Source: Zoroaster sp. YZ-2022
Lineage: Eukaryota; Echinodermata; Asteroidea; Forcipulatida; Zoroasteridae
DNA: 64,000 nt
Direction: 5' to 3'
Assembly: GCA_029582265.1 (NCBI GenBank)
Contig: CM055830.1
Coordinates: 22,552,163 to 22,616,162 of the forward strand
Below, one piece after another: positions 1-64,000 of this stretch. The notes under the pieces were generated by a model. The model saw nothing but the letters and a program-made list of their open reading frames with translations. It was not told the DNA's origin and did not search any database. The translations under genes were made by a program, and so were the position numbers. Numbering within the stretch: the first letter of the stretch is position 1; the number at the start of each line of letters is the position of its first letter.

Positions 1-109
1 TATCGCCATGTTCATGTTAGAAGACTAAATGTAGGTCTGCAATCGATTGCAAACTAAACTAAAAACCTGAGACTTTACATGTAAGTTGGACATAATTCAT
101 TCTTATTCA

Positions 110-395
110 TCTTGAGCCTGATTCTCACAACCACACTATGTATACTACATGCACCAGTGAGAAGGCCCAAAAATTTGATAGTTCCAAAGAAAAGTTCATT
201 TCCCGACATAAGGAATAAATAAATGGATGTAGCTATTTCCATTAATTTACTTAAAATTCAATGACATATTTGAAAGCTAGGTTGCCCCTGACAAAATTAG
301 GCGGGTTACTATGATGAGCATGTACAGGTACACAACCTTTTGTATTCAGGGAATAAGACATAATTAGATGGCTAACTCATGAATAAGGTGAATAT
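110..395 (+). repeat. Dispersed repeat R1, copy 1
   Basis: About 290 bp that recurs inverted at 6912-7200 and, split by a LINE, at 8128-8632. Shared landmarks include the TTCAGGGAATAAGACATAA stretch and the ATTAATTTACTT stretch. I see no coding potential and cannot name the family. The three copies let small insertions be scored: this copy has plain TA at 230-231 where the third copy has TACATGTA. Confidence 0.8.
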
Positions 396-412
396 ACAAA
401 TAGCACATTCCA

Positions 413-605
413 CATAACAGCACATTCTCCTGAGGACGATCGGAGCATACTGATCGAAACGTCGAGTTGTACCACCAGTTCTTTTCAGAACTAATTACTA
501 CTCAATTGAGATTCCACATGGTGTCACCGCAATTAGTCTTACATGTACAGTGTACTTATCATCCTCACCATGCAAAGCTACAAGTTTTACCTACATTCCC
601 CATAA
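413..605 (+). repeat. Dispersed repeat R2, copy 1
   Basis: About 190 bp also present at 15152-15305 in the same orientation. Both share GATCGAAACGTCGAG-like sequence, then CAGTTCTTTTCAGAACTAAT, and end in CAAAGCTACAAGTTTTACC. This copy carries a 13-bp insertion (ATGTACAGTGTAC) after AGTCTTAC that the second copy lacks. The family is unknown; it resembles the non-coding end of a retroelement, but that is only an impression. Confidence 0.7.
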
Positions 606-945
606 ACTTAATGCTTTACATTGTTAACCCCTGGTCAATCATCTAACATCATTCCAGTAATCTTTCTCAGCTCCCTTAGGAGTATCTATACACATACAAC
701 CCACCTGCAACCTCCTTGGGCGCTACAGGCCTAATCAAACACATTATTAACCACCTCTACCCTCATGGGTACCCATTTATACTCCATAGTATGAAGACTA
801 TAGCAATTACAGTAAAGTGTCTTTGCTCAAGGACATAAGCACCATGCAGTCTTTCTTAGGACAGGATTCAAACTCACGTTTTAAGGACTCCGCCATCAGA
901 ACACAAGCATGATGATGCACTACCGTTCGGCCATGGCACCGACAT
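600..945 (-). mobile_element. Old SINE with tRNA-Leu-like head
   Basis: Read on the minus strand, this starts with a tRNA-like head (box A resembling TGGCCGAACGGT, box B resembling AGTTTGAATCC). It continues with the central motif TGTCCTTGAGCAAAGACACT and a body ending in a GGTTAACAATGTAAAGC-like segment. It is a diverged member of the family seen at 26346-26715, 32503-32885 and 51161-51510. The 3' tail is worn. Confidence 0.65.
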
Positions 946-2655
946 GCCCAAAAATATCCAATTAAGGAAAAAGATTAACGACATGAGTAAATATAAATGC
1001 CGACTTCAATCAAGTTGTACTACATATAAATCAACTCCCAGAAACCTTATACTCTGCAATGATAATGTCCCTAAGAAAGGATGGGGTTAAAAAAGGGTTA
1101 CAATCAAGTACAATTATCTAAACCCATGATTAAAATATTGTAACTGATTGTAGGAGGGTTAAATATTGTAAAAAGTTATTTTCTCTGAACCCCTCCTCTT
1201 GATTTCAATTCAGTAAATCCTAACCATAAACAAAAGGCCTTTATTGTTACATTTAAATATCTACAGCATTATGTGTAAGGACACAATACTGGCTGACAAA
1301 AATGGGACACAGGGGGTGAAGAAAAATATTGGTGGAAAGATGTAATTTACTTGGAAGTCATGAGAATGGACACCCTTGTACTTGAAAATAGCATTGGAGA
1401 GATAATGTGCCAAGTAATTATAATGTGCGAAGTAGATTTTCCTCCCTGTTGTATTTTCTCGATTGGCGTGTGAAAGTTAACGTAAGTTACATGGTGTCCA
1501 CGTTTCAGTCTAGTACCCAACAATAAAAGTCAAAGCAAAAAAATGTTTACACCATGATTATGTAGCTTATTCCCAATAAAAAATGGCTTAGTTTGGTAAG
1601 GATGAGTTTTGTAAAAAAAAATATCTGGCCGTTTTAACATCGTATGATTTGGCGGACACGATGTGTAACTAACGTGAACACAGATTTAGCGATCATTTAT
1701 GAGGTTCGTGAAATCTTTTCTTCTTTTTTTCTTCTTTTTTTTTAGGAGCCAGTTTATTTCTTCATTAATTTACTAAAGTTATATGCACATCGTGAGGAAA
1801 ATATGTAAGGGATACGTAAAGTGTTTGATTTGATGAACTTTTGTTCAATTAATGTCCCGTTTTTAGATGCCATTTTGGAAATAAAAATCGGTTTGTAAAC
1901 GTGAATTAAAAGTGACACAACACGTATTCACACTTTATTTTATCTTTATTTGTCTCTTAAACATATATACAAATATTATCTAAAATAAAAAACAGTTCAA
2001 AATAGTCAAATTATTTAAGAAAATCAAGATCATTTTGTGCACCATGAAAGTTGGTCAGTATTGTGTCCTTACACTTATACATATTCACAGTGTTTTTTGT
2101 CCAACATTGGTGATATTGTCTAAAGCAGGGCATGACTTTGCAAGGGTGATATCAGAAAGGCGATTTTGAAACATAACAGGGCCATTTGTTTTTCCCCACT
2201 ATGAACACTGCACATGTACAATTGTACATAGATGCACTGCACCTCCTGGCATTTCTGAATACAAAACAATTTGGTTTGGAGTACGCCCTAAATGAATGTT
2301 TTAAATATTTTACTGTAGGTATAGGCCTACATGATTAAACTTACAGTATGTTGTATACATGTAGTTTCCTTATGGAGAAAGGTACATTATTAATACTTGG
2401 TCTGTGTCCCTATTGAAAGGTGTCTTTTCCATGTTCTACCAGGAACTCTTGTTTTCAATGGAACATTAACAATTTCCTATTTGAGGAAAACAAATCCTTT
2501 TTTTATTTGACAAAATAGCTGACAGAAACTTGGTTTAACAGTAAAAAAAAAAAAAAAAAGTGTCAAAATTAAATGATCACAGGACACATCATAAATTAAT
2601 TTTGGAAAACTTTACTGTAAAAACATGCTTCTTGTGATTATTTTGAGTGTGTTAA
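946..2655. other. Unassigned stretch
   Basis: AT-rich with no credible gene. Positions 1152-1163 read TAGGAGGGTTAA, which matches the right end of the TTAA-flanked MITE family seen whole at 29550-29871. There is a T-rich run near 1720-1742 and an A run near 2543-2560. Otherwise I see nothing. Confidence 0.5.
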
Positions 2656-2986
2656 CCCATGTCCGCCGATCTACGTGATAACCCGTAGATATGTAAAACG
2701 CTACAAACGCCGACCTACGTGATTTTCCGTACCGTGTTTTTGTCCAATTCCAATTTACTACGTTTTTCCGATGACTGTATTTCATGATTATAGATATGAA
2801 ATTAGACAAGTCTGACATCATTATAAAGTGCATGTTCTCCTCTTTCCATCATGTGTCCAGGTGTCAGTGATTGTAATATTCTCTAAATAAGGAATCTTTC
2901 TGATTGTGTGCAAAAACAATGTATCTCTGTGCGGGGGCTTAGGCACATAGTCTTTTGTGTTGTTTACATGGTTAGGCGGATATGGG
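2656..2986. mobile_element. TTAA-flanked MITE (CCCATGTCCGCC ends)
   Basis: A 331-bp element with terminal inverted repeats CCCATGTCCGCC and GGCGGATATGGG (one mismatch), flanked on both sides by TTAA (2652-2655 and 2987-2990). A TTAA duplication is the hallmark of piggyBac and Kolobok transposases. No ORF is visible, so it must have been moved by a transposase encoded elsewhere. Confidence 0.7.
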
Positions 2987-3338
2987 TTAAAATAGCAATG
3001 TTTGGATGAAAATGAAAATTTCGGGAAATTGCCGTTTAAATAGAGAAAAACACAGGTGATACATGTTATTATTGATTTTGTATTCTATTTCCAAATAGGA
3101 AATAATTCATTATTAATTGTTGACACAGTGAAGTCATAGATTCACAGAAATAATTGTTACTGACTATAACTGTTGTAACCAAATATACTTTACAAAATAA
3201 AACACATTCTCCTGAGCATAATTCATCAATTCCTCCATGTATAAATAACGAAGGAGTGCCGTGTCCAAAAAACAAAACAGCTAACTTCCGGCTTCCAAAT
3301 GCCGCATCAGTTTACCGCCGATAAATAATCCTCTTTTA

Positions 3339-3733
3339 TAAGGCTGTGCATTTGTGGTTATTTCGGGAACCGGAAATTAGAAAAATTAGAAATATTCAGA
3401 TACCCGGATACCCGTAAACAATTTTGTAAAAATACATAAATACTCCCGAATGTATAAAATAACCAATATGAACAAATTTCTCCTGTTTTATTAGAGTCAT
3501 AACAAATGTGGACTTACTGTAATAATTTCCCGCCTCAATATTAAACGAGTTGTAGTATCCCCATTCCCCACACAAACAAATTTCCAAAAACTCAGAGTCT
3601 TCCATTGTTGTGTGGCTTAATGTTCAGTCAAAAATTTCGATGTCGTTTACAAGTAATTGGAAATGAAAAATGGAACCGGGTAATGACAGTTTCGGTCAGG
3701 TATCCGGGGACCCGGGGACCCGGCACAGCCTTA
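3339..3733. mobile_element. hAT-like MITE, TAAGGCTGTGC family, compact copy
   Basis: Terminal inverted repeats TAAGGCTGTGC and GCACAGCCTTA enclose 395 bp. The flanks hold an imperfect 8-bp duplication (CTCTTTTA at 3331 and CTCCTTTA at 3735, offset by one base). Subterminal sequence is built from GATACCCGGATACCCG-type steps on the left and GGTATCCGGGGACCCGG on the right. Two longer copies with nested insertions lie at 16970-20174 and 28767-31072, and one end at 21811-21865. The 8-bp duplications of the other two copies point to the hAT superfamily. Confidence 0.75.
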
Positions 3734-4070
3734 CCTCCTTTATTGCCAGAAGAGCTTTAATGACGTGATCACTTTCCATATGATTTCTCAGGTCGATCAT
3801 TAGGTAGGAAGGATGATATTTATTCATTCATGAGCCAATGTAACTCTACCTGCTGTGTTTCATTTTTCCCAGAATAAAATCCCACTTGATTCTCCGAATT
3901 GTAAAGGACAGAACCTGATTTTATTTATTAATTTTTGTTTGGTGTACATGCACTTGGTTGATACAACAGATTTGTTACTATTTTTATCCAATTCTTCTAG
4001 CAAGCTTTAGAAAATGTAAGGTTGGGTATAGAGATTAGATATACAAAAATAACAAAGTGATCAAATGTTA

Positions 4071-4386
4071 TCGGGAATGTACAACACTGGTCATTCCCAA
4101 ATTAACAAATTATTATCTAAAACTAACTTAGTGTAAAGGTGTTATACACTATCAATCGTCCCGAGAAATGTATTCAACCTGAGTGCTTTTATCTTAGAGT
4201 AAACAAAAATTGTTGGAAAATATATAACAATGTTGCCACTCTGCATCTTGCAACTTGGGTTATTTTCTCAAAAACATAGGCACCTATTGTGACAGCATAT
4301 CCATGGTTAGTTTTATGATATATTTCTTGAAAACTAGAGGGTTGAATTGTACGTACGTCACCACATACCAATGTTGTACCTTCCCT
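4071..4386. mobile_element. MITE of the GGTACAACATTGGT family, worn copy
   Basis: The left end CGGGAATGTACAACACTGGT and right end ACCAATGTTGTACCTTCCCT form imperfect inverted repeats, next to TTAA-like bases. The interior shares AACAAATTATTATCTAAAA and TTTTATGATATATTTCTTGAAAA with the copy at 59241-59531, which confirms the family. Non-coding. Confidence 0.65.
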
Positions 4387-4603
4387 TTGATGTAAAACTT
4401 ACTTGAGTACAAGCTGATGATAGACTCTCAATATTCCCTAAGGAATAATTTTGTCTGAGAGAAATTATTAGCAGTAATTGTGTATCAGATAAGTATCCCT
4501 TTCCTAAATTCCTCATTAGAATGATACATCAACTCTGAAATGTTCACTGCTTCCTCATTCACCATACAATGTAATAAGCTGAAGCTTTCACAGGTTGGCT
4601 GCT

Positions 4604-4635
4604 TAATGTACATTTCTTAAATCAAAGATGGCTGC
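4604..4635 (+). repeat. 33-bp direct repeat flanking the TTAA element (left copy)
   Basis: The sequence from TGTACATTTCTTAAATC to AAAGATGGCTGC, bounded by TTAA, occurs here and again immediately right of the transposon at 5978-6009, followed by a partial third copy to about 6031. The 1.33-kb element therefore sits in a TTAA within a short tandem array that probably predates its insertion. Confidence 0.7.
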
Positions 4636-4957
4636 TTAAAGATGGACGTCAACGGAATATATTACAGTGTTTTGATGCTGTTAGGCTTACAAGAAGTGTG
4701 TAATGATTACTTCTATATGATTAAAATTCACATAAAGTAATTTCTTAATGTAAAAAAAAATTCATTTTGATCAGCATTTCACTATCTAGAAAAGTCGTGT
4801 TTCGCAAAAAGCCCGAACTCATGAATAATTCATATCGTAGTTGTGACGTACAATCAAGGACTGGCATTCGCTGCTTATGCCCACATGTCATGAGTGTTCC
4901 CCAGCAAAGTGCATTAAAAGCGGTGTGTACGAAAGCGAAAGCAAGCCTGAGATAAAA

Positions 4958-5243
4958 ATGTCGGATAATAGCGGATCCTGGGAGGATCACAGCATTGATG
5001 AGGAGGAAGTATTTCCTTGAGTACTTCGGATGAAAGTGACATCGATTCTAGCGATGAGGGAGCTCCCGACGAGCAAGAGGGAGACGAAAGCGGTGAGGAT
5101 GTTGAGGTTCGTGGTGCTGAACCGTGCGGTTTGAGCCACTTGCGGCAGTGGCAGGACAGCAGCGGGGCGGGGTTCAGCAAGCTGGAGAAGACGGCGATGA
5201 ACCCAATGACGATCCTGACGACAGACTTCAGAACACAGCGTGG
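4958..5243 (+). pseudogene. Acidic N-terminal exon remnant, resembling P2X7-C-like transposon proteins
   Basis: Starts at an ATG (MSDNSGSWEDHSIDEEE), meets a stop after about 20 codons, then continues in other frames through a very acidic stretch (STSDESDIDSSDEG). Later it reads RFEPLA and DDRLQNTAW directly before a GTAACC donor-like site. Acidic leader, YRFEP-like motif and RLGNTxW-like motif followed by a cysteine-rich domain describe the P2X7-C-type proteins that are abundant as mobile genes in marine invertebrates. I recognise this from memory of the motif, not from a search. At least two frameshifts make it non-functional. Confidence 0.45.
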
Positions 5244-5282
5244 TAACCTTAAAAATTATTCTATTGTAGGCCTACATTTTAA

Positions 5283-5569
5283 CTAGATTCTGGTACATTT
5301 CAAGCCAGTTGGAACAGAGCCTTGCTTCAAACGATATTTGGTATCCAAACCAAAACTTTCTTTCACTTGACTGGAAGAATCTCTACAGTCGCCCGTAAAA
5401 TGGGCTGAACAAATCAACGACCATTTTGTCAACGTGAAATCCTTTCGTGTATTGTTCACGAACTTCACCCACTCCTTGGAAGCCGGATTCCGCGAAATCG
5501 GAAAAAACTAACCTCTGGATTCTTGGTGGCACTGCTTGTACATCCACCAACAGCACATGTGCTAGGCAT
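5283..5569 (-). pseudogene. THAP zinc-finger domain, frameshifted (copy 1)
   Basis: From an ATG at 5569 the minus strand encodes MPSTCAVGGCTSSATKNPEV, then SFFRF, a one-base deletion near 5490, and in the next frame KEWVKFVNNTR, KWSLICSAHF and LKQGSVPT. This is the THAP C2CH layout: C-x4-C near the N terminus, tryptophan in KEW/KW, C-x2-H in CSAHF, and a closing AVPT-like motif. THAP domains bind DNA and occur in P-element and Kolobok transposase systems. The frameshift and the stop soon after SVPT show it is broken. It lies near the right end of the TTAA element, pointing inward. Confidence 0.75.
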
Positions 5570-6163
5570 TATGCCGTCTTACACAAAATCGTCAAACCGG
5601 GGAAAAAATCATGTGTATCAGCTTCGAGCAAGTAAAATCCCCATTGCCAAACACAAAGACAAAAACGGCTTCCTTTATTTATGCCCCAGATAGTACGTCA
5701 CACTTACGCTGGTTTACGTGGCCGCTAGTATTTCACCGTTCATTTCGTATTGTATTTCTATGGGCCTTTGCTGGGAACCATGAAAGCGCGCAGCCAACGG
5801 CGAGAAAAAACCCTCGCTCAGAAATCTAAGAGGGGGGGCTATTTTTTACAATCAAAATTAAACAAAATAACGGGGAATAAAACCATCGTACTGATAATGA
5901 AATAATAACTAAACACAACATAAACAAGACTCAGGAGACGATTTAGTGTACGAGCTCTCGTTGAAGTCCATCTTTAATGTACATTTCTTAAATCAAAGAT
6001 GGCTGCTTAATGTACATTTCTTAAATCAAAGATACTCGAAGCAGCAGTTTTGCCAACAATAGCAAAGTTGTACGTTGTATGTGTGGCAAACATGTACCTT
6101 CACTTTTATAAACGCTTTATTTTATCCTTCAATCTTATCTCTTATCCCTGTAGTGTAAAATAA

Positions 6164-6860
6164 TTGTTCTCACTACACATAATGTATGATAATAGTTTAA
6201 CTCAAACTCAAACGAGAAAGGCTTTAATTAATTCCAATAGTGAAATTGTGTATTCTGACAGGTGTGTCAAGTTGGGTCTTCCCTTTTTAAACAATAGAAT
6301 TCATTTCCTTTCAATTGTGTTTGTTATTAAATGTTTATATAATAAATTTGACATTCCTATTGATCTAATCCCTGTTAATCGTAGACACACTGAAGTTATT
6401 AAGTTTTCTCATCAAATGGCTAGGTCCAATGCTGCTCATCATTCTCTTTTTTATAGATTCCCTAGATTATGGGAGGTGCTACCAGCAGATGTTAAAGACA
6501 CAGTTATTTATAGTTTATCTTTATTTATTAATTCACTTAGAAAACATTTATTAGTCCCTGGCCTAGGAGATGTCCTAACTCAAACTGTGTAGTATTAAGT
6601 TTTTATATTTTTATTTTAATATTATTTTTATATCTCAAAGTGTGCCTAAAGCCATTTATCGTTCTTTGTGTGATTCAATGTTTGTTTACTTCTTAAGTGG
6701 TAGTATCAGGAGATCAACTCGACAGTAATTTAGTTTACTTTTTGTAATCCTACAGGGGTGCTACCTTTGTTTCTGTTTCTGTTAATTTAATGTAAATTTG
6801 TGTTTATTTGTTTTTCTACCTGTGAAGTCAATAAATGAAAATGAAAAAAAATGAAACTGC
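6164..6860 (+). pseudogene. LINE 3' end: C-terminal part of a non-LTR reverse transcriptase and 3' UTR
   Basis: The reading frame to the stop at 6592 encodes the conserved tail of CR1/Jockey-group ORF2 proteins: RCVKLGLPFLNNRIHFLSI, IKCLYNKFDI, an ARSNAAHHSLFYRFPRLWE segment and VLPADVK. The usual family pattern is LGL-x-L-x2-RR, then a SF-x2-R-x-PR-x-WN-x-LP block, and this follows it. A non-coding region follows and ends near 6815-6860 in short ATGAAA-type repeats, which look like the element's 3' tail. The 5' part is missing, as is usual after target-primed reverse transcription. The exact clade cannot be fixed. Confidence 0.7.
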
Positions 6861-6911
6861 AACAACTATCCTTAAATTACCCTTTATATTTGTGATCAAA
6901 TTGCTGCACAT

Positions 6912-7200
6912 TTACCTTATTCATGAGTTAACCATCTTATGTCTTATTCCCTGAATACATGAGGCTGTGTACCTATACATGCTCATTATAGTAACCTGCC
7001 TAATTGTGTCTGTTTGCAGAGGCAACCTCACTTTCAAATGTCATTGAATTTTAGGTAAATTAATGGAAATAGCTACATCCATTTATTAATTCCTTTCAGA
7101 AAGTCAGAAATGAACTTTTCTTTGGAACTATCAGATTATAGGGCCTTCTCACTGGTGCAGCATGTACATGTAGGCCTACGTTACATAGTGTGGTTGTGAG
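6912..7200 (-). repeat. Dispersed repeat R1, copy 2 (inverted)
   Basis: Reverse complement of the sequence at 110-395, with the TTATTCCCTGAA and AAGTTCATTT-type landmarks in order. Near 7155-7180 this copy contains ATGTACATGTAGGCCTAC where copy 1 has only ATGTAGTA, so both palindromic insertions occur side by side. Confidence 0.8.
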
Positions 7201-7203
7201 AAG

Positions 7204-7766
7204 TACAACCTCACTTTTGTATTTATCATGAATAATACAAATTATTATTATTATCCCTGGTTCTTGAGGCCATTATAAATCATCCTTGATTTTAAATCTC
7301 TGCTCCCTTGGCAGAAAACTGCCCATAAGTGGCATTTTCTTTGCAACAATTAACCCGATGGTCTCCCTCTACTTTTCGGTCCTAAAGTAACGTCGGACTG
7401 ATCCAACCTATCCATCAAACAACACGGATGGACCAATAGGGTTATATGCCTTTTCTCAATGACTGTTGCTATCAGCCATTACTGACGTAAATTAGGCTTA
7501 ATGGTAAGTTTAACCTGACGAGAGCCGTTAGGGTTCGGATGGCGTGACCAAGTTCTCAGCATAGCTAAGGGTGGGTAACGCCTAAGGCCGGAACAAGATC
7601 ACCGAGTCTATTGTTTCTCTTGTATTAATCCAATGATGTTATTCTCTTCATGTGAACCAGTATATCACTCAACGTAAGGAATTTGAAGTGAGGATCAGCA
7701 TTTTAAAAATCAAAAATTGCAACATTACTTATAAAATGGAAATTAATGGCAGTCAATCAAAATAGC
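7204..7766. other. Unassigned stretch
   Basis: A short ATT run lies near 7235-7252. The part from 7290 to 7620 is less AT-rich than its surroundings and may be part of an unrecognised repeat. No ORF or RNA gene is visible. Confidence 0.4.
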
Positions 7767-7770
7767 TTAA

Positions 7771-7803
7771 CCCTCCTACTATTGATGTACATGTGTAGGA
7801 GGG
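7771..7803. mobile_element. 33-bp minimal TTAA element
   Basis: CCCTCCTACT at the left and GTAGGAGGG at the right are inverted repeats enclosing only 14 bp, flanked by TTAA at 7767-7770 and 7804-7807. The same ends bound the 322-bp MITE at 29550-29871. This is therefore an extreme deletion derivative, or the remnant of abortive excision. Confidence 0.7.
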
Positions 7804-8127
7804 TTAATGACCAAAGGCTGTGCGCGTAACAGAAATGATAGATTATGCCATTATGTCAGTCCAACGTCCTTGATAAATCATGTGACTTTTGCTCACAGAT
7901 TTTATGTATCTTTTACAGAATGCACACACACTGGCTTAGTCATAGATTTATCTATGCATAGGGCTTGCCTTCAATCTATTAATTTATCATTGCAGTATAT
8001 CTAATACAGTACATGTACATTGATCTAAACAGATTTCCATTAAACCTGTGCCCCCCCCCAGCAGAGCTGTTAACTCAAGTCAATAACACAACTCCAGACA
8101 GTCAGATATGAGTTACAATATGATTTT

Positions 8128-8632
8128 TGGATGTACATGTAGCTATCGCCATTAATTTACTTTAAATTCAATGACATTTGAAAGCGAGGTTGCAAACAGA
8201 CAAAATTAGGCAGGTTACTACAATAAGCACAGGTACACAACCTCTTGTATTCAGGGAATAAAGGAACCAACTTCAAAACGGAACTGGGGTGATAGGTCGT
8301 TTTCTGTCGCAGCTCCGAGACTCTGGAATCATCTTCCAACTAAACTCAAATCTTGTCATAGTATAACCAGATGTAAGTCGATGCTTAAAACTCATCTTAT
8401 GTCACAACTCTTCAAAGATGATGTATATTTGTAATTGCATTGTAGGTACATGTATCTCGGTACATAATTTTATTATTTTTTCCCATTGTATATTGTTTGT
8501 ATTCATGTTTTTTCTTTGTTTCCGCGCCTTGAGCGCCCAGCAGGGTGGATATGTGCGCGCTAAAAATCTTTATTATTAATCTTTATTATTATAAGACATA
8601 AGATGGCTAACTCATGCATAAGGTGGACAGAA
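8128..8632 (+). repeat. Dispersed repeat R1, copy 3, split by a LINE
   Basis: Positions 8128-8261 and 8594-8632 are contiguous in copy 1, where the text reads GGGAATAAGACATAA without a break. The LINE fragment 8262-8593 sits exactly between GGGAATAA and GACATAAG, with ATAA on both sides as a possible target duplication. This copy has TACATGTA at 8134-8141 where copy 1 has TA. Confidence 0.8.
8262..8593 (+). pseudogene. 5'-truncated LINE: last ~50 codons of ORF2 and 3' tail shared with SINEs
   Basis: In one frame from about 8271 to the stop near 8433 it reads NWGDRSFSVAAPRLWNHLPT, then KLKSCHSITRCK and LKTHLMSQLF. This is the typical C terminus of CR1/L2-type LINE proteins (GDRAFSVAAPRLWN-x-LP). 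The 3' UTR ends CGCGCCTTGAGCGCC, GGTGGATATGTGCGCG and an ATT-rich tail. That end matches the 3' tail of the tRNA-Leu SINE family here (GCGCCTTGAGC, GGTGGATACGTG, GCTATATAA, then ATT repeats), so this LINE family is the probable source of the SINE's mobility. Confidence 0.75.
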
Positions 8633-9522
8633 TAGTAGAATTATATTGTTAAACTGATGATAGTTTCAACTTTCCCTAGAAACATTTGTTGTCTTGGGTG
8701 CTATCATTTTGAAGAAAACTTAGGCTATTGCCAGTAAATTTCTCAGAATTTCCTTAATTTCATGTAGAATAAAAGCAAACAATCTGAATGTATTTTTCTT
8801 ACTATTTTCTCATCATCAACCAAACCTAATTAGCTAAAACTCCCACCATGTTTACATGTTGGTTGTTTACATGTATGATTCAAAGAGAGTAGTTATACCA
8901 GTGGAAGAAGTTTGATCAACATTACCAATGCTGCACCTTCCATTTAAGTCTGTGATTGTTAATAAACATCACTGACAGTGTGCCGCATCAAAATTAACCA
9001 ATATATTTTTGCTTCACTCCAGTGATTTCAAAGTGTCGTTCTGTTTGGAAGCTGCTGAAAACCTGATCCAGGCAAGCCAAGGGAATTAAGAACAGGGTGT
9101 ACTACACAGTACTTATTTCCACAGAATCCATATTTCTGTGTACTCATGAAAACGTACTTGACTACAACTATAGAGTTAGAGTACTCATACTCGTACATTT
9201 TCTGTACTCATACTTAACTCATACTCTATAAATAGTACTCAACAACAAGTCTGGTGTAACTGTAAATAATATCATTGGGGGTGAACTTTCATGACAGGGA
9301 ATGCACCAGGAATGTGCACTTTTCAGATTTACGCATCGTTTGAATATTGGTGGATATAACACAAGTATAAGCTGTACATGTTTATGTTCTCTGCTACGGT
9401 TATATAAAATGTGCCGGGAAGTATATTTATGCTTTTTATTGCGCCATTTGCTGATGATCTAGTTTGTGTGGCCGTCAGCTGCCAATTTTCAGTTAACCGA
9501 CTGTGAAAGTTACAGTTAAATA
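8633..9522. other. Unassigned stretch with one MITE end
   Basis: Positions 8921-8946 read ATTACCAATGCTGCACCTTCC followed by ATTTAAG, which matches the right end of the GGTACAACATTGGT MITE family. I cannot place its left end with confidence. Near 9160-9245 there is a run of diverged TACTCATAC repeats. No gene. Confidence 0.45.
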
Positions 9523-12190
9523 AAGAATTAGCTGTTTGCAAAATGCTTACCAACCTACATGTAAAGGACCTGTAGTATAAATAGAGAATTAGCTGTGGCA
9601 AACTGCTTACCAACCTAAAGGACCTGTAGTATAAATAGAGAATTAGCTGTGGCAAACTGCTTACCAACCTAAAGGACCTGTAGTATAAATAGAGAATTAG
9701 CTGTTGCAAAATGCTTACCAACCTAAAGGACCTGTAGTATAAATAGAGAATTAGCTGTTGCAAAATGCTTACCAACCTAAAGGACCTGTAGTATAAATAG
9801 AGAATTAGCTGTTGCAAACTGCTTACCAACCTAAAGGACCTGTAGTATAAATAGAGAATTAGCTGTTGCAAACTGCTTGCCAACCTAAAGGACCTGTAGT
9901 ATAAATAGAGAATTAGCTGTTGCAAAATGCTTACCAACCTAAAGGACCTGTAGTATAAATAGAGAATTAGCTGTTGCAAACTGCTTACCAACCTAAAGGA
10001 CCTGTAGTATAAATAGAGAATTAGCTGTTGCAAACTGCTTGCCAACCTAAAGGACCTGTAGTATAAATAGAGAATTAGCTGTTGCAAACTGCTTGCCAAC
10101 CTAAAGGACCTGTAGTATAAATAGAGAATTAGCTGTTGCAAAATGCTTACCAACCTAAAGGACCTGTAGTATAAATAGAGAATTAGCTGTTGCAAACTGC
10201 TTACCAACTTAAAGGACCTGTAGTATAAATAGAGAATTAGCTGTTGCAAAATGCTTACCAACCTAAAGGACCTGTAGTATAAATAGAGAATTAGCTGTTG
10301 CAAAATGCTTACCAACCTAAAGGACCTGTAGTATAAATAGAGAATTAGCTGTTGCAAACTGCTTACCAACCTAAAGGACCTGTAGTATAAATAGAGAATT
10401 AGCTGTTGCAAAATGCTTACCAACCTAAAGGACCTGTAGTATAAATAGAGAATTAGCTGTTGCAAACTGCTTACCAACCTAAAGGACCTGTAGTATAAAT
10501 AGAGAATTAGCTGTTGCAAAATGCTTACCAACCTAAAGGACCTGTAGTATAAATAGAGAATTAGCTGTTGCAAAATGCTTACCAACCTAAAGGACCTGTA
10601 GTATAAATAGAGAATTAGCTGTTGCAAACTGCTTACCAACTTAAAGGACCTGTAGTATAAATAGAGAATTAGCTGTTGCAAAATGCTTACCAACCTAAAG
10701 GACCTGTAGTATAAATAGAGAATTAGCTGTTGCAAAATGCTTACCAACCTAAAGGACCTGTAGTATAAATAGAGAATTAGCTGTTGCAAACTGCTTACCA
10801 ACCTAAAGGACCTGTAGTATAAATAGAGAATTAGCTGTTGCAAAATGCTTACCAACCTAAAGGACCTGTAGTATAAATAGAGAATTAGCTGTTGCAAAAT
10901 GCTTACCAACCTAAAGGACCTGTAGTATAAATAGAGAATTAGCTGTTGCAAAATGCTTACCAACTTAAAGGACCTGTAGTATAAATAGAGAATTAGCTGT
11001 GGCAAACTGCTTACCAACCTAAAGGACCTGTAGTATAAATAGAGAATTAGCTGTGGCAAACTGCTTACAAACCTAAAGGACCTGTAGTATAAATAGAGAA
11101 TTAGCTGTGGCAAACTGCTTACCAACCTAAAGGACCTGTAGTATAAATAGAGAATTAGCTGTTGCAAAATGCTTACCAACCTAAAGGACCTGTAGTATAA
11201 ATAGAGAATTAGCTGTGGCAAAATGCTTAGGCCTACCAACCTAAAGGACCTGTAGTATAAATAGAGAATTAGCTGTTGCAAACTGCTTACCAACCTAAAG
11301 GACCTGTAGTATAAATAGAGAATTAGCTGTTGCAAACTGCTTACCAACCTAAAGGACCTGTAGTATAAATAGAGAATTAGCTGTTGCAAACTGCTTACCA
11401 ACCTAAAGGACCTGTAGTATAAATAGAGAATTAGCTGTTGCAAAATGCTTACCAACCTAAAGGACCTGTAGTATAAATAGAGAATTAGCTGTTGCAAAAT
11501 GCTTACCAACCTAAAGGACCTGTAGTATAAATAGAGAATTAGCTGTTGCAAAATGCTTACCAACCTAAAGGACCTGTAGTATAAATAGAGAATTAGCTGT
11601 TTGCAAACTGCTTACCAACCTAAAGGACCTGTAGTATAAATAGAGAATTAGCTGTTGCAAAATGCTTACCAACCTAAAGGACCTGTAGTATAAATAGAGA
11701 ATTAGCTGTTGCAAAATGCTTACCAACCTAAAGGACCTGTAGTATAAATAGAGAATTAGCTGTGGCAAACTGCTTACCAATCTAAAGGACCTGTAGTATA
11801 AATAGAGAATTAGCTGTTGCAAACTGCTTACCAACCTAAAGGACCTGTAGTATAAATAGAGAATTAGCTGTTGCAAACTGCTTACCAACCTAAAGGACCT
11901 GTAGTATAAATAGAGAATTAGCTGTTGCAAACTGCTTACCAACCTAAAGGACCTGTAGTATAAATAGAGAATTAGCTGTTGCAAACTGCTTACCAACCTA
12001 AAGGACCTGTAGTATAAATAGAGAATTAGCTGTTGCAAACTGCTTACCAACCTAAAGGACCTGTAGTATAAATAGAGAATTAGCTGTTGCAAACTGCTTA
12101 CCAACCTAAAGGACCTGTAGTATAAATAGAGAATTAGCTGTTGCAAAATGCTTACCAACCTAAAGGACCTGTACCGGGGTAGTATAAATG
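9523..12190. repeat. 54-bp minisatellite, about 49 units
   Basis: The unit runs AAAGGACCTGTAGTATAAAT, AGAGAATTAGCTGTTGCAAA, CTGCTTACCAACCT. The length is a multiple of three and the minus strand has no stop in one frame, so it reads as an 18-residue repeat LVSSLQQLILYLYYRSFR for 744 codons (9329-11563) and, after a one-base gain near 11600, another 227 codons (to 12248). Units alternate TTGC/TGGC, ACTGC/ATGC and TTACC/TTGCC variants. Two carry exact 6-bp insertions: TACATGTA at 9556-9563 and TAGGCCTA at 11228-11235. The ORF is best read as a by-product of the repeat. Confidence 0.9.
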
Positions 12191-12193
12191 CAA

Positions 12194-13503
12194 AATAATG
12201 AATACGGTTCGAACCTAGCAGGTTCTTTCTTGAGAAAGGTAAGGCCAAAAACCATTATTTTGCAGAGTTTCAGTTGACAGTTAGCAAATTAACCATTAAC
12301 TCCCAGCACTAATCCAAAATACATTTACAATAGACCATATCAAACACAATTTTTATTATTTTATTTTTTTTTAAACATGATTATGAAACATCTGACTTGT
12401 TGGGAGTGAAAAATTTGTAGCAAACAGTTCAAGTCAATGACAGTACAATTGCTACGCTAATTAGCATGTCCTGCATTATACAATGTCCCCACAATAACGT
12501 GTTGTGATCAGTTGATTGCCAATGTATAGATTTTCCCTATAAGGTTAAGCTGTTACTACAAGTACACATATGATCTGACACAGCAACCTAAATACATAAA
12601 GCCTGGACTGTCTATGCATGATGAAAGGAGGATGGATGATGACATTGGCCCCCTCTGGCCATCAGCCCATGGATGACTTATTCCAACTCTATATAACACC
12701 AGACGTCAGGAAGCCTAGACTAATGTCAACTTCTCGCTCTCGGGTTGGCTTTTCCAGATATCTTAACACCTCATGATAATGATTTTTTTTGGTCTTAGCC
12801 CAAGGGTGTTACCTTCATTAGTTTGCCAATAATTCCCCAGATCACTGCAATATAAACAGCCTCCACTAATTCCTTTTCGTAAGAAACACCTGGGAACAAC
12901 AACCTACATGTACAAATTAGATATCAACAAACCCAGATGTACAAGGATTAAGAAGCATATTCATGTATAAACATGTTTTAGGGGTTGTTTTATTTTGGAC
13001 TGCCCAAGGTTGTTTTTCATGTCAGAATGTAATTCTACAGAAGGTTAACTGATCATGAGCACAGTCTTAAAGTACGCTTACTTGGTAAGATACTAATGGA
13101 TCTACCAAACAATTCTGATTCCATCTGACATGTTGTCATTTTCAAAAAAAATGCGGAATACATACATACAGGCAATTGTTTTATTTTGTTTATATTTAAA
13201 TGAAACAATAAAATAAAAACATTGAAGTATGGGATGCATTTTCCAACATTTTAATGTTGTCCTCTTTCGGCTGCTCCCGTTAGGGGTGATACATCTGTAT
13301 CTGCATTCCTTTGAAATTATTATTTTTATTAATTGTTCAGATTAAAACATAAATTGTTGAAAATAACGGGTGAAATAATAAAAACATAGGCCATATCTTT
13401 AACAGGAATGAAATGCCCAATAGGGAAACAGACATGCATCAAATTACTGTTGAACCATCTTCAGATATAATACAATGTGAACACAATGGCAATATTCTGT
13501 TAA
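12194..13503. other. Unassigned stretch
   Basis: AT-rich, with no gene or RNA recognised. Positions 13256-13293 repeat the last ~38 bp of the SINE/LINE tail seen at 24362 (GTCCTCTTTCGGCTGCTCCC). The rest shows nothing. Confidence 0.5.
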
Positions 13504-13779
13504 CCCTAACCCCCTAGGTATTCTGGCTAGGAACCTTCCTGAATCCTCCTGAATCCTCCAAAATCCATCAATGCACTTTTGGAAACATCAATGCCCTTAT
13601 CTTCAAAATGCACCATGCATTTTCGTTGATCTTTCATATTCAGCACTTATGGCCTGTGCTTCTTGCCAGGTAGTAATTTTGCCCCATTTGAAGAGGTGAA
13701 AGTACCAGTTTCCAACAGCTCTGAATTTTTCCAAAAAAGTGCCCCTTGGAGGATTTTGATGGATTTGGGGCGGTTAGGG
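13504..13779. mobile_element. TTAA MITE with telomere-like ends, copy 1
   Basis: A 276-bp element starting CCCTAACCCCCTAGG and ending GGCGGTTAGGG, flanked by TTAA at 13500-13503 and 13780-13783. With the TTAA, the ends read TTAACCCTAACCCC and GGTTAGGGTTAA, which contain telomere-type TTAGGG steps. Copies lie at 33356-33606, 60269-60531 and, more diverged, 52318-52548. A duplicated CCTGAATCCT step is specific to this copy. Non-coding. Confidence 0.8.
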
Positions 13780-15151
13780 TTAAGGAAACTATGGGATATC
13801 TTAGTACAGTGGGTGGAATTGTCACTATAGCCCATGGCTATATAAACAGAACTACTGTAAGTCTGCAGGATCTGGCGTCGCACTTTGAGGTTTGTGAATT
13901 ACACCAGATATGCTGGTCAGTTTTTGTTTGACTTGTGATATTTTGTACACGAGCCCCCACAACATATTTTTTAAAAGGTATAAAAGGTGTCAAAAAAGGT
14001 ATAAAAACACCCAAGTTTTGTCAATGAAAAAGTAGAAAAGTGATCATGATGTCAACATTGGTATTAATGGCAAGACTGCTTCTTCGATGAGAATGCTTAC
14101 TATCCACTCTTTGACAAGGGCGCAACCACGTGTTGAAAGTTGGGGGAAGGGTCCCAAGCAGCCAATAGCAACGTGATCTGCGGGCGAGCGAAGTGAGCAC
14201 GCCACTAGCAGCTGGGGTCTTGGTTCAATATCACGTATTTCAGCGTGTTGATGGAAGTGTTGCATAATTGTGATGCCATGAATGGCATTACTAGGATCAT
14301 GTATACATAAAATACCAAATTGTTTTATTAATTAGATTAAGCTAGTAGTAAAGCTACACACAGACTGTGCTAACTGTGTGACACAGTTAGCATGATTCAC
14401 TTGACCACCTGAGTTTTTTATTTATTTTAACTTTCACCTGTGAAATATGGATGTTTCACGATAATAAACGCTTATCGGACTATTTTGGACCTCCCCAGAA
14501 AATAAGGTCTTCCAGAAGTTGGGGAGGTCCACATAAAAGTAGGGGGGGTTGTGACCCCCCCCCCCGACCCCCCCAGTGGTTGCGCCCTTGCTCTTTGAAT
14601 CAAAACACTAATGTTTCAGCTTAATTACAAAAATTTCAATGCCTAAAAACGAAAAGCTTCCAAGGGCTTTGCCCACTGGACTACACACCATGGATTCACC
14701 CCTGGTATACCTATGCTATCCAGAAGCATGGATATTTGCTAAAATAAATCTACATAACACTGCATTTTATCGGTCTTTAACGAACTTCTACATTGACCAT
14801 TCATAAAGGTGTGTCAAGTACAAGCTGTTTCATTTTATGACTGAATAATCTGGGTTATAAACACACAAATATTAGAACTTGTTGTTCCTACATGTACATC
14901 TGTATTACCACTGACTAAAATGTGGATTGTAACTGTCATGGCTGCTACAAATCAAAGCCTTGTCAGGCGGTAATACATAACCGACAGAGGCATACCAGTA
15001 ACAATGTGTATGATTTTCCATGAAGCAAAAATTTTGAAAATATCTGTTAAAGGTTCGGAAGTATTATTGGAAATGCATTGGTAATGTTTGCAAAAATTAT
15101 TTTATGACTATACTTACTCTCGTAGTACGTGTAGTTTAAACAACAAACTTA
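13780..15151. other. Unassigned stretch with hairpin and C-rich tracts
   Basis: TGCTAACTGTGT at 14368-14379 and GACACAGTTAGCA directly after it form a near-perfect hairpin of about 11 bp. Around 14540-14580 there are two long C runs separated by GA. The part near 14100-14230 is GC-rich, with GCGAGCGAAGTGAGC. No gene is seen. Confidence 0.4.
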
Positions 15152-15305
15152 TTGAGGACGATCAGAGCACACTGTTCGAAACGTCGAGTTGTACCTCCAG
15201 TTCTTTTCAGAACTAATTACTACTCAATTGAGAATTTCACATGGTGTCACCGCAATTAGTCTTACTTATCCTCCTCACCATGCAAAGCTACAAGTTTTAC
15301 CAAAC
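15152..15305 (+). repeat. Dispersed repeat R2, copy 2
   Basis: Matches 413-605 over about 150 bp in the same orientation, including TCGAAACGTCGAGTTGTACC and GGTGTCACCGCAATTAGTCT. It lacks the 13-bp insertion that copy 1 has after AGTCTTAC. A short open frame overlaps it, but both copies look non-coding. Confidence 0.75.
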
Positions 15306-15508
15306 TTATTGCTGCTTAGTGCATTATATGTCATTGACAAGAAAATATTGAAAATGCATTTAGATTTGATTACATTCATTCAAACGTGGAATTTAAAAAG
15401 GAGCAGTCTTTCCTAAATTCAAACTGGTAATTATTTCACTTTTCTTAAAAGTGACAACACCTGAGGCTATTTCTAGAGAAGATTGATACCATCAAGAGCT
15501 TTCCACCA

Positions 15509-15735
15509 TGCATGATAATAATAATAATAATAATAATGTTCCATTCTTATATAGCGTATTTCACATAATGTCCCAATGCGCTTTACATTATTACCCCTGG
15601 TCACTGGGCCAATATCATGATAGAAGGCCTTCCTTCCTCCATGCACGAAGTATAAAGGTTTACATTCAACCATTTCATTATTTTTTAAATTACCAACCCT
15701 ATAGACCTTGTGCATGTGACATCATCTAACCACAT
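15509..15735 (-). mobile_element. SINE-like 3' part with ATT tail
   Basis: On the plus strand this starts with ATAATAATAAT, continues through TTATATAGCGTATTTC and AATGCGCTTTACATTATTAC, and then CCCTGGTCACTGG. This is the same kind of 3' module as the tRNA-Leu SINEs but clearly diverged, and the tRNA head is absent. It is probably a 5'-truncated member of a sister family. Confidence 0.55.
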
Positions 15736-15849
15736 GCTATCAAATGATGATCATCAGAATCAGAGTGGCATGTATGTAGTCACGTTTTGATTAAGTTTTT
15801 TTTTTAACCAATACCAAAACGAAGGATTTCTACTATACTACATGTACCA

Positions 15850-16045
15850 AAATATCGTCAAATTCGTGTTTTGACCCGTTTACGGTTTAGATTGAACCCT
15901 GGTCTATGTTTTGTAAAAAAAAAATATAGGAAAATCTAATATTCATAGAAATTAATAAGCAGTGGAATAAATAATAATAGTTTTGTATTGCCCTCTGATT
16001 ATATGGTGACAAAACATCAGTAACATGTTATATAATTCTGAGCTT
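15850..16045 (+). repeat. Dispersed repeat R3, copy 1
   Basis: About 190 bp whose reverse complement recurs at 21165-21335. Shared steps include GTGGAATAAATAATAATAGT, TTTTGTATTGCCCTCTGATT, ATAACATGTTA-like sequence and the GTTTAG/GAACC portion. No TIRs or coding capacity are evident. Confidence 0.7.
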
Positions 16046-16969
16046 ACTACAGCCCTGAAAATCAATTAATTTCCACCCTGCCCCCACTCCTCGACCCCCA
16101 CTCCCCGACCCCCACTCCCCGACCCCCCCCCACAACTAGTGCCTAATTTTTGCCAAATTCAACATGTTGTCTTCTCCAATTAGAGTAAACCTTGTCATAA
16201 ACTTCAATTCACAGTGACAACGACGCACGGCCCATGCTGTACATACAAAACGTAATCAGATTATGTTGCAATATTACTGCAGACATAATCAATCCTATGA
16301 GGTGATGCCCAGACCAGCGATTGTCAGCTCAGCCTCTAGGACAGCAGAGTGCTGTCGAATCTTAGGCTTGTTTTATCCCCTATGATCTAGCCAGTGGCTA
16401 CGGCCAGTGAGAGACATCTAAACTGTGGTTGGTGGTTCACTGACTTGATCTTAGAGGATCTCATCACTGATGCCAAGCGTCAGTAGGATACATTTCACCC
16501 GTTGTCCTTAGGTTGGAAATTTGAGTCAGTATTAACTTTGGTATTAATGTAAATGATGTACATAACATGCTAGTCTCAGGATTAAATGGCTATAAATATT
16601 TTGTTGTTTTTATATTCACACATAATTTTATATTTTTTTGAAATTTTTATCTAAGATAAATTTCTTTGTCTATATAGTGAGAGGAAAAATAGCGAACAAG
16701 CATTCAGATTTTTTTATATGGAATTTTCATCTTGTTAAGATAAAATTAAGTTTGGAAATCCGTTAATGAATTTGTTCCAAAATGATATATCTTCACTCTG
16801 AAAAAATAATATTTCAAGGGATGTTTAATAATTATGGTCATCACTAACTTTACACAAAGTAAGTTTAAGGAAAAACTGTGATTGGTTATGGGGGATATCC
16901 AATATGGCTTTAAAGAGCATATGGCATGCAAAACACCCTCTATTCGTAGGGTATATTGTGAATAGAATG
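16046..16969. other. Unassigned stretch
   Basis: Positions 16080-16135 hold three near-identical 16-bp units of TCGACCCCCACTCCCC type. The segment 16200-16520 is richer in GC than its surroundings and has no ORF or familiar RNA signature. I checked it by eye for tRNA and snRNA motifs and found none. Confidence 0.4.
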
Positions 16970-17043
16970 TAAGACTGTGCATTTGTTTTCGGATATTATG
17001 GAACAGGATACCTAAAATTGGAAATCTTTGAATATCTGGGTAC

Positions 17044-19130
17044 CAGAGATGCCACTGCGTTGGCTAAAAAAAAAACTGAAATTTATTATCATTGTGACAA
17101 ATAGCCGCGGAGCGAACGTCGCAAGCGTAACGTGTATCGAGAGAAAATCGCCGTTGTCGTCACGCTCCTCTACCCATGACCAGTTCCATTTGTTTTTAAC
17201 CTTCGCCTCAATTGTCTTCAAACTGTCCGTTCTTTGCAGAACCTTGAATTTTTCCATCTTTGAATTGTCCCGAAGAGAATGGCCTCACTCTTCCTCCATG
17301 CTTTGACAGAATTTACGAAAACCAAGTTTCAATGCGTATCGCTTCAGCATACCGTAATTTCCTGCGTATAAGACGCTCGGTGTATAAGGCGCATTACCCC
17401 AGAATCGGGGGAATGTGATTAAAGTGTCAACGTACAAGGCGCACCGCCGTATAAGGCGCACCATGACCGCTGACACAGAGGCCAGCTGGGTGCCACTCAT
17501 TGTCGGTACATCGCCACAAAGGGGTCATTGTGTTGCGCCACTCCCTGAACTGATGGTCTGTGTGCCACAATAAAAACTATTCAATTGGACGAAGGCCGAG
17601 TTTAGTAGAAAATGTTCCCAGAAAAATGTAGCCCTGTCGATCCAATTGTATTGATTTTTTAATCGGTTAGCTAACGTGCGTGGGGCTAGAGATCGGATTG
17701 GTTTCAGAAGTATAATTCTCAATATAGTTTGTTTCAAATGAACTATAGCCATCAACAAACACAAATTCGTATAATTATCGTGTCATGTGCAATGCATCGG
17801 AAACGATGTTATTGGTATACACGTTAAATTATTTGCTTACCTCCATGCTTGCATAAACAAGCCATTTTCGCGACGTGATCCCGCGAGTCGCATCCCGCTC
17901 ATTTCATTCATAAAAAGTGGCAACCATAAATTGTCCAATAAGCATGCAATACGTACGGACGTGCTTCTCTCCATTGCTCAGCCCGGATTCCCCCTTAATA
18001 TGCAACTTTCCCAACAAACCTTGTTCCCAACGTTTACCTGAAGGTCTCGAATGTGGATTCAAGACCCATGGGGACGAGCTTGGTCATGACCTGCAGGGAC
18101 ACGTGGACGATGATGACATCATAATTCCAGTGCGGTCCAATCAGGTGCCGGGAAAGACTGGCCACACACTGCCCGATGGCTTATTTTTTTTCCGTACCAC
18201 ACGCTGAGTTGAATGCATGATAAGTGTGTGCCAACAACAGTTGTGGTACGCCTTTGTCGGTAAGCACGGCCACGCAGTAAGGTGAATTGTATGCATGATT
18301 GGCATGTGCCAACAACAGTTGTGGTACGGCTTTGTCGGAAAGCAAGGCAACGCAATAAGGTGAATTGAATGCATGATACATGTGCGCCAACAAAGGTTGT
18401 TATGGGCATTGTCGGAAACCACAGCACGGCCGTAAAGGTGAATGAATGCATGAAAATCTTGAGCTAACGACCTTCATTGGAAAACACGGCCGCTTTGTTA
18501 GGTTGAGGTCCACCGAAAGTTACACAAGCGGTAATCATCACTTTGATCTCAAGCGACACCAGATAAGGCGCACCGTTAGATAAGACGCAGTGACGTTTTC
18601 GTACCTTTGAAAGTCAGATAAGCCGCGTCTTATACGCAGGAAATTACGGTACATGTACATGTGTTAGACAACTCGTCCTGCCTAGTCTCAGATGGCCATG
18701 TGTGACAAGGACTTGGTTGGTACCCGGCGAGTAATATAGGAGTATTTGATATGAAGACTGCAATCGGAAACCACCGACGCATGAAATCATAGACTTGATT
18801 TCAAGGCTGTGTGTGATAACTTCGCTTACCACTACAGCATACATACGAAGACGATCCAGGTTCATCGTGCGCTCGTTACATACATGTACATACACGTAGT
18901 CGGCAGGCGTTCGCGGGATAAGCCTCGAAATCAAGGCTACTGAAATTACTGCTGCGCTGCTGTCGTACGTCGAGCTCTCGAGACGCGAAAAAAAAAAGAA
19001 AAAAAAAATTCCGTTTCCTTTTTTTTCCTCCGGTCTTTTTATGAATGGACGGCCGGAAAACAAACGGATTTTGGGGAGATTTTTTTAAAAAAACGGAATT
19101 CCGGTTTAAACCGGAAAAGTGGCATCTCTG
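17044..19130. mobile_element. Second-level insertion with CAGAGATGCCACT ends
   Basis: Terminal inverted repeats CAGAGATGCCACT and AGTGGCATCTCTG, flanked by GGGTAC on both sides (17038-17043 and 19131-19136). The CAGAG ends are hAT-like. A minus-strand stretch near 17120-17190 reads NWSWVEERDDNGDFLS, which resembles the N-terminal lead-in of some invertebrate zinc-finger transposases, but too little remains to be sure. The element is itself interrupted by the TA element at 17352-18649. Confidence 0.65.
17352..18649. mobile_element. Third-level insertion: TA-flanked element with 25-bp TIRs
   Basis: Ends CCGTAATTTCCTGCGTATAA and its complement TTATACGCAGGAAATTACGG give TIRs of about 25 bp, flanked by TA dinucleotides (17350-17351 and 18650-18651). 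Subterminal sequence repeats the theme GTATAAGGCGCA. The TA duplication indicates the Tc1/mariner/pogo group. Three ~78-bp imperfect tandem units occupy 18214-18450, with GCATGAT, CCAACAACAGTTGTGG and AAGGTGAATTG landmarks. No transposase ORF is recognisable, so it is non-autonomous or decayed. Confidence 0.7.
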
Positions 19131-19851
19131 GGGTACGCGTAAACAATTTTGTAAAAACACGTAAATACACCTGAATGTATACATAACAGCAAAAGAAACG
19201 TCACCCCTAAAAATATTTATTATTTTCATTTTATAATTAATATAATTTGTTTAATGAAGAATATTATGAGTATGGAGTGTAACACGAACACAATGTGGCA
19301 AATTTGGTTGACCTGGCAGCCAATCATCCCACAACATTGTATATTTATTATGTTTAATAATATAATTACTTAACAAAATTTACGGGGTGACGTTTCTTTT
19401 GCTGTTATGTATATAAAGTACATCAGGAACACAAGTTTCTCTTATTTTATTAGTCAACAAATGTGGACTTAACGTAATAATTTCCCATTTCTATATTAAA
19501 AATGACTCATAGCATCCCTATTCCCCACACACATACAAATAATTCATGTGTCCAACACTCGCACTTATCCAATAACTGCGAACAATATAGGCACAAAAAC
19601 CAACTTGTGATACTGGCATGACGGCGGTCAACTCAAAACAAACTAGATACATCAAACAAAAGCCGGCAAGTATGTGAAAGGTTGTTGGTAAATGTTACTT
19701 CTAAAGCCTTTTATCTGAGTTATCTAAATTTGGTTTTTAAAAAAATTCAGAGGCTTCCATTTGTGTGGATTAAAATCAATGTTCAGTCAGAATTTTAAGA
19801 AGTTGTTTACGGGTAATTGGAACGGAAAAATGGAACCTGGTCATGACAGTT

Positions 19852-20160
19852 TCGGTCGGGTATCTGGGTACCCGGTCAGGTATCTGGGTACCCGGTCGGG
19901 TATCTGGGTACCCGGTCAGGTATCTGGGTACCCGGTCGGGTATCTGGGTACCCGGTCAGGTATCTGGGTACCCGGTCGGGTATCTGGGTACCCGGTCAGG
20001 TATCTGGGTACCCGGTCAGGTATCTGGGTACCCGGTCGGGTATCTGGGTACCCTGTCGGGTATCTGGGTACCCAGTCGGGTATCTGGGTACCCAGTCGGG
20101 TATCTGGGTACCCAGTCGGGTATCTGGGTACCCAGTCGGGTATCTGGGTACCCGGGATAC
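19852..20160. repeat. 20-bp minisatellite grown from a transposon end
   Basis: Fifteen units of TATCTGGGTACCCGGTCRGG fill 19861-20160. Single-copy versions of the same step are the subterminal motif of the hAT-like family (for example near 3700 and 28790-28805). Units differ mainly at GGTCGGG/GGTCAGG and CCCGG/CCCAG. The array is open in several frames on both strands because the unit lacks stops, but it has no coding character. Confidence 0.85.
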
Positions 20161-20182
20161 CCGGCACAGCCTTAATAGAATG

Positions 20183-21164
20183 TGATGAATTATTTCCTTG
20201 GTCAATTTTAAGCCAGCAGTAGCTGAATTGTACTAGCTAGTCTTCCTTAGTTTTAAGTAATCAACCCTGCCAAGAGCATTTTAAAAAAACAGTTATTGTT
20301 CTAACTTTGTATTTTAACAGTATTTTATAACAGAATTTACAACAAAGTACTGCAGCGCACAACCAATTAGAATCTCACAGCTATAATAAAGATGACACCC
20401 AAATGGACAAAGAAACAAACAAACAATATATTTAATCAAACCAAATTGTAACCTTTATTGCTTGTTTTTTATGGCATGAAAAATAAGAGAATGTGGTCCA
20501 CAGGATGAAAAATTAGGGGATGGTCCATAGGATCATCCCCCCCCCCCCAACAAGTGGTGGGGGATAAATCACCCCCAAATCCCTGGGATTTACACCTGTG
20601 TATTTTAATGTCTCAAAGCAGAACTTTTATATAGTTCCACAATGTACAAACTCATTCTACCTTGAACTCATTATACCTTGAGGTTTTCTGTACCATGCCA
20701 AAGAGCTGTCTTGCACTGTCAGCAAAAAATAATTTTGTTTGAATTGCGATGATGTGTCTCATATTTTTTGTACACTAGCCCAGACTATCAAACCTAGCAG
20801 ATATAGTAGACCTTCTGTTAATCGACTAACCTCAGACTAGTATGCTTGTAGCAATTGTGCCCCCCCCCCCCCGACTATGCATACATGTACGTAAGCCCAA
20901 CATTTTCTGCTATGGTTATGTGCTGATATTTCGCTTACAGTCAACAAAGCCATGATATTATGCCCAATCTCGATTCACTTTTAACAATGATTGAATGACA
21001 ATTCCTCAGATCAACTTCAAAAGTAAGAGCACACTATGCATTAGGATTAGGCGGTTTTAAATTTTTGGCTAGCCAGGTTACCGTAGAAAATAAATGCTGT
21101 TTTCGGTTTTACCGTGAATTTTTAAGAAGAACAGTAAACAATTAATAACTCCTTTTATAACATG
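20183..21164. other. Unassigned stretch
   Basis: Contains C-rich tracts near 20538 and 20861. Near 21045-21115, GGCGGTTTTAAATTTTTGG and CGGTTTTACCGTG resemble worn hAT termini like those at 56212. No gene is seen. Confidence 0.4.
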
Positions 21165-21335
21165 TAACTGATATTTTTTCACCGTATAATCAGAGGGCAA
21201 TACAAAACTACTATTATTTATTCCACTGTTGTTTATTAATTTGTATGAATAAGATTTTTCTATACTTTTTGTTACAAAACATAAACCAGAGTTCGACCTA
21301 AACGGTCGTCCTCAGGCCTGGTCAAATTCCAGTTA
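21165..21335 (-). repeat. Dispersed repeat R3, copy 2 (inverted)
   Basis: Reverse complement of 15850-16045, with CCGTATAATCAGAGGGCAAT and ACTATTATTTATTCCAC landmarks. The two copies lie 5 kb apart in opposite orientation. Confidence 0.7.
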
Positions 21336-21518
21336 AACAGCAGCGGACAGGTCAAAATGCCTTTGCAAGTAGTATGGCTTAGAATGACAAGCACATTCAC
21401 ATAGTATAGGTTGGTGAAATTAAATCAATTGTTTATCTCCCGACGCAAGAATTTCACCAACCTATATATATCGCAGAACCTGCTGCTATATGGGATTCTA
21501 GCCAGCCAATTGTCATCG

Positions 21519-21681
21519 GGCAAGCTCGGTGGTCGAGAGGTTAAGACGTCTGCACTAGTAAGCAGGAGGTCGTGGGTTCGAATCCCGCCCGAGTCGCCTG
21601 TGTAGTTTTTTCACAGACACTCGGAAAGCACTGAGTATACAGTGCTATACACACGTCGGTGTAGGGCAAAACTAAATCAAA
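21519..21681 (+). mobile_element. tRNA-derived SINE, second family
   Basis: Begins with a tRNA-like head: box A TGGTCGAGAGG, an anticodon-like stem around CTGCACTAGTAAGCAG, and box B GGTTCGAATCC, with AGCTCGG pairing to CCGAGTC as acceptor stem. The body and tail are CACAGACACTCGG, GCTATACACACGTCGGTG and TAGGGCAAAACTAAATCAA. The anticodon loop is one base too long for a working tRNA. A 5'-shortened copy is at 36329-36475 and a tail-only fragment at 59176-59221. Confidence 0.8.
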
Positions 21682-21810
21682 CATTCACATAGTGTTTCTT
21701 ACGATCCAATCTTATTATGCGTACAATGATTATCGTCGACCACCACCAGCTCACATAAATCTCATAAGCAAGTGTAAATCCAATGGTGTCAAAACTTCCT
21801 CTCTCTCCAG

Positions 21811-21865
21811 TAGGGCTGTGCCGGGTATCCAGGTATCCGGATACCCGACCAGAGTATACAGTCCT
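21811..21865 (+). mobile_element. Solo end of the TAAGGCTGTGC hAT-like family
   Basis: AGGGCTGTGCCGGGTATCC followed by AGGTATCCGGATACCCGACC matches the terminus and subterminal repeat of this family. No partner end is found nearby. Confidence 0.55.
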
Positions 21866-21938
21866 AATCCAGTTGGTGAATAAGCCTTGTGCAAGTGACC
21901 CAGACTTTGACCCCTGTGCGTAGCGACTGTTACTATGC

Positions 21939-22278
21939 CACGTGATTCGGGGCAAGCTTTACGGCCGCGCCGGACGTAAACGATGCAACCATGCGTGTTT
22001 GAATAGGCCTTTATGTAGTTTCTAAAGAGTTTCGGTGACATGATTTTGCAGGAGTTTCTTTGCAACAAAAGACGAAGTACATGTATTTCCGTGTTTTTTC
22101 TAACGTATAGTGGACAATCAAATACGTCAAAACAGCTGCATTAACTTTAGTTCTAAGGAAGTTAAACGTTATTAATGCGTTGATCATTGAGTTATATGTT
22201 GCAGGTACCAGACCACGCACCGCTGCAGTATTGTTGGTTTCTAAGAAAAAGCGGAAAAAGCTTGCCCCGAATCACGTG
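21939..22278. repeat. Inverted repeat with CACGTG core
   Basis: A 21-bp perfect inverted repeat (CACGTGATTCGGGGCAAG followed by CTT) lies at 21939-21959 and, reversed, at 22258-22278, about 300 bp apart. Flanking bases beyond the perfect part retain weak similarity. It may be the ends of an unrecognised MITE or of a host palindrome. No duplication is evident. Confidence 0.6.
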
Positions 22279-22691
22279 ACTGGCAACAGAGACTCGGCTG
22301 CTGACATCCGGTCACGAATAGTCTGGTGCGGGCGCACTATAAACTGATCTGCGGTATCAGTGTTACAGGGTTCCGAGCCGATATGTTAATCAACACGCAA
22401 AAGGCTTATTGAGTTGTTGCCAAAATCATCAATTTTACATAGGTAATATCAGTGAGTGTGAAAATAGCACATAAACCTTCACTCTTAAACTAAAGTGCTG
22501 ACCTAATATCAAGAATTTGGTCATCAGTGACAACTGTTTATGTAGTTAAATTCAACTCGAGGAAAGTGTTGAATTAACACATAGTTAAGTTATATCTAAA
22601 TCCATTAATGTTTTTAATAATTCAACACATTTTAAAAGTTAAGATGAATTGTATAAATGCTTTCATTTTTTTATTCGAGTGTTGGCTTGGC

Positions 22692-22738
22692 CAATGCATG
22701 GACAATGCATGGACAATGCATGGACAATGCATGGACAA
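22692..22738 (+). repeat. 11-bp tandem repeat
   Basis: Four consecutive units of AATGCATGGAC. Short and local. Confidence 0.85.
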
Positions 22739-22833
22739 GAAAATAATAATAACCAAGTTTGAAAGTAATTTTACAGAAGTTCGTGTTGCAAATAATGTCA
22801 CTCACCATCCTGTAAGCGATTGATTTAACGTAA

Positions 22834-23526
22834 GGCCCAAAAAAAAATGATGTTGAGTTGCCCTCCACCGACCGACCCAAAAGTGCTGAAATCTCGGGTC
22901 AGGTTTTTTTTTTTTTTTTTTTTTCCGTCATTCATAGGCCTATTTATTAATGAAACTTACCAATTTTCTTTGTATAAAACATAATACGTTTGATTTGTGA
23001 AATTATTTACACTTTTTTTACCGGTAAATTTACCGGTACCCAAGACTCAATCTACATGTTTTCAAATCGAATGGCCCCGGCCCTCACATGGTGCACTGCC
23101 TTCGCACACACTGTGTGCCAACGATTTGCGACTCAATCTACACGTTTTCCAATCGAATGGCCCCTCACATGTTTTCCACTGGCTTCGCAAGACTGTTTTG
23201 TATGTCAACGATTGCGACTCAGTCTACACGTTTTCAAATCAAATGGCCCTCACACGTTGTGCACTGGCTCCCGCACTGTACGTGTGTCAACGATTTGCGA
23301 CTGATCTACACGTTTTCAAATCGAATGGCCACTCACATGTTGCATGTTGAGCATTGCACGCAATATGGATGAATTTGCTGTGTCAATCACAGCGAAAAGT
23401 ACAACAAAAATGCTTGGGATACTTTTATTCTGAAGCAAAATTCCTTGTTGATAGGTATACAAATGAAAAACATGGTATGTGGTTTCAGTTCCAATGCATT
23501 TCAATCTTAAAATGACAGTTAAGGAG

Positions 23527-23557
<31 letters not shown>

Positions 23558-23619
23558 GACCGACCGACCCCTTCAAATATTTTCACTGGAGGGCAACTCA
23601 ACAATTTTTTTGTTTGGCC
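22834..23619. mobile_element. TAA-flanked element, Harbinger-like
   Basis: About 36-bp inverted repeats, GGCCCAAAAAAAAATGATG then TTGAGTTGCCCTCCA on the left and TGGAGGGCAACTCAACAA then TTTTTTTGTTTGGCC on the right, are flanked by TAA (22831-22833 and 23620-23622). Next to each TIR is a CGACCGACC step and a long T or A run. The middle (about 23040-23345) holds four imperfect tandem units marked by CACGTTTTCAAATCGAATGG. TAA duplications suggest the PIF/Harbinger group. No transposase is present. Confidence 0.7.
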
Positions 23620-24361
23620 TAATGATTACACTCTGTAGTAAAGTCTATGATGTGCCAAATCCACGTCATCCTCTTAGATGCAGTCGCATCAATTCAGCAA
23701 AACCAAGATGCCTAAGATCTTCGCGTAGGTCAGACCTCAAATCCAGTATCCAAAGATTGCTCCATATGCCATAAACAGCCTATAATCTCTTGTCAAATAG
23801 GTCAAGCTTAGATGAGGGCAAGATCTGTCAAGTTTTCAAAGCAGTTAATTTACTGGTTGTAGGGATCTTCCAGGATTCAGGGCTCAAGTTCAGCTACACT
23901 TGTCAGTAGGCCTACCAATCAGAATTGACACATGCAAGTTTCAGATGTAAGTAGGCCTATCAAAAACAACAAGCATGGCTGATCGCTAATACACAGTACA
24001 GCTAGCTGTCCAATATTCTTCCATAAACATGCACATTCATCATAGGCCATGTATCTAGGGCACTACAGGGAAGACAATTTATTGATCACTTGTTGCCCAC
24101 AAAGAATGACATTGATTTTTCTTCTTTCCGCACTTTCTGTCTCAATTTGAACACAATACACACACTGTTCCATGGTGTACAACAACCACAGGGCACTCTT
24201 GGCATAATGTACTATTGCCTACAAATGAACTTTACATTTTGCATGATTTATAGAGGATAGAAGAGTCTTATCTGGTTAGAGAAAGTGGGTTTTCCTCACT
24301 AATGGGACCCACATTTGTGACATGGGAGGTGCACATGGGATTTTAATAATAACATGAAGTT
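23620..24361. other. Unassigned stretch
   Basis: No ORF, RNA or repeat is recognised apart from two TAGGCCTA palindromes near 23908 and 23952. Confidence 0.4.
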
Positions 24362-24686
24362 GTTGTCCTCTTTCGGCTGCTCCCGTTAGGGGTCGCCACA
24401 GCGGATCATGATCCGCATATTTGATTTGGCATAGGTTTTACGCCGGATGCCCTTCCTGACGCAACCCTCCCATTTATCCGGGCTTGGGACCGGCACTAAG
24501 CATGCACTGGCTTGTACATCCCCAGTGGTTGGGTTCAATTCGGCCCTCGCAGCAATTATGGTAAAGTGTCTTGCTCATGGACACAAGCATGCATGGTCGC
24601 GGCAAGGCTTCGAACCCACACACTCTGACGACCCAGCCATCAGAACACAAATCCGATGCACCAAACCGCTCGACCACGGCACCCCA
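24362..24686 (-). mobile_element. SINE with tRNA-like head and LINE-type tail
   Basis: On the minus strand: tRNA-like head (GGTGCCGTGGTCGAGCGG, box B GGGTTCGAAGCC), a central TGTCCATGAGCAAGACACTT motif, then a tail with GGAAGGGCATCCGGCG, TAAAACCTATGCCAAATC, CGGATCATGATCCGCTGTGG and GGGAGCAGCCGAAAGAGG. This tail type is widespread at LINE and SINE 3' ends in fishes and other deuterostomes, but I do not assign a clade. A 38-bp tail fragment is at 13256-13293. Confidence 0.75.
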
Positions 24687-24952
24687 CTAATAATAACATG
24701 AAGTATTATGTCATATTTGTATTTCTGTGTACATTCCAAGCAACTCGAGGACTGTGCTTTACTAAGAAAGTAACACAAATACTTTGAAATGAGAAATTTC
24801 ACTAAATTAGTTTAGTTTAACAGTATTTCTGAATGTATGATGGGACCCACCATTAATTTATTTTGGCACCTAGGCTATAAATCATACTTACAAAATTAAC
24901 ATTTTGAGAAATGTGACATTTTAAAGCATTTTGTTTTTTAACAAAAATTTAA

Positions 24953-26342
24953 AAGGGGCAGTATCGTCATGATCAAAGCATGATCGATGTCCTAGTTTAA
25001 GATGAACACTGACTGAAAAATTACTGGCTCATTTATGCAGCAGAATCGGTTACATGTCTTTATTATGTGGGGTATTATGGCAGTCACCGAGTTCTATGTC
25101 ATAGGTCCTATGAAATAGGTTTTTTTTCATTGTATACAATAAAGTATGCCCACTGGAACATATATTTATCATTTGTATATTTTTCCCCTCACATTTATAC
25201 CATAAAAATATTAATTTTTAAATTTAGGGGGTGCTTTTCGACACGCCCATATCCCCTCATTAGCATAAAATTTGTGACGTACACTTAGGCAATTCCGATC
25301 CGCGATCCACAGCACTTGCCCAAGTATGTGTCGTATACAGCGCACCATTGCATGCAGAGTGTTGCTAGAGAAAAAGTTTCCTAAAGTTTTGTCAGGTTTG
25401 AAGCTTATTATTTTCGATAATGCCATCGAGGTGTGTCGCTGCAGGTTGCAGCAACACCACCAAAGACGGTGTTAGTCTACACCGATTTCCGTCTAATCCA
25501 AAATACAGACGTATTTGGACGGCTAAAGTCAAGCTGACCAGAGCGAAGTGGTCAGGACCGACGGAACACTCATTCTTATAAAGTGCACACTTCGAGCAGA
25601 CATGCTTTGAACGGGGCCTTCACAGCCAGTTCGGTATGGCTTATCAGGCCATGCTGCTACCAGATGCAATTCCAACGATATTCCCGCTAAGTAAGAAGGC
25701 TGGGAAGGCTCCAACGAAGAAGAGAGGTGCTTTTTTAAAGCGAGAAAGACTCAGGGTAAGTGGCCATTTAGTTATAATCCCATGCATAACACCGTAATGT
25801 TAGCATTGCCTTCGGTGTGTGTTCCGACCGCATGATAGGGGTTGCGCTGCATTTCACGGTACATGTACATCCGTGGCTGGGTTATCGCTGTTCGAGTGCA
25901 TGTTTATATTACGCAAGTCTTGTGTAAACACGTTGCCAGCATGTTGTAAAGCTTAAATCCTTTAGGTCAATATGAGTTAAGTCTAATTTCCATACAATCT
26001 ATGATACAATGGGGCAATTAGTGTTTATTACCCGATCAAAGTCTGGCACCAAACCACATACCGCATATCTCCGCGAGAATGTATAGAAATTCTCTGCCTT
26101 TGTGTACGTCACGAACGTTTCGTTAAAACTTCGACAATTCGGGGGGTCAATTTTTGATTATTAGATAAACCATTAATAATCCACTCGATTAAAAAAAAAC
26201 ATTTAAAATTGTTTTTAATTCATACCAATAAATATAACAGCACCAAAAAATAATGTTTGGTAAATACACTCTTCACAGGACCTTTAATCTAAAACTAGCA
26301 TTCCAATTCCATGCCCTGTTGATCATGACAATACTCTCCCTT
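24953..26342. mobile_element. TTAA-associated element with THAP exon (Kolobok-like, copy 2)
   Basis: Left end AAGGGGCAGTATCGTCATGA after TTAA (24949-24952); right end TCATGACAATACTCTCCCTT, complementary over about 20 bp with a few mismatches. The right flank reads TTTATA, so the duplication is worn or overwritten by the SINE inserted there. A THAP first exon starts 467 bp from the left end, facing inward. This is the arrangement expected of a Kolobok element that lost its middle. A short relative is at 31632-31838. Confidence 0.5.
25420..25755 (+). pseudogene. THAP zinc-finger first exon with in-frame stop (copy 2)
   Basis: Reads MPSRCVAAGCSNTTKDGVSL, HRFPSNPKYRRIWTAKVK, AKWSGPTEHSFL, stop, SAHFEQTCFE, and later LLPDAIPTIFPL. 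It has THAP hallmarks: C-x4-C, a central Trp, the RFP motif, the x-AHF block and an AIPT motif. The codon that should encode the first Cys of the C-x2-H pair is TAA (25579-25581), so the zinc site and the protein are both broken. The frame stays open beyond the stop. It ends at an excellent splice donor (AGG|GTAAGT at 25756), so this was exon 1. It resembles the THAP at 44740-45001 more than the one at 5283-5569. Confidence 0.8.
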
Positions 26343-26345
26343 TAT

Positions 26346-26715
26346 ATAATAATAATAATAATAATAATAATGTGTGGACTTATATAGCGCACGTATCCAC
26401 CAACTGAGTGGTGCTCAAGGCGCATTATATTATTACCCCTGCTCATAAGGCTCATAAGGCTCATAAATCATTCCTGAAACCATCTCAGCTCCCTGGGGAG
26501 TATACAGCTCAATTGCTGCCATTACAGCGCATATAGGGCTAATCAACCAACTCTGCCCTCACAGGTACCCATTTAACCCCTGGGTGGAGAGAAGCAATTA
26601 TGGTTAAGTGTCTTGCTCAAGGACACAAGTGTCACGGCCGGGATTCGAACCCACATTCTGCTGCTAACACCAGAACTTGAGTCCGGTAAGCTAGACCGCT
26701 CGGCCACGACACTCC
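26346..26715 (-). mobile_element. SINE with tRNA-Leu(CAA)-like head, copy A
   Basis: On the minus strand: GTGTCGTGGCCGAGCGG (box A), an anticodon arm CCGGACTCAAGTTCTGG with CAA in the anticodon position, a long variable arm as in Leu/Ser tRNAs, box B GGTTCGAATCC, and a GTGACAC acceptor partner. Then come TGTCCTTGAGCAAGACACTT, a GCTGAGATGGTTTCAGG body, and the tail GCGCCTTGAGCACC, GGTGGATACGTGCGC and ATT repeats. In full this is the reference copy for the family. It lies at the right edge of the THAP element. Confidence 0.85.
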
Positions 26716-28766
26716 AATAGTAATATACCGATGAAATTATTAGTAAAGCAGCGTGAAAAAAACACTATTGAGCCTACTGCTTGGCTAGGAATTTGAAAGT
26801 TGAAATGCATTTTTGTTCATCTGCATGTAGTACAACATGTACAGTTTCAGTACAGGAAAAGAGGGCACTTATTGCTTGAAAAATAGGTCTCACAAGTCAG
26901 AATTGACATTTGACATTATAAAAGTGCCAGCCCACTGTTTGGAAATGTATTCCTCGCCAATGCGTCCGATTTCTTAAAGTTTGTGTGTGTTTGCTATCGC
27001 AATTATTTGTTTTCACGCATGAGTGCTTTAGAGCCGATAATAACAGACAATGTACCCATATACACGCATCACAATATATTTCCAGTGCTTACCAGAGATA
27101 CAAGTGGAATTGCGCCGTTCACGAGTGCACCATGACCACCACTGGCAAATTCGTTTGCATAATAATTATGTGGGACGGTTACTGCATCGTGCGTCCCAAT
27201 CAAATCATCAGCCCGAGTTCACGTGACTCGTGTTCCACGTGACTATGTCATAGTATAAACACGTGACTAGGTTTATTCCTGCATAGTATACAGTGGAGAA
27301 TAAAACCATGTGACTTTGACACGTCATTTGCACTTCGGAAAATATGACTGAGTCTGGATTGTACTCACAGTATTTTAAATAAACGTCACATGGTTTATCA
27401 AGAGTAGTGTATGTGTTTACCAAGAGGCCCAGTATGGTATAATAGAATAGTGTCCTCATCCCCCAACTTTGATCAAGCCGCTGTCAATCCATGCTTTGAT
27501 TTATTTCATGACGAATATGCTAATGTGAGCACAGAGCAATTACTGCAAATGTTATTTTGTTGTCGATTTTTAAGGTAATGCCCATATTCTGCATTTAAAT
27601 ATGCATGATATAATGTACTCCCACGTGGTGCGCCAGCCAGAGTCACAGACCACCATGGATAGTGAGACGTAAACAATGTCTACACGTTGTTGGATCAAGT
27701 ACCCCCCATTCAATCCCCATTCAATCCCCAACACTTAATCCGTCTGAATAGATTTCTTTGAGTGGCGGTGGATTTTAAACAATGCCCTGTCAGGCGGCTC
27801 CTTTGTGATGTGACAGTCGGCTTACCACAGAAATAGTTGAAGAGACTTTCCATGAAATTTCTGACCTGACTGACAATTGAGGATTTTTTTTAATCGCGAT
27901 ATATTTGTTTCTTCGCGATATAGTTTTTCATCGCGATATATTTGTTTCATCGCGATTTGCCGATCTCTCGATAATTTGAAAAGTTCTCGATATCATAATC
28001 AAATTTAAAAAAATATCACGATATTCGATATTATCATGTCATCGCCTAAGCCTACAGGCCATGCTCTTCTTGCACACTTGTAAAAACATGCATGTGGCAT
28101 GTTTTTATCATCACAAGTGAACATTATCAGAAGTTTTCATGTGTTCCCCGTTTTTTGGTAGCGTACCCCCCCAACCCTCATTTTGCAACCCTAGATGTCC
28201 ACTACTTGCACAGTTTGAGTACTCTTTGAAAGTTTTAGATTGAAATTTACTGTAACTGATTGTAACTGATTGAAACTATTGATAAATAGTTGTCCCTAGT
28301 TTCAATCGGTTGGAGTGAATTTCAATCTAAAACCTTAAGCGAGTAAGCTAGACAAAATAAGCTTTTATTCTACCAGAAGTCTATTACCTAAACGAAGTGT
28401 GCCATTCATGTATTACAATCTATTGCCCAGACATCATACTGTGATATGACTTAAGGTCATTCGTGTTGTTGCATACCATAGACTGATCAATGCGCAAGGT
28501 CTCAACAAAAGCAGTGCATCCTGGGTGACTTGTTTGGCGTGCACATTCTTGAAATGTGGAATTTTGATACAGTGTGTTATAAATATATTTTGACATACAT
28601 GCATGTCACTGAGGAATAGCATTTGACTGTCAATATAAAAATGATAGCTCCTTAAGACAGAAAGGTTTCAAGGATGTTTGATACATTATACAAAATGTAC
28701 CACTTCAAAGTGCTACATATGGATACGTTTGATACATTATGTAGGTAAAGCTGTGATAACTTACAT
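26716..28766. other. Unassigned stretch with two motif clusters
   Basis: No gene is recognised. Around 27219-27316 there are three CACGTGACT boxes and related CATGTGACT and CACGTCA. Around 27893-28030 there are repeated TCGCGATAT steps grading into TCGATAT. Both are described as findings. The text from 28240 to 28345 contains TGTAACTGATTG-type short repeats with a roughly inverted arrangement. Confidence 0.4.
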
Positions 28767-29549
28767 TAAGGCTGTGTAGGATATCCGGATATCCGGATAC
28801 CCGACCGAAACTGTCATTACCCGGTTCCATTTTTCGGTTCCAATTACCCGTAAACGACTTTTTAAAATTTCGACTGACATTTAAGCCACACAAATGTAAG
28901 TCTCCAATTTTTGTTAACAAAATGTGTGTGGGGAATGGGGGATGCTATGAGTCTTCTTATACTATAGGGGCATAACTCTCAGGCCGCCTCTTTTGTCGTA
29001 AATGTGTAAAAGTGTTTGACGTAAATGTTTGATGATGCCTTGGGGTTACCCGGGTCATTCACGTAACACATTGTCCACTCCTATATCTCCGACATTGAAC
29101 AGCCGTTTACGTAAGGTCCCTGTATTCTCATAACAAGCTATAAATTACCTGATTATAATCGGGCTGTGTGTGCAGCTGCATGGAAAAATCGTGTGGCGTA
29201 CGGGGTATACCAATTGACCACAGGACCCACGGTCAAATTAGGACCACTTTTTCAGGCCCTATTGTATCCAAAATACTCACACTTTCAAGGAAGTCAAGGA
29301 CCCCAGGTCACGATATTGCACCACTTTTACACAATCCCTCAAACGAATGTAATTATGGACCTCAAATCTTACTTTTTCAGACAAATTTACGGCATACAAA
29401 TTGAGCCTAATGAGGTCAGCAAATGAATTTGGTCACTATTTGTTTTATTTAGTGACGTGCATCCATAATACCAATTGGAAATTTTACAATCATGACTCAC
29501 CAATGCTTCATTTGTTATTACTTATACTACAGTTTTAATATATAGTTAA

Positions 29550-29871
29550 CCCTCCTACTACTACAAGGGTCAAAATCAGTCAAAATGTTGATATACTTCC
29601 CAAGGTACATGTATATCTAGTGCACTTAAAAGTCAAACACTGTCAAACCTTACGTGTAGTAAGTACATTTGTACATTTACAGGTCAAAATGAGTCGACCG
29701 TTTTTGACTGGTAAAAGCATTGTCTTATTTTGTTCAGGGTGGTCAAAATGACAGCAAAAACCAGTCAAAAATGTCCCTGTGTACACATATGGGTCAACAG
29801 TCAAAACTGGCAGTTGACTGGTTTTAATCTCTGTAGCAACTTCCCACTAAAGTGCAGCAATATTAGGAGGG
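29550..29871. mobile_element. TTAA MITE, CCCTCCTA family, full copy
   Basis: A 322-bp element, CCCTCCTACTAC on the left and ATATTAGGAGGG on the right, flanked by TTAA (29546-29549 and 29872-29875). The interior is rich in GTCAAAATGAGTCGACC-type and CCAGTCAAAA steps. A diverged copy lies at 60763-61066, a 33-bp derivative at 7771-7803, and one end near 1152. TACATGTA at 29606-29613 replaces the TA of the other copy. Confidence 0.8.
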
Positions 29872-30607
29872 TTAATAAAGTACTTTACATACTTTCGTAA
29901 TCATTTATGTTATGTGTCAATACGGTAATTATATTTCGACTTGCCGGGAAGGGGGGGTGACAAACAAACTTTTTGGTAAAATCTACCGACCAAACAAACA
30001 CAAATGTACCCAAAAAAATCATAAAAGGCAATTATATGGGAATGGGCCTACAATTTTCCACATACCAAAAGTTGAACACCTCAGTCAAAACACTCAACGA
30101 GGGGAGGGGTGAGAAATGTTGAGGGTGAGGGTTAGTCGTAAGCAATGTTGAGGGCAGGGTACGCGTGAAAAATTTCCCCACCCCTCAATGTGAACTTTTT
30201 AATAATCACTCAAAGGTGGGCCTTCAATTCAGAGGACTAGGGGAGACTACTATTAAACACCACATCACCAACAAATTTGTAAATTTACCATGACATTTCT
30301 GTTCAGACATCTCCATGCAATTCTTTGCAATGTCCATCAACAAGGCCCAGCAATGATAAACCATTACCCTTGAAGTTGCAGGACTTCATCTTTTCAAACC
30401 CGACTTCTCCCATGGATGCTTTTATTCTGTGTGCTCAAGAGTCCCAAACTCCCTATAAATGTTTCGACAAAGAGAATGCCCAAAAGTGCTCACATCATTC
30501 CCACAACCCTCATATCAACCCAACATATTTTAATTCACATAATCATAACCTACTTCCTATGTTTACATGCTATCAAAAACCTGATCATGATCAGGTATTG
30601 TTTTTAA

Positions 30608-30864
30608 CCAGTTCGCGTCGGAGGCCGTGTATACACGCACATTTTTTTTGGGACAGCGGATCGGAGAGCATCTAAACACGCCACAGGATTCTCGGGAATA
30701 TTTGTATAGATTCCCGGTCGACGTGGCAACGAGCCATAAGCATACGGTGGAAGACGCGGTCTCCCCGGTCACGCTCTGGTGAGCACCATTGTTCGTGTTT
30801 GTGCGGTAAAAATAAACCCGCCACAGGGGTTCGGAAAAACTTCTTTATTCCCGGTGCGAACTGG
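30608..30864. mobile_element. TTAA element, CCAGTTCGCGTCGG ends, short copy
   Basis: A 257-bp element with ends CCAGTTCGCGTCGG and GGTGCGAACTGG, flanked by TTAA (30604-30607 and 30865-30868). The terminal stretch GGCCGTGTATACACGCA is shared in reverse with the longer copies at 35620-36255 and 40368-40995. It inserted into the hAT-like element at 28767-31072. The family is piggyBac- or Kolobok-like by target site only. Confidence 0.8.
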
Positions 30865-31080
30865 TTAATATACAGAGGCAGGAAATTATTACAGTAAGTC
30901 CACATTTATTATGACTGTAATAAAACAAGAAAACTTGTGCTCATATTGGTTATTTTATACATTCAGGAATATTTATGTTTTTTTTACAAAATTGTTTACG
31001 GGTACCCGGGTATCTGAAGAGTTCCAATTTCGGGTATCCGTTTCCCAAAAGAACCGAAAACGCACAGCCTTAACTTACAT

Positions 31081-31631
31081 GTACATGCATTGGCAAATCT
31101 AGGGAGAGTCAAAGGGGGCCCCCTACATTGTTTTATCGCTGTGCATGTAAATTTGCGATACTTATTTTGGAGTGCCCCTCCCCCCCTTTTTTTTTTAACA
31201 TGTGCTCCTCTGTTTTCAAGACTCTGGGTCCGCCCCTGCTTACACGCTTAATAAAAGAATACAGTTAATTACACTCCTTCATTAAGCACTTTATGCAAAC
31301 GAAGCAAATTAGGTTGACACGTACAACATTCGATGGATTGACTGATTAAGACACTGGCCGGCTAGTCATGCCGGTGGTCAAGCATAGTTAATATGGCTGA
31401 TGCACCATAGTCATTATGTGTATAATTAGGTGTCCAGTGTAAAGCTCCCCATTACAATCCATTATAATAAGAGCTGTGTGGCGTTTAAGCACTACTGGGG
31501 ATGATCATTAATAATGCAAGACAAAAGCCGGATAATACATGTAGTGTGTACACACTTGTAGCACAATCAAATGCATAATTGTATGTAGTCAACACTATAG
31601 AGAGAACAGATTGAGGAGAATACACTGTGTG
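31081..31631. other. Unassigned stretch
   Basis: AT-rich with no features recognised, apart from a C/T-rich tract near 31175-31197. Confidence 0.4.
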
Positions 31632-31838
31632 AAAGGGATAATATTGTCACGATGTGAGTGCTAGTTTTAGATTAACTCAGTGACTGAAAATAAAACCCTA
31701 CATGACATTGGTAATATTATCGTTGCTGCTGCATAAATCAGCCAGTAATTTTGAGTCACTGTTGTGTTCATCTTGAACTAGGATGATGATTCCATGCCCT
31801 GTTGAAAGTCTGCTCTGATTGTGATGATAATTTCCCTT
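31632..31838. mobile_element. Short MITE related to the THAP element at 24953
   Basis: The left AAAGGGATAATATTGTCACG and right GTGATGATAATTTCCCTT are imperfect inverted repeats over about 207 bp. The right half, read in reverse, matches 24953-25045 (CTAGTT-AAGATGAACAC, TTACTGGCT, TTTATGCAGCAG). It is therefore a deletion derivative of the same family. Bases right of it read TTAA, but the left flank does not, so the duplication is unproven. Confidence 0.5.
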
Positions 31839-32373
31839 TAATTATAGGCCAGTTGTCATCTTGAAAAATGTAAATGCTCACAATTTCAATCATACTTGCT
31901 TGTTGTGAAGCTGTTGACTGTATTAAACATTCCTTGAAATATTTCTGTCTCATGTGCTACAACGGGAAGGTACTTCATTGGTACTGTTGGAAAAACTGTT
32001 TCGATGGGAAGGCCTACTTTCTTTGAATCAGGATATATATTAAACAACCGATCCGTTTCAGCTCAAAGTTTAAAAGTCATGAGAAAAGGGCTAAAATGCA
32101 TCATTTTTACCAAAGACCTTTGAAGTAAAGAGTTGCCTAATTCAGCAACTTTCTGTAAATGTGCATATAGGGCCTATAGTTTTTCTGTATTTTCTTTACA
32201 ACAAGCATGCACCAGTAGTGTTTCACATCAAATATCATTTCCAACATACATACATGTACATGTAGATGTAGATGAAGGACAGATAGCTCACAAAAAGCAC
32301 AGTGAGACTGCATCTTTAACTGCAGGTTTATGCAAACATTTGAACCTGCCTTTTGAACTTAAAAAATAACAAA

Positions 32374-33028
32374 TGTTTAAAGGAAAGGTACAGTACATGT
32401 ACATGGGCAATTCCATGAAAAATAAGACATGAGGGTCAATTTTTTAAAACCATGTATGCAGTAAGTGTTGTATATCATAAATGTAGATTATCTGAACTTT
32501 GTGGAGTGTCGTGGCCAAGTGGTCTACATGTAGCTTACCGGACTCAAGTTCTGGTGTTAGCAGCAGAATGTGGGTTCGAATCCCGGCCGTGACACTTGTG
32601 TCCTTGAGCAAGACACTTAACCATAATTGCTTCTCTCCACCCAGGGGTTAAATGGGTACCTGTGAGGGCAGAGTTGGTTGATTAGCCCTATATGCGCTGT
32701 AATGGTAGCAATTGAGCTGTATACTCCCCAGGGAGCTGAGATGGTTTCAGGAATGATTTATGAGCCTTATGAGCCTTATGAGCCTTATGAGCAGGGGTAA
32801 TGATATAATGCGCCTTGAGCACCACTTAGTTGGTGGATACGTGTGCTATATAAGTCCACACATTATTATTATTATTATTATTATTAATGAGAGCACATCA
32901 GACAGAATGATTTTTTTTCAGGATTATTGGCGACTTTACCAACCTCACTCATCGAATTACTAATCAGATAATAATTTGGTGATTTTGTGATCATGTTATT
33001 ACCAATGTTGTACCTAATTCCCTTTTAA
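32374..33028. mobile_element. Possible GGTACAACATTGGT MITE hosting a SINE
   Basis: Left TTTAAAGGAAAGGTACAG and right TACCAATGTTGTACCTAATT then CCCTTTTAA resemble the ends of this MITE family. The SINE at 32503-32885 lies between them, leaving about 270 bp of MITE, close to the family's usual size. The left end is weak. Confidence 0.35.
32503..32885 (+). mobile_element. SINE with tRNA-Leu(CAA)-like head, copy B
   Basis: Plus-strand copy with complete head, body and tail ending in (ATT)n. TACATGTA at 32525-32532 interrupts the D-arm region where copies at 26346-26715 and 51161-51510 have only TA. Three GAGCCTTAT steps are tandemly repeated near 32762-32790. Confidence 0.85.
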
Positions 33029-33355
33029 AAGTAAAATTACTAAAATAATTTCAAAAATGAATTTCTGTCATCCAAAGGCAAAAAACATCCACGGTGTAAA
33101 TAAGAATGATCAATCTGATACATTTTCACTATTTTCCTTGTTTACTGCACAATGAAATTTAAGCTGAAACTTCACAGGTTAGTTTTTATATTTGTTTATT
33201 CCTTTTTTTAAGCATGGATGCATTTACAGATATTTAACCAACATGCATGTACTTTGCTTTTAGAGCCATGTTCAAACTTGACAGTAAAACTCCCCTTTAT
33301 GCCTAGATATATTTAGATATCAACCTGTTCAATAATATAAAAATATATAATTTAA

Positions 33356-33606
33356 CCCTAACCCCCTAGGTATTCTGGCTAGGAACCTTCCTGAATCCTC
33401 CAAAATCCATCAATGCACTTTTGGAAATATGCCCTTAATTAGGCCTATCTTCAAAATGCACCATGCATTTTCGTTGATCTTTCAAATTCAGCACTTATGG
33501 CCTGTACTTCTTGCCAGGTAGTAATTTTGCCCCATTTGAAGAGGTGAAAGCACCAGTCCAAAAAAGTGCCCCTTGAAGGATATTGCAGGATTTGGGATGG
33601 TTAGGG
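33356..33606. mobile_element. TTAA MITE with telomere-like ends, copy 2
   Basis: A 251-bp copy of the 13504-13779 element, from CCCTAACCCCCTAGG to GGTTAGGG, with TTAA on the left and TTAT on the right. It carries a 10-bp insertion that creates TAATTAGGCCTA (33436-33447) where other copies have TA. Confidence 0.8.
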
Positions 33607-33725
33607 TTATTTTAATGTATGTGTAGTATGCTCAAAAATACCTGCTTAGTTAACTAAAGGTTATACAGTTCAGCTCAAGTAAATGTTTCTTTGTTCACTC
33701 CTAACAATATATACGGACCTAGTAA

Positions 33726-34548
33726 AGCCCTTTTCACACGACAAACGCAAACTAGGGTCCTTGGTCTCGGGCGCCAGTTGTATCGACCACGGACGTTGGT
33801 CAAACTCGGATACGACCTTTCACACGGCGAAGAAACCAACGTCCCGTGTCACATAGCCTTCGTCTTTTGGGGTGTCAAAGGTCAACATTGTTTATAGTGC
33901 AGTTAACTGGTCCGCACAGCTAGCGTGGAATCGCTATTGCATGTATTGATTACCATTCATTTTCCCGCGCTATTGTATTGTATGTTTATTGTTAGCGTCT
34001 GTCCTCTCTCTCTCTACCACTCTCACAGCTCAGTGCAAAACATGGCGAAAAACGATATAGAATCGGTAATTTTTGAGCAAATGTCCAAAACTTCATCGAA
34101 GAAAAAAAACCAAAAGCGGAGCATTCTTCGACGGTAGAACATCATCCGCCTTCTATAGTATTGGTTTATGCCATCAATTTCTCTGGAAACATTGTTGTTT
34201 TGACGTTTTCTACACATTAAACTTAGCAACAAATGCATCATCATTAACTGTTCGGGCGTCACCATCTTGATTTAAAGGCATCCTGGAAAATTTTCTTATT
34301 GCGCGCATGCGTGGTAGCTCTCGCGAAACAATGGTCCTTGGTCTCTGTGCGGTTTGTTCATTCACACGGCCTATTGTGGTGAACTTTCACAACGGTGTGT
34401 TTTTTGTTGCTGGTCTCGACCGTGGTCAGGAAAGACTACGGACCTGTGTTTGTGCAGATCGAGGTACATTTCACACAAAGTGTATTTGACAACGTTGTGT
34501 TCTTAGGACCATGGACCCCCTGCTTATTTCCCTCGTGTGAAAAGGGCT
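33726..34548. mobile_element. TAA-flanked MITE with AGCCCTTTTCACACG ends
   Basis: Ends AGCCCTTTTCACACGA and TCGTGTGAAAAGGGCT are inverted repeats flanked by TAA (33723-33725 and 34549-34551), pointing to PIF/Harbinger. Further TTTCACACGG-type motifs are scattered inside. A small ORF from 34042 (MAKNDIESVIFEQMSK) has a good start context but matches nothing I know. The element at 46823-47713 has the same type of ends. Confidence 0.75.
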
Positions 34549-34669
34549 TAAGTTTTCCTTGTGGTTTATTTGAATATATGATATCAGTCTATTACAAGTT
34601 GTATTCTCTTCTAGTGATCCCCAGACTGTTACTTTTAGCTCATGTTTTACGTTAACCTCAAATATACAT

Positions 34670-35135
34670 TCATACAATACTCGAAGTGCTTCCAAAAAAA
34701 ATATCCATGTCTGTTACAGTCGAACCTCATTATTTAAAAATAGTCTTATTCAGCGTGGTGTTAATTACTGGAACAGTCTTAGTGAATCTATAAAAACGTC
34801 ACCCTCTCAGGCTATATTTGTCAAAAAACTAAAAAAACAATTTCTTGATGCATATTCATAACTTCCAACTATTAATTTATTTCGTATTGTTTATGTCTTA
34901 GCACCTGCATGCACACTCATATGCTGTTGTTGACCTTTGTCCTGTTTGTCTCCTTGTCTGTCCCTATAGGTTAGGGCACAAAAGCATTTTTGCTTCACCC
35001 AAACCTAAATGTTGTCCTTTGTGTAATAATTTGATATATATATATTTAATGTACCTGTAATACTGTATTTCAACCTATTACAAGCAATGTATATTTCTAT
35101 TTCCAAGGACAGCATTGAAATAAATGTATTATCAA
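34670..35135 (+). pseudogene. LINE 3' end: C-terminal ORF2 tail and 3' UTR
   Basis: The frame 34670-34861 encodes SYNTRSASKKNIHVCYSRTS, LFKNSLIQRGVNYWNSLSES and IKTSPSQAIFVKKLKKQFLD. YNTRSA, SRTxLFxNSL, RG-V-x-WNSL and FKKxLKxxLLD are the conserved closing motifs of CR1/Jockey-type LINE proteins. The 3' UTR then runs to about 35135, with GTTAGGGCACAAAAGCATTT and AATAAATGTATTATCAATC near its end. It is 5'-truncated and belongs to a different family from 6164-6860 and 8262-8593. Confidence 0.7.
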
Positions 35136-35619
35136 TCAAACTTCCCAAGTTGTATTGTATCATGGGGCGTGATCCCTGGCTATACAGCAATCTTTGGTTC
35201 AATAACTTCTGTCTAGCACCTCACGGACAAAGATATTGATAAAATAGCAAGATTGCCAACATGTAGGGCTATAGCTATCTATTATATGGCTCAGTCGGAG
35301 AGCACCGGCACATTAATCCAGAGGTCAGCAAAATGTACCAAAATACCACATAGGCCTATAATTCACAATTTTGCTTCACAAAATCTTAAATTACATGTCT
35401 TCACCAACAAATATGTTTGCCTAATTATGATGCTAATTCCAAGACAACCTCCTCATCCAAATCCACCAATCCACTTCACTGTCTATTAGTCTCAACTATT
35501 TATATCAATTTAGAGCTCGATCATTGTTCATAGAATATCATTTAAATAGTTCCCTATCCATACATAATACAATTATTGAATACTGAACAGATTCATTCCA
35601 AATGATACATTTTTTTTAA
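35136..35619. other. Unassigned stretch
   Basis: Nothing recognised except a TAGGCCTA palindrome near 35353. Confidence 0.4.
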
Positions 35620-36255
35620 CCAGTTGACGTCGGGAATATTTATTTTTTTCCGGTCCCCCGTGAGGGTTTATTTTCAGTGAAAAATCTGAAAAAATTTCTA
35701 GCCATTAATAATTTATTTTGTCAATGAAACTAAGTTCGGACACCCAAATAAACACCTTTACTCATTGACATTTTGAGAATTAAATGGCTAGTTTTTTAAT
35801 TACGGTTGTGTTTGTTCAGCACACTTAAACTGTTGGCAAGCCCCGATACAACGGCCTATTAGTGACCAACGCCCGGTCGAAAAGACGGCATACCTGGAGA
35901 GAGATCGAATGCCTCGTAAACAATGGATATAAATCCCTCTTTACAAATCCATGGCTGGTACAATGTACGTCAAAGGAACAGGTCTTGGATAAAGGGATTA
36001 GGCAAAAATCAACAAAAAGAGTGAACACGTTCAGTATTTGCAGTGCATTTTGTCCGGGGTCACCGAACCGTGACCCCACGGACTCCGAGAAACGATTGCG
36101 TGTATACAAGTCAGCCGCCACGACGGCATGCCACGTGTGGCGTGTTGACAAGTCTCCCGGTGACACACACAAAAATCGGAATGCGTGTTTAGACGCTCTC
36201 CGATCCGCTGTCCAAAAAAAAATTGCGTGTATACACGGCCTCCGAAGCAAACTGG
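35620..36255. mobile_element. TTAA element, CCAGTTGACGTCGG ends, long copy 1
   Basis: A 636-bp element with CCAGTTGACGTCGG left and CCGAAGCAAACTGG right, flanked by TTAA (35616-35619 and 36256-36259). It is closely similar throughout to 40368-40995. Both contain long open stretches on each strand, but reading frames are not preserved by the differences between copies, so I treat them as non-coding. The 7-bp AATGTAC insertion near 35962 is absent from the other copy. Confidence 0.85.
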
Positions 36256-36328
36256 TTAATACGATTATTAATTTTGTCTCTTCTATTGTATATATATATA
36301 ATTATAGTTTGAATAAATTCTTCATCGG

Positions 36329-36475
36329 GTGATAAGTAAGCAGGAATTAAGCAGAAGGTCGTGGGTTCGAATCCTGCCCGAGTCACCTGTGAATTTTATT
36401 TTCTACAGACACTCGGGGAGTATACAGTTATTCATACATTACGTCGGTGCAAGGGCAAAATCAAACCAATTATAT
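36329..36475 (+). mobile_element. tRNA-derived SINE, second family, shortened copy
   Basis: Matches 21519-21681 from the anticodon region onward: GGTCGTGGGTTCGAATCC (box B), CCCGAGTCACCTG, ACAGACACTCGG, TACGTCGGTG and AGGGCAAAATCAAA. Box A is missing, so this copy cannot be transcribed from its own promoter. Confidence 0.75.
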
Positions 36476-36670
36476 ATAACTCTTCAAAATTGTATATAAA
36501 GCCTGCTGTATATTTTGTTGAATTATTATAATTTTTTGTCTCTCGTTTTCCCATTCAATTTGTATTTGTACTTGGACTAATTATCTGATATAAACCAAAT
36601 ATGTTTAGTCTTTGGACTTCTTGTTTGGAAAATCTTTTTAAAGCAAAACTGAAATGAATGAGTAAATTAT
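36476..36670. other. Unassigned stretch
   Basis: AT-rich, with no features recognised before the ATT tail of the next element. Confidence 0.4.
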
Positions 36671-36866
36671 TATTATTATTATTATTATTTCGCATTAGCA
36701 CAGCATGAAAAGAAAGATCTTGTTTTCCTTTCTGCCGGTTACACCTTGAGTCAAGCTACATGTACGTCCCATAGCCTTAGATCTCGAGTGACTTTCGCAG
36801 AATCCTTGCTGTCCCTAAGAGTGCCGCCTTCTGTAGAATTCTACTCTAACAGATGTTCCTATCTCC
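36671..36866 (-). mobile_element. 3' end of a restriction-like-endonuclease LINE, 5'-truncated
   Basis: On the minus strand it matches 42588-42770 almost base for base: the last codons of the LINE protein (KAALLGTARI region), the 3' UTR GGTGTAACCGGCAGAAAGG, and the end CATGCTGTGCTAATGCG followed by ATT/AAT repeats. Its truncated 5' end at 36866 directly touches the A-rich tail of the Tx1-type LINE in the same orientation. It has TACATGTA at 36757-36764 where the other copy has TA. Confidence 0.8.
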
Positions 36867-37130
36867 TATTATTTATTTATTTTTTTTTATATTTTTTTTT
36901 TATATATATTCCGAGGGAGATATACGTCTCCTTTTATTTCAACTCCACCAACAAATTTATAAAATCAATACATACAAAGATCAACAAATTAACCCAGAAA
37001 CATACACTAAACAGTTATATTTACAAAGGAAATATACAGGACTTTTACATCAAAATTAAAAATAGAAAGGAATATCTCGGACAAAGTATGGTTAAAATTT
37101 GATCTTAACTCAAGAAACCAGTAAAGTATG

Positions 37131-40100
37131 TTACATAAAGGGAAAAATAATATCGTTTCCATTATAGTAGCACAGAGCTTTGTTTGTAGTAAATATTTTG
37201 GTGAAATCATTTGAGGATAACCTTTTGTTTTCGAGAACAATAATTCTTTTGAGATTCTTTTTGTACATGTTTAATAACACACTGTCTATAATTGGGGAAG
37301 TTTCATTTAAATTTTTACATCTTGTAACCCAAATGGTTCTATGTAATTTGGCAATTAAACACAAGGCGATAGCATCTATGTGTTTACCGTACCCCAAAAT
37401 TTTATTACTATCATTAAGGTAGAAATGTTTGTTACCCTTGTAATTGCGAAGAATATTTTCTATAAAAATCCAAACAAGCCAAGTGTTTCTACAGTAAATA
37501 AACAAATGTTCGATCGTTTCTTCCTCTTGCTTGCACATAGCACATTTGTTATCATTGGTGTTTTTCATTTTTTCCAAGATATCATTAGTAGGAAGTATTC
37601 GATGTCTTAAGCGAAACCAAAGATCTTTGTCTTCGTAGTCTATATTTGTGTTGACGGCTTTTTTCCAAATTTCTTTCCAATCAAGGCTATATTGGCTAAT
37701 ATTGAGCTTTTTTGGCCAAATGTTTTCTGCAGCAGGTGGGATGAATTTTTTCCGGATTATACTCTGATAAATTTGTTTGACTGAAATATCAGATATAGAA
37801 ACACTTTCTTGATCGTCTAACATTAAGAATAACATATTACTAACATGATTGGCCGGTCCTTCTCTTGTATCACTGAGTAAAACACTGCTAACATGTTTTT
37901 TTAAACCCGCCATAATTTTCCCAGCGTTAATAACTTTAATATTACATTTAACAGCTAATTCTTGACGTGTTAAGAAAACGCCATCTCTGACCACATGTTT
38001 TAGTGCCAACATGCCGCAGCATTTTAATACCTTGCTATCAATCATTTTTTCTTTGTCGGTAATAACTGAATTATTGCATAAAAGTATCTCAAGTGCATCG
38101 CTGTTACAACTAACATTGAGTTTCATTATACCATCCGCATTTTTAAAAGCTTTAATCAAATCTCTATAAAAACTGGGCATCTTTGCTCCCATCAGTTTAG
38201 GATTGTTAAAAACAAACCAACCAAGATTCTGATCATTATTTCCATTTTGGATCCAAAAATCAAACAAATATTTCCATTTGCCTTGAGTTTTGGTATATTT
38301 TTTCAGCCAGTTTAATTTTAAAGCATCTATTTTACATGTAATGTTTATTAATCCAGTTCCCCCTAACTCTGGAGGGCCCCTTATAGTGTCTCTTTTGATT
38401 TTGTCTTGCTTAGATGACCAATACAATTTCATGATGGCTTTATCCATTTCTTTAGTCATGTCTTTTGGACAAGAAAGAACTGAACCATAACAGGCTAAAC
38501 TGCCTCAGATAAGGCTATTAACTAACACTGCTTTTCCTTTCATTGTCAAAGACCTCCCTTTCCACCTATTCAAAATATTTTTCATTTTGTTTATTCTCTC
38601 TGCCCAGTTTTCTTCCGGTTTAATCTCATTTCCAAAATATATTCCAAGAATTTGTTATTGTTCCACTTGAAGTGTCCTGGACTATCTTTTCTGTTTTTCC
38701 ATGCTCCCAACCATAAGCCTTGGGTTTTCCGATTGTTGATTTTCGAGCCAGATCCTTCGCTGTACGTATAATTTTTTTTGTCTGAATTAGTGAAATCTTT
38801 ATTGTCGGTAACAAAAATGCTAGTATCGTCAGCATGTTGAACAATTTTAAAATTCACATTTTTATTCGGGAGTTCAACTCCTTTGATACAACTGTCACTT
38901 CTTGTAAGATTGGCGAGGCCTTCTACACATATTGAATATAAAAGAGGGGATAATGGATATCCTTGTCTTATACCTCTTGTCGCTTGAAAAGGCTTAGTAA
39001 GGAAATTATTGACATTAATTGTAACCATAGGATTGCTGTATAAAATTTGTATCCATTGTACTAATAAACCAGACGGAACGCCCATTTTATTCATCATAGC
39101 GTACATATAGCGCCATTCTATACGATCAAAAGCTTTTTCTTGATCAATGCTTATTATAGCCACTTCTTTATTGTAAAGGTTCACATAATCAATAACGTCT
39201 CTTAAAATCATCAAGTTTTCTTGAATATTCCTGCCCTGCACTCCACATGTTTGATCTTCATCTATGACAGACGGCATCAATTTGCGCAAACATTTGGTTA
39301 GAACTTTAGATATAATTTTATAATCAACATTGAGAAAACTAATAGGTCTCCAATTTTTTAAATCACTTCTTTCTCCTCTATTCTTAAATAATAATCTGAT
39401 AAGAGCCCTGTTCATTGAGTCTGGTAACCTACGCTTTTGTGACAATATTCTACCAAATCAACACAATCATTCATCAAAGATACCAAAAGGTCAAATAAAA
39501 TTCAACAGTTAGACCATCCAGTCCTGGGGCTTTGTCTTTCGCCATATCATTGAGTGCTTGATGCATTTCAAATTCTTTTATATCTTTTTCCATATCTTGA
39601 ATAATGTCTTCTTCAAAATGAAAAGTATTAACTGTACCCAAAATGTTTTTCAAATGAAAATTGTTAATTCCTTTCGAGGAAAACAGGTTTTTATAGTAGG
39701 TGCTAATACATGCTCTAACATATATATGGGCTCATTCAATACTCGACCTTTTGTGTCTTCCAAATGTTTAATAAGATTGTTTTTCCATTGTTGCTTCTCT
39801 GCAGCAAAACAGTATTTAGCTCTTTCCCATTTGCAAGTTTTGTAAAGTTTAATATTTTTCTCTATTTCTTCTAGCTCAGTCATATTATTGTCAGAAGGAT
39901 GACTAATAATATAATCGTACCTTTTTTTAAAAATTCTTCTTCAGTGTTTTTCTTTGTACCTTTTCTCACCTTCATAATCCTTAATAATTTCTTTTAGCCT
40001 ATTTTTTCCAATATCCCACCAAACAAATAAACAATCATATCGGTATTTTTGGGTAATCCAGAATTTCCAAAACCACTCAACTCTAGTTTTACATTGGTTG

Positions 40101-41417
40101 TCTTTAAGAAGTTCATTATTACAAATCCATCTTCCTTTTCCCGTGGTAATGGTTTGGTAATCAAAACGGACAATTATTGTACTGTGATCTGACAGACCTG
40201 AAGAATCAATAGATATTTCTTTTAGTTGGTATCCGAGTGTTTCTGACACTAGGACATAATCAATTCTACTCGGTCTTTTAATTACTTTGTGGTAAAATGT
40301 GTATCCTGGTTTATTCTCTATATATCTCCATGTATCAATGAGTTCATTTTCCTGTATCATATTAAAACCAGTTGACGTCGGGAATATTTATTTTTTCCGG
40401 TCCCCCGTGCGGGTTTATTTTCAGTGAAAAATCTGAAAAAATTTCTAGCCATTAATCATTTTTTTTGTCAATGAAACTAAGTTCGGACAACCAAATAAAC
40501 ACCTTTACTCAATGACATTTCGAGAATTAAATGGCTAGTTTTTTAATTACGGTTGTGTTTGTTCAGCATAATTAGACCGTTGGCAAGCTCCGATGCAACG
40601 GCCTATTAGCGACCAGCGCCTGGTCGAAAAGACGGCATACCTGGAGAGAGATCGAATGCCTCGTAAACAATGGATATAAATCCGTCTTTACAAATGCTTG
40701 GCTGGTACGTCAAAGGAACAGGTCTTGGATAAAAGGATTAGGCAAAAATCAACAAAAAGAGTGAACTCGTTCAGTATTTGCAGTGCATTTTGTCCGAGGC
40801 CACCGAACCGTGACCCCATGGACTCCGAGAAACGATTGCATGTATACACGTCAGCCGCCACGACGGCACGTCACGTGTGGCGTGTTGACAAGTCTCCCGG
40901 TGACACACACAAAAATCGGAATGCGTGTTTAGACGCTCTCCGATTCGCTGTACAAAAAAAAAATGCGTGTATACACGGCATCCGAAGCGAACTGGTTAAA
41001 AAGAGAAGTTTTGATTTGATCGTAAATATTTGTTGAATCTAATTGACAGTTAAGATCACCACCAATAATGCAATTCCCAAATTCCACAAAAAATTGCTTC
41101 CGCAATAGAAGCACCATTTGGCGCATACAATGAGACTAAATTAACAGTGACACCATCAATTTCTATATCCCCCCTAAACCCATCGTCCATGTGAATCACT
41201 CCGAGGGTTAACAAGATTAAAAACACTTTTCTTTGAAATTAAAATAGCAACGCCACAACTGTTAGCCTTTCCATGACTGAAAAAAATTTGCCCACCCCAC
41301 TGTTTGCGCCATAAGGTTTCATCTTTTTCTTCTTCCTTTCAAAATATTCAAAAACCATGTCCCTTTTTTGGCTATTTTTAAGCCGTTTACATTTAATGTG
41401 GCTATAGTGTACGCCAT
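37131..41417 (-). pseudogene. LINE ORF2: APE endonuclease, reverse transcriptase, zinc knuckle (disrupted)
   Basis: Starts MAYTIATLNVNGLKNSQKRD, the classical APE start with the LNVNG asparagine. The next part lacks the catalytic LQETH segment, then continues WGGQIFFSHGKANSCGVAI, IIGGDLNCQLDS (about 41060) and, after the inserted element, SRIDYVLVSE and LSDHSTIIVRF. The RT (39445-38591) has LKNWRPISFLNVDYK, ISIDQEKAFDR, GIRQGYPLSPLLY and HADD where Y/FADD is normal. The C-terminal part (38459-37131) has ELGGTGLINI, RLRHRILPTNDIL and CAMCKQEEETIEHLFIYC. Without the insertion the span is about 3.65 kb, near a normal ORF2. It is dead through missing motifs and frameshifts. Confidence 0.85.
40368..40995. 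mobile_element. TTAA element, CCAGTTGACGTCGG ends, long copy 2 (inside the LINE)
   Basis: A 628-bp near-copy of 35620-36255. The flanks read TTAAAA on both sides (40362-40367 and 40996-41001), so the duplication is TTAA or extends to six bases. It interrupts the endonuclease part of the LINE ORF2 and is therefore younger than the LINE. Confidence 0.85.
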
Positions 41418-41485
41418 CAAGAGAATCAAAGTGAAGCCACACATGACGATTATGTGGAAATTTTGGAACTCACTGGCAGCAAAAT

Positions 41486-42034
41486 TTATGTTTTTCCGCG
41501 TCCCCTTCCTTTTGCTTCTTTTATTTCTTGTCTGGCTGGGCTAGCTTGGTATGGTTCCTTTCTATGTGTGGCTACAGATCCAGTTCCTCGTTTTTTCCGG
41601 AATTGTTGTACTCCCTTCCTCAGGTAGGGGACCCATTCATCTTGTTCTGGATCTTTTTGAGTGTTTTCTCTCCTATTGTTTTCGTCTTCTTCAAGGTCTT
41701 GGTTGTCTTGTTCCATATTTAAGTCCGTGTCATTCTTTTTGGCGTTCTCTATGGTTGTTTTACACTTTTTTCTGCCCTCAGTCCTTCCTTGTTCACTTTC
41801 TGCTACCCTATTTTCAACGGCTTCATCCCAAAACCCTGAAATGGTCTTGGTTTGTTTACGTGACAACATGTCTACCAATGCATCACCTTTCTTTCTAGGG
41901 AGTCTGTCCTTCTCGCTGTTTCTCGCTGTTTCTCTCTGGCGTGGTGTGCGTGTTGTGCGTGTTGTCGGTTTTCTCTTTTTCTTTTGCTTCTTCATTTTTG
42001 CTGGTCGTTTCAGCGTTGGCCGGTACGCAGACAT
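41486..42034 (-). CDS. LINE ORF1-like basic protein, 182 residues
   Basis: Opens with a strong start context (GCCACCATG). It encodes a highly charged protein: MSAYRPTLKRPAKMKKQKKK, then RKPTTRTTRTPRQRE, an acidic QDNQDLEEDENNRREN part and a lysine/arginine-rich C terminus ending KGRGRGKT. It sits 69 bp upstream of ORF2 on the same strand, which is the normal ORF1 place. ORF1 proteins of L1-type elements bind RNA. I see no RRM, CCHC knuckle or coiled coil, so it may be shortened or a simple basic type. The frame is intact. Confidence 0.55.
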   Translation of the reverse strand: MSAYRPTLKRPAKMKKQKKKRKPTTRTTRTPRQRETARNSEKDRLPRKKGDALVDMLSRKQTKTISGFWDEAVENRVAESEQGRTEGRKKCKTTIENAKKNDTDLNMEQDNQDLEEDENNRRENTQKDPEQDEWVPYLRKGVQQFRKKRGTGSVATHRKEPYQASPARQEIKEAKGRGRGKT

Positions 42035-42244
42035 GGTGGCTATATTAATAAATGGCGTCTAAGGTGAGACACTGAGACGAGTTGAAGCCCAAAAAGGGGC
42101 TTTCCAAAAATGATTTTCTTCAGAAAGTGTTTAAAATTGTCTACTTCGCAATTAAAAGGTGTAAGATGGCTAGACCCAAAAAGCTGTAAAATTCCACTAA
42201 TCTCGGAGCCGATGATAAGACGTGTCTTCGCTCCTCGAACGCAT

Positions 42245-42245
<1 letters not shown>

Positions 42246-42276
<31 letters not shown>

Positions 42277-42308
42277 TTCTTAATAATAATAATAATAATA
42301 ATAATAAT
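42246..42308 (+). repeat. (CTG)n and (AAT)n microsatellites
   Basis: About nine CTG units then about nine AAT units stand immediately before the LINE coding fragment, giving polyalanine and polyasparagine in its open frame. They lie at the 5' truncation point rather than in real coding sequence. Confidence 0.85.
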
Positions 42309-42758
42309 CATGTCAAGATTCTCTGGGACTTCAACATCCAGACAGATCATGTTATAGAACATAGACGGCCGGATGTTGTTGTCTTGGATAAGCATGCAAA
42401 GATGTGTCATCTTATTGATATAGCTGTGCCGGGTGATAGAGTAGCTTCGAAGGAGAAGGAGAAGGTACAGAAATATCAGGATTTAGCGAGAGAACTCCGC
42501 AAGCTGTGGCAAGTCAAGGTCAAGGTTATTCCTGTGGTAGTGGGAGCACTGGGTACAATCCCGAAGGCATTGGAGAAACATCTCAAGGAGATAGGAACAT
42601 CTGTTAGAGTAGAATTACTACAGAAGGCGGCACTCTTAGGGACAGCAAGGATTCTCACGAAGACACTCGAGATCTAAGGCTACGGGACGTAGCTTGACTC
42701 GAGGTGTAACCGGCAGAAAGGAAAACAAGATCTTTCTTTTCATGCTGTGCTAATGCGA
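42309..42758 (+). pseudogene. C terminus of a LINE with restriction-like endonuclease, plus 3' UTR
   Basis: The open frame to the stop at 42677 reads HVKILWDFNIQTDHVIEHRR, PDVVVLDKHAKMCHLIDIAV, PGDRVASKEKEKVQKYQDLA, KVKVIPVVVGALGTIPKALE and LLQKAALLGTARILTKTLEI. RPD-x14-D, here RRPD with HLID, is the PD-D catalytic pattern of the restriction-like endonuclease at the end of R2/NeSL-group LINE proteins. The frame is intact to its natural stop, but the reverse transcriptase part is missing. The 3' UTR (42678-42758) ends CATGCTGTGCTAATGCG and passes into (AAT)n. A second copy is at 36671-36866. Confidence 0.75.
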
Positions 42759-43039
<281 letters not shown>

Positions 43040-44611
43040 TCCATGCACTGTCACCCATGGATGTTGTAAGCAGACATTATGGACATTTGCCGTCTCAGGA
43101 AAAACCAACAATCGTGTTCAATCATTAAATTTTGTGGGAAACCAAATTGACAGAGGGCAGACCAGGATTCAATTTGTGTTTGCTTAGGGGGTAACTGTCT
43201 ACAAGTGAAGAAAATATCCTTAAAGGGGTTTAACACTACTGGAAATTACCAGCACAGAAACTGAGCGAAGCTTTCCTGCTATGATGTTTATGCTACCAGA
43301 CATCCTGAAAAGTCATTCAATGTTGTAATTTTTTTGAGAAAACTTGAATACAAATTCACATCTAATATTGATCATCAGCTGATAATATATTTCCATATTA
43401 GAGTGAAATAAAATAATCAGAATGTTTAATTTTCACTTAATTTCAATTTAACGACACAATGAAATAACAATGAAACGTTCACATATTAGGTTCTATACAT
43501 GCAATCACGTATCTCTTGATTCTTAATAATTACGGATGCATGTACAGACAATTTACCAATAGTGTACATTTATACTATATTTAACTTGACACTCTTATAA
43601 CACCTGAAGCAGGTGATTCAAAGAGCAGGAAGAGCTTCTTATTTTACTTTATTTTGTATTTTTTTCTCCAATCAGGTTTCAATTCCAGTGATCAGCTTCA
43701 CAAGAAATTCTGCATTTACGGGCAGTCTTTTGTGCTAACAGTCAAAGCCTTGTACTCGCTGCTCTAAGCACTAAATCCCTAGTGACTCAAAGTTGGCATG
43801 CAGATCGACTAGTAGAAAATCCTTTCTAAGCCATAAAATTAGCTTACGCTTAAATTTATGCACAACAATTCCCAAGGAAGTATCCTGTAAATGCTGAATA
43901 TGTTGTTCACGGGTATGAACACTTTGTTCATACCGTTCTGTTCACATCTTAAAATTGAGCCCTGGCCAAAAACACCATTTCATCTTCAAATTGAGACTGC
44001 AGAAGCCCATTATTTATGAGAATGGACTTTGTCTGGATCCATGCCTTACACTGGCAGTTGTGCATACACGTTGCTTTACTCACAGCCCTCAAGAACACAC
44101 AGCCATTACAATGTACTTGATGAAAGCCTACCAGGACATTGATGTATGTCAACAATAAAACTGACTGAAAAAATATATATTGTCTAATAAATCTGATGAC
44201 TCCACAGTTTTGAAATGGCAGCAACATGGTGTGTGTAATGACTACAGGTGTACACAAACATACACAAATGTACAGATAGGCCTTTAACTACACTGCAGAC
44301 ATCTCTTTATTTTCTCCTATACAATATGTATGACCAAACTCGTTCCCTGAATAGGCTGGCACATTTTATGAATTCACATTTAGCGTAGATCAAGTGCACA
44401 GAGAATCTTGCAAAGAAGGCGGCAGCAGTGTGAAAACTTTTAATGAACTTCTCTCTCGCTTGTTATAACATTGTTCTTTTCTGTTTGCAACATGTCATAT
44501 TTTAATATATTTTTATAAATGTTAATGTAAATGTAAAATTTCCCATACCAGAAACCATAGACTTTTTTGGCCTAGGCTATATGTAAAAAACCAGATACAT
44601 CTACCATTTAA
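43040..44611. other. Unassigned stretch
   Basis: No exon, RNA or repeat end is recognised by eye. It lies in the downstream direction of the KCNH exon and may be intron. Confidence 0.4.
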
Positions 44612-45299
44612 AGGGGGACTGACATGGATTTAAATCAAACAGTTAAATATGTGATCGTTTTATTCTTTTATATCAGTAAAAGATCAATACAATTTTTGTT
44701 TTGTGTTTTTATTGTTTTTGAGAGTGTTATTTTACCGTTGTAAAAATGCCCCCCACTTTTATGCCCTGCACGGAGGAGCTGTTCGTGACGTCATGTCGGG
44801 AAGAGAAATTCGGCTCAAAACTCGGCTCAAAATGATCGCTGCACAAAACTATGTGAGCCGATGGACCTGACCACTTTACTATTGTCAGTCGAACTTTGCT
44901 CGTGCAAATACAGCGATTTTTGGGTCACTTGGGAACAGATGAAGGCTAACACCATCTTTGGTGGTGTTGTTGCATCCTGCAGAAACACATCTTCCCGGCA
45001 TTTTATTAGTTCTTGAAACAAAAATCACGGAAGAAATTAAATCGACGCTACGTGTGTGAAACGTTTGTATGTACATGTACATCATGTACACATCGGATCT
45101 TCCCGACCTTACGTCACATATCTTATGCAAATGAAGCTTCCACCATGGGCGGGGTTGCCTCCCCAAAACACTTCAAACATTATTTTAAAATACTTGTACT
45201 CGGAAATCAATGATTAAATAGACACAGGTGGGTCTCAAAAACAATATTTTATTACAAAACGCCTTAAGTACACACACAATAAAGGATGTCAGTCCCCCT
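44612..45299. mobile_element. TTAA element with THAP pseudogene (Kolobok-like, copy 3)
   Basis: Inverted repeats AGGGGGACTGACAT and ATGTCAGTCCCCCT enclose 688 bp, flanked by TTAA (44608-44611 and 45300-45303). A THAP domain reads inward from 45001, about 300 bp from the right end. TTAA duplication plus THAP is the Kolobok signature. No part of the main transposase is visible, so it is a deletion derivative. Confidence 0.65.
44740..45001 (-). pseudogene. THAP zinc-finger domain, frameshifted (copy 3)
   Basis: From the ATG at 45001 it reads MPGRCVSAGCNNTTKDGVSL, HLFPSDPKIAVFARAKFD, stop. After a shift it continues KWSGPSAHIVLCSDHFEPSF. C-x4-C, the FPSDPK block, KWSGPS and the intact C-x2-H (CSDHF) are all THAP features. 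The loss of frame at the middle tryptophan region inactivates it. It is close to the THAP at 25420 (same RCV-AGC-NTTKDGVSLH pattern, same KWSGP block), so the two derive from one transposon lineage. Confidence 0.75.
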
Positions 45300-46822
45300 T
45301 TAAAAGCAATAAAATATAATGAAATTGTGAACAAAATCAACAGGAAAGACCATAAAAACCCTTTTGGTTACAACACATACAATAAAAACCAATGTACAAA
45401 CCCTGTATAGGTGCAATGAACAATTTCCCCTGTACCGTATCACAAAATGTGACGTAATTTGGACAATCTGCGACGGAATTTCAAACAGTACATCGCAAGA
45501 TTTTGCAATGCAAATTGCGACAGATTTTTTAACTATTGTGGTTTAATAATAACAAAAATTTGAAATCATATTCACAAACCTTTCCCGAAATAACGTTTAC
45601 ATACTTCCGACCAAAAAATATCAAGGGTTCCGTCCCCGACTGGGTTTGTTTCCGTATGTCCAGACCGCGCCGGGGTACATCCGTCCGACGTACATGTACG
45701 TGGTCAACGATCACTTCACGACACGTGCAACGCCGTACATGCAACCTTATTTTCCTGCAATCTGTAAGGATTTTATCCGCAATGCCCAAAATTCTATGTG
45801 CATGCAATATTTTTCTGCTGATGAATAAATTACGGGTGAAATCCCCGAAATGGAAAACACACAACAACTGCCCAGTTTTTTAGCTTTGCCCATGTTTATT
45901 TTTTCTTCTCCTGAGTTTGGGGGTTGGAACAATTTGAGCAATTGATGAGCCACACCAGTCCTATACACAATAGTATCATATTCATCAAGCGTGCACTTTG
46001 ATACGATCACTACGGCCATATTGAAAGGAACTCTAGAAACGTTATTTACTTTGTATGAACATTTAACAAAATTGACAAATTTTTAATAATCAAAATCAAG
46101 CTTGATCACCACAAAGTAATACAAAGTATACACTCGGCGACATTCACTTTAAAGAGCACCCGAACACGTCGCAGTTGGTAATTTGTTTTTCGTGACATTT
46201 TTGTGATAAAACAATGTAAACAAAAAAGAAAATGGACGGAGGACTAACTTTCATGAATGACTGCAATTTTGCCAAAATAATGAAGAAATTGACCTAGAAG
46301 AAAGATACACGTGAATTTTTTTTTTACCACCAATTTCCAGACACTAAAGAGCATTATTTGTGGTAAAATGTGGACATTATATGCATATGATGAACCAAAC
46401 GACAGTAAAGCCTTGAAAAACAACACCTGTATACACTGCATACTGTAATTTTAAGCATTTTAAATTTGCTATACAAAATTCACAGATTGCTATACAAAAA
46501 ATTATTTTGCTATGCAAATTCTTTTTTTGCATCGCAGTTTTGCTATGCAAAATTTTCGAACAAAATCATTCCCTGTTATTGTTAAAGTGTATATAGTGCT
46601 TATTCTGAATGACAAATACAGTAAGGTTGTGTAAGTGGGTGCGCTGGCCTTAACTGATATTTTGTCTGCAGTGTGTCTTGTACATGCAGCTAAACAGTAC
46701 AATGTGTCTGTATGTGTGTTACTACATATTTTTATAATTAGTTTGGCTCTATTTGTAGAGGGATGAGGTCTCCGCACAATTATAATAATGTGAAGAGTTT
46801 TGGATGGCCCTAAATACCTTTA
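45300..46822. other. Unassigned stretch
   Basis: A minus-strand open frame at 45747-46019 (MAVVIVSKCTLDEYDTIV start, good start context) resembles nothing I recognise; an overlapping longer frame at 45529-45867 is also unassigned. I do not call either a gene. Around 46466-46555 there are repeated TTTGCTATGCAAAATT-type steps. Confidence 0.35.
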
Positions 46823-47713
46823 AGCCCTTTTCACACTACAGAGCCAATTCCCGGGAAAAAAATTCCCGGGAAATTCCCGGTAGTTTTTAACCCCACCAAC
46901 ACCCCAGCGACCGTTCACACTGTACCTATCTGGTCGCTCCCGGGAACATTATTTCCCGGGAATATGCACGGTCGTTTCACACTCGCGATCAAATCCCGGG
47001 AAATGCGCTAACTGTAATCGGCCCATACGGAAGTTGAAAATGTTGTGGGCGGAAGTCCAATCCCAGAATGCCACGCGCTCAAGCAACCGCCAGCGCGGTG
47101 ACGGCCGGGTTGTTGTTGTGACTGTTTCCCATGCATCGCGTAGTGTCCATCACATCATTTTCGCATGCTATTATTATTATATTACCAATATTTTTGTATT
47201 TTACGGAGGAAAAACCATGCGGACATTATAAATACACATAAATGATACAGATGCTTAACATGGCCTTGTCCGCGACAATTCTTTTATTCAATTCTAAAAC
47301 CATTTATTTGGTCACATTCTAGAAAACTAAATATATTGTGTTATTTACAGATGTAGACATTTATATTTTAAGAAGGAAAGTTTCAAAGGTACTGAAATAC
47401 AACACTGGATATTAGCGCGCGAGCTATTTGGCGCGCTATTTGTGACCTCGCTGACCTTTCAAGACATGTTGACGTCCCAACATCCACGACGCGAAAGTGG
47501 GGTAAGTTAAACCCGCTTTCGTTTCACACTAGTTGCTATTTCCCGGGAAAAACACTATTCCCGGGAAAAACTCGCTTACCCCTACTCCCGAGCAGGATTA
47601 ATTATTTCCCGGGAATAAGCTACTTCCCGGGAATTTCCTGGGGTTAACTTTTGAAGTGTGAACAGATTTCCCGGGAATTTCCCGGGAAATACATCTAGTG
47701 TGAAAGGGGCTAT
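46823..47713. mobile_element. MITE with AGCCCTTTTCACACT ends and CCCGGG palindromes
   Basis: Ends AGCCCTTTTCACACT and AGTGTGAAAGGGGCT are inverted repeats; the flanks TTA and ATA are only a weak match for a 3-bp duplication. Both subterminal zones are packed with TTCCCGGGAA palindromes (46850-47000 and 47540-47690), giving nested fold-back potential. It is related by its ends to 33726-34548. No transposase. It stops about 75 bp from the KCNH exon. Confidence 0.7.
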
Positions 47714-47786
47714 AGATGTTGTTAGATTTAGAATCCAGACTATGCCCCTACAACATGGAAATTTAAAAAAATGTTTGTTCACTTAC

Positions 47787-48017
47787 CATCTTTTCTGTAG
47801 TAAGTTATTTCCACCTGGTGTTCATCACCTTTATCTAAAGCATCCTGTATCTCTTGTATGGCATGTTGGCTGGTGCCCTCACCATGTAGAAAGACACATG
47901 AACATGGTCGCTGCATCAGCTCCGCCCGGGAGTACCCAGACAGCTCACAGAAGCCGTCATTGCAGAAGATGATAGCACAAGCTTCCACTTGAGTGTTAGC
48001 GATGATGAAGTTACGAT
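47787..48017 (-). CDS. Erg-type KCNH potassium channel, PAS-domain exon
   Basis: One internal exon of a voltage-gated potassium channel of the eag/erg/elk family. The minus strand encodes [60 protein letters not shown] and [17 protein letters not shown]. This is the core of the N-terminal PAS (eag) domain, with NDGFCEL-x-GYSRAE and MQRPC-x-C-x-FLHG, closest in my memory to Erg (KCNH2/6/7). The exon is bounded by an acceptor (ACAACAG before 48017) and a GTAAGT donor (47786-47781). Its 231-nt length and the break after YRKDG match the second coding exon of vertebrate ERG genes. In the channel the domain docks on the cytoplasmic nucleotide-binding-like domain and slows deactivation. The remaining exons were not found in the window. 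Confidence 0.88.
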
Positions 48018-48474
48018 CTGTTGTTATTGAGTAGTGACAACAACAAAAATACATTTTTAAAATTATGACCTTATCCAATCATAAAATAATCCAACAATAA
48101 AATTCTGGGTAACTACATGAAAGAAATTTGTGGGAAAGAAATGAAGAAAACTTGACTGAAGTGGGTTTGTAACCTGTTACCTCTGGATTACCCTACTAGT
48201 GCTCTACCATCTCAGCTGTCCAGCCTTACTGCATTCTCCTAATTGGCTACTCAGAGAAAGTAGTTTGTTTGGGTTCATCTTACCTTTGTGCAGAACAGAC
48301 AGATGCAAAAAATCCACTAGGCCTATTCCATCTTTGGCTAAGATTTTATGAAATAAAACCCCAATCTTTTCAGTGTCTCATGATATAATTTCTAAGTAAT
48401 TCAATACAGCTAGAATTTATATATGCATTCTAGAAATGTTAAAACTTTTTGGCAGTGCAATTTTCACTATAATG
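48018..48474. other. Probable intron upstream of the KCNH exon
   Basis: The minus-strand acceptor at 48018-48020 is preceded by mixed AT-rich sequence without a long pyrimidine run. No other feature is seen. Confidence 0.45.
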
Positions 48475-48548
48475 CGCCTTGAGCGCCACTTAGTTGGTGG
48501 ATACGTGCGCTATATAAATCTATACATTATTATTATTATTATTATTAT
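48475..48548 (+). mobile_element. 3' tail fragment of the tRNA-Leu SINE or its LINE
   Basis: ATGCGCCTTGAGCGCC, CTTAGTTGGTGGATACGTGC, GCTATATAAATC and ATT repeats. Head and body are missing, so it is a strongly 5'-truncated insertion of either the SINE or the partner LINE. Confidence 0.75.
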
Positions 48549-48604
48549 GTGTGTACATGTAGCTATTTTTTAAATGCAAACAACCTGGTCTGATGCAAAC
48601 AACC

Positions 48605-48692
48605 TGGGTAACGGCAGTAGCGGGGTAACGGCAGTAGCGGGGTAACGGCAGTAGTGGGGTAACGGCAGTAGCGGGGTAACGGCAGTAGCGGG
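48605..48692 (+). repeat. 17-bp minisatellite
   Basis: Five units of GGGTAACGGCAGTAGCG. Related single units appear near 48935 inside the duplicated block, which suggests the array existed before or spread with that duplication. Confidence 0.85.
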
Positions 48693-48905
48693 GAAACTGA
48701 CCTGAAATATTATATAAACGAAAAGCGAGCAAAGAAAAATTGGCTGATGCCGGACTCGAACCCGCGACCTCTTGAATACCATACGAGCGCTCTACCAACT
48801 GAGCTAACCAGCCCCTATGTTGGTGGGCAGTCCACTTATGCCAATTATCTATTGCTCTATGGGGCCAGGTCTGAGGCCAAACCATATATGCCGAGTAGCC
48901 AGGGA
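48692..48905 (-). mobile_element. tRNA-like SINE, third family, copy 1
   Basis: On the minus strand: GGCTGGTTAGCTCAGTTGG (box A region), GTAGAGCGCTCGTATGG, box B GGGTTCGAGTCC, and an ATCAGCC acceptor partner complementary to GGCTGGT. Downstream come AATTTTTCTTTGCTCGCTTT and ATATTTCAGGTCAGTTTC. The anticodon arm pairs poorly, so this is a tRNA-derived repeat rather than a working tRNA gene. A second copy follows at 49010-49225. Confidence 0.7.
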
Positions 48906-49009
48906 TCAAGCCCCGGTCAGATGCAAACAACCCGGGTAACGGCAGTAGTGGGGATCACACAACGGGATACAAGCCTTTTACGTGGTTGTACACAGAATAA
49001 GTATAGATA

Positions 49010-49225
49010 GGAAGAAACTGACCTGAAATATTATATAAATGAAAAGCGAGCAAAGAAAAATTGGCTGATGCCAGACTCGAACCCGCAACCTCTCGAATAC
49101 CGTACGAGCGCTCTACCAACTGAGCTAACCAGCCCCTATGTTGGTGGGCGGTCCACTTATGCCAATTATCTATTGCTCTATGGGGCCAGGTCAGAGGCCA
49201 AACCATATATGCTGAGTATTTCAAC
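49010..49225 (-). mobile_element. tRNA-like SINE, third family, copy 2
   Basis: About 95 percent like 48692-48905 by eye, including about 90 bp beyond the tRNA-like part (CAATTATCTATTGCTCTATG, AAACCATATATGC). Its anticodon arm CTCGTACGGTATTCGAG is better paired, with a T-T mismatch next to a loop that would show GGT; position 33 is C instead of T. The pair looks like a local direct duplication. Confidence 0.7.
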
Positions 49226-51112
49226 AAATTTCTCACGTCAATGGTCGATGAAGCACATTTCGCATCGAAAAAAAATGAAGAAAGCTAAATCCAAAAATGA
49301 AACAAAAATTCTATCTGAACTCATAAAATGCCAACAGAACCATGAAAATACTGAAATAGAAATCTGTCAAGTGGTCTTTACCACAGAAGAAAGACCACGG
49401 GGTGTGGCCACAAGTAATAAAACACCAAGCCAAATAGGCGAGGTTCTTTATCGCCCGTGGCCATGACCCATGGTATCTATCCTGTGGTGGAAACCAACCA
49501 TCAAACTTTTAGTCCCATTTATAAATGCCCATCTTGATTTCATTTTCAAAATTTCACTATCCAGTGCCATTTGTATTTAAAAAGGGCCAGAAAGAGACTG
49601 ACACCAAATTCACATTTGAGACCAGATGCAATTCCAACTTAGCCCATAAACCCGCGTGACACGAATACAAACTTCTACATTCTAATTGGTTCATTCCCAC
49701 GTCGCACGCCTGCTAACAGCTGGGGTCTGACATACATTCCTGCTGGTTGGTTATCACTAAAGGCAGCCAGCCTTTACCAGCCGTTACTAGTACAACCCCA
49801 TGTAATCACGTTTCGTCCAATCAGATTGTCTTAATTTGTCTTGGGGTTTTATGAATATTGATTGAAACAGTAAGAAAGCGCTTGTCTAGGGTCAACGAAA
49901 GTATTATAGTGAATTAATTTAAGCTATCAATTCATTATTTATGACAACCAAATAATTAATAAGTATGCATGCAAAGCCGGTCAGTTTTAGAAAGATTATA
50001 CAACCTAACTACCTGTACATCACGTCTGCAAAGATGATCCAAACCAACCATGAAAGATATTCTGTGTGAAATTTTACCGGTAACTGTTTTTGATGAGAAC
50101 ATTGCTATTTTCCTTGTAAACAGATGGTATACATTTCTTTTATATTTACTTGTAAATTAAAGGAAATTCATGTTGGTGTATTGTTGTTGGAATATTGGAA
50201 AACTCGGGCAATACATCTTTAAACATTTTTAGATGAAAACAAAATTGAAAACAAAATTGAATACACTACAGGGAGAGTGACTTCTCTGGATTTTTGATAA
50301 CCATCACCAAAAGGGCATATTCACGGCGCCAGTATTTGACATGTAATTATGATGACTAGGATAAAATGGTTACTTGCTGAACAGTGCTCGAAGCATTTTA
50401 GGATGGGACTGTGTACCATAGCACATATGCTGGCAGCATGCCCATAATGTAGAGTATGATTAATGTACTTTCAAATTATCAACTGGTATATCCACGTTGC
50501 CCAGCAACAGAAGATTCTCACTGACTCCTTGGCTAATTTCAGCATAGAATTATTACTCAGAAACTCATCCAACATGTCCAGAGAATATACTCCACACAAA
50601 CTGTATTAATGCACCATATGCTTTCAGGAAAACCCAAAATCTCAAATTAATTAAGTCCAACTGTCAATATCTGTAGGAGCTTTTGTTAATAGAAACTTGG
50701 TGATTTTATTTTTTTTTATTAGAAAACAAGAGATCCAATGTGGAATTTTTTCAAAGAAACTATTGCCTTTTTTTGCTCAAACAAGCATTAATTATTCAAA
50801 ACATGACTGAAATACTAATAACTAATACTGTGAGAAATAACTCAACTTCTGCAATTAGATGATGACAGACAGTAATTACCTATCTCAATAAATTATGATG
50901 GACTGTAATGATGGATTGTCTAGATTCAGTTCACTCTCCTACCTGCGCAATATAATTGTAGCCAAACATATTTTATAAAGTTATTACAGACACCCACTGT
51001 GCTAACCTAATGGCAAATTGAGGGAATGACTCACTGGTAGTCCGTCATCCTAATAGTCTGGTATCACAGCAGTTAATTTCTTAGGATGACTGGCATACAG
51101 ACACAAGTAACC

Positions 51113-51118
<6 letters not shown>
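49226..51118. other. Unassigned stretch
   Basis: No gene, RNA or repeat end is recognised. TACCGGTA occurs near 50087. The segment 49640-49880 is less AT-rich and may be part of an unknown repeat. Confidence 0.4.

Positions 51119-51160
<42 letters not shown>
51118..51160. repeat. (TA)n microsatellite
   Basis: About twenty TA units that run directly into the AAT tail of the adjoining SINE. The SINE probably inserted into, or its tail mutated into, the TA tract. Confidence 0.9.
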
Positions 51161-51172
<12 letters not shown>

Positions 51173-51510
51173 AATGTGTGGACTTATATAGCGCACGTAT
51201 CCACCAACTGAGTGGTGCTCAAGGCGCATTATATTATTACCCCTGCTCATAAGGCTCATAAATCATTCCTGAAACCATCTCAGCTCCCTGGGGAGTATAC
51301 AGCTCAATTGCTGCCATTACAGCGCATATCGGGCTAATCAACCAACTCTGCCCTCACAGGTACCCATTTAACACCTGGGTGGAGAGAAGCAATTATGGTT
51401 AAGTGTCTTGCTCAAGGACACAAGTGTCACGGCTGGGATTCGAACCCACATTCTGCTGCTAACACCAGAACTTGAGTCCGGTAAGCTAGACCGCTCGGCC
51501 ACGACACTCC
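51161..51510 (-). mobile_element. SINE with tRNA-Leu(CAA)-like head, copy C
   Basis: Complete minus-strand copy, nearly identical to 26346-26715 in head (box A GTGGCCGAGCGG, box B GGATTCGAACCC in plus orientation), body and tail. It has a single CATAAGGCT unit where the other copies have two or three. Close similarity suggests recent activity. Confidence 0.85.
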
Positions 51511-52317
51511 AAGTATATATATATACACGGACAGCACTGCGCGCACTAGTCCATAATCTTTTATTCTCTAAAACAGTGGGCCTATGAGCATGCATAGTCT
51601 TAAATAATGCATTGCCTGCATGTAAAATTTTACACGGACACATATAATGTCTAAAAATTATTGCCGGCCTATTCTACCATATCGCACGTTTGTTGCACAT
51701 GGTTTTACCCTTAGTCTAGTCAGGTGCCATCACCGTTACGGTTTCCTGACACCATGTGGAATAACTGCTCTCTGTCTATTGGTTATTTATGGATAAGCAC
51801 CTTCAACGATGTCGAACATTCTGTAGGGTAACTTTTTAGAAAATGTTGTATTAAATTAGGTAATTACGAATGATGTTCCATTTTAACTAATTTTGTGCAT
51901 TCAGCTCTTGACTGATATTTACGAGAATATGCATGCACTGTCAGAAACTGAATTGAAACTCACACAGCATGTTGTCTTTCCCTCCCCCCCCCCCCCCCCG
52001 ACAAGCTACAGTCTACTTTTTTAGACAAATGTCTCATTAAAATGTCATGCACATTGTCACCTGTTATACATATATCTCAAACATTACAGAATGTTCAAAG
52101 GGCAGTCCCAATTAGCTGGCTTCATGCATGACAGGGGATCCAGATTTTGCCATTGAACAATTAATTACAGCAGATGGATCAAATTGCAAATTTAGGTTAT
52201 TTTGGAAATGTATGACGCATGTGACAAATGTATGCCTGTAGCCTTTTATTTCTGGAAGAGGGGAGCTTTTCAAAATTGTTTATTTTTTCCAATTTGTAAT
52301 TTTTTTTATTTTATTAA
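51511..52317. other. Unassigned stretch
   Basis: A C run lies near 51984-51999. No gene or repeat is recognised. Confidence 0.4.
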
Positions 52318-52548
52318 ACCTAACTCCCTAGGCCCATTTGCTTGAACACATAACCTGAATCCTCCAAAATCCTTCAGTAGTAAAGCAAGCACATGACATG
52401 TATGCACACATGTGTTTCTAATCTGTGATACATGTACATGGCCAGGGACCCTCCCCGCAATGTCCACTGACCCAAGCACTGACCTTGCAATCACTACAAC
52501 AAACATGGATGTACAAAAAGGATTTTGGAGGATTTGGGAAGGTTAGGG
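52318..52548. mobile_element. TTAA MITE with telomere-like ends, diverged copy
   Basis: Begins ACCTAACTCCCTAGGCCC and ends GGAAGGTTAGGG, flanked by TTAA (52314-52317 and 52549-52552). It keeps the terminal ~25 bp and the CCTGAATCCTCCAAAATCC step of the family, but the middle is unrelated, so this is a sister subfamily. Confidence 0.7.
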
Positions 52549-53930
52549 TTAATGAAATAATGGTGGCACCATGATGCACCCTACACGAGCTGAAAACCTC
52601 TGTTTACATTCAAAAGACACCTTGTAAAAAAGGGTACACTGTGAAAATGGGTCATCCCCCCCCCCCCCTTCTGGCTTTGGGCTTGGGCATATTATCCAAA
52701 ATCTAACATGATTTGAAATTGATAAAGGTACAAAAACAAATTATGTCTGAAGTGCTCTCATTTCAGAAAAAACACCAAAATAATTGACGTAAAGTCTCCA
52801 CATTGAGCTGTTACTTTCACAGCTTGGTTGGTATCTTGAGTCAAAGAAAGAGAAAGAGAGAAGGGGGGCTTGCCCATGTGTAACAGGAATGGCAGCAAAA
52901 TGTGGTGAAGCACTTTGTAACCTTTGGGGGAAAAAGGTGCTACATTAATGACAGTATCTATCTATCTATCTATCTAAGTTTTACCAACGTTATCAATGTT
53001 GTCCCCTCAGACTAATTTAAATTGATGAAATTCTTGCGTCGGAATATTAAGACTAAAGTGCATGTGCACTTATTCCATTTTAGGGAGTTAATTGTCATTT
53101 AACCATTTGTTCCCAGTCAGCGTGCAAGGAGCATGTGGTTGACACACAAGGAGTACGTATGGTAACCATGGTCACTGGCATGATAAAAGCTTTTCTGTGT
53201 TTTGTTAAATGTTCTTTTAGGAATAAACAAATAAACGAAGTAAAGATAAATATTGTGATTGAAGATGCACATTTATGCTTTGTTTTTTTTTATGCATGTT
53301 AAGATGTATACACGTTTATTGGAACCAAATTTCCCATACACAAAGTATGGTGGCTAAGAGAGTCCACACAAATAGGGCAAATGTTCATACCCCTATGTGA
53401 AAACGTCATTTAAAACACCGCACGGCAGAATTTTACAGCAAAAAAAATAACTAAAAATGCTGATGCGCGGGTCTGAGGCGACTCGGGCGGAGACTAGAAA
53501 CCGAAAAAAATGTTTGTGTAATACTACATATATTCATGTATCATTATTTGATTGTCATTTCCACAGTCTGGTTGTATTTTTGTCATGTCTGTCTATCATA
53601 CATGTATTGACTACTGATCCTGTGAAAGTCTAAATTATTTGCTATGTATATCGGCTATACTTGCATATTTTCTACATTTGGGGTTGATATAGACTGGGAC
53701 TTTCACCTGATTTTGAATGTTTTGGTTGATGGATGGGAAATGCACTATGAACAGACCTGACCAGAGACGAATTTATCACACTTTTGACATAATTTTTTTA
53801 TTTAATTATTTACATTTTTCTTTATCCATGTCTCAATGAAATATTCTGATAATTTATTTGAAAGTAAATTACTGTACAAGGAGCAAATTCTGTATAAAAC
53901 AAAATAAGGAATCACATGGAATACTGTGAC

Positions 53931-53961
<31 letters not shown>

Positions 53962-54569
53962 ATGCGTGCGTGCGTGCTGTGTGTGTACGTATGTATGTAT
54001 CTTGAGGAATTAAGATTTACATAAGAACTGAGCTGGTAGTGAGACAAGGATGAGGATAGACCTATAAAGGGGCTCGGCTTCAAATATATTGTGCCCCTTT
54101 TCAGATGAATAAAAAAAAATGTTTTTACACTGTTGTCATTATTGTCGTATAATGTCATCCTTTGTTAACTTCAACTACAATCTATCTTTGAACCTGCCTG
54201 ATTCGCACAGAGGGAGAAACAAGGGGGTGGGGCTTGACGAGCCCCCCTTCTATTTTTCATTTTGTTTTAATTTAAATAAATACAAAATATATGGCCAACA
54301 AATATGTTGTGCCTTGATTTCAGTATTCCTTTTAAAAAAATCTGAAAGTAGGGGTGGGTGGGGGTGGGTTGTGATATGCTTGTTTGCTGACCCAGCAAAA
54401 TTGAGAGGAGGGACATACCCCCCTTAGGCCTATATTACCCAGATCCAGTACTGCGAGAGTGATATGTGAGCTCCCTCTAGGGCGGAAATCCTTGTGTGCC
54501 ATCCTCCTCACCAGAACAATCTATGTATTCTTTTTTTAGGGGAAGGGGGGTGCACAATCATTTGTACAA
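52549..54569. other. Unassigned stretch with microsatellites
   Basis: Holds a TATC repeat (52956-52977), a TGCG repeat (about 53932-53977) and GT/GTAT steps after it, plus a C run near 52658. No gene is recognised. Confidence 0.5.
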
Positions 54570-55791
54570 TAAGCCTTATCGGAATTGTGCGTGCAATGAA
54601 TTATGGGACTTGGGTTTTGGAAAAAAGTTGTAAACAAATGCAGACGTGTGTGCACAAAGTCAATGGAGGCCCAAGGTAGTCGGCCAGAAAATTATTAAGA
54701 ATTAGTTACATTACATGCAGAACATTTGTATAATTAAACAAAAACATTTTTGTATTCCCATAAACCACGCAAATGGAGGAATTCTCAGATGATTTCTGGA
54801 TGCAATTTTCCAGTCATGAACAAATGATGTACTTTTAGGCAAACTCGATCACTACTAACGGCCGAGAAGCTCTTCAATTCAGATTTCGGAGCATATTTTC
54901 TTTTAGAAATATTCTCCCCATTGCCAAAAAATATAAATTACAATAAATTAAAGGATGGTAAAAAGGAGAAAACACTTGCCTTTTTTATAAGTTCTTGATA
55001 TTCAATTTATTGGCGTTTGACAAATGCTATAATTAATATAATATTTCACCCTAGGGGATTAAAACAGGCTCATTTCAGATCAGATGGGTGGCGATCCGTG
55101 GCTCCAATATCTACGATCAGGTAACATGCGGTAATATCAGACGGTCCCAAAATAATATATTAATAAGATAATAGTTTCTTGTCTCAACTAGCACTTTGTT
55201 TTATTTTAATTATTTTTTTTAATGGTTTGATTTTTGGGTGGCAGCAATTTTGTATTTATTTATTTATTTATTTATTTAAAAAAAATGTTTTTAGTCAGGC
55301 GTGCCGGTGATATGTACTACCTTGACTGACATCACCAATTTATAATAGTTATTATTTTAATCTATTGTGGGTTTGACCTCGGTTTGACCAGTGCTTAATT
55401 TTTTTTTTTTTTTTTTTTAAATACGTTGACATTATCTGCAATATCCCCCTTTTTAGAAGAAAAAAATCCTTAAAAGACTAAAATAGGCCTATGGTCGTCG
55501 CACCCGGAGATCAGAAATCAGCTGAGAATTCCTCCATTTGCGTAGCTTCCGGGGGGATAAAAATCAATTTTTTTCTTAATTATAAAAATGTTCTGTTTAT
55601 AAATTAACTGATTTCTTAATAATTTTCTCCATAATTTTGCTATAAAACGTTAAATCTTCCAACTTCTTGCCGATCACCTTTCTCCTCCGTTGACTTTGTG
55701 CACAAACATGTGCGTTTAGACAAAAGTTGACAACTTTTTTCCCAAAACCCAACTCCATAATTCATTGCACGCACAATTCCGATAAGGCTTA
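54570..55791. mobile_element. Foldback element with long inverted arms
   Basis: The left arm 54570-54680 (TAAGCCTTATCGGAATTGTG, CGTGCAATGAATTATGG, TGCACAAAGTCAA) and right arm 55680-55791 are inverted copies over about 110 bp. Further inside, CAAATGGAGGAATTCTCAG (about 54771) pairs with CTGAGAATTCCTCCATTTG (about 55523). The whole 1.2 kb could thus fold on itself. No target duplication longer than two bases is evident and no ORF is present. Confidence 0.7.
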
Positions 55792-57686
55792 TAAGATGTA
55801 TAGTTTTATATTATTTACAAAGCTAGAGACTATCTCTAGACATTATGCACCCTTCTCAGCTAATACATGTACATGTAATCATTATGACACATTTATACAG
55901 TGTATAATGCACCTGCACAGGTACAGTGTGAAGTACATCACAGGGGCAAAGTTTCAGGTAGTCAATGTGCATATAAATTACGTGCATATCCAAGTGCATT
56001 CATGATACTTTTAAAGGAGAAGGTACAACATTCGTGACAACCTGATCACACAAATTACAAAATTTGTATCCGAAAATTAACTTGATTTGAAGATGGAATT
56101 GTTTAGCTACCAATCTTACTAAAAAGTTATTGTCTGAAAAGCTCTCATTTCAGAGAAAACACAAAATATACACATTTTCAAAACATTTTACAGACAGCTC
56201 TATTAGGCTTGGGCGGTTTTTCGGTAAAACTGAGTAGTCAGTTTTTAAACCGACACTGAACTGAGAGATTTTTACTAAACCGAAATACCGCCAAATTCGG
56301 TTTTCAAAAAATAAAAGCGCGGTTTTATAAAATCATCCATTTTTGAGCCCTAGAGTGGGGCAATTTATCCCGACAGTCAAAGCTTACTTTTACTGGTACT
56401 CATTGTAACCTTGTTCTTTGGCGATGATTATTAAAGCAATGTATTCCCGTGATCATAAGGATCCCCCCCCCCGATGGATGAATAGTTATTTAAAATCCTA
56501 TTTTTTAGCACCCGTTTGGCCCGCAACATATCTCAGTTCGGCACAGTCAACACATTACTATACAGTCCATTTTCGTAGTTTACAGATCACCTACGTTCGT
56601 ACAGGGAAGGTATAACAATGAATATGCAACATAGTGAACATATTCAAGAGCAATCAAACAGCCAATAAGAACAATATATATATTTGCTACCTATGAAAAT
56701 CTATCCAATCACGATGCACAGAAACAGGCACATGATCCTCAAACACTACCTGTGCACATTGACCACACAGCCATCAGCACTACTCGGTCTCACCGTGGTC
56801 GCACGTGGTATGTACATGTACATGTAAGTATATGTGTATAAATGTACATGTACATGTACCGTAGTGTATTGCGGTCTCGCAGTGAATTCCCTTTCAATTT
56901 TTTTTTCGTTATGATAAATCTTTTGAGTTGAATTTCTGTAAAACCACACTTTTCTCATAGGTTTAACACTCAAAGACACTCAAAATTTGTATGTCTCTCT
57001 TAACCCATTGACTTTGTGCAGTGCACTCAAATACACGCAAACATAATGGCTGTGTGATAGGAGGTCAAACCCAAAGACACTCAAAATTTGTATGTAACTC
57101 CCAACCCATTGACTTTGTGCAGTGCACTCAAGGAGGTCAAACCAAAACCAAGTACATACACAGCTCTGTGTGACTCTGTGGTTTGACCTATTGGCAACGC
57201 AACCAAAAATACTCAAGTGAGTGTCTGTGGGTGCCGTGCTGACTGGGCCAAATTTCAGCCTGGGCATAGGAGGGTTAAGCTGAAACTTTCACAGGACGGT
57301 TGTTAAAAGTATGTTTTTTTGATTCCAAGAAAGTAAGCATACTCATTGAAGCAGTTCTGCCAACATTAATTAAATGCTTTATACCTTCTCATTAACGTAC
57401 AGCAATTGCAAGGAATCTTTTCTTTAAAACACTCCCTGGTGGACGGGAAAAAATTTACCAGTGATCAATGCAAATGGAGTTCTCATTTACACATGCATGA
57501 ATCAGAGAGAGATTCTTTTCTCTATGCATGAATCATTTAAAGTCTCAACTTAAAGTTCATCGGTATTGGGAATATCAATTTGCAATTATAATCTTGTTAT
57601 TTCAAGGAATTTCAAGGAATTCTAGATAACTGAGAAGGTGTCTGAAAGAGGTGATTGACATTACAACTGTTCCATTAAAGATGCAG
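55792..57686. other. Mostly unassigned; worn transposon ends and a direct repeat
   Basis: Near 56010, TTTTAAAGGAGAAGGTACAA resembles the left end of the GGTACAACATTGGT MITE. Near 56212, GGGCGGTTTTTCGGTAAAAC with AACCGAAATACCGCC downstream looks like a worn hAT terminus. 56971-57031 and 57072-57133 are direct repeats sharing GACACTCAAAATTTGTATGT and CCCATTGACTTTGTGCAGTG. Confidence 0.4.
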
Positions 57687-57819
57687 TCTCTATTCGTGCT
57701 ATTTCGACCATCTATTCATGCTATTTCCACCCTCCATTCATGCTATTTCCACCCTCTATTCATGGTATTTCGACCATCTATTCATACTTTTTCGACCCTC
57801 TATTCATGCTACTATGACA
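57687..57819 (+). repeat. 22-bp minisatellite, array 1
   Basis: About six imperfect units of CCCTCTATTCATGCTATTTC plus two bases. The same repeat reappears at 58542-58817. Confidence 0.85.
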
Positions 57820-58541
57820 TTGCAATAAGTAAGCACGGGCTCAGTGACAAACTTTAATGAGCTATATGACATCATCACTCATTTACATAAGCTAATTACA
57901 GCACGCAGTGGTTTGGGAAGTAATGAATATTCATTTAATGATCACGCGGTGAACCGGTGACCTCGCGTCGATTAGCCAATCACCATGCAGTACTGCGAAG
58001 ATTGCACGCGGCGCACAACTGTGTCATTAGAATGCAGTCGATCAACTTCGGTGGTCTGTGAATATTACATAGGTACATACAGTAAAATTATGTAAATTTC
58101 ATTCAAACTTTGTTTGAATATTCATTATGGTCTACAGCAACTAACTGTGCAGTTACTTTATGAATGAACTACATGAGTGAACAGCAAATAGACCGCCCAC
58201 TGGAGGCCACGTAGGGAGCGTCTTACCGCACCGCGAACACGTGTATTGTTAATGTTCGTGTGCGACGAGGTCAGTGTGCTGAAGTGCAAAAGTTGTCGTT
58301 TTGAATTCGACGGGTACATATGTACAAATTTTCCAAAAGCAGAAACATTGGGTTTCTACAGCAAGTAGACAAACTAAATTTGCATGGGGTAGTTAATATG
58401 TCCAGTACCTGTTTCTTTTGGGAGCATGAGTTTCATAAAATAGAGGGTATATGCATTTGGTCTATACTTGTCTGTGTGCGTAATGCAGTGTGTATTTCAA
58501 CGCTGGTGTTTGTATGAGAGATGTCCGTTTACTTATTGTAA

Positions 58542-58817
58542 TGACCCTCTATTCAAGTTATTTAGACCCTCTATTCATGATACTAAGACCCTCTATCCAT
58601 GCTATTTTGACCCTCTAGGCCTATTCATGCTATTTTGACCATCTATTCCTGCTATTTTGACCATATATTCCTGCTATTTTGACTACCTATTCATGCTATT
58701 TCTACCATCTATTCATGCTATTTCTACCATCTATTCATGCTTTTTTGACCCTCTATTCATGCTATTTTTACCCACTATTCATGCTATTTCGACCCTCTAT
58801 TCATGATATTGCAACCC
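58542..58817 (+). repeat. 22-bp minisatellite, array 2
   Basis: About twelve imperfect units of the array 1 motif, 720 bp downstream and in the same orientation. One unit carries an exact 6-bp insertion making TAGGCCTA at 58616-58623. The DNA between the arrays has no repeat units and no recognised gene. Confidence 0.85.
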
Positions 58818-59175
58818 TCAGTCTGTTCACGTAACACAAACATACTGTCACATTTGTTCTATGGGCTCATCTTGGTAAATTCCACAGTATGGATGCATTC
58901 TGTCCCATATGTCTTCCTTTATGTTGGCTATACACTCTGTGACATCATCATAAGCTTACTTTTATGATAAAATTCTGCAATTTTTTTTTGTATGTATATT
59001 TGTTCAGGGCTACAATAGAAGAAAAATAAAAAGGAAATCAGAGGAGCTGGATGTGGGAATTGAGATTCCTCTTAAAACAGGATAGATCACAGGATGGAGG
59101 GAAACATGCACCAGGCAAGGAATTCCTAAGTGATGCAGCACATGGCAAAAATGGATATTTTTCACAAAATAATAG

Positions 59176-59221
59176 TATATAGTGCTATACACACGTCGGT
59201 GTAGGGCAAAATTAAATCAAT
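59176..59221 (+). mobile_element. Tail fragment of the second tRNA SINE family
   Basis: AGTGCTATACACACGTCGG then TGTAGGGCAAAATTAAATCA matches the last ~45 bp of 21519-21681. This extreme 5' truncation fits LINE-type priming from the 3' tail. Confidence 0.7.
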
Positions 59222-59240
59222 AGTCTGAAGCTTATTTTAA

Positions 59241-59531
59241 AGGGAAGGTACAACATTGGTAAAAAGCAGACTGCCAAAGTGACAAATTATTATCTAAAAG
59301 CTTACATTAAAGTGGGTATCCTTATATCAACCATCCTGAACAAATGATTCTGTCTGTGGTACTTTCATCATAGAGAAAACATGATTATGATTATTATAAA
59401 TTTTTGTAAATCATAATAACAGGAAAAAAACCCAGTTTTTATTGATTCTCAAAAACGTGAGCACTTATTGTGATGAAGCTTTCACAAGTTAGTTTTATGA
59501 TATATTTCTTGAAAAATACCAATACTTCCCT
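59241..59531. mobile_element. MITE of the GGTACAACATTGGT family, best copy
   Basis: Left end AGGGAAGGTACAACATTGGT after TTAA (59237-59240); right end ATACCAATACTTCCCT before TTGA. About 290 bp, non-coding, sharing interior blocks with 4071-4386. Confidence 0.65.
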
Positions 59532-60268
59532 TGAACCCTTTCCTTACCATAGACGACTTTAGTCGACTGCACTCATACCCCCTCTTCCTTACCATAGGCG
59601 ACTTTAGTCGACCAAGCTTTCACACAAAAAAGCACTCAAGCCTGAGCACAAAGGCCATTTGTTATAAAGCTGTAGTTTTGTCCATGTTCACCCTTTATAC
59701 CCAAGCTTACAATGGTTGGAAAGAGCAAGATCGGATCGGATCTTTCCATTGATGGTGAAATAAAATAAGGTTGCTATTATGCAATCCCTTCAAATTGGAG
59801 TTGAAAGATCCGAAATGCCAAACACCTACGGAGCGCCATGTGTTTGTGTACAAAAAAGTGTTTGAGTTTACAGATCACACTGAGGAAACAAAGACCGAGA
59901 ACTTGGACATTTATTGACCAATCTTAATGTTTTTTGGATTTTATGAAAGGGAATTCAATAAGTAAGATATTTTCTATTATTTATTTTGCTGTAAAACAAT
60001 ATCTTCAAGGTGATAATAGAGTTTGTAAAATTGGCCTTTGAACACAAGCTTTCTGTTGTGTAAGAATGTGTGCTTCACGATTGAGTGGTCAAACAATGCG
60101 GTCACCAGCGGTTGTTTATGTCAAAACAATTCGGTACTGAGAGGGTTAACAGCAATAGGTGCTGTAATTAACTGATGAAGGGACCCACCAACAATTAATT
60201 TTGGGACATATTTACTGTCAAACCATCTTCTCGTAATCATTAATGAGAAATATCCAACTGGTTTTTAA
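59532..60268. other. Unassigned stretch, possible further TTAA element
   Basis: CCCTTTCCTTACC near 59538 and GGTACTGAGAGGG ending at 60145, next to TTAA, may be worn inverted ends of one more element. TTCCTTACCATAG followed by GACTTTAGTCGAC is repeated twice in tandem at 59542-59615. Evidence is thin. Confidence 0.3.
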
Positions 60269-60531
60269 CTCTAACCCCCTAGGTATTCTGGCTAGGAACC
60301 TTCCTGAATCCTCCAAAATCCATCAGTGCACTTTTGGAAACATGCCCTTATCTTTAAAATGCACCATGCATTTTCATTGATCTTTCATATTCAGCACTTG
60401 TGGCCTGTACTTCTTGCCAGGTAGTAATTTTGCCCCATTTGAAGAGGTGAAGTACCAGCTTCCAACAGTGCTGAATTTTCCCCAAAAAAATTTCCCCTTG
60501 TACGATTTTGCAGGATTTGGGGTGGTTAGGG
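60269..60531. mobile_element. TTAA MITE with telomere-like ends, copy 3
   Basis: A 263-bp copy from CTCTAACCCCCTAGG to GGTGGTTAGGG, with TTAA on the left and TTTAA on the right. It matches 13504-13779 over its whole length. Confidence 0.8.
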
Positions 60532-60762
60532 TTTAAAGAGAAGCTCTTAGTCTTAGCAAATATTTATAATTGACATTTCCTTATTATTAGAGAGGTAATA
60601 AAAATAAGAAAACTTCACTATAATTTTTATTATCTACACCCTGGTAAAATATTTTGTCCGAAACTTTTATATGTCAATTGTTTGCAAATTATGTGGGTAT
60701 TGTCTTACTGCATTAGGTGTCTTTGCAAGGGCGACATAAGTAAGGTGAAGTTAAAGCTCTAA

Positions 60763-61066
60763 CCCTTCTGTGATTACAAGGGTCAAAATTAGTCAAAATC
60801 TTGATATACTTGCCAAGGTATATCTGTTGCACTGTCATACTTTATGTGTGGTAAGTACATTTACAGGTCAAAATGAGTCGACCATTTTTGACTGGTAAAA
60901 GCATCGTCTTGTACTGTTGAGGGTGGTCAAAATGACAGTAAAAACCAGTCAAAATGACAGTAAAAACCAGTCAAAATCCCCCTGTGTGCACAGTTGTTTC
61001 AAAGCAACAGTCAAAAACAGCTATAGCTATAGCTACTTTCCACAAAAGTTCAGCTATGGAATGAGG
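60763..61066. mobile_element. TTAA MITE, CCCTCCTA family, diverged copy
   Basis: Shares GTCAAAATGAGTCGACC, TTTTTGACTGGTAAAAGC and GTGGTCAAAATGACAG with 29550-29871. Its ends have decayed (CCCTTCTGTG left, GGAATGAGG right). An 18-bp segment CCAGTCAAAATGACAGTA is tandemly duplicated near 60935-60970. Confidence 0.65.
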
Positions 61067-61973
61067 AATTGTTTTTACAATCATTATTTTACAGTGAGTT
61101 TAGACAATGTTGTTTAGTTTCCTGATGACATAACCTCTAAAATGGGGGATGGTCAATTATTTATATATTTGCTTAGAGCCCCACTTTAAACTTTAAAGCT
61201 AGTGTCTAGTTTGGAACTCTCATAAAGCATATATGATCACAGTTAAAAAAAAATTACTGGGTGAAAAGTTGATGATGTATCAGCCATCTCTTAAAATCTA
61301 ATTGTTTAAGGTGCTATCCTTTATGAAAAATTAGTCCCCAATTTGCCAGAAATTTGATGATCAAAAGTCCACATTACGATAAAATCACCATAAAATCTGT
61401 TTTTCTGGATAGCTCACTTTCATGAAATTTTCTAAACATGAATTTTTTTTTTTTTAATGTAAAAATAATAGTAATATTAAAATTTCCCCAAAATTACTGA
61501 TCTTACAATAGCAAACTTAATGTCGAAAGTGTCTGCTTGGGCAAGCTTACCTAATCACAAAATTGTAGAATGTAATAATTAGCAGATCAGAAGTTGAAAA
61601 AATCCCTTGTGTGGTTAGGGCCAAGGATAAGGCATCCAGTGTATTGGCCCTAGAATGGGGCTAGAAAAACTAGAGAATCTTCATTGGAACATCACTATTT
61701 TACATGAGGAAAAGATATCAAATGCATTAAAATACTTTTTGGTACAAAAACTGACCTGTGAAAGGTTTCTCTGAATTACTTCATAATTTCATCAGATATT
61801 ATTAATTTATAGGCCTAGCCTAATATTACTGCAAAAAACTAATACAAGGCCTAATGCAAACAAGTTTTTCGTATCCTCTTGTTTTTTACCCTAACATTCT
61901 TGTTACTAAGGTTCGAAACTGGATCCCACTAACTTATTTTTTTTTTATACAATTTGGTTGGAGAGCAGGGAAA
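61067..61973. other. Unassigned stretch
   Basis: AT-rich, with a T run near 61443-61454 and a TAGGCCTA near 61811. No gene is recognised. Confidence 0.4.
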
Positions 61974-62421
61974 GAATGTCGTATCCGACCGCCACTTTTT
62001 AAGGGTTTTTTGGAATTTTTTTTAAAACCACTAGGCTAACCAGTTAAAAAATTATTCCATCGATTTTTGGGGGTGCAGAAAGCAAAAACTATCTTTAAAA
62101 TCCACTTTTATGATGGTTTTCGGACTTGATTTCCCTTCTAAAAAATCCTCCCCTTCAGAAAATAGAAGGATCCTATTATAGTTGCCACTGTGCATGTATG
62201 ACCGTGTTGGTCACTTATGGGGGAGTTGACAAGATCAGACTGACAAGTCATCGTAATCGTATACCAAAAATGCCTGATTTTTCATGAAAGAAATATCCTG
62301 GAATAATTTGAAGTATATGTCCATCATCATCCATATGTTCTCCACCTTACTAAGTAAAGCAGGTAAGATTACATTATTCGTTATATTTAATGAGAAAAAG
62401 TGGCGGTCGGATACAACATTC
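61974..62421. mobile_element. MITE-like element with GTATCCGACCGCCAC ends
   Basis: GAATGTCGTATCCGACCGCC then ACTTTTT at 61974-62000 and its complement at 62395-62421 (one mismatch) form inverted repeats of about 27 bp around 450 bp. No clear target duplication is visible, and no ORF. The family is unknown. Confidence 0.6.
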
Positions 62422-64000
62422 TACCCGAGAGCAGTTTGCAATTTATTGGGCAAGTTCATTTGTTGACTTCTAATCGATAGCTTCACAGACTTACCAAAAC
62501 GATCCCCATAATGCCAGTAGATCGATTTGTGCATTGTGAAAACCAAAACTAACGTTAATTCTAATCAGTTATTACCAGCGCATGCATAGGCGATTACGAA
62601 TCGACATCATAATCATGAACGTAATGAAAAAAAGAGGATTTCGCCTACAGGCGACGAACAACCCACGCAACAGAAGCCGTGTAGCCGGCCACAAGCGGCC
62701 TATTGTACTTACTCTGTCCGTCGAACTTGCGAATAATAGTCTCGATAAAAGTGTTCTGAGGGGCCACATGGCCCCGACGGACTGGCATTTTCCCGATAAG
62801 ACAAGTTTACAACATCACCATGTTAATCGGCACACGTTGTCGTTGCTTCTGATAATGAGATCGCCAACAAGTGCATGCTGATCACATCCGTCGAAGACAT
62901 CACGGAAAGTAAATAATGCCTATCTACGGTTTTGTTGTATTGCATTGGAGACCACACCGCGTGCAGTTAATGCCTGTCAAACGTCAACCGTACCAAGTGC
63001 CATTGTGTAATGTATTATGTAGATGACACGTGCATCCAGATGCAAATTAAAGGGCGCCACCTTTTGAGCAATGTTGTCACAGTGTCACAGTTTTTATTTC
63101 ACTTCATTTCGTTATTTTTGTTACAGGTAAAAATGATATACATACAAACAAATATATAAAAGTGGAAACATACCCAGTACATGTTTTTGGTAAAATGTTT
63201 GTGAAATACATCCATACGAGTCAAACGATGTTTAAAAAACAATTTGTGAAAGATTCACCATCATTGTGTCGGGAGAAAAAAGAAAAGAAAATGCATTTAG
63301 ATTTGTTAAATTCATTCCAACGTAAATTTTACTAAGTAATTATAAAAGTACCTTTATAAAAGCAATTCTGCTTCTGGATAGTTTAAACCATATGGGAAGT
63401 CAATTCTAATTAATTTTTATTATTTGTTTTTATTATTTTTTAAATATATAATTTTGTTTATATGTGTATAAGTCTAAGGCTATTGTTATACTGAAGCTAA
63501 ATTATTGTAAATGTATTTACGTGTGTCTTCATTGTTACTGGTTGAGATGATTTACTTTATTTCTGTTCTTGCTATTTGAAAGCCAGTATACACTATTGGT
63601 GATCTCAAAACACATAAATGATGACAGTTTGACATGAAACTTACTTGGATTAAAGTTGATGATGGTATTAAACATCCCTTGAAATTATTTTTTGTCTCAG
63701 CTGCTTTTTTTTTAGCAAAAATTTGTAAAAAGTTTCCAAAATTAATTTCTGTCATCCGAAGGCAGAAATTCCAAATAGATTGAGTAAATACAAACAATCT
63801 GAATTCTGAAAAATTTAATTAAAATATGATTTATGTCAAATGAAATTATAGCATATTTTTGTATCTTTACTTCTCTACTAAATTTACTCCACTTTGATTA
63901 TTCTAAGTATGGGAAATAAAAAATTGATAGTGAAACACAAAGACCACAAAACGGACTGGTCAAATCGGATCCCACCGCCAGTTCCCACTCGCGTGCGTGG
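62422..64000. other. Unassigned stretch
   Basis: No gene recognised. A less AT-rich part at 62570-62890 has short open frames on both strands, but they lack motifs. From 63640 on, sequence such as CTTACTTGGATTAAAGTTGA, AATTTCTGTCATCCGAAGG and AAACAATCTGAAT resembles stretches near 4400, 8785 and 33055, so it is probably part of another dispersed repeat. Confidence 0.4.

What the first reader, a model, noticed from the sequence alone, without database searches (positions are those of the whole stretch)
9556..58623. Exact TA to TACATGTA and TA to TAGGCCTA insertions between repeat copies look like Tc1/mariner excision footprints
Seen directly: when paralogous repeats are aligned by eye, one copy often has a precise 6-bp gain at a TA. 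TACATGTA versus TA: 9556 (54-bp minisatellite), 8134 (repeat R1), 32525 (tRNA-Leu SINE), 36757 (LINE 3' end), 29606 (CCCTCCTA MITE). TAGGCCTA versus TA: 11228 (54-bp minisatellite), 58616 (22-bp minisatellite), and 33440-33447 (telomere-like MITE, with an extra AATT step). Near 7160 both occur together. Related longer forms are TACATGTACAGTGTAC versus TAC near 545 and TACAATGTAC versus TAC near 35957. Known: Tc1/mariner transposases insert at TA and cut a few bases inside the ends, leaving TA plus end bases plus TA; ends CA...TG would give TACATGTA and ends GG...CC would give TAGGCCTA. Inference: the strong excess of these palindromes in this genome (I count about 14 TAGGCCTA here against roughly one expected) is a fossil record of mass excision by two transposon families.
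Basis: partly seen in the sequence, partly recalled or inferred. Interest (0 to 1): 0.9.

Follow-up and report, generated by a model that had tools for sequence, protein, structure and literature searches.

The report
Transposon excision scars litter a genome
Two exact eight-letter palindromes occur far more often than expected in this genome and look like the small scars left when jumping DNA cuts itself out, so a genome may keep a record of departed mobile elements; the source of one of the two scars is still unknown.

Summary
The window has 38 TACATGTA (2.9 expected) and 14 TAGGCCTA (0.5 expected); the 1.0-Gb genome has 393,335 and 88,276. In paralog alignments, 12 of 44 TACATGTA and 3 of 8 TAGGCCTA sites have a copy with exactly TA instead, against 7 of 742 for all other TA-N4-TA words: precise 6-bp gains at TA. 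Resident Tc1-type families B and C have TA duplications and CA..TG ends. Their insertion sites and TACATGTA flanks share a bias (A at -3, purine at -1), though not the same site spectrum, and family A is opposite. Best reading: TACATGTA is the excision scar of Tc1-like elements, two end bases kept from each side; TAGGCCTA is probably the same kind of scar. I found no GG..CC element: family D has TAGG ends beside its TA duplication, and a second candidate lies inside a larger repeat. Only family B's ends were counted genome-wide as CA..TG residents (27), far below the scars. Excision was not observed; eight paper searches listed no account of this word excess.

The parts
9556..9563 (.). TACATGTA scar (TA to TACATGTA) in one unit of the 54-bp minisatellite
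   Evidence: 45 paralog alignments show exactly TA, 2 another indel
11228..11235 (.). TAGGCCTA scar (TA to TAGGCCTA) in one unit of the 54-bp minisatellite
   Evidence: 44 paralog alignments show exactly TA, 4 another indel
29606..29613 (.). TACATGTA scar in the CCCTCCTA repeat
   Evidence: 5 paralog alignments empty, 2 with the word, 1 other indel, 1 substituted
32525..32532 (.). TACATGTA scar in the tRNA-like repeat
   Evidence: 12 of 12 paralog alignments empty
36757..36764 (.).
   Evidence: 1 paralog alignment, empty
58616..58623 (.). TAGGCCTA scar in the 22-bp minisatellite
   Evidence: 3 alignments empty, 1 other indel
33436..33447 (.). composite 10-bp gain TA to TAATTAGGCCTA
   Evidence: 3 of 3 alignments 'other indel'
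540..555 (.). composite gain TACATGTACAGTGTAC against TAC: two adjacent TA-bounded CA..TG cores
   Evidence: 4 'other indel' and 1 substituted
35958..35968 (.). 7-bp gain, TA to TACAATGTA (core CA-A-TG), inside GTACAATGTAC
7165..7178 (.). TACATGTAGGCCTA: both words sharing one TA; no empty paralog examined
   Evidence: Genome-wide the two words also lie side by side (TAGGCCTAN{0,5}TACATGTA 447 + 460 against 3 + 1 for the reversed control), a pattern that does not include the shared-TA form
8134..8141 (.). TACATGTA; claimed gain against the inverted copy near 7061 not secure
   Evidence: edge of homology
62032..62038 (.). 5-bp gain TA to TAGGCTA, possibly a one-base-shorter relative of TAGGCCTA
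32251..32264 (.). TACATGTACATGTA double core
55864..55877 (.). TACATGTACATGTA double core
56813..56826 (.). TACATGTACATGTA double core
56845..56858 (.). TACATGTACATGTA double core
19180..19411 (.). resident 232-bp inverted-repeat element, TA-CATAACAG..CTGTTATG-TA, with an empty paralogous site near 30959
   Evidence: exact boundary ambiguous because the site is TATA

Best explanation
TACATGTA (and more tentatively TAGGCCTA) are excision scars of cut-and-paste elements that insert at TA and duplicate it. The transposase cuts each end so that two end bases stay on each flank (CA and TG, or GG and CC); the two 2-base overhangs cannot pair with each other, and end joining keeps both, turning TA into TA-CATG-TA or TA-GGCC-TA (+6 bp). 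Shown: specific 6-bp gains at TA, resident Tc1-type families with TA duplications and CA..TG ends, a target bias in the same direction, an excess of CANTG cores and of chained cores. Inferred: the cut positions, the both-sides-kept repair, and that relatives of families B and C made the scars. Not shown: the GG..CC source.
For: Specificity: precise empty paralogs for 12 of 44 CATG and 3 of 8 GGCC sites against 7 of 742 others (p 7.6e-12 and 9.3e-5). In window plus L001-L028 (about 288 kb), 14 of 62 non-tandem 6-bp indels have a TA repeat; 9 of these 14 are CATG (7) or GGCC (2). Elements: families B (L033) and C (L041, L044) end TA-CACTG, A (L029, L036) TA-CAGTT; B and C carry HTH_Tnp_Tc3_2 and DDE_3; B matches the Sleeping Beauty structure 5cr4 at 1.6e-33. 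Target: purine at -1 in 149 of 186 scar flanks and 32 of 34 B+C flanks against 54% background; A at -3 in 90 of 186 and 29 of 34 against 32%; T at -1 in 18 of 186 and 0 of 34 against 32%. TAGGCCTA flanks: T at -1 in 4 of 46, p 3.7e-4; A at -3 not significant, p 0.21. Junction variety: TACANTGTA 30 against 8.8. Chaining: the core after a scar is CATG in 42 of 342 against 300 of 40,558 after other TA; a family C copy lies directly beside a scar (L041).
Against: No GG..CC family found, and in the 200-kb sample TAGGCCTA is no more enriched (8.1-fold) than TAGGGCTA/TAGCCCTA (8.4-fold). The one CA..TG family counted genome-wide, B, has 27 exact ends next to 393,335 TACATGTA; A, C and related short repeats were not counted. 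The scar site spectrum is not that of B+C: ATA-TA is 20 of 34 B+C flanks but 18 of 186 scar flanks; G at -1 is 0.41 in scars against 0.26 in B+C; ATG-TA is not significantly enriched in scar flanks (11 of 186, p 0.1); family A is opposite (T at -1 in 9 of 10). A zebrafish Tc1-like element prefers ATATATAT (passages), again not the scar pattern. TACATA/TATGTA, which I take to be the +4 class that a 2026 paper calls typical (78%) of Tc1 in worm soma (passages; the equation is mine), show little excess (230 against 201). Scars are very unevenly spread (0 to 41 per 10 kb). One-letter neighbours of TACATGTA are barely in excess (272 against 242), so most scars would have to be young. L001-L008 were picked by a scar pattern and L029-L044 by transposase matches, so one search is not a random sample; double cores count twice and both ends of one insertion are not independent. 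Chained cores could also come from slippage.
Confidence: 0.72

Rival explanations
1. Direct micro-insertion: a TA-specific transposase or nuclease opens TA and end tips or fixed 4-base stretches are added without a full element ever having been inserted.
For: Scars far outnumber the one CA..TG family counted; no GG..CC element found; TA-repeat indels peak at 6 bp (14 of 62), with 5, 4 and 3 at 5, 8 and 10 bp; 8 of 17 at 11 bp, seven of these from one L002 array.
Against: Resident elements with matching CA..TG ends and a similar target bias exist; CANTG variants fit end joining of cut ends.
Confidence: 0.13
2. Hexamer microsatellite slippage of (TACATG)n produces the TACATGTA excess.
For: Arrays occur: 12 double, 1 triple, 1 quadruple of 116 in 200 kb; chaining after a scar.
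Against: 102 of 116 arrays are single; gains start from a bare TA with no neighbouring copy; 131 of 133 occurrences have distinct 16-nt flanks; it does not explain TAGGCCTA (no TAGGCCTAGGCCTA in the window, though two such words appear among the places listed).
Confidence: 0.06
3. The octamers are protein-binding sites kept by selection.
For: Few one-letter neighbours would also fit maintenance.
Against: They appear as precise 6-bp gains in single copies of minisatellites and dispersed repeats.
Confidence: 0.04
4. Word bias or assembly artefact without biology.
For: AT-rich genome with many enriched words, some not palindromic.
Against: Palindromes of the same letters are near expectation (TACTAGTA 2 against 2.8, TAGATCTA 0 against 1.6); precise empty paralogs.
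Confidence: 0.03

Closest known systems
Tc1 excision footprints (C. elegans)
   Same: Tc1-class element, end joining makes the somatic scar (PMC13148408, passages). TA target and CA/TG ends, and that TACATGTA itself is among recorded Tc1 footprints, are my recollection, not from a call.
   Different: The typical worm-soma scar is +4 bp (78%); here the excess is in a +6 form with both sides kept, in the assembled genome at about 390 per Mb.
Sleeping Beauty / ZB / Passer footprints
   Same: Tc1/mariner or pogo cut-and-paste, few bases left at the excision site (passages).
   Different: SB leaves 3-base overhangs, ZB footprints of 0-3 bp, Passer 0-4 bp; TACTGTA/TACAGTA is only 55 against 42.7 here.
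Mariner-like element footprints
   Different: No PF01359 match in this genome, but that search was uninformative.
Stowaway excision footprints in Triticeae (PMC1925063, search listing and start of abstract only)
   Same: Short scars after loss of a short DNA transposon.
   Different: Not read further; here the evidence is a genome-wide word excess.

Membership tests
Tc1/mariner excision footprint (TACATGTA) | TA present once in the empty site and on both sides of the scar | tested here: met
   12 of 44 sites with precise TA paralog, others 7 of 742
Tc1/mariner excision footprint (TACATGTA) | Scar letters equal the end bases of a resident TA-inserting element | tested here: met
   families A, B, C end TA-CA..TG-TA
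Tc1/mariner excision footprint (TACATGTA) | Flanks follow the target preference of the source element | tested here: inconclusive
   same direction as B+C at -3 and -1 but a different site spectrum; family A opposite
Tc1/mariner excision footprint (TACATGTA) | Excision of an element seen to leave the scar | not testable with these tools
   needs population or cell assays
Worm-type Tc1 footprint | Predominantly +4 scar (taken as TACATA/TATGTA) | tested here: not met
   230 against 201 expected, while TACATGTA is 133 against 8.2
Tc1/mariner excision footprint (TAGGCCTA) | Precise gain at TA | tested here: met
   3 of 8 sites with TA paralog against 7 of 742 others
Tc1/mariner excision footprint (TAGGCCTA) | Resident TA-inserting element with GG..CC ends | tested here: not met
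   family D is TA|TAGG in 18 of 20 ends read of 1,706 (four of the 20 share one flanking repeat); TAGGGATTTGCACAAT lies in a larger repeat. The search was not exhaustive; a source may be extinct or missed.
Tc1 family (elements B and C) | Tc1-type transposase, inverted ends, TA on both sides | tested here: met

The most novel reading that the evidence does not exclude
Excision scars form a self-seeding, genome-wide deposit: each scar recreates an acceptable landing site (CATG-TA-CATG fits the A-Y-R-TA preference), so elements return to old scars, scars chain and cluster, and a word covering roughly 0.2-0.3% of the genome grows with few resident elements. TAGGCCTA would be the signature of a transposon lineage known only from its scars. 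(Odds lowered from 0.3 to 0.25 on review, because ATG-TA flanks are not significantly enriched at isolated scars and slippage could also chain scars.)
Probability: 0.25. Interest if true: 0.82.

Novelty: new variant of a known kind. Interest (0 to 1): 0.64.

Why it matters
Cut-and-paste elements are usually counted by the copies that remain. If inherited excision leaves a recognisable word, the number of departures can be counted and dated, extinct families can be inferred from scars alone, and the repair pathway that joins germline breaks can be read from the scar shape. The +6, both-sides-kept form would say something about end joining in this germline.

Tried and rejected
Family D (TAGGTTTTCYCGG, 870 + 836 places) as source of TAGGCCTA: rejected; 18 of the 20 ends read are TA|TAGG and TATAGGCCTATA was not seen in window plus 20 loci.

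TAGGGATTTGCACAAT (23 + 20 places) as a GG-ended family: rejected; in 20 places read plus L027 the flanks are shared in a few groups, so the repeat does not end at this TA.

TAGGGCTGTGCG boundaries: resemble hAT ends (recalled resemblance), not followed.

PF01359 search: no match, but its controls rang nowhere, so it says nothing about absence. PF03184 (pogo type) was not searched.

Scans for TA-bounded inverted repeats: TA 25 and AT 21 pairs; TA 66 and AT 138. They do not by themselves show an excess of TA elements. No convincing inverted ends for L030, L037, L038, L040; L034 reads TATAAACCCC.

Clustering of scars within 150 bp: of 9 records tested, L020 p 0.004, L026 0.046, L027 0.051, the others 0.099 to 1.

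Genome-wide counts of TACCGGTA, TACTAGTA and TACANTGTA were asked for but did not complete.

Odds changed on review: best explanation 0.74 to 0.72 and TAGGCCTA 0.65 to 0.6, because TAGGGCTA/TAGCCCTA is as enriched as TAGGCCTA in the 200-kb sample; novel case 0.3 to 0.25 (see there); rivals micro-insertion, slippage and artefact up by 0.01 each for the same reasons.
Full report
What was checked. The window has 38 TACATGTA and 14 TAGGCCTA against about 2.9 and 0.5 expected (order-2 Markov). The window is a piece of an unnamed 1,001,958,528-base genome in 616 contigs. Genome-wide TACATGTA occurs 393,335 times (reversed control ATGTACAT 190,587, itself raised by chained scars) and TAGGCCTA 88,276 times (control ATCCGGAT 8,687). 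Some TAGGCCTA places repeat at about 110-base spacing (listed places), so that count overstates events. In 20 spread 10-kb loci TACATGTA is 133 against 8.1 and TAGGCCTA 9 against 1.1. Of 16 palindromic cores CATG (16.5-fold), TATA (10.9, simple repeat) and GGCC (8.1) lead, then GCGC (4 against 0.76). Several non-palindromic words are also enriched: ATAA/TTAT 15.3-fold, GGGC/GCCC 8.4, CACG/CGTG 4.4, GGGT/ACCC 4.3. The sample holds more TACATGTA (665 per Mb) and fewer TAGGCCTA (45 per Mb) than the genome mean (393 and 88).

Gains at TA. Self-alignment of the window gave 8 distinct 6-bp events, 6 of them TA to TACATGTA or TA to TAGGCCTA. In window plus L001-L028, 676 non-tandem indels of 2-60 bp included 62 of 6 bp; 14 had a TA repeat, of which 7 were CATG, 2 GGCC and 5 other. 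The strictest test took every TA-N4-TA with an aligned paralog in window plus L001-L044 (329,571 bases): a precise TA paralog exists for 12 of 44 CATG, 3 of 8 GGCC and 7 of 742 other sites (p 7.6e-12, 9.3e-5). In the 54-bp minisatellite (48.9 copies) each word is aligned with TA in 45 and 44 paralog alignments, so these are gains. The case at 8134 is at the edge of homology and not secure. L001-L008 were chosen by a scar pattern and L029-L044 by transposase matches, and chained words count more than once.

Shape of the scars. The 9-letter relatives TACANTGTA are 30 against 8.8. Directly after a scar the next TA-bounded core is CATG in 42 of 342 cases against 300 of 40,558 after other TA, and a 5-base CA..TG core in 12 of 342 against 58 of 40,558; L017 7034-7075 reads CAATG, CATG, CAATTG, CAATTG, CATTG after successive TAs. 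Slippage could also chain cores. TACATA/TATGTA is 230 against 201 and TACTGTA/TACAGTA 55 against 42.7: little excess. Two 2-base 3' overhangs CA and CA cannot pair; keeping both gives CATG, and GG with GG gives GGCC. This chemistry is inferred. Passages seen give a 5' break two or three bases inside mariner-like elements (PMC2642840), 3-base overhangs for SB (PMC7827188), footprints of 2-4 bp for Tc1/mariner (PMC7913693) and +4 as the typical (78%) worm-soma Tc1 scar (PMC13148408).

Candidate sources. A DDE_3 search scored 150 of 1,709 first-look candidates, all 150 listed as matches. Sixteen of these were fetched: A (L029, L036: TA-CAGTTTTTC), B (L033: TA-CACTGCTCAAAA), C (L041, L044: TA-CACTGA(A/G)CA), D (L031, L035, L042, L043, one end of L039, and L032 by a hit just outside it: TA-TAGGTTTTC), L034 (TATAAACCCC), and four without clear ends. 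B and C have HTH_Tnp_Tc3_2 and DDE_3; for A and D the only transposase model matched was DDE_3. Family B has 27 exact ends in the genome. A repeat whose end resembles B (7 ends) mostly starts TACTACTC after TA, so its end bases are not clearly CA. A 232-base element with CA..TG ends lies in the window at 19180-19411 with an empty paralog.

Target preference. In 186 flanks of isolated TACATGTA (20 loci, words next to another CATG left out), purine at -1 is 80% (background 54%), T at -1 10% (32%), A at -3 48% (32%); in 34 B+C insertion flanks 94%, 0% and 85%; A-Y-R is 27% and 82% against 10%. Direction agrees; the spectrum does not (ATA-TA 59% in B+C, 10% in scars; ATG-TA 21% and 6%, the latter not significant), and family A is opposite (T at -1 in 9 of 10). 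A published Tc1-like element prefers ATATATAT (PMC7913693, passages). TAGGCCTA flanks (46, window plus 20 loci): T at -1 4 of 46 (p 3.7e-4), purine 35 of 46 (p 0.003), A at -3 19 of 46 (p 0.21).

The GG..CC problem. Family D looked right but carries TA outside TAGG in 18 of 20 ends read, four of which share one flanking repeat. TAGGGATTTGCACAAT is inside a larger repeat. So TAGGCCTA behaves like a scar but has no known source here. A 5-bp gain TAGGCTA (window 62032) may be a shorter relative.

Age and spread. One-letter neighbours of TACATGTA are 272 against 242 expected, beside 169 perfect words against 15.9 (window without two arrays, plus 20 loci): if neutral, most scars are young (a crude 2-3% substitutions per site, inference). 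For TAGGCCTA the neighbours are 84 against 51, with TAGCCCTA 24 against 3.3. Scars per 10 kb range from 0 to 41 (mean 6.65, variance 92). Density is 705 per Mb in sequence unique within the sample and 524 in repeated sequence.

Literature. Full-text searches for the two words and for footprints, palindromes and genome-wide scars listed no paper that, from title and abstract start, describes this word excess as excision scars; most subscription papers are not held. Plasterk 1991 on Tc1 footprints was not held.

Verdict. The word excess and the gains are real. Excision scars of Tc1-like elements explain TACATGTA best (about 0.8); for TAGGCCTA the same mechanism is likely (about 0.6) with an unknown source.

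Noticed in passing
L031, L032, L035, L039, L042, L043, L012; pattern TAGGTTTTCYCGG: A DDE_3 family with TAGG ends next to its TA duplication, 1,706 exact ends genome-wide, open frames of 364-404 aa in the six transposase loci read.
   Followed up: partly
L017: 41 TACATGTA in 10 kb, with a chain of CAATG, CATG, CAATTG, CAATTG, CATTG cores after successive TAs at 7034-7075.
   Followed up: partly
window, L001-L028: AT-bounded inverted-repeat pairs (138, mostly TG or GG starts) outnumber TA-bounded ones (66); possibly array-driven.
   Followed up: no
window 17350-18651: 1.3-kb element with perfect ends TA-CCGTAATTTCCTGCGTATAAG; its right side lies beside TACATGTACATG.
   Followed up: partly
window 46858-47700: Cluster of TTTCCCGGGAA palindromes: all 10 places found among the loci held then.
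   Followed up: no
window 37131-40387 (-): LINE-like reverse-transcriptase frames, by reading the translations; not searched.
   Followed up: no
window 48741-49134: Two tRNA-Thr-like genes (ARAGORN; Rfam tRNA 52 and 48 bits).
   Followed up: no
20 spread loci: TACACGTA/TACGTGTA 24 against 5.4 expected; possibly mutated scars or a repeat family.
   Followed up: no
20 spread loci: TAGGGCTA/TAGCCCTA 21 against 2.45 expected, unexplained.
   Followed up: no
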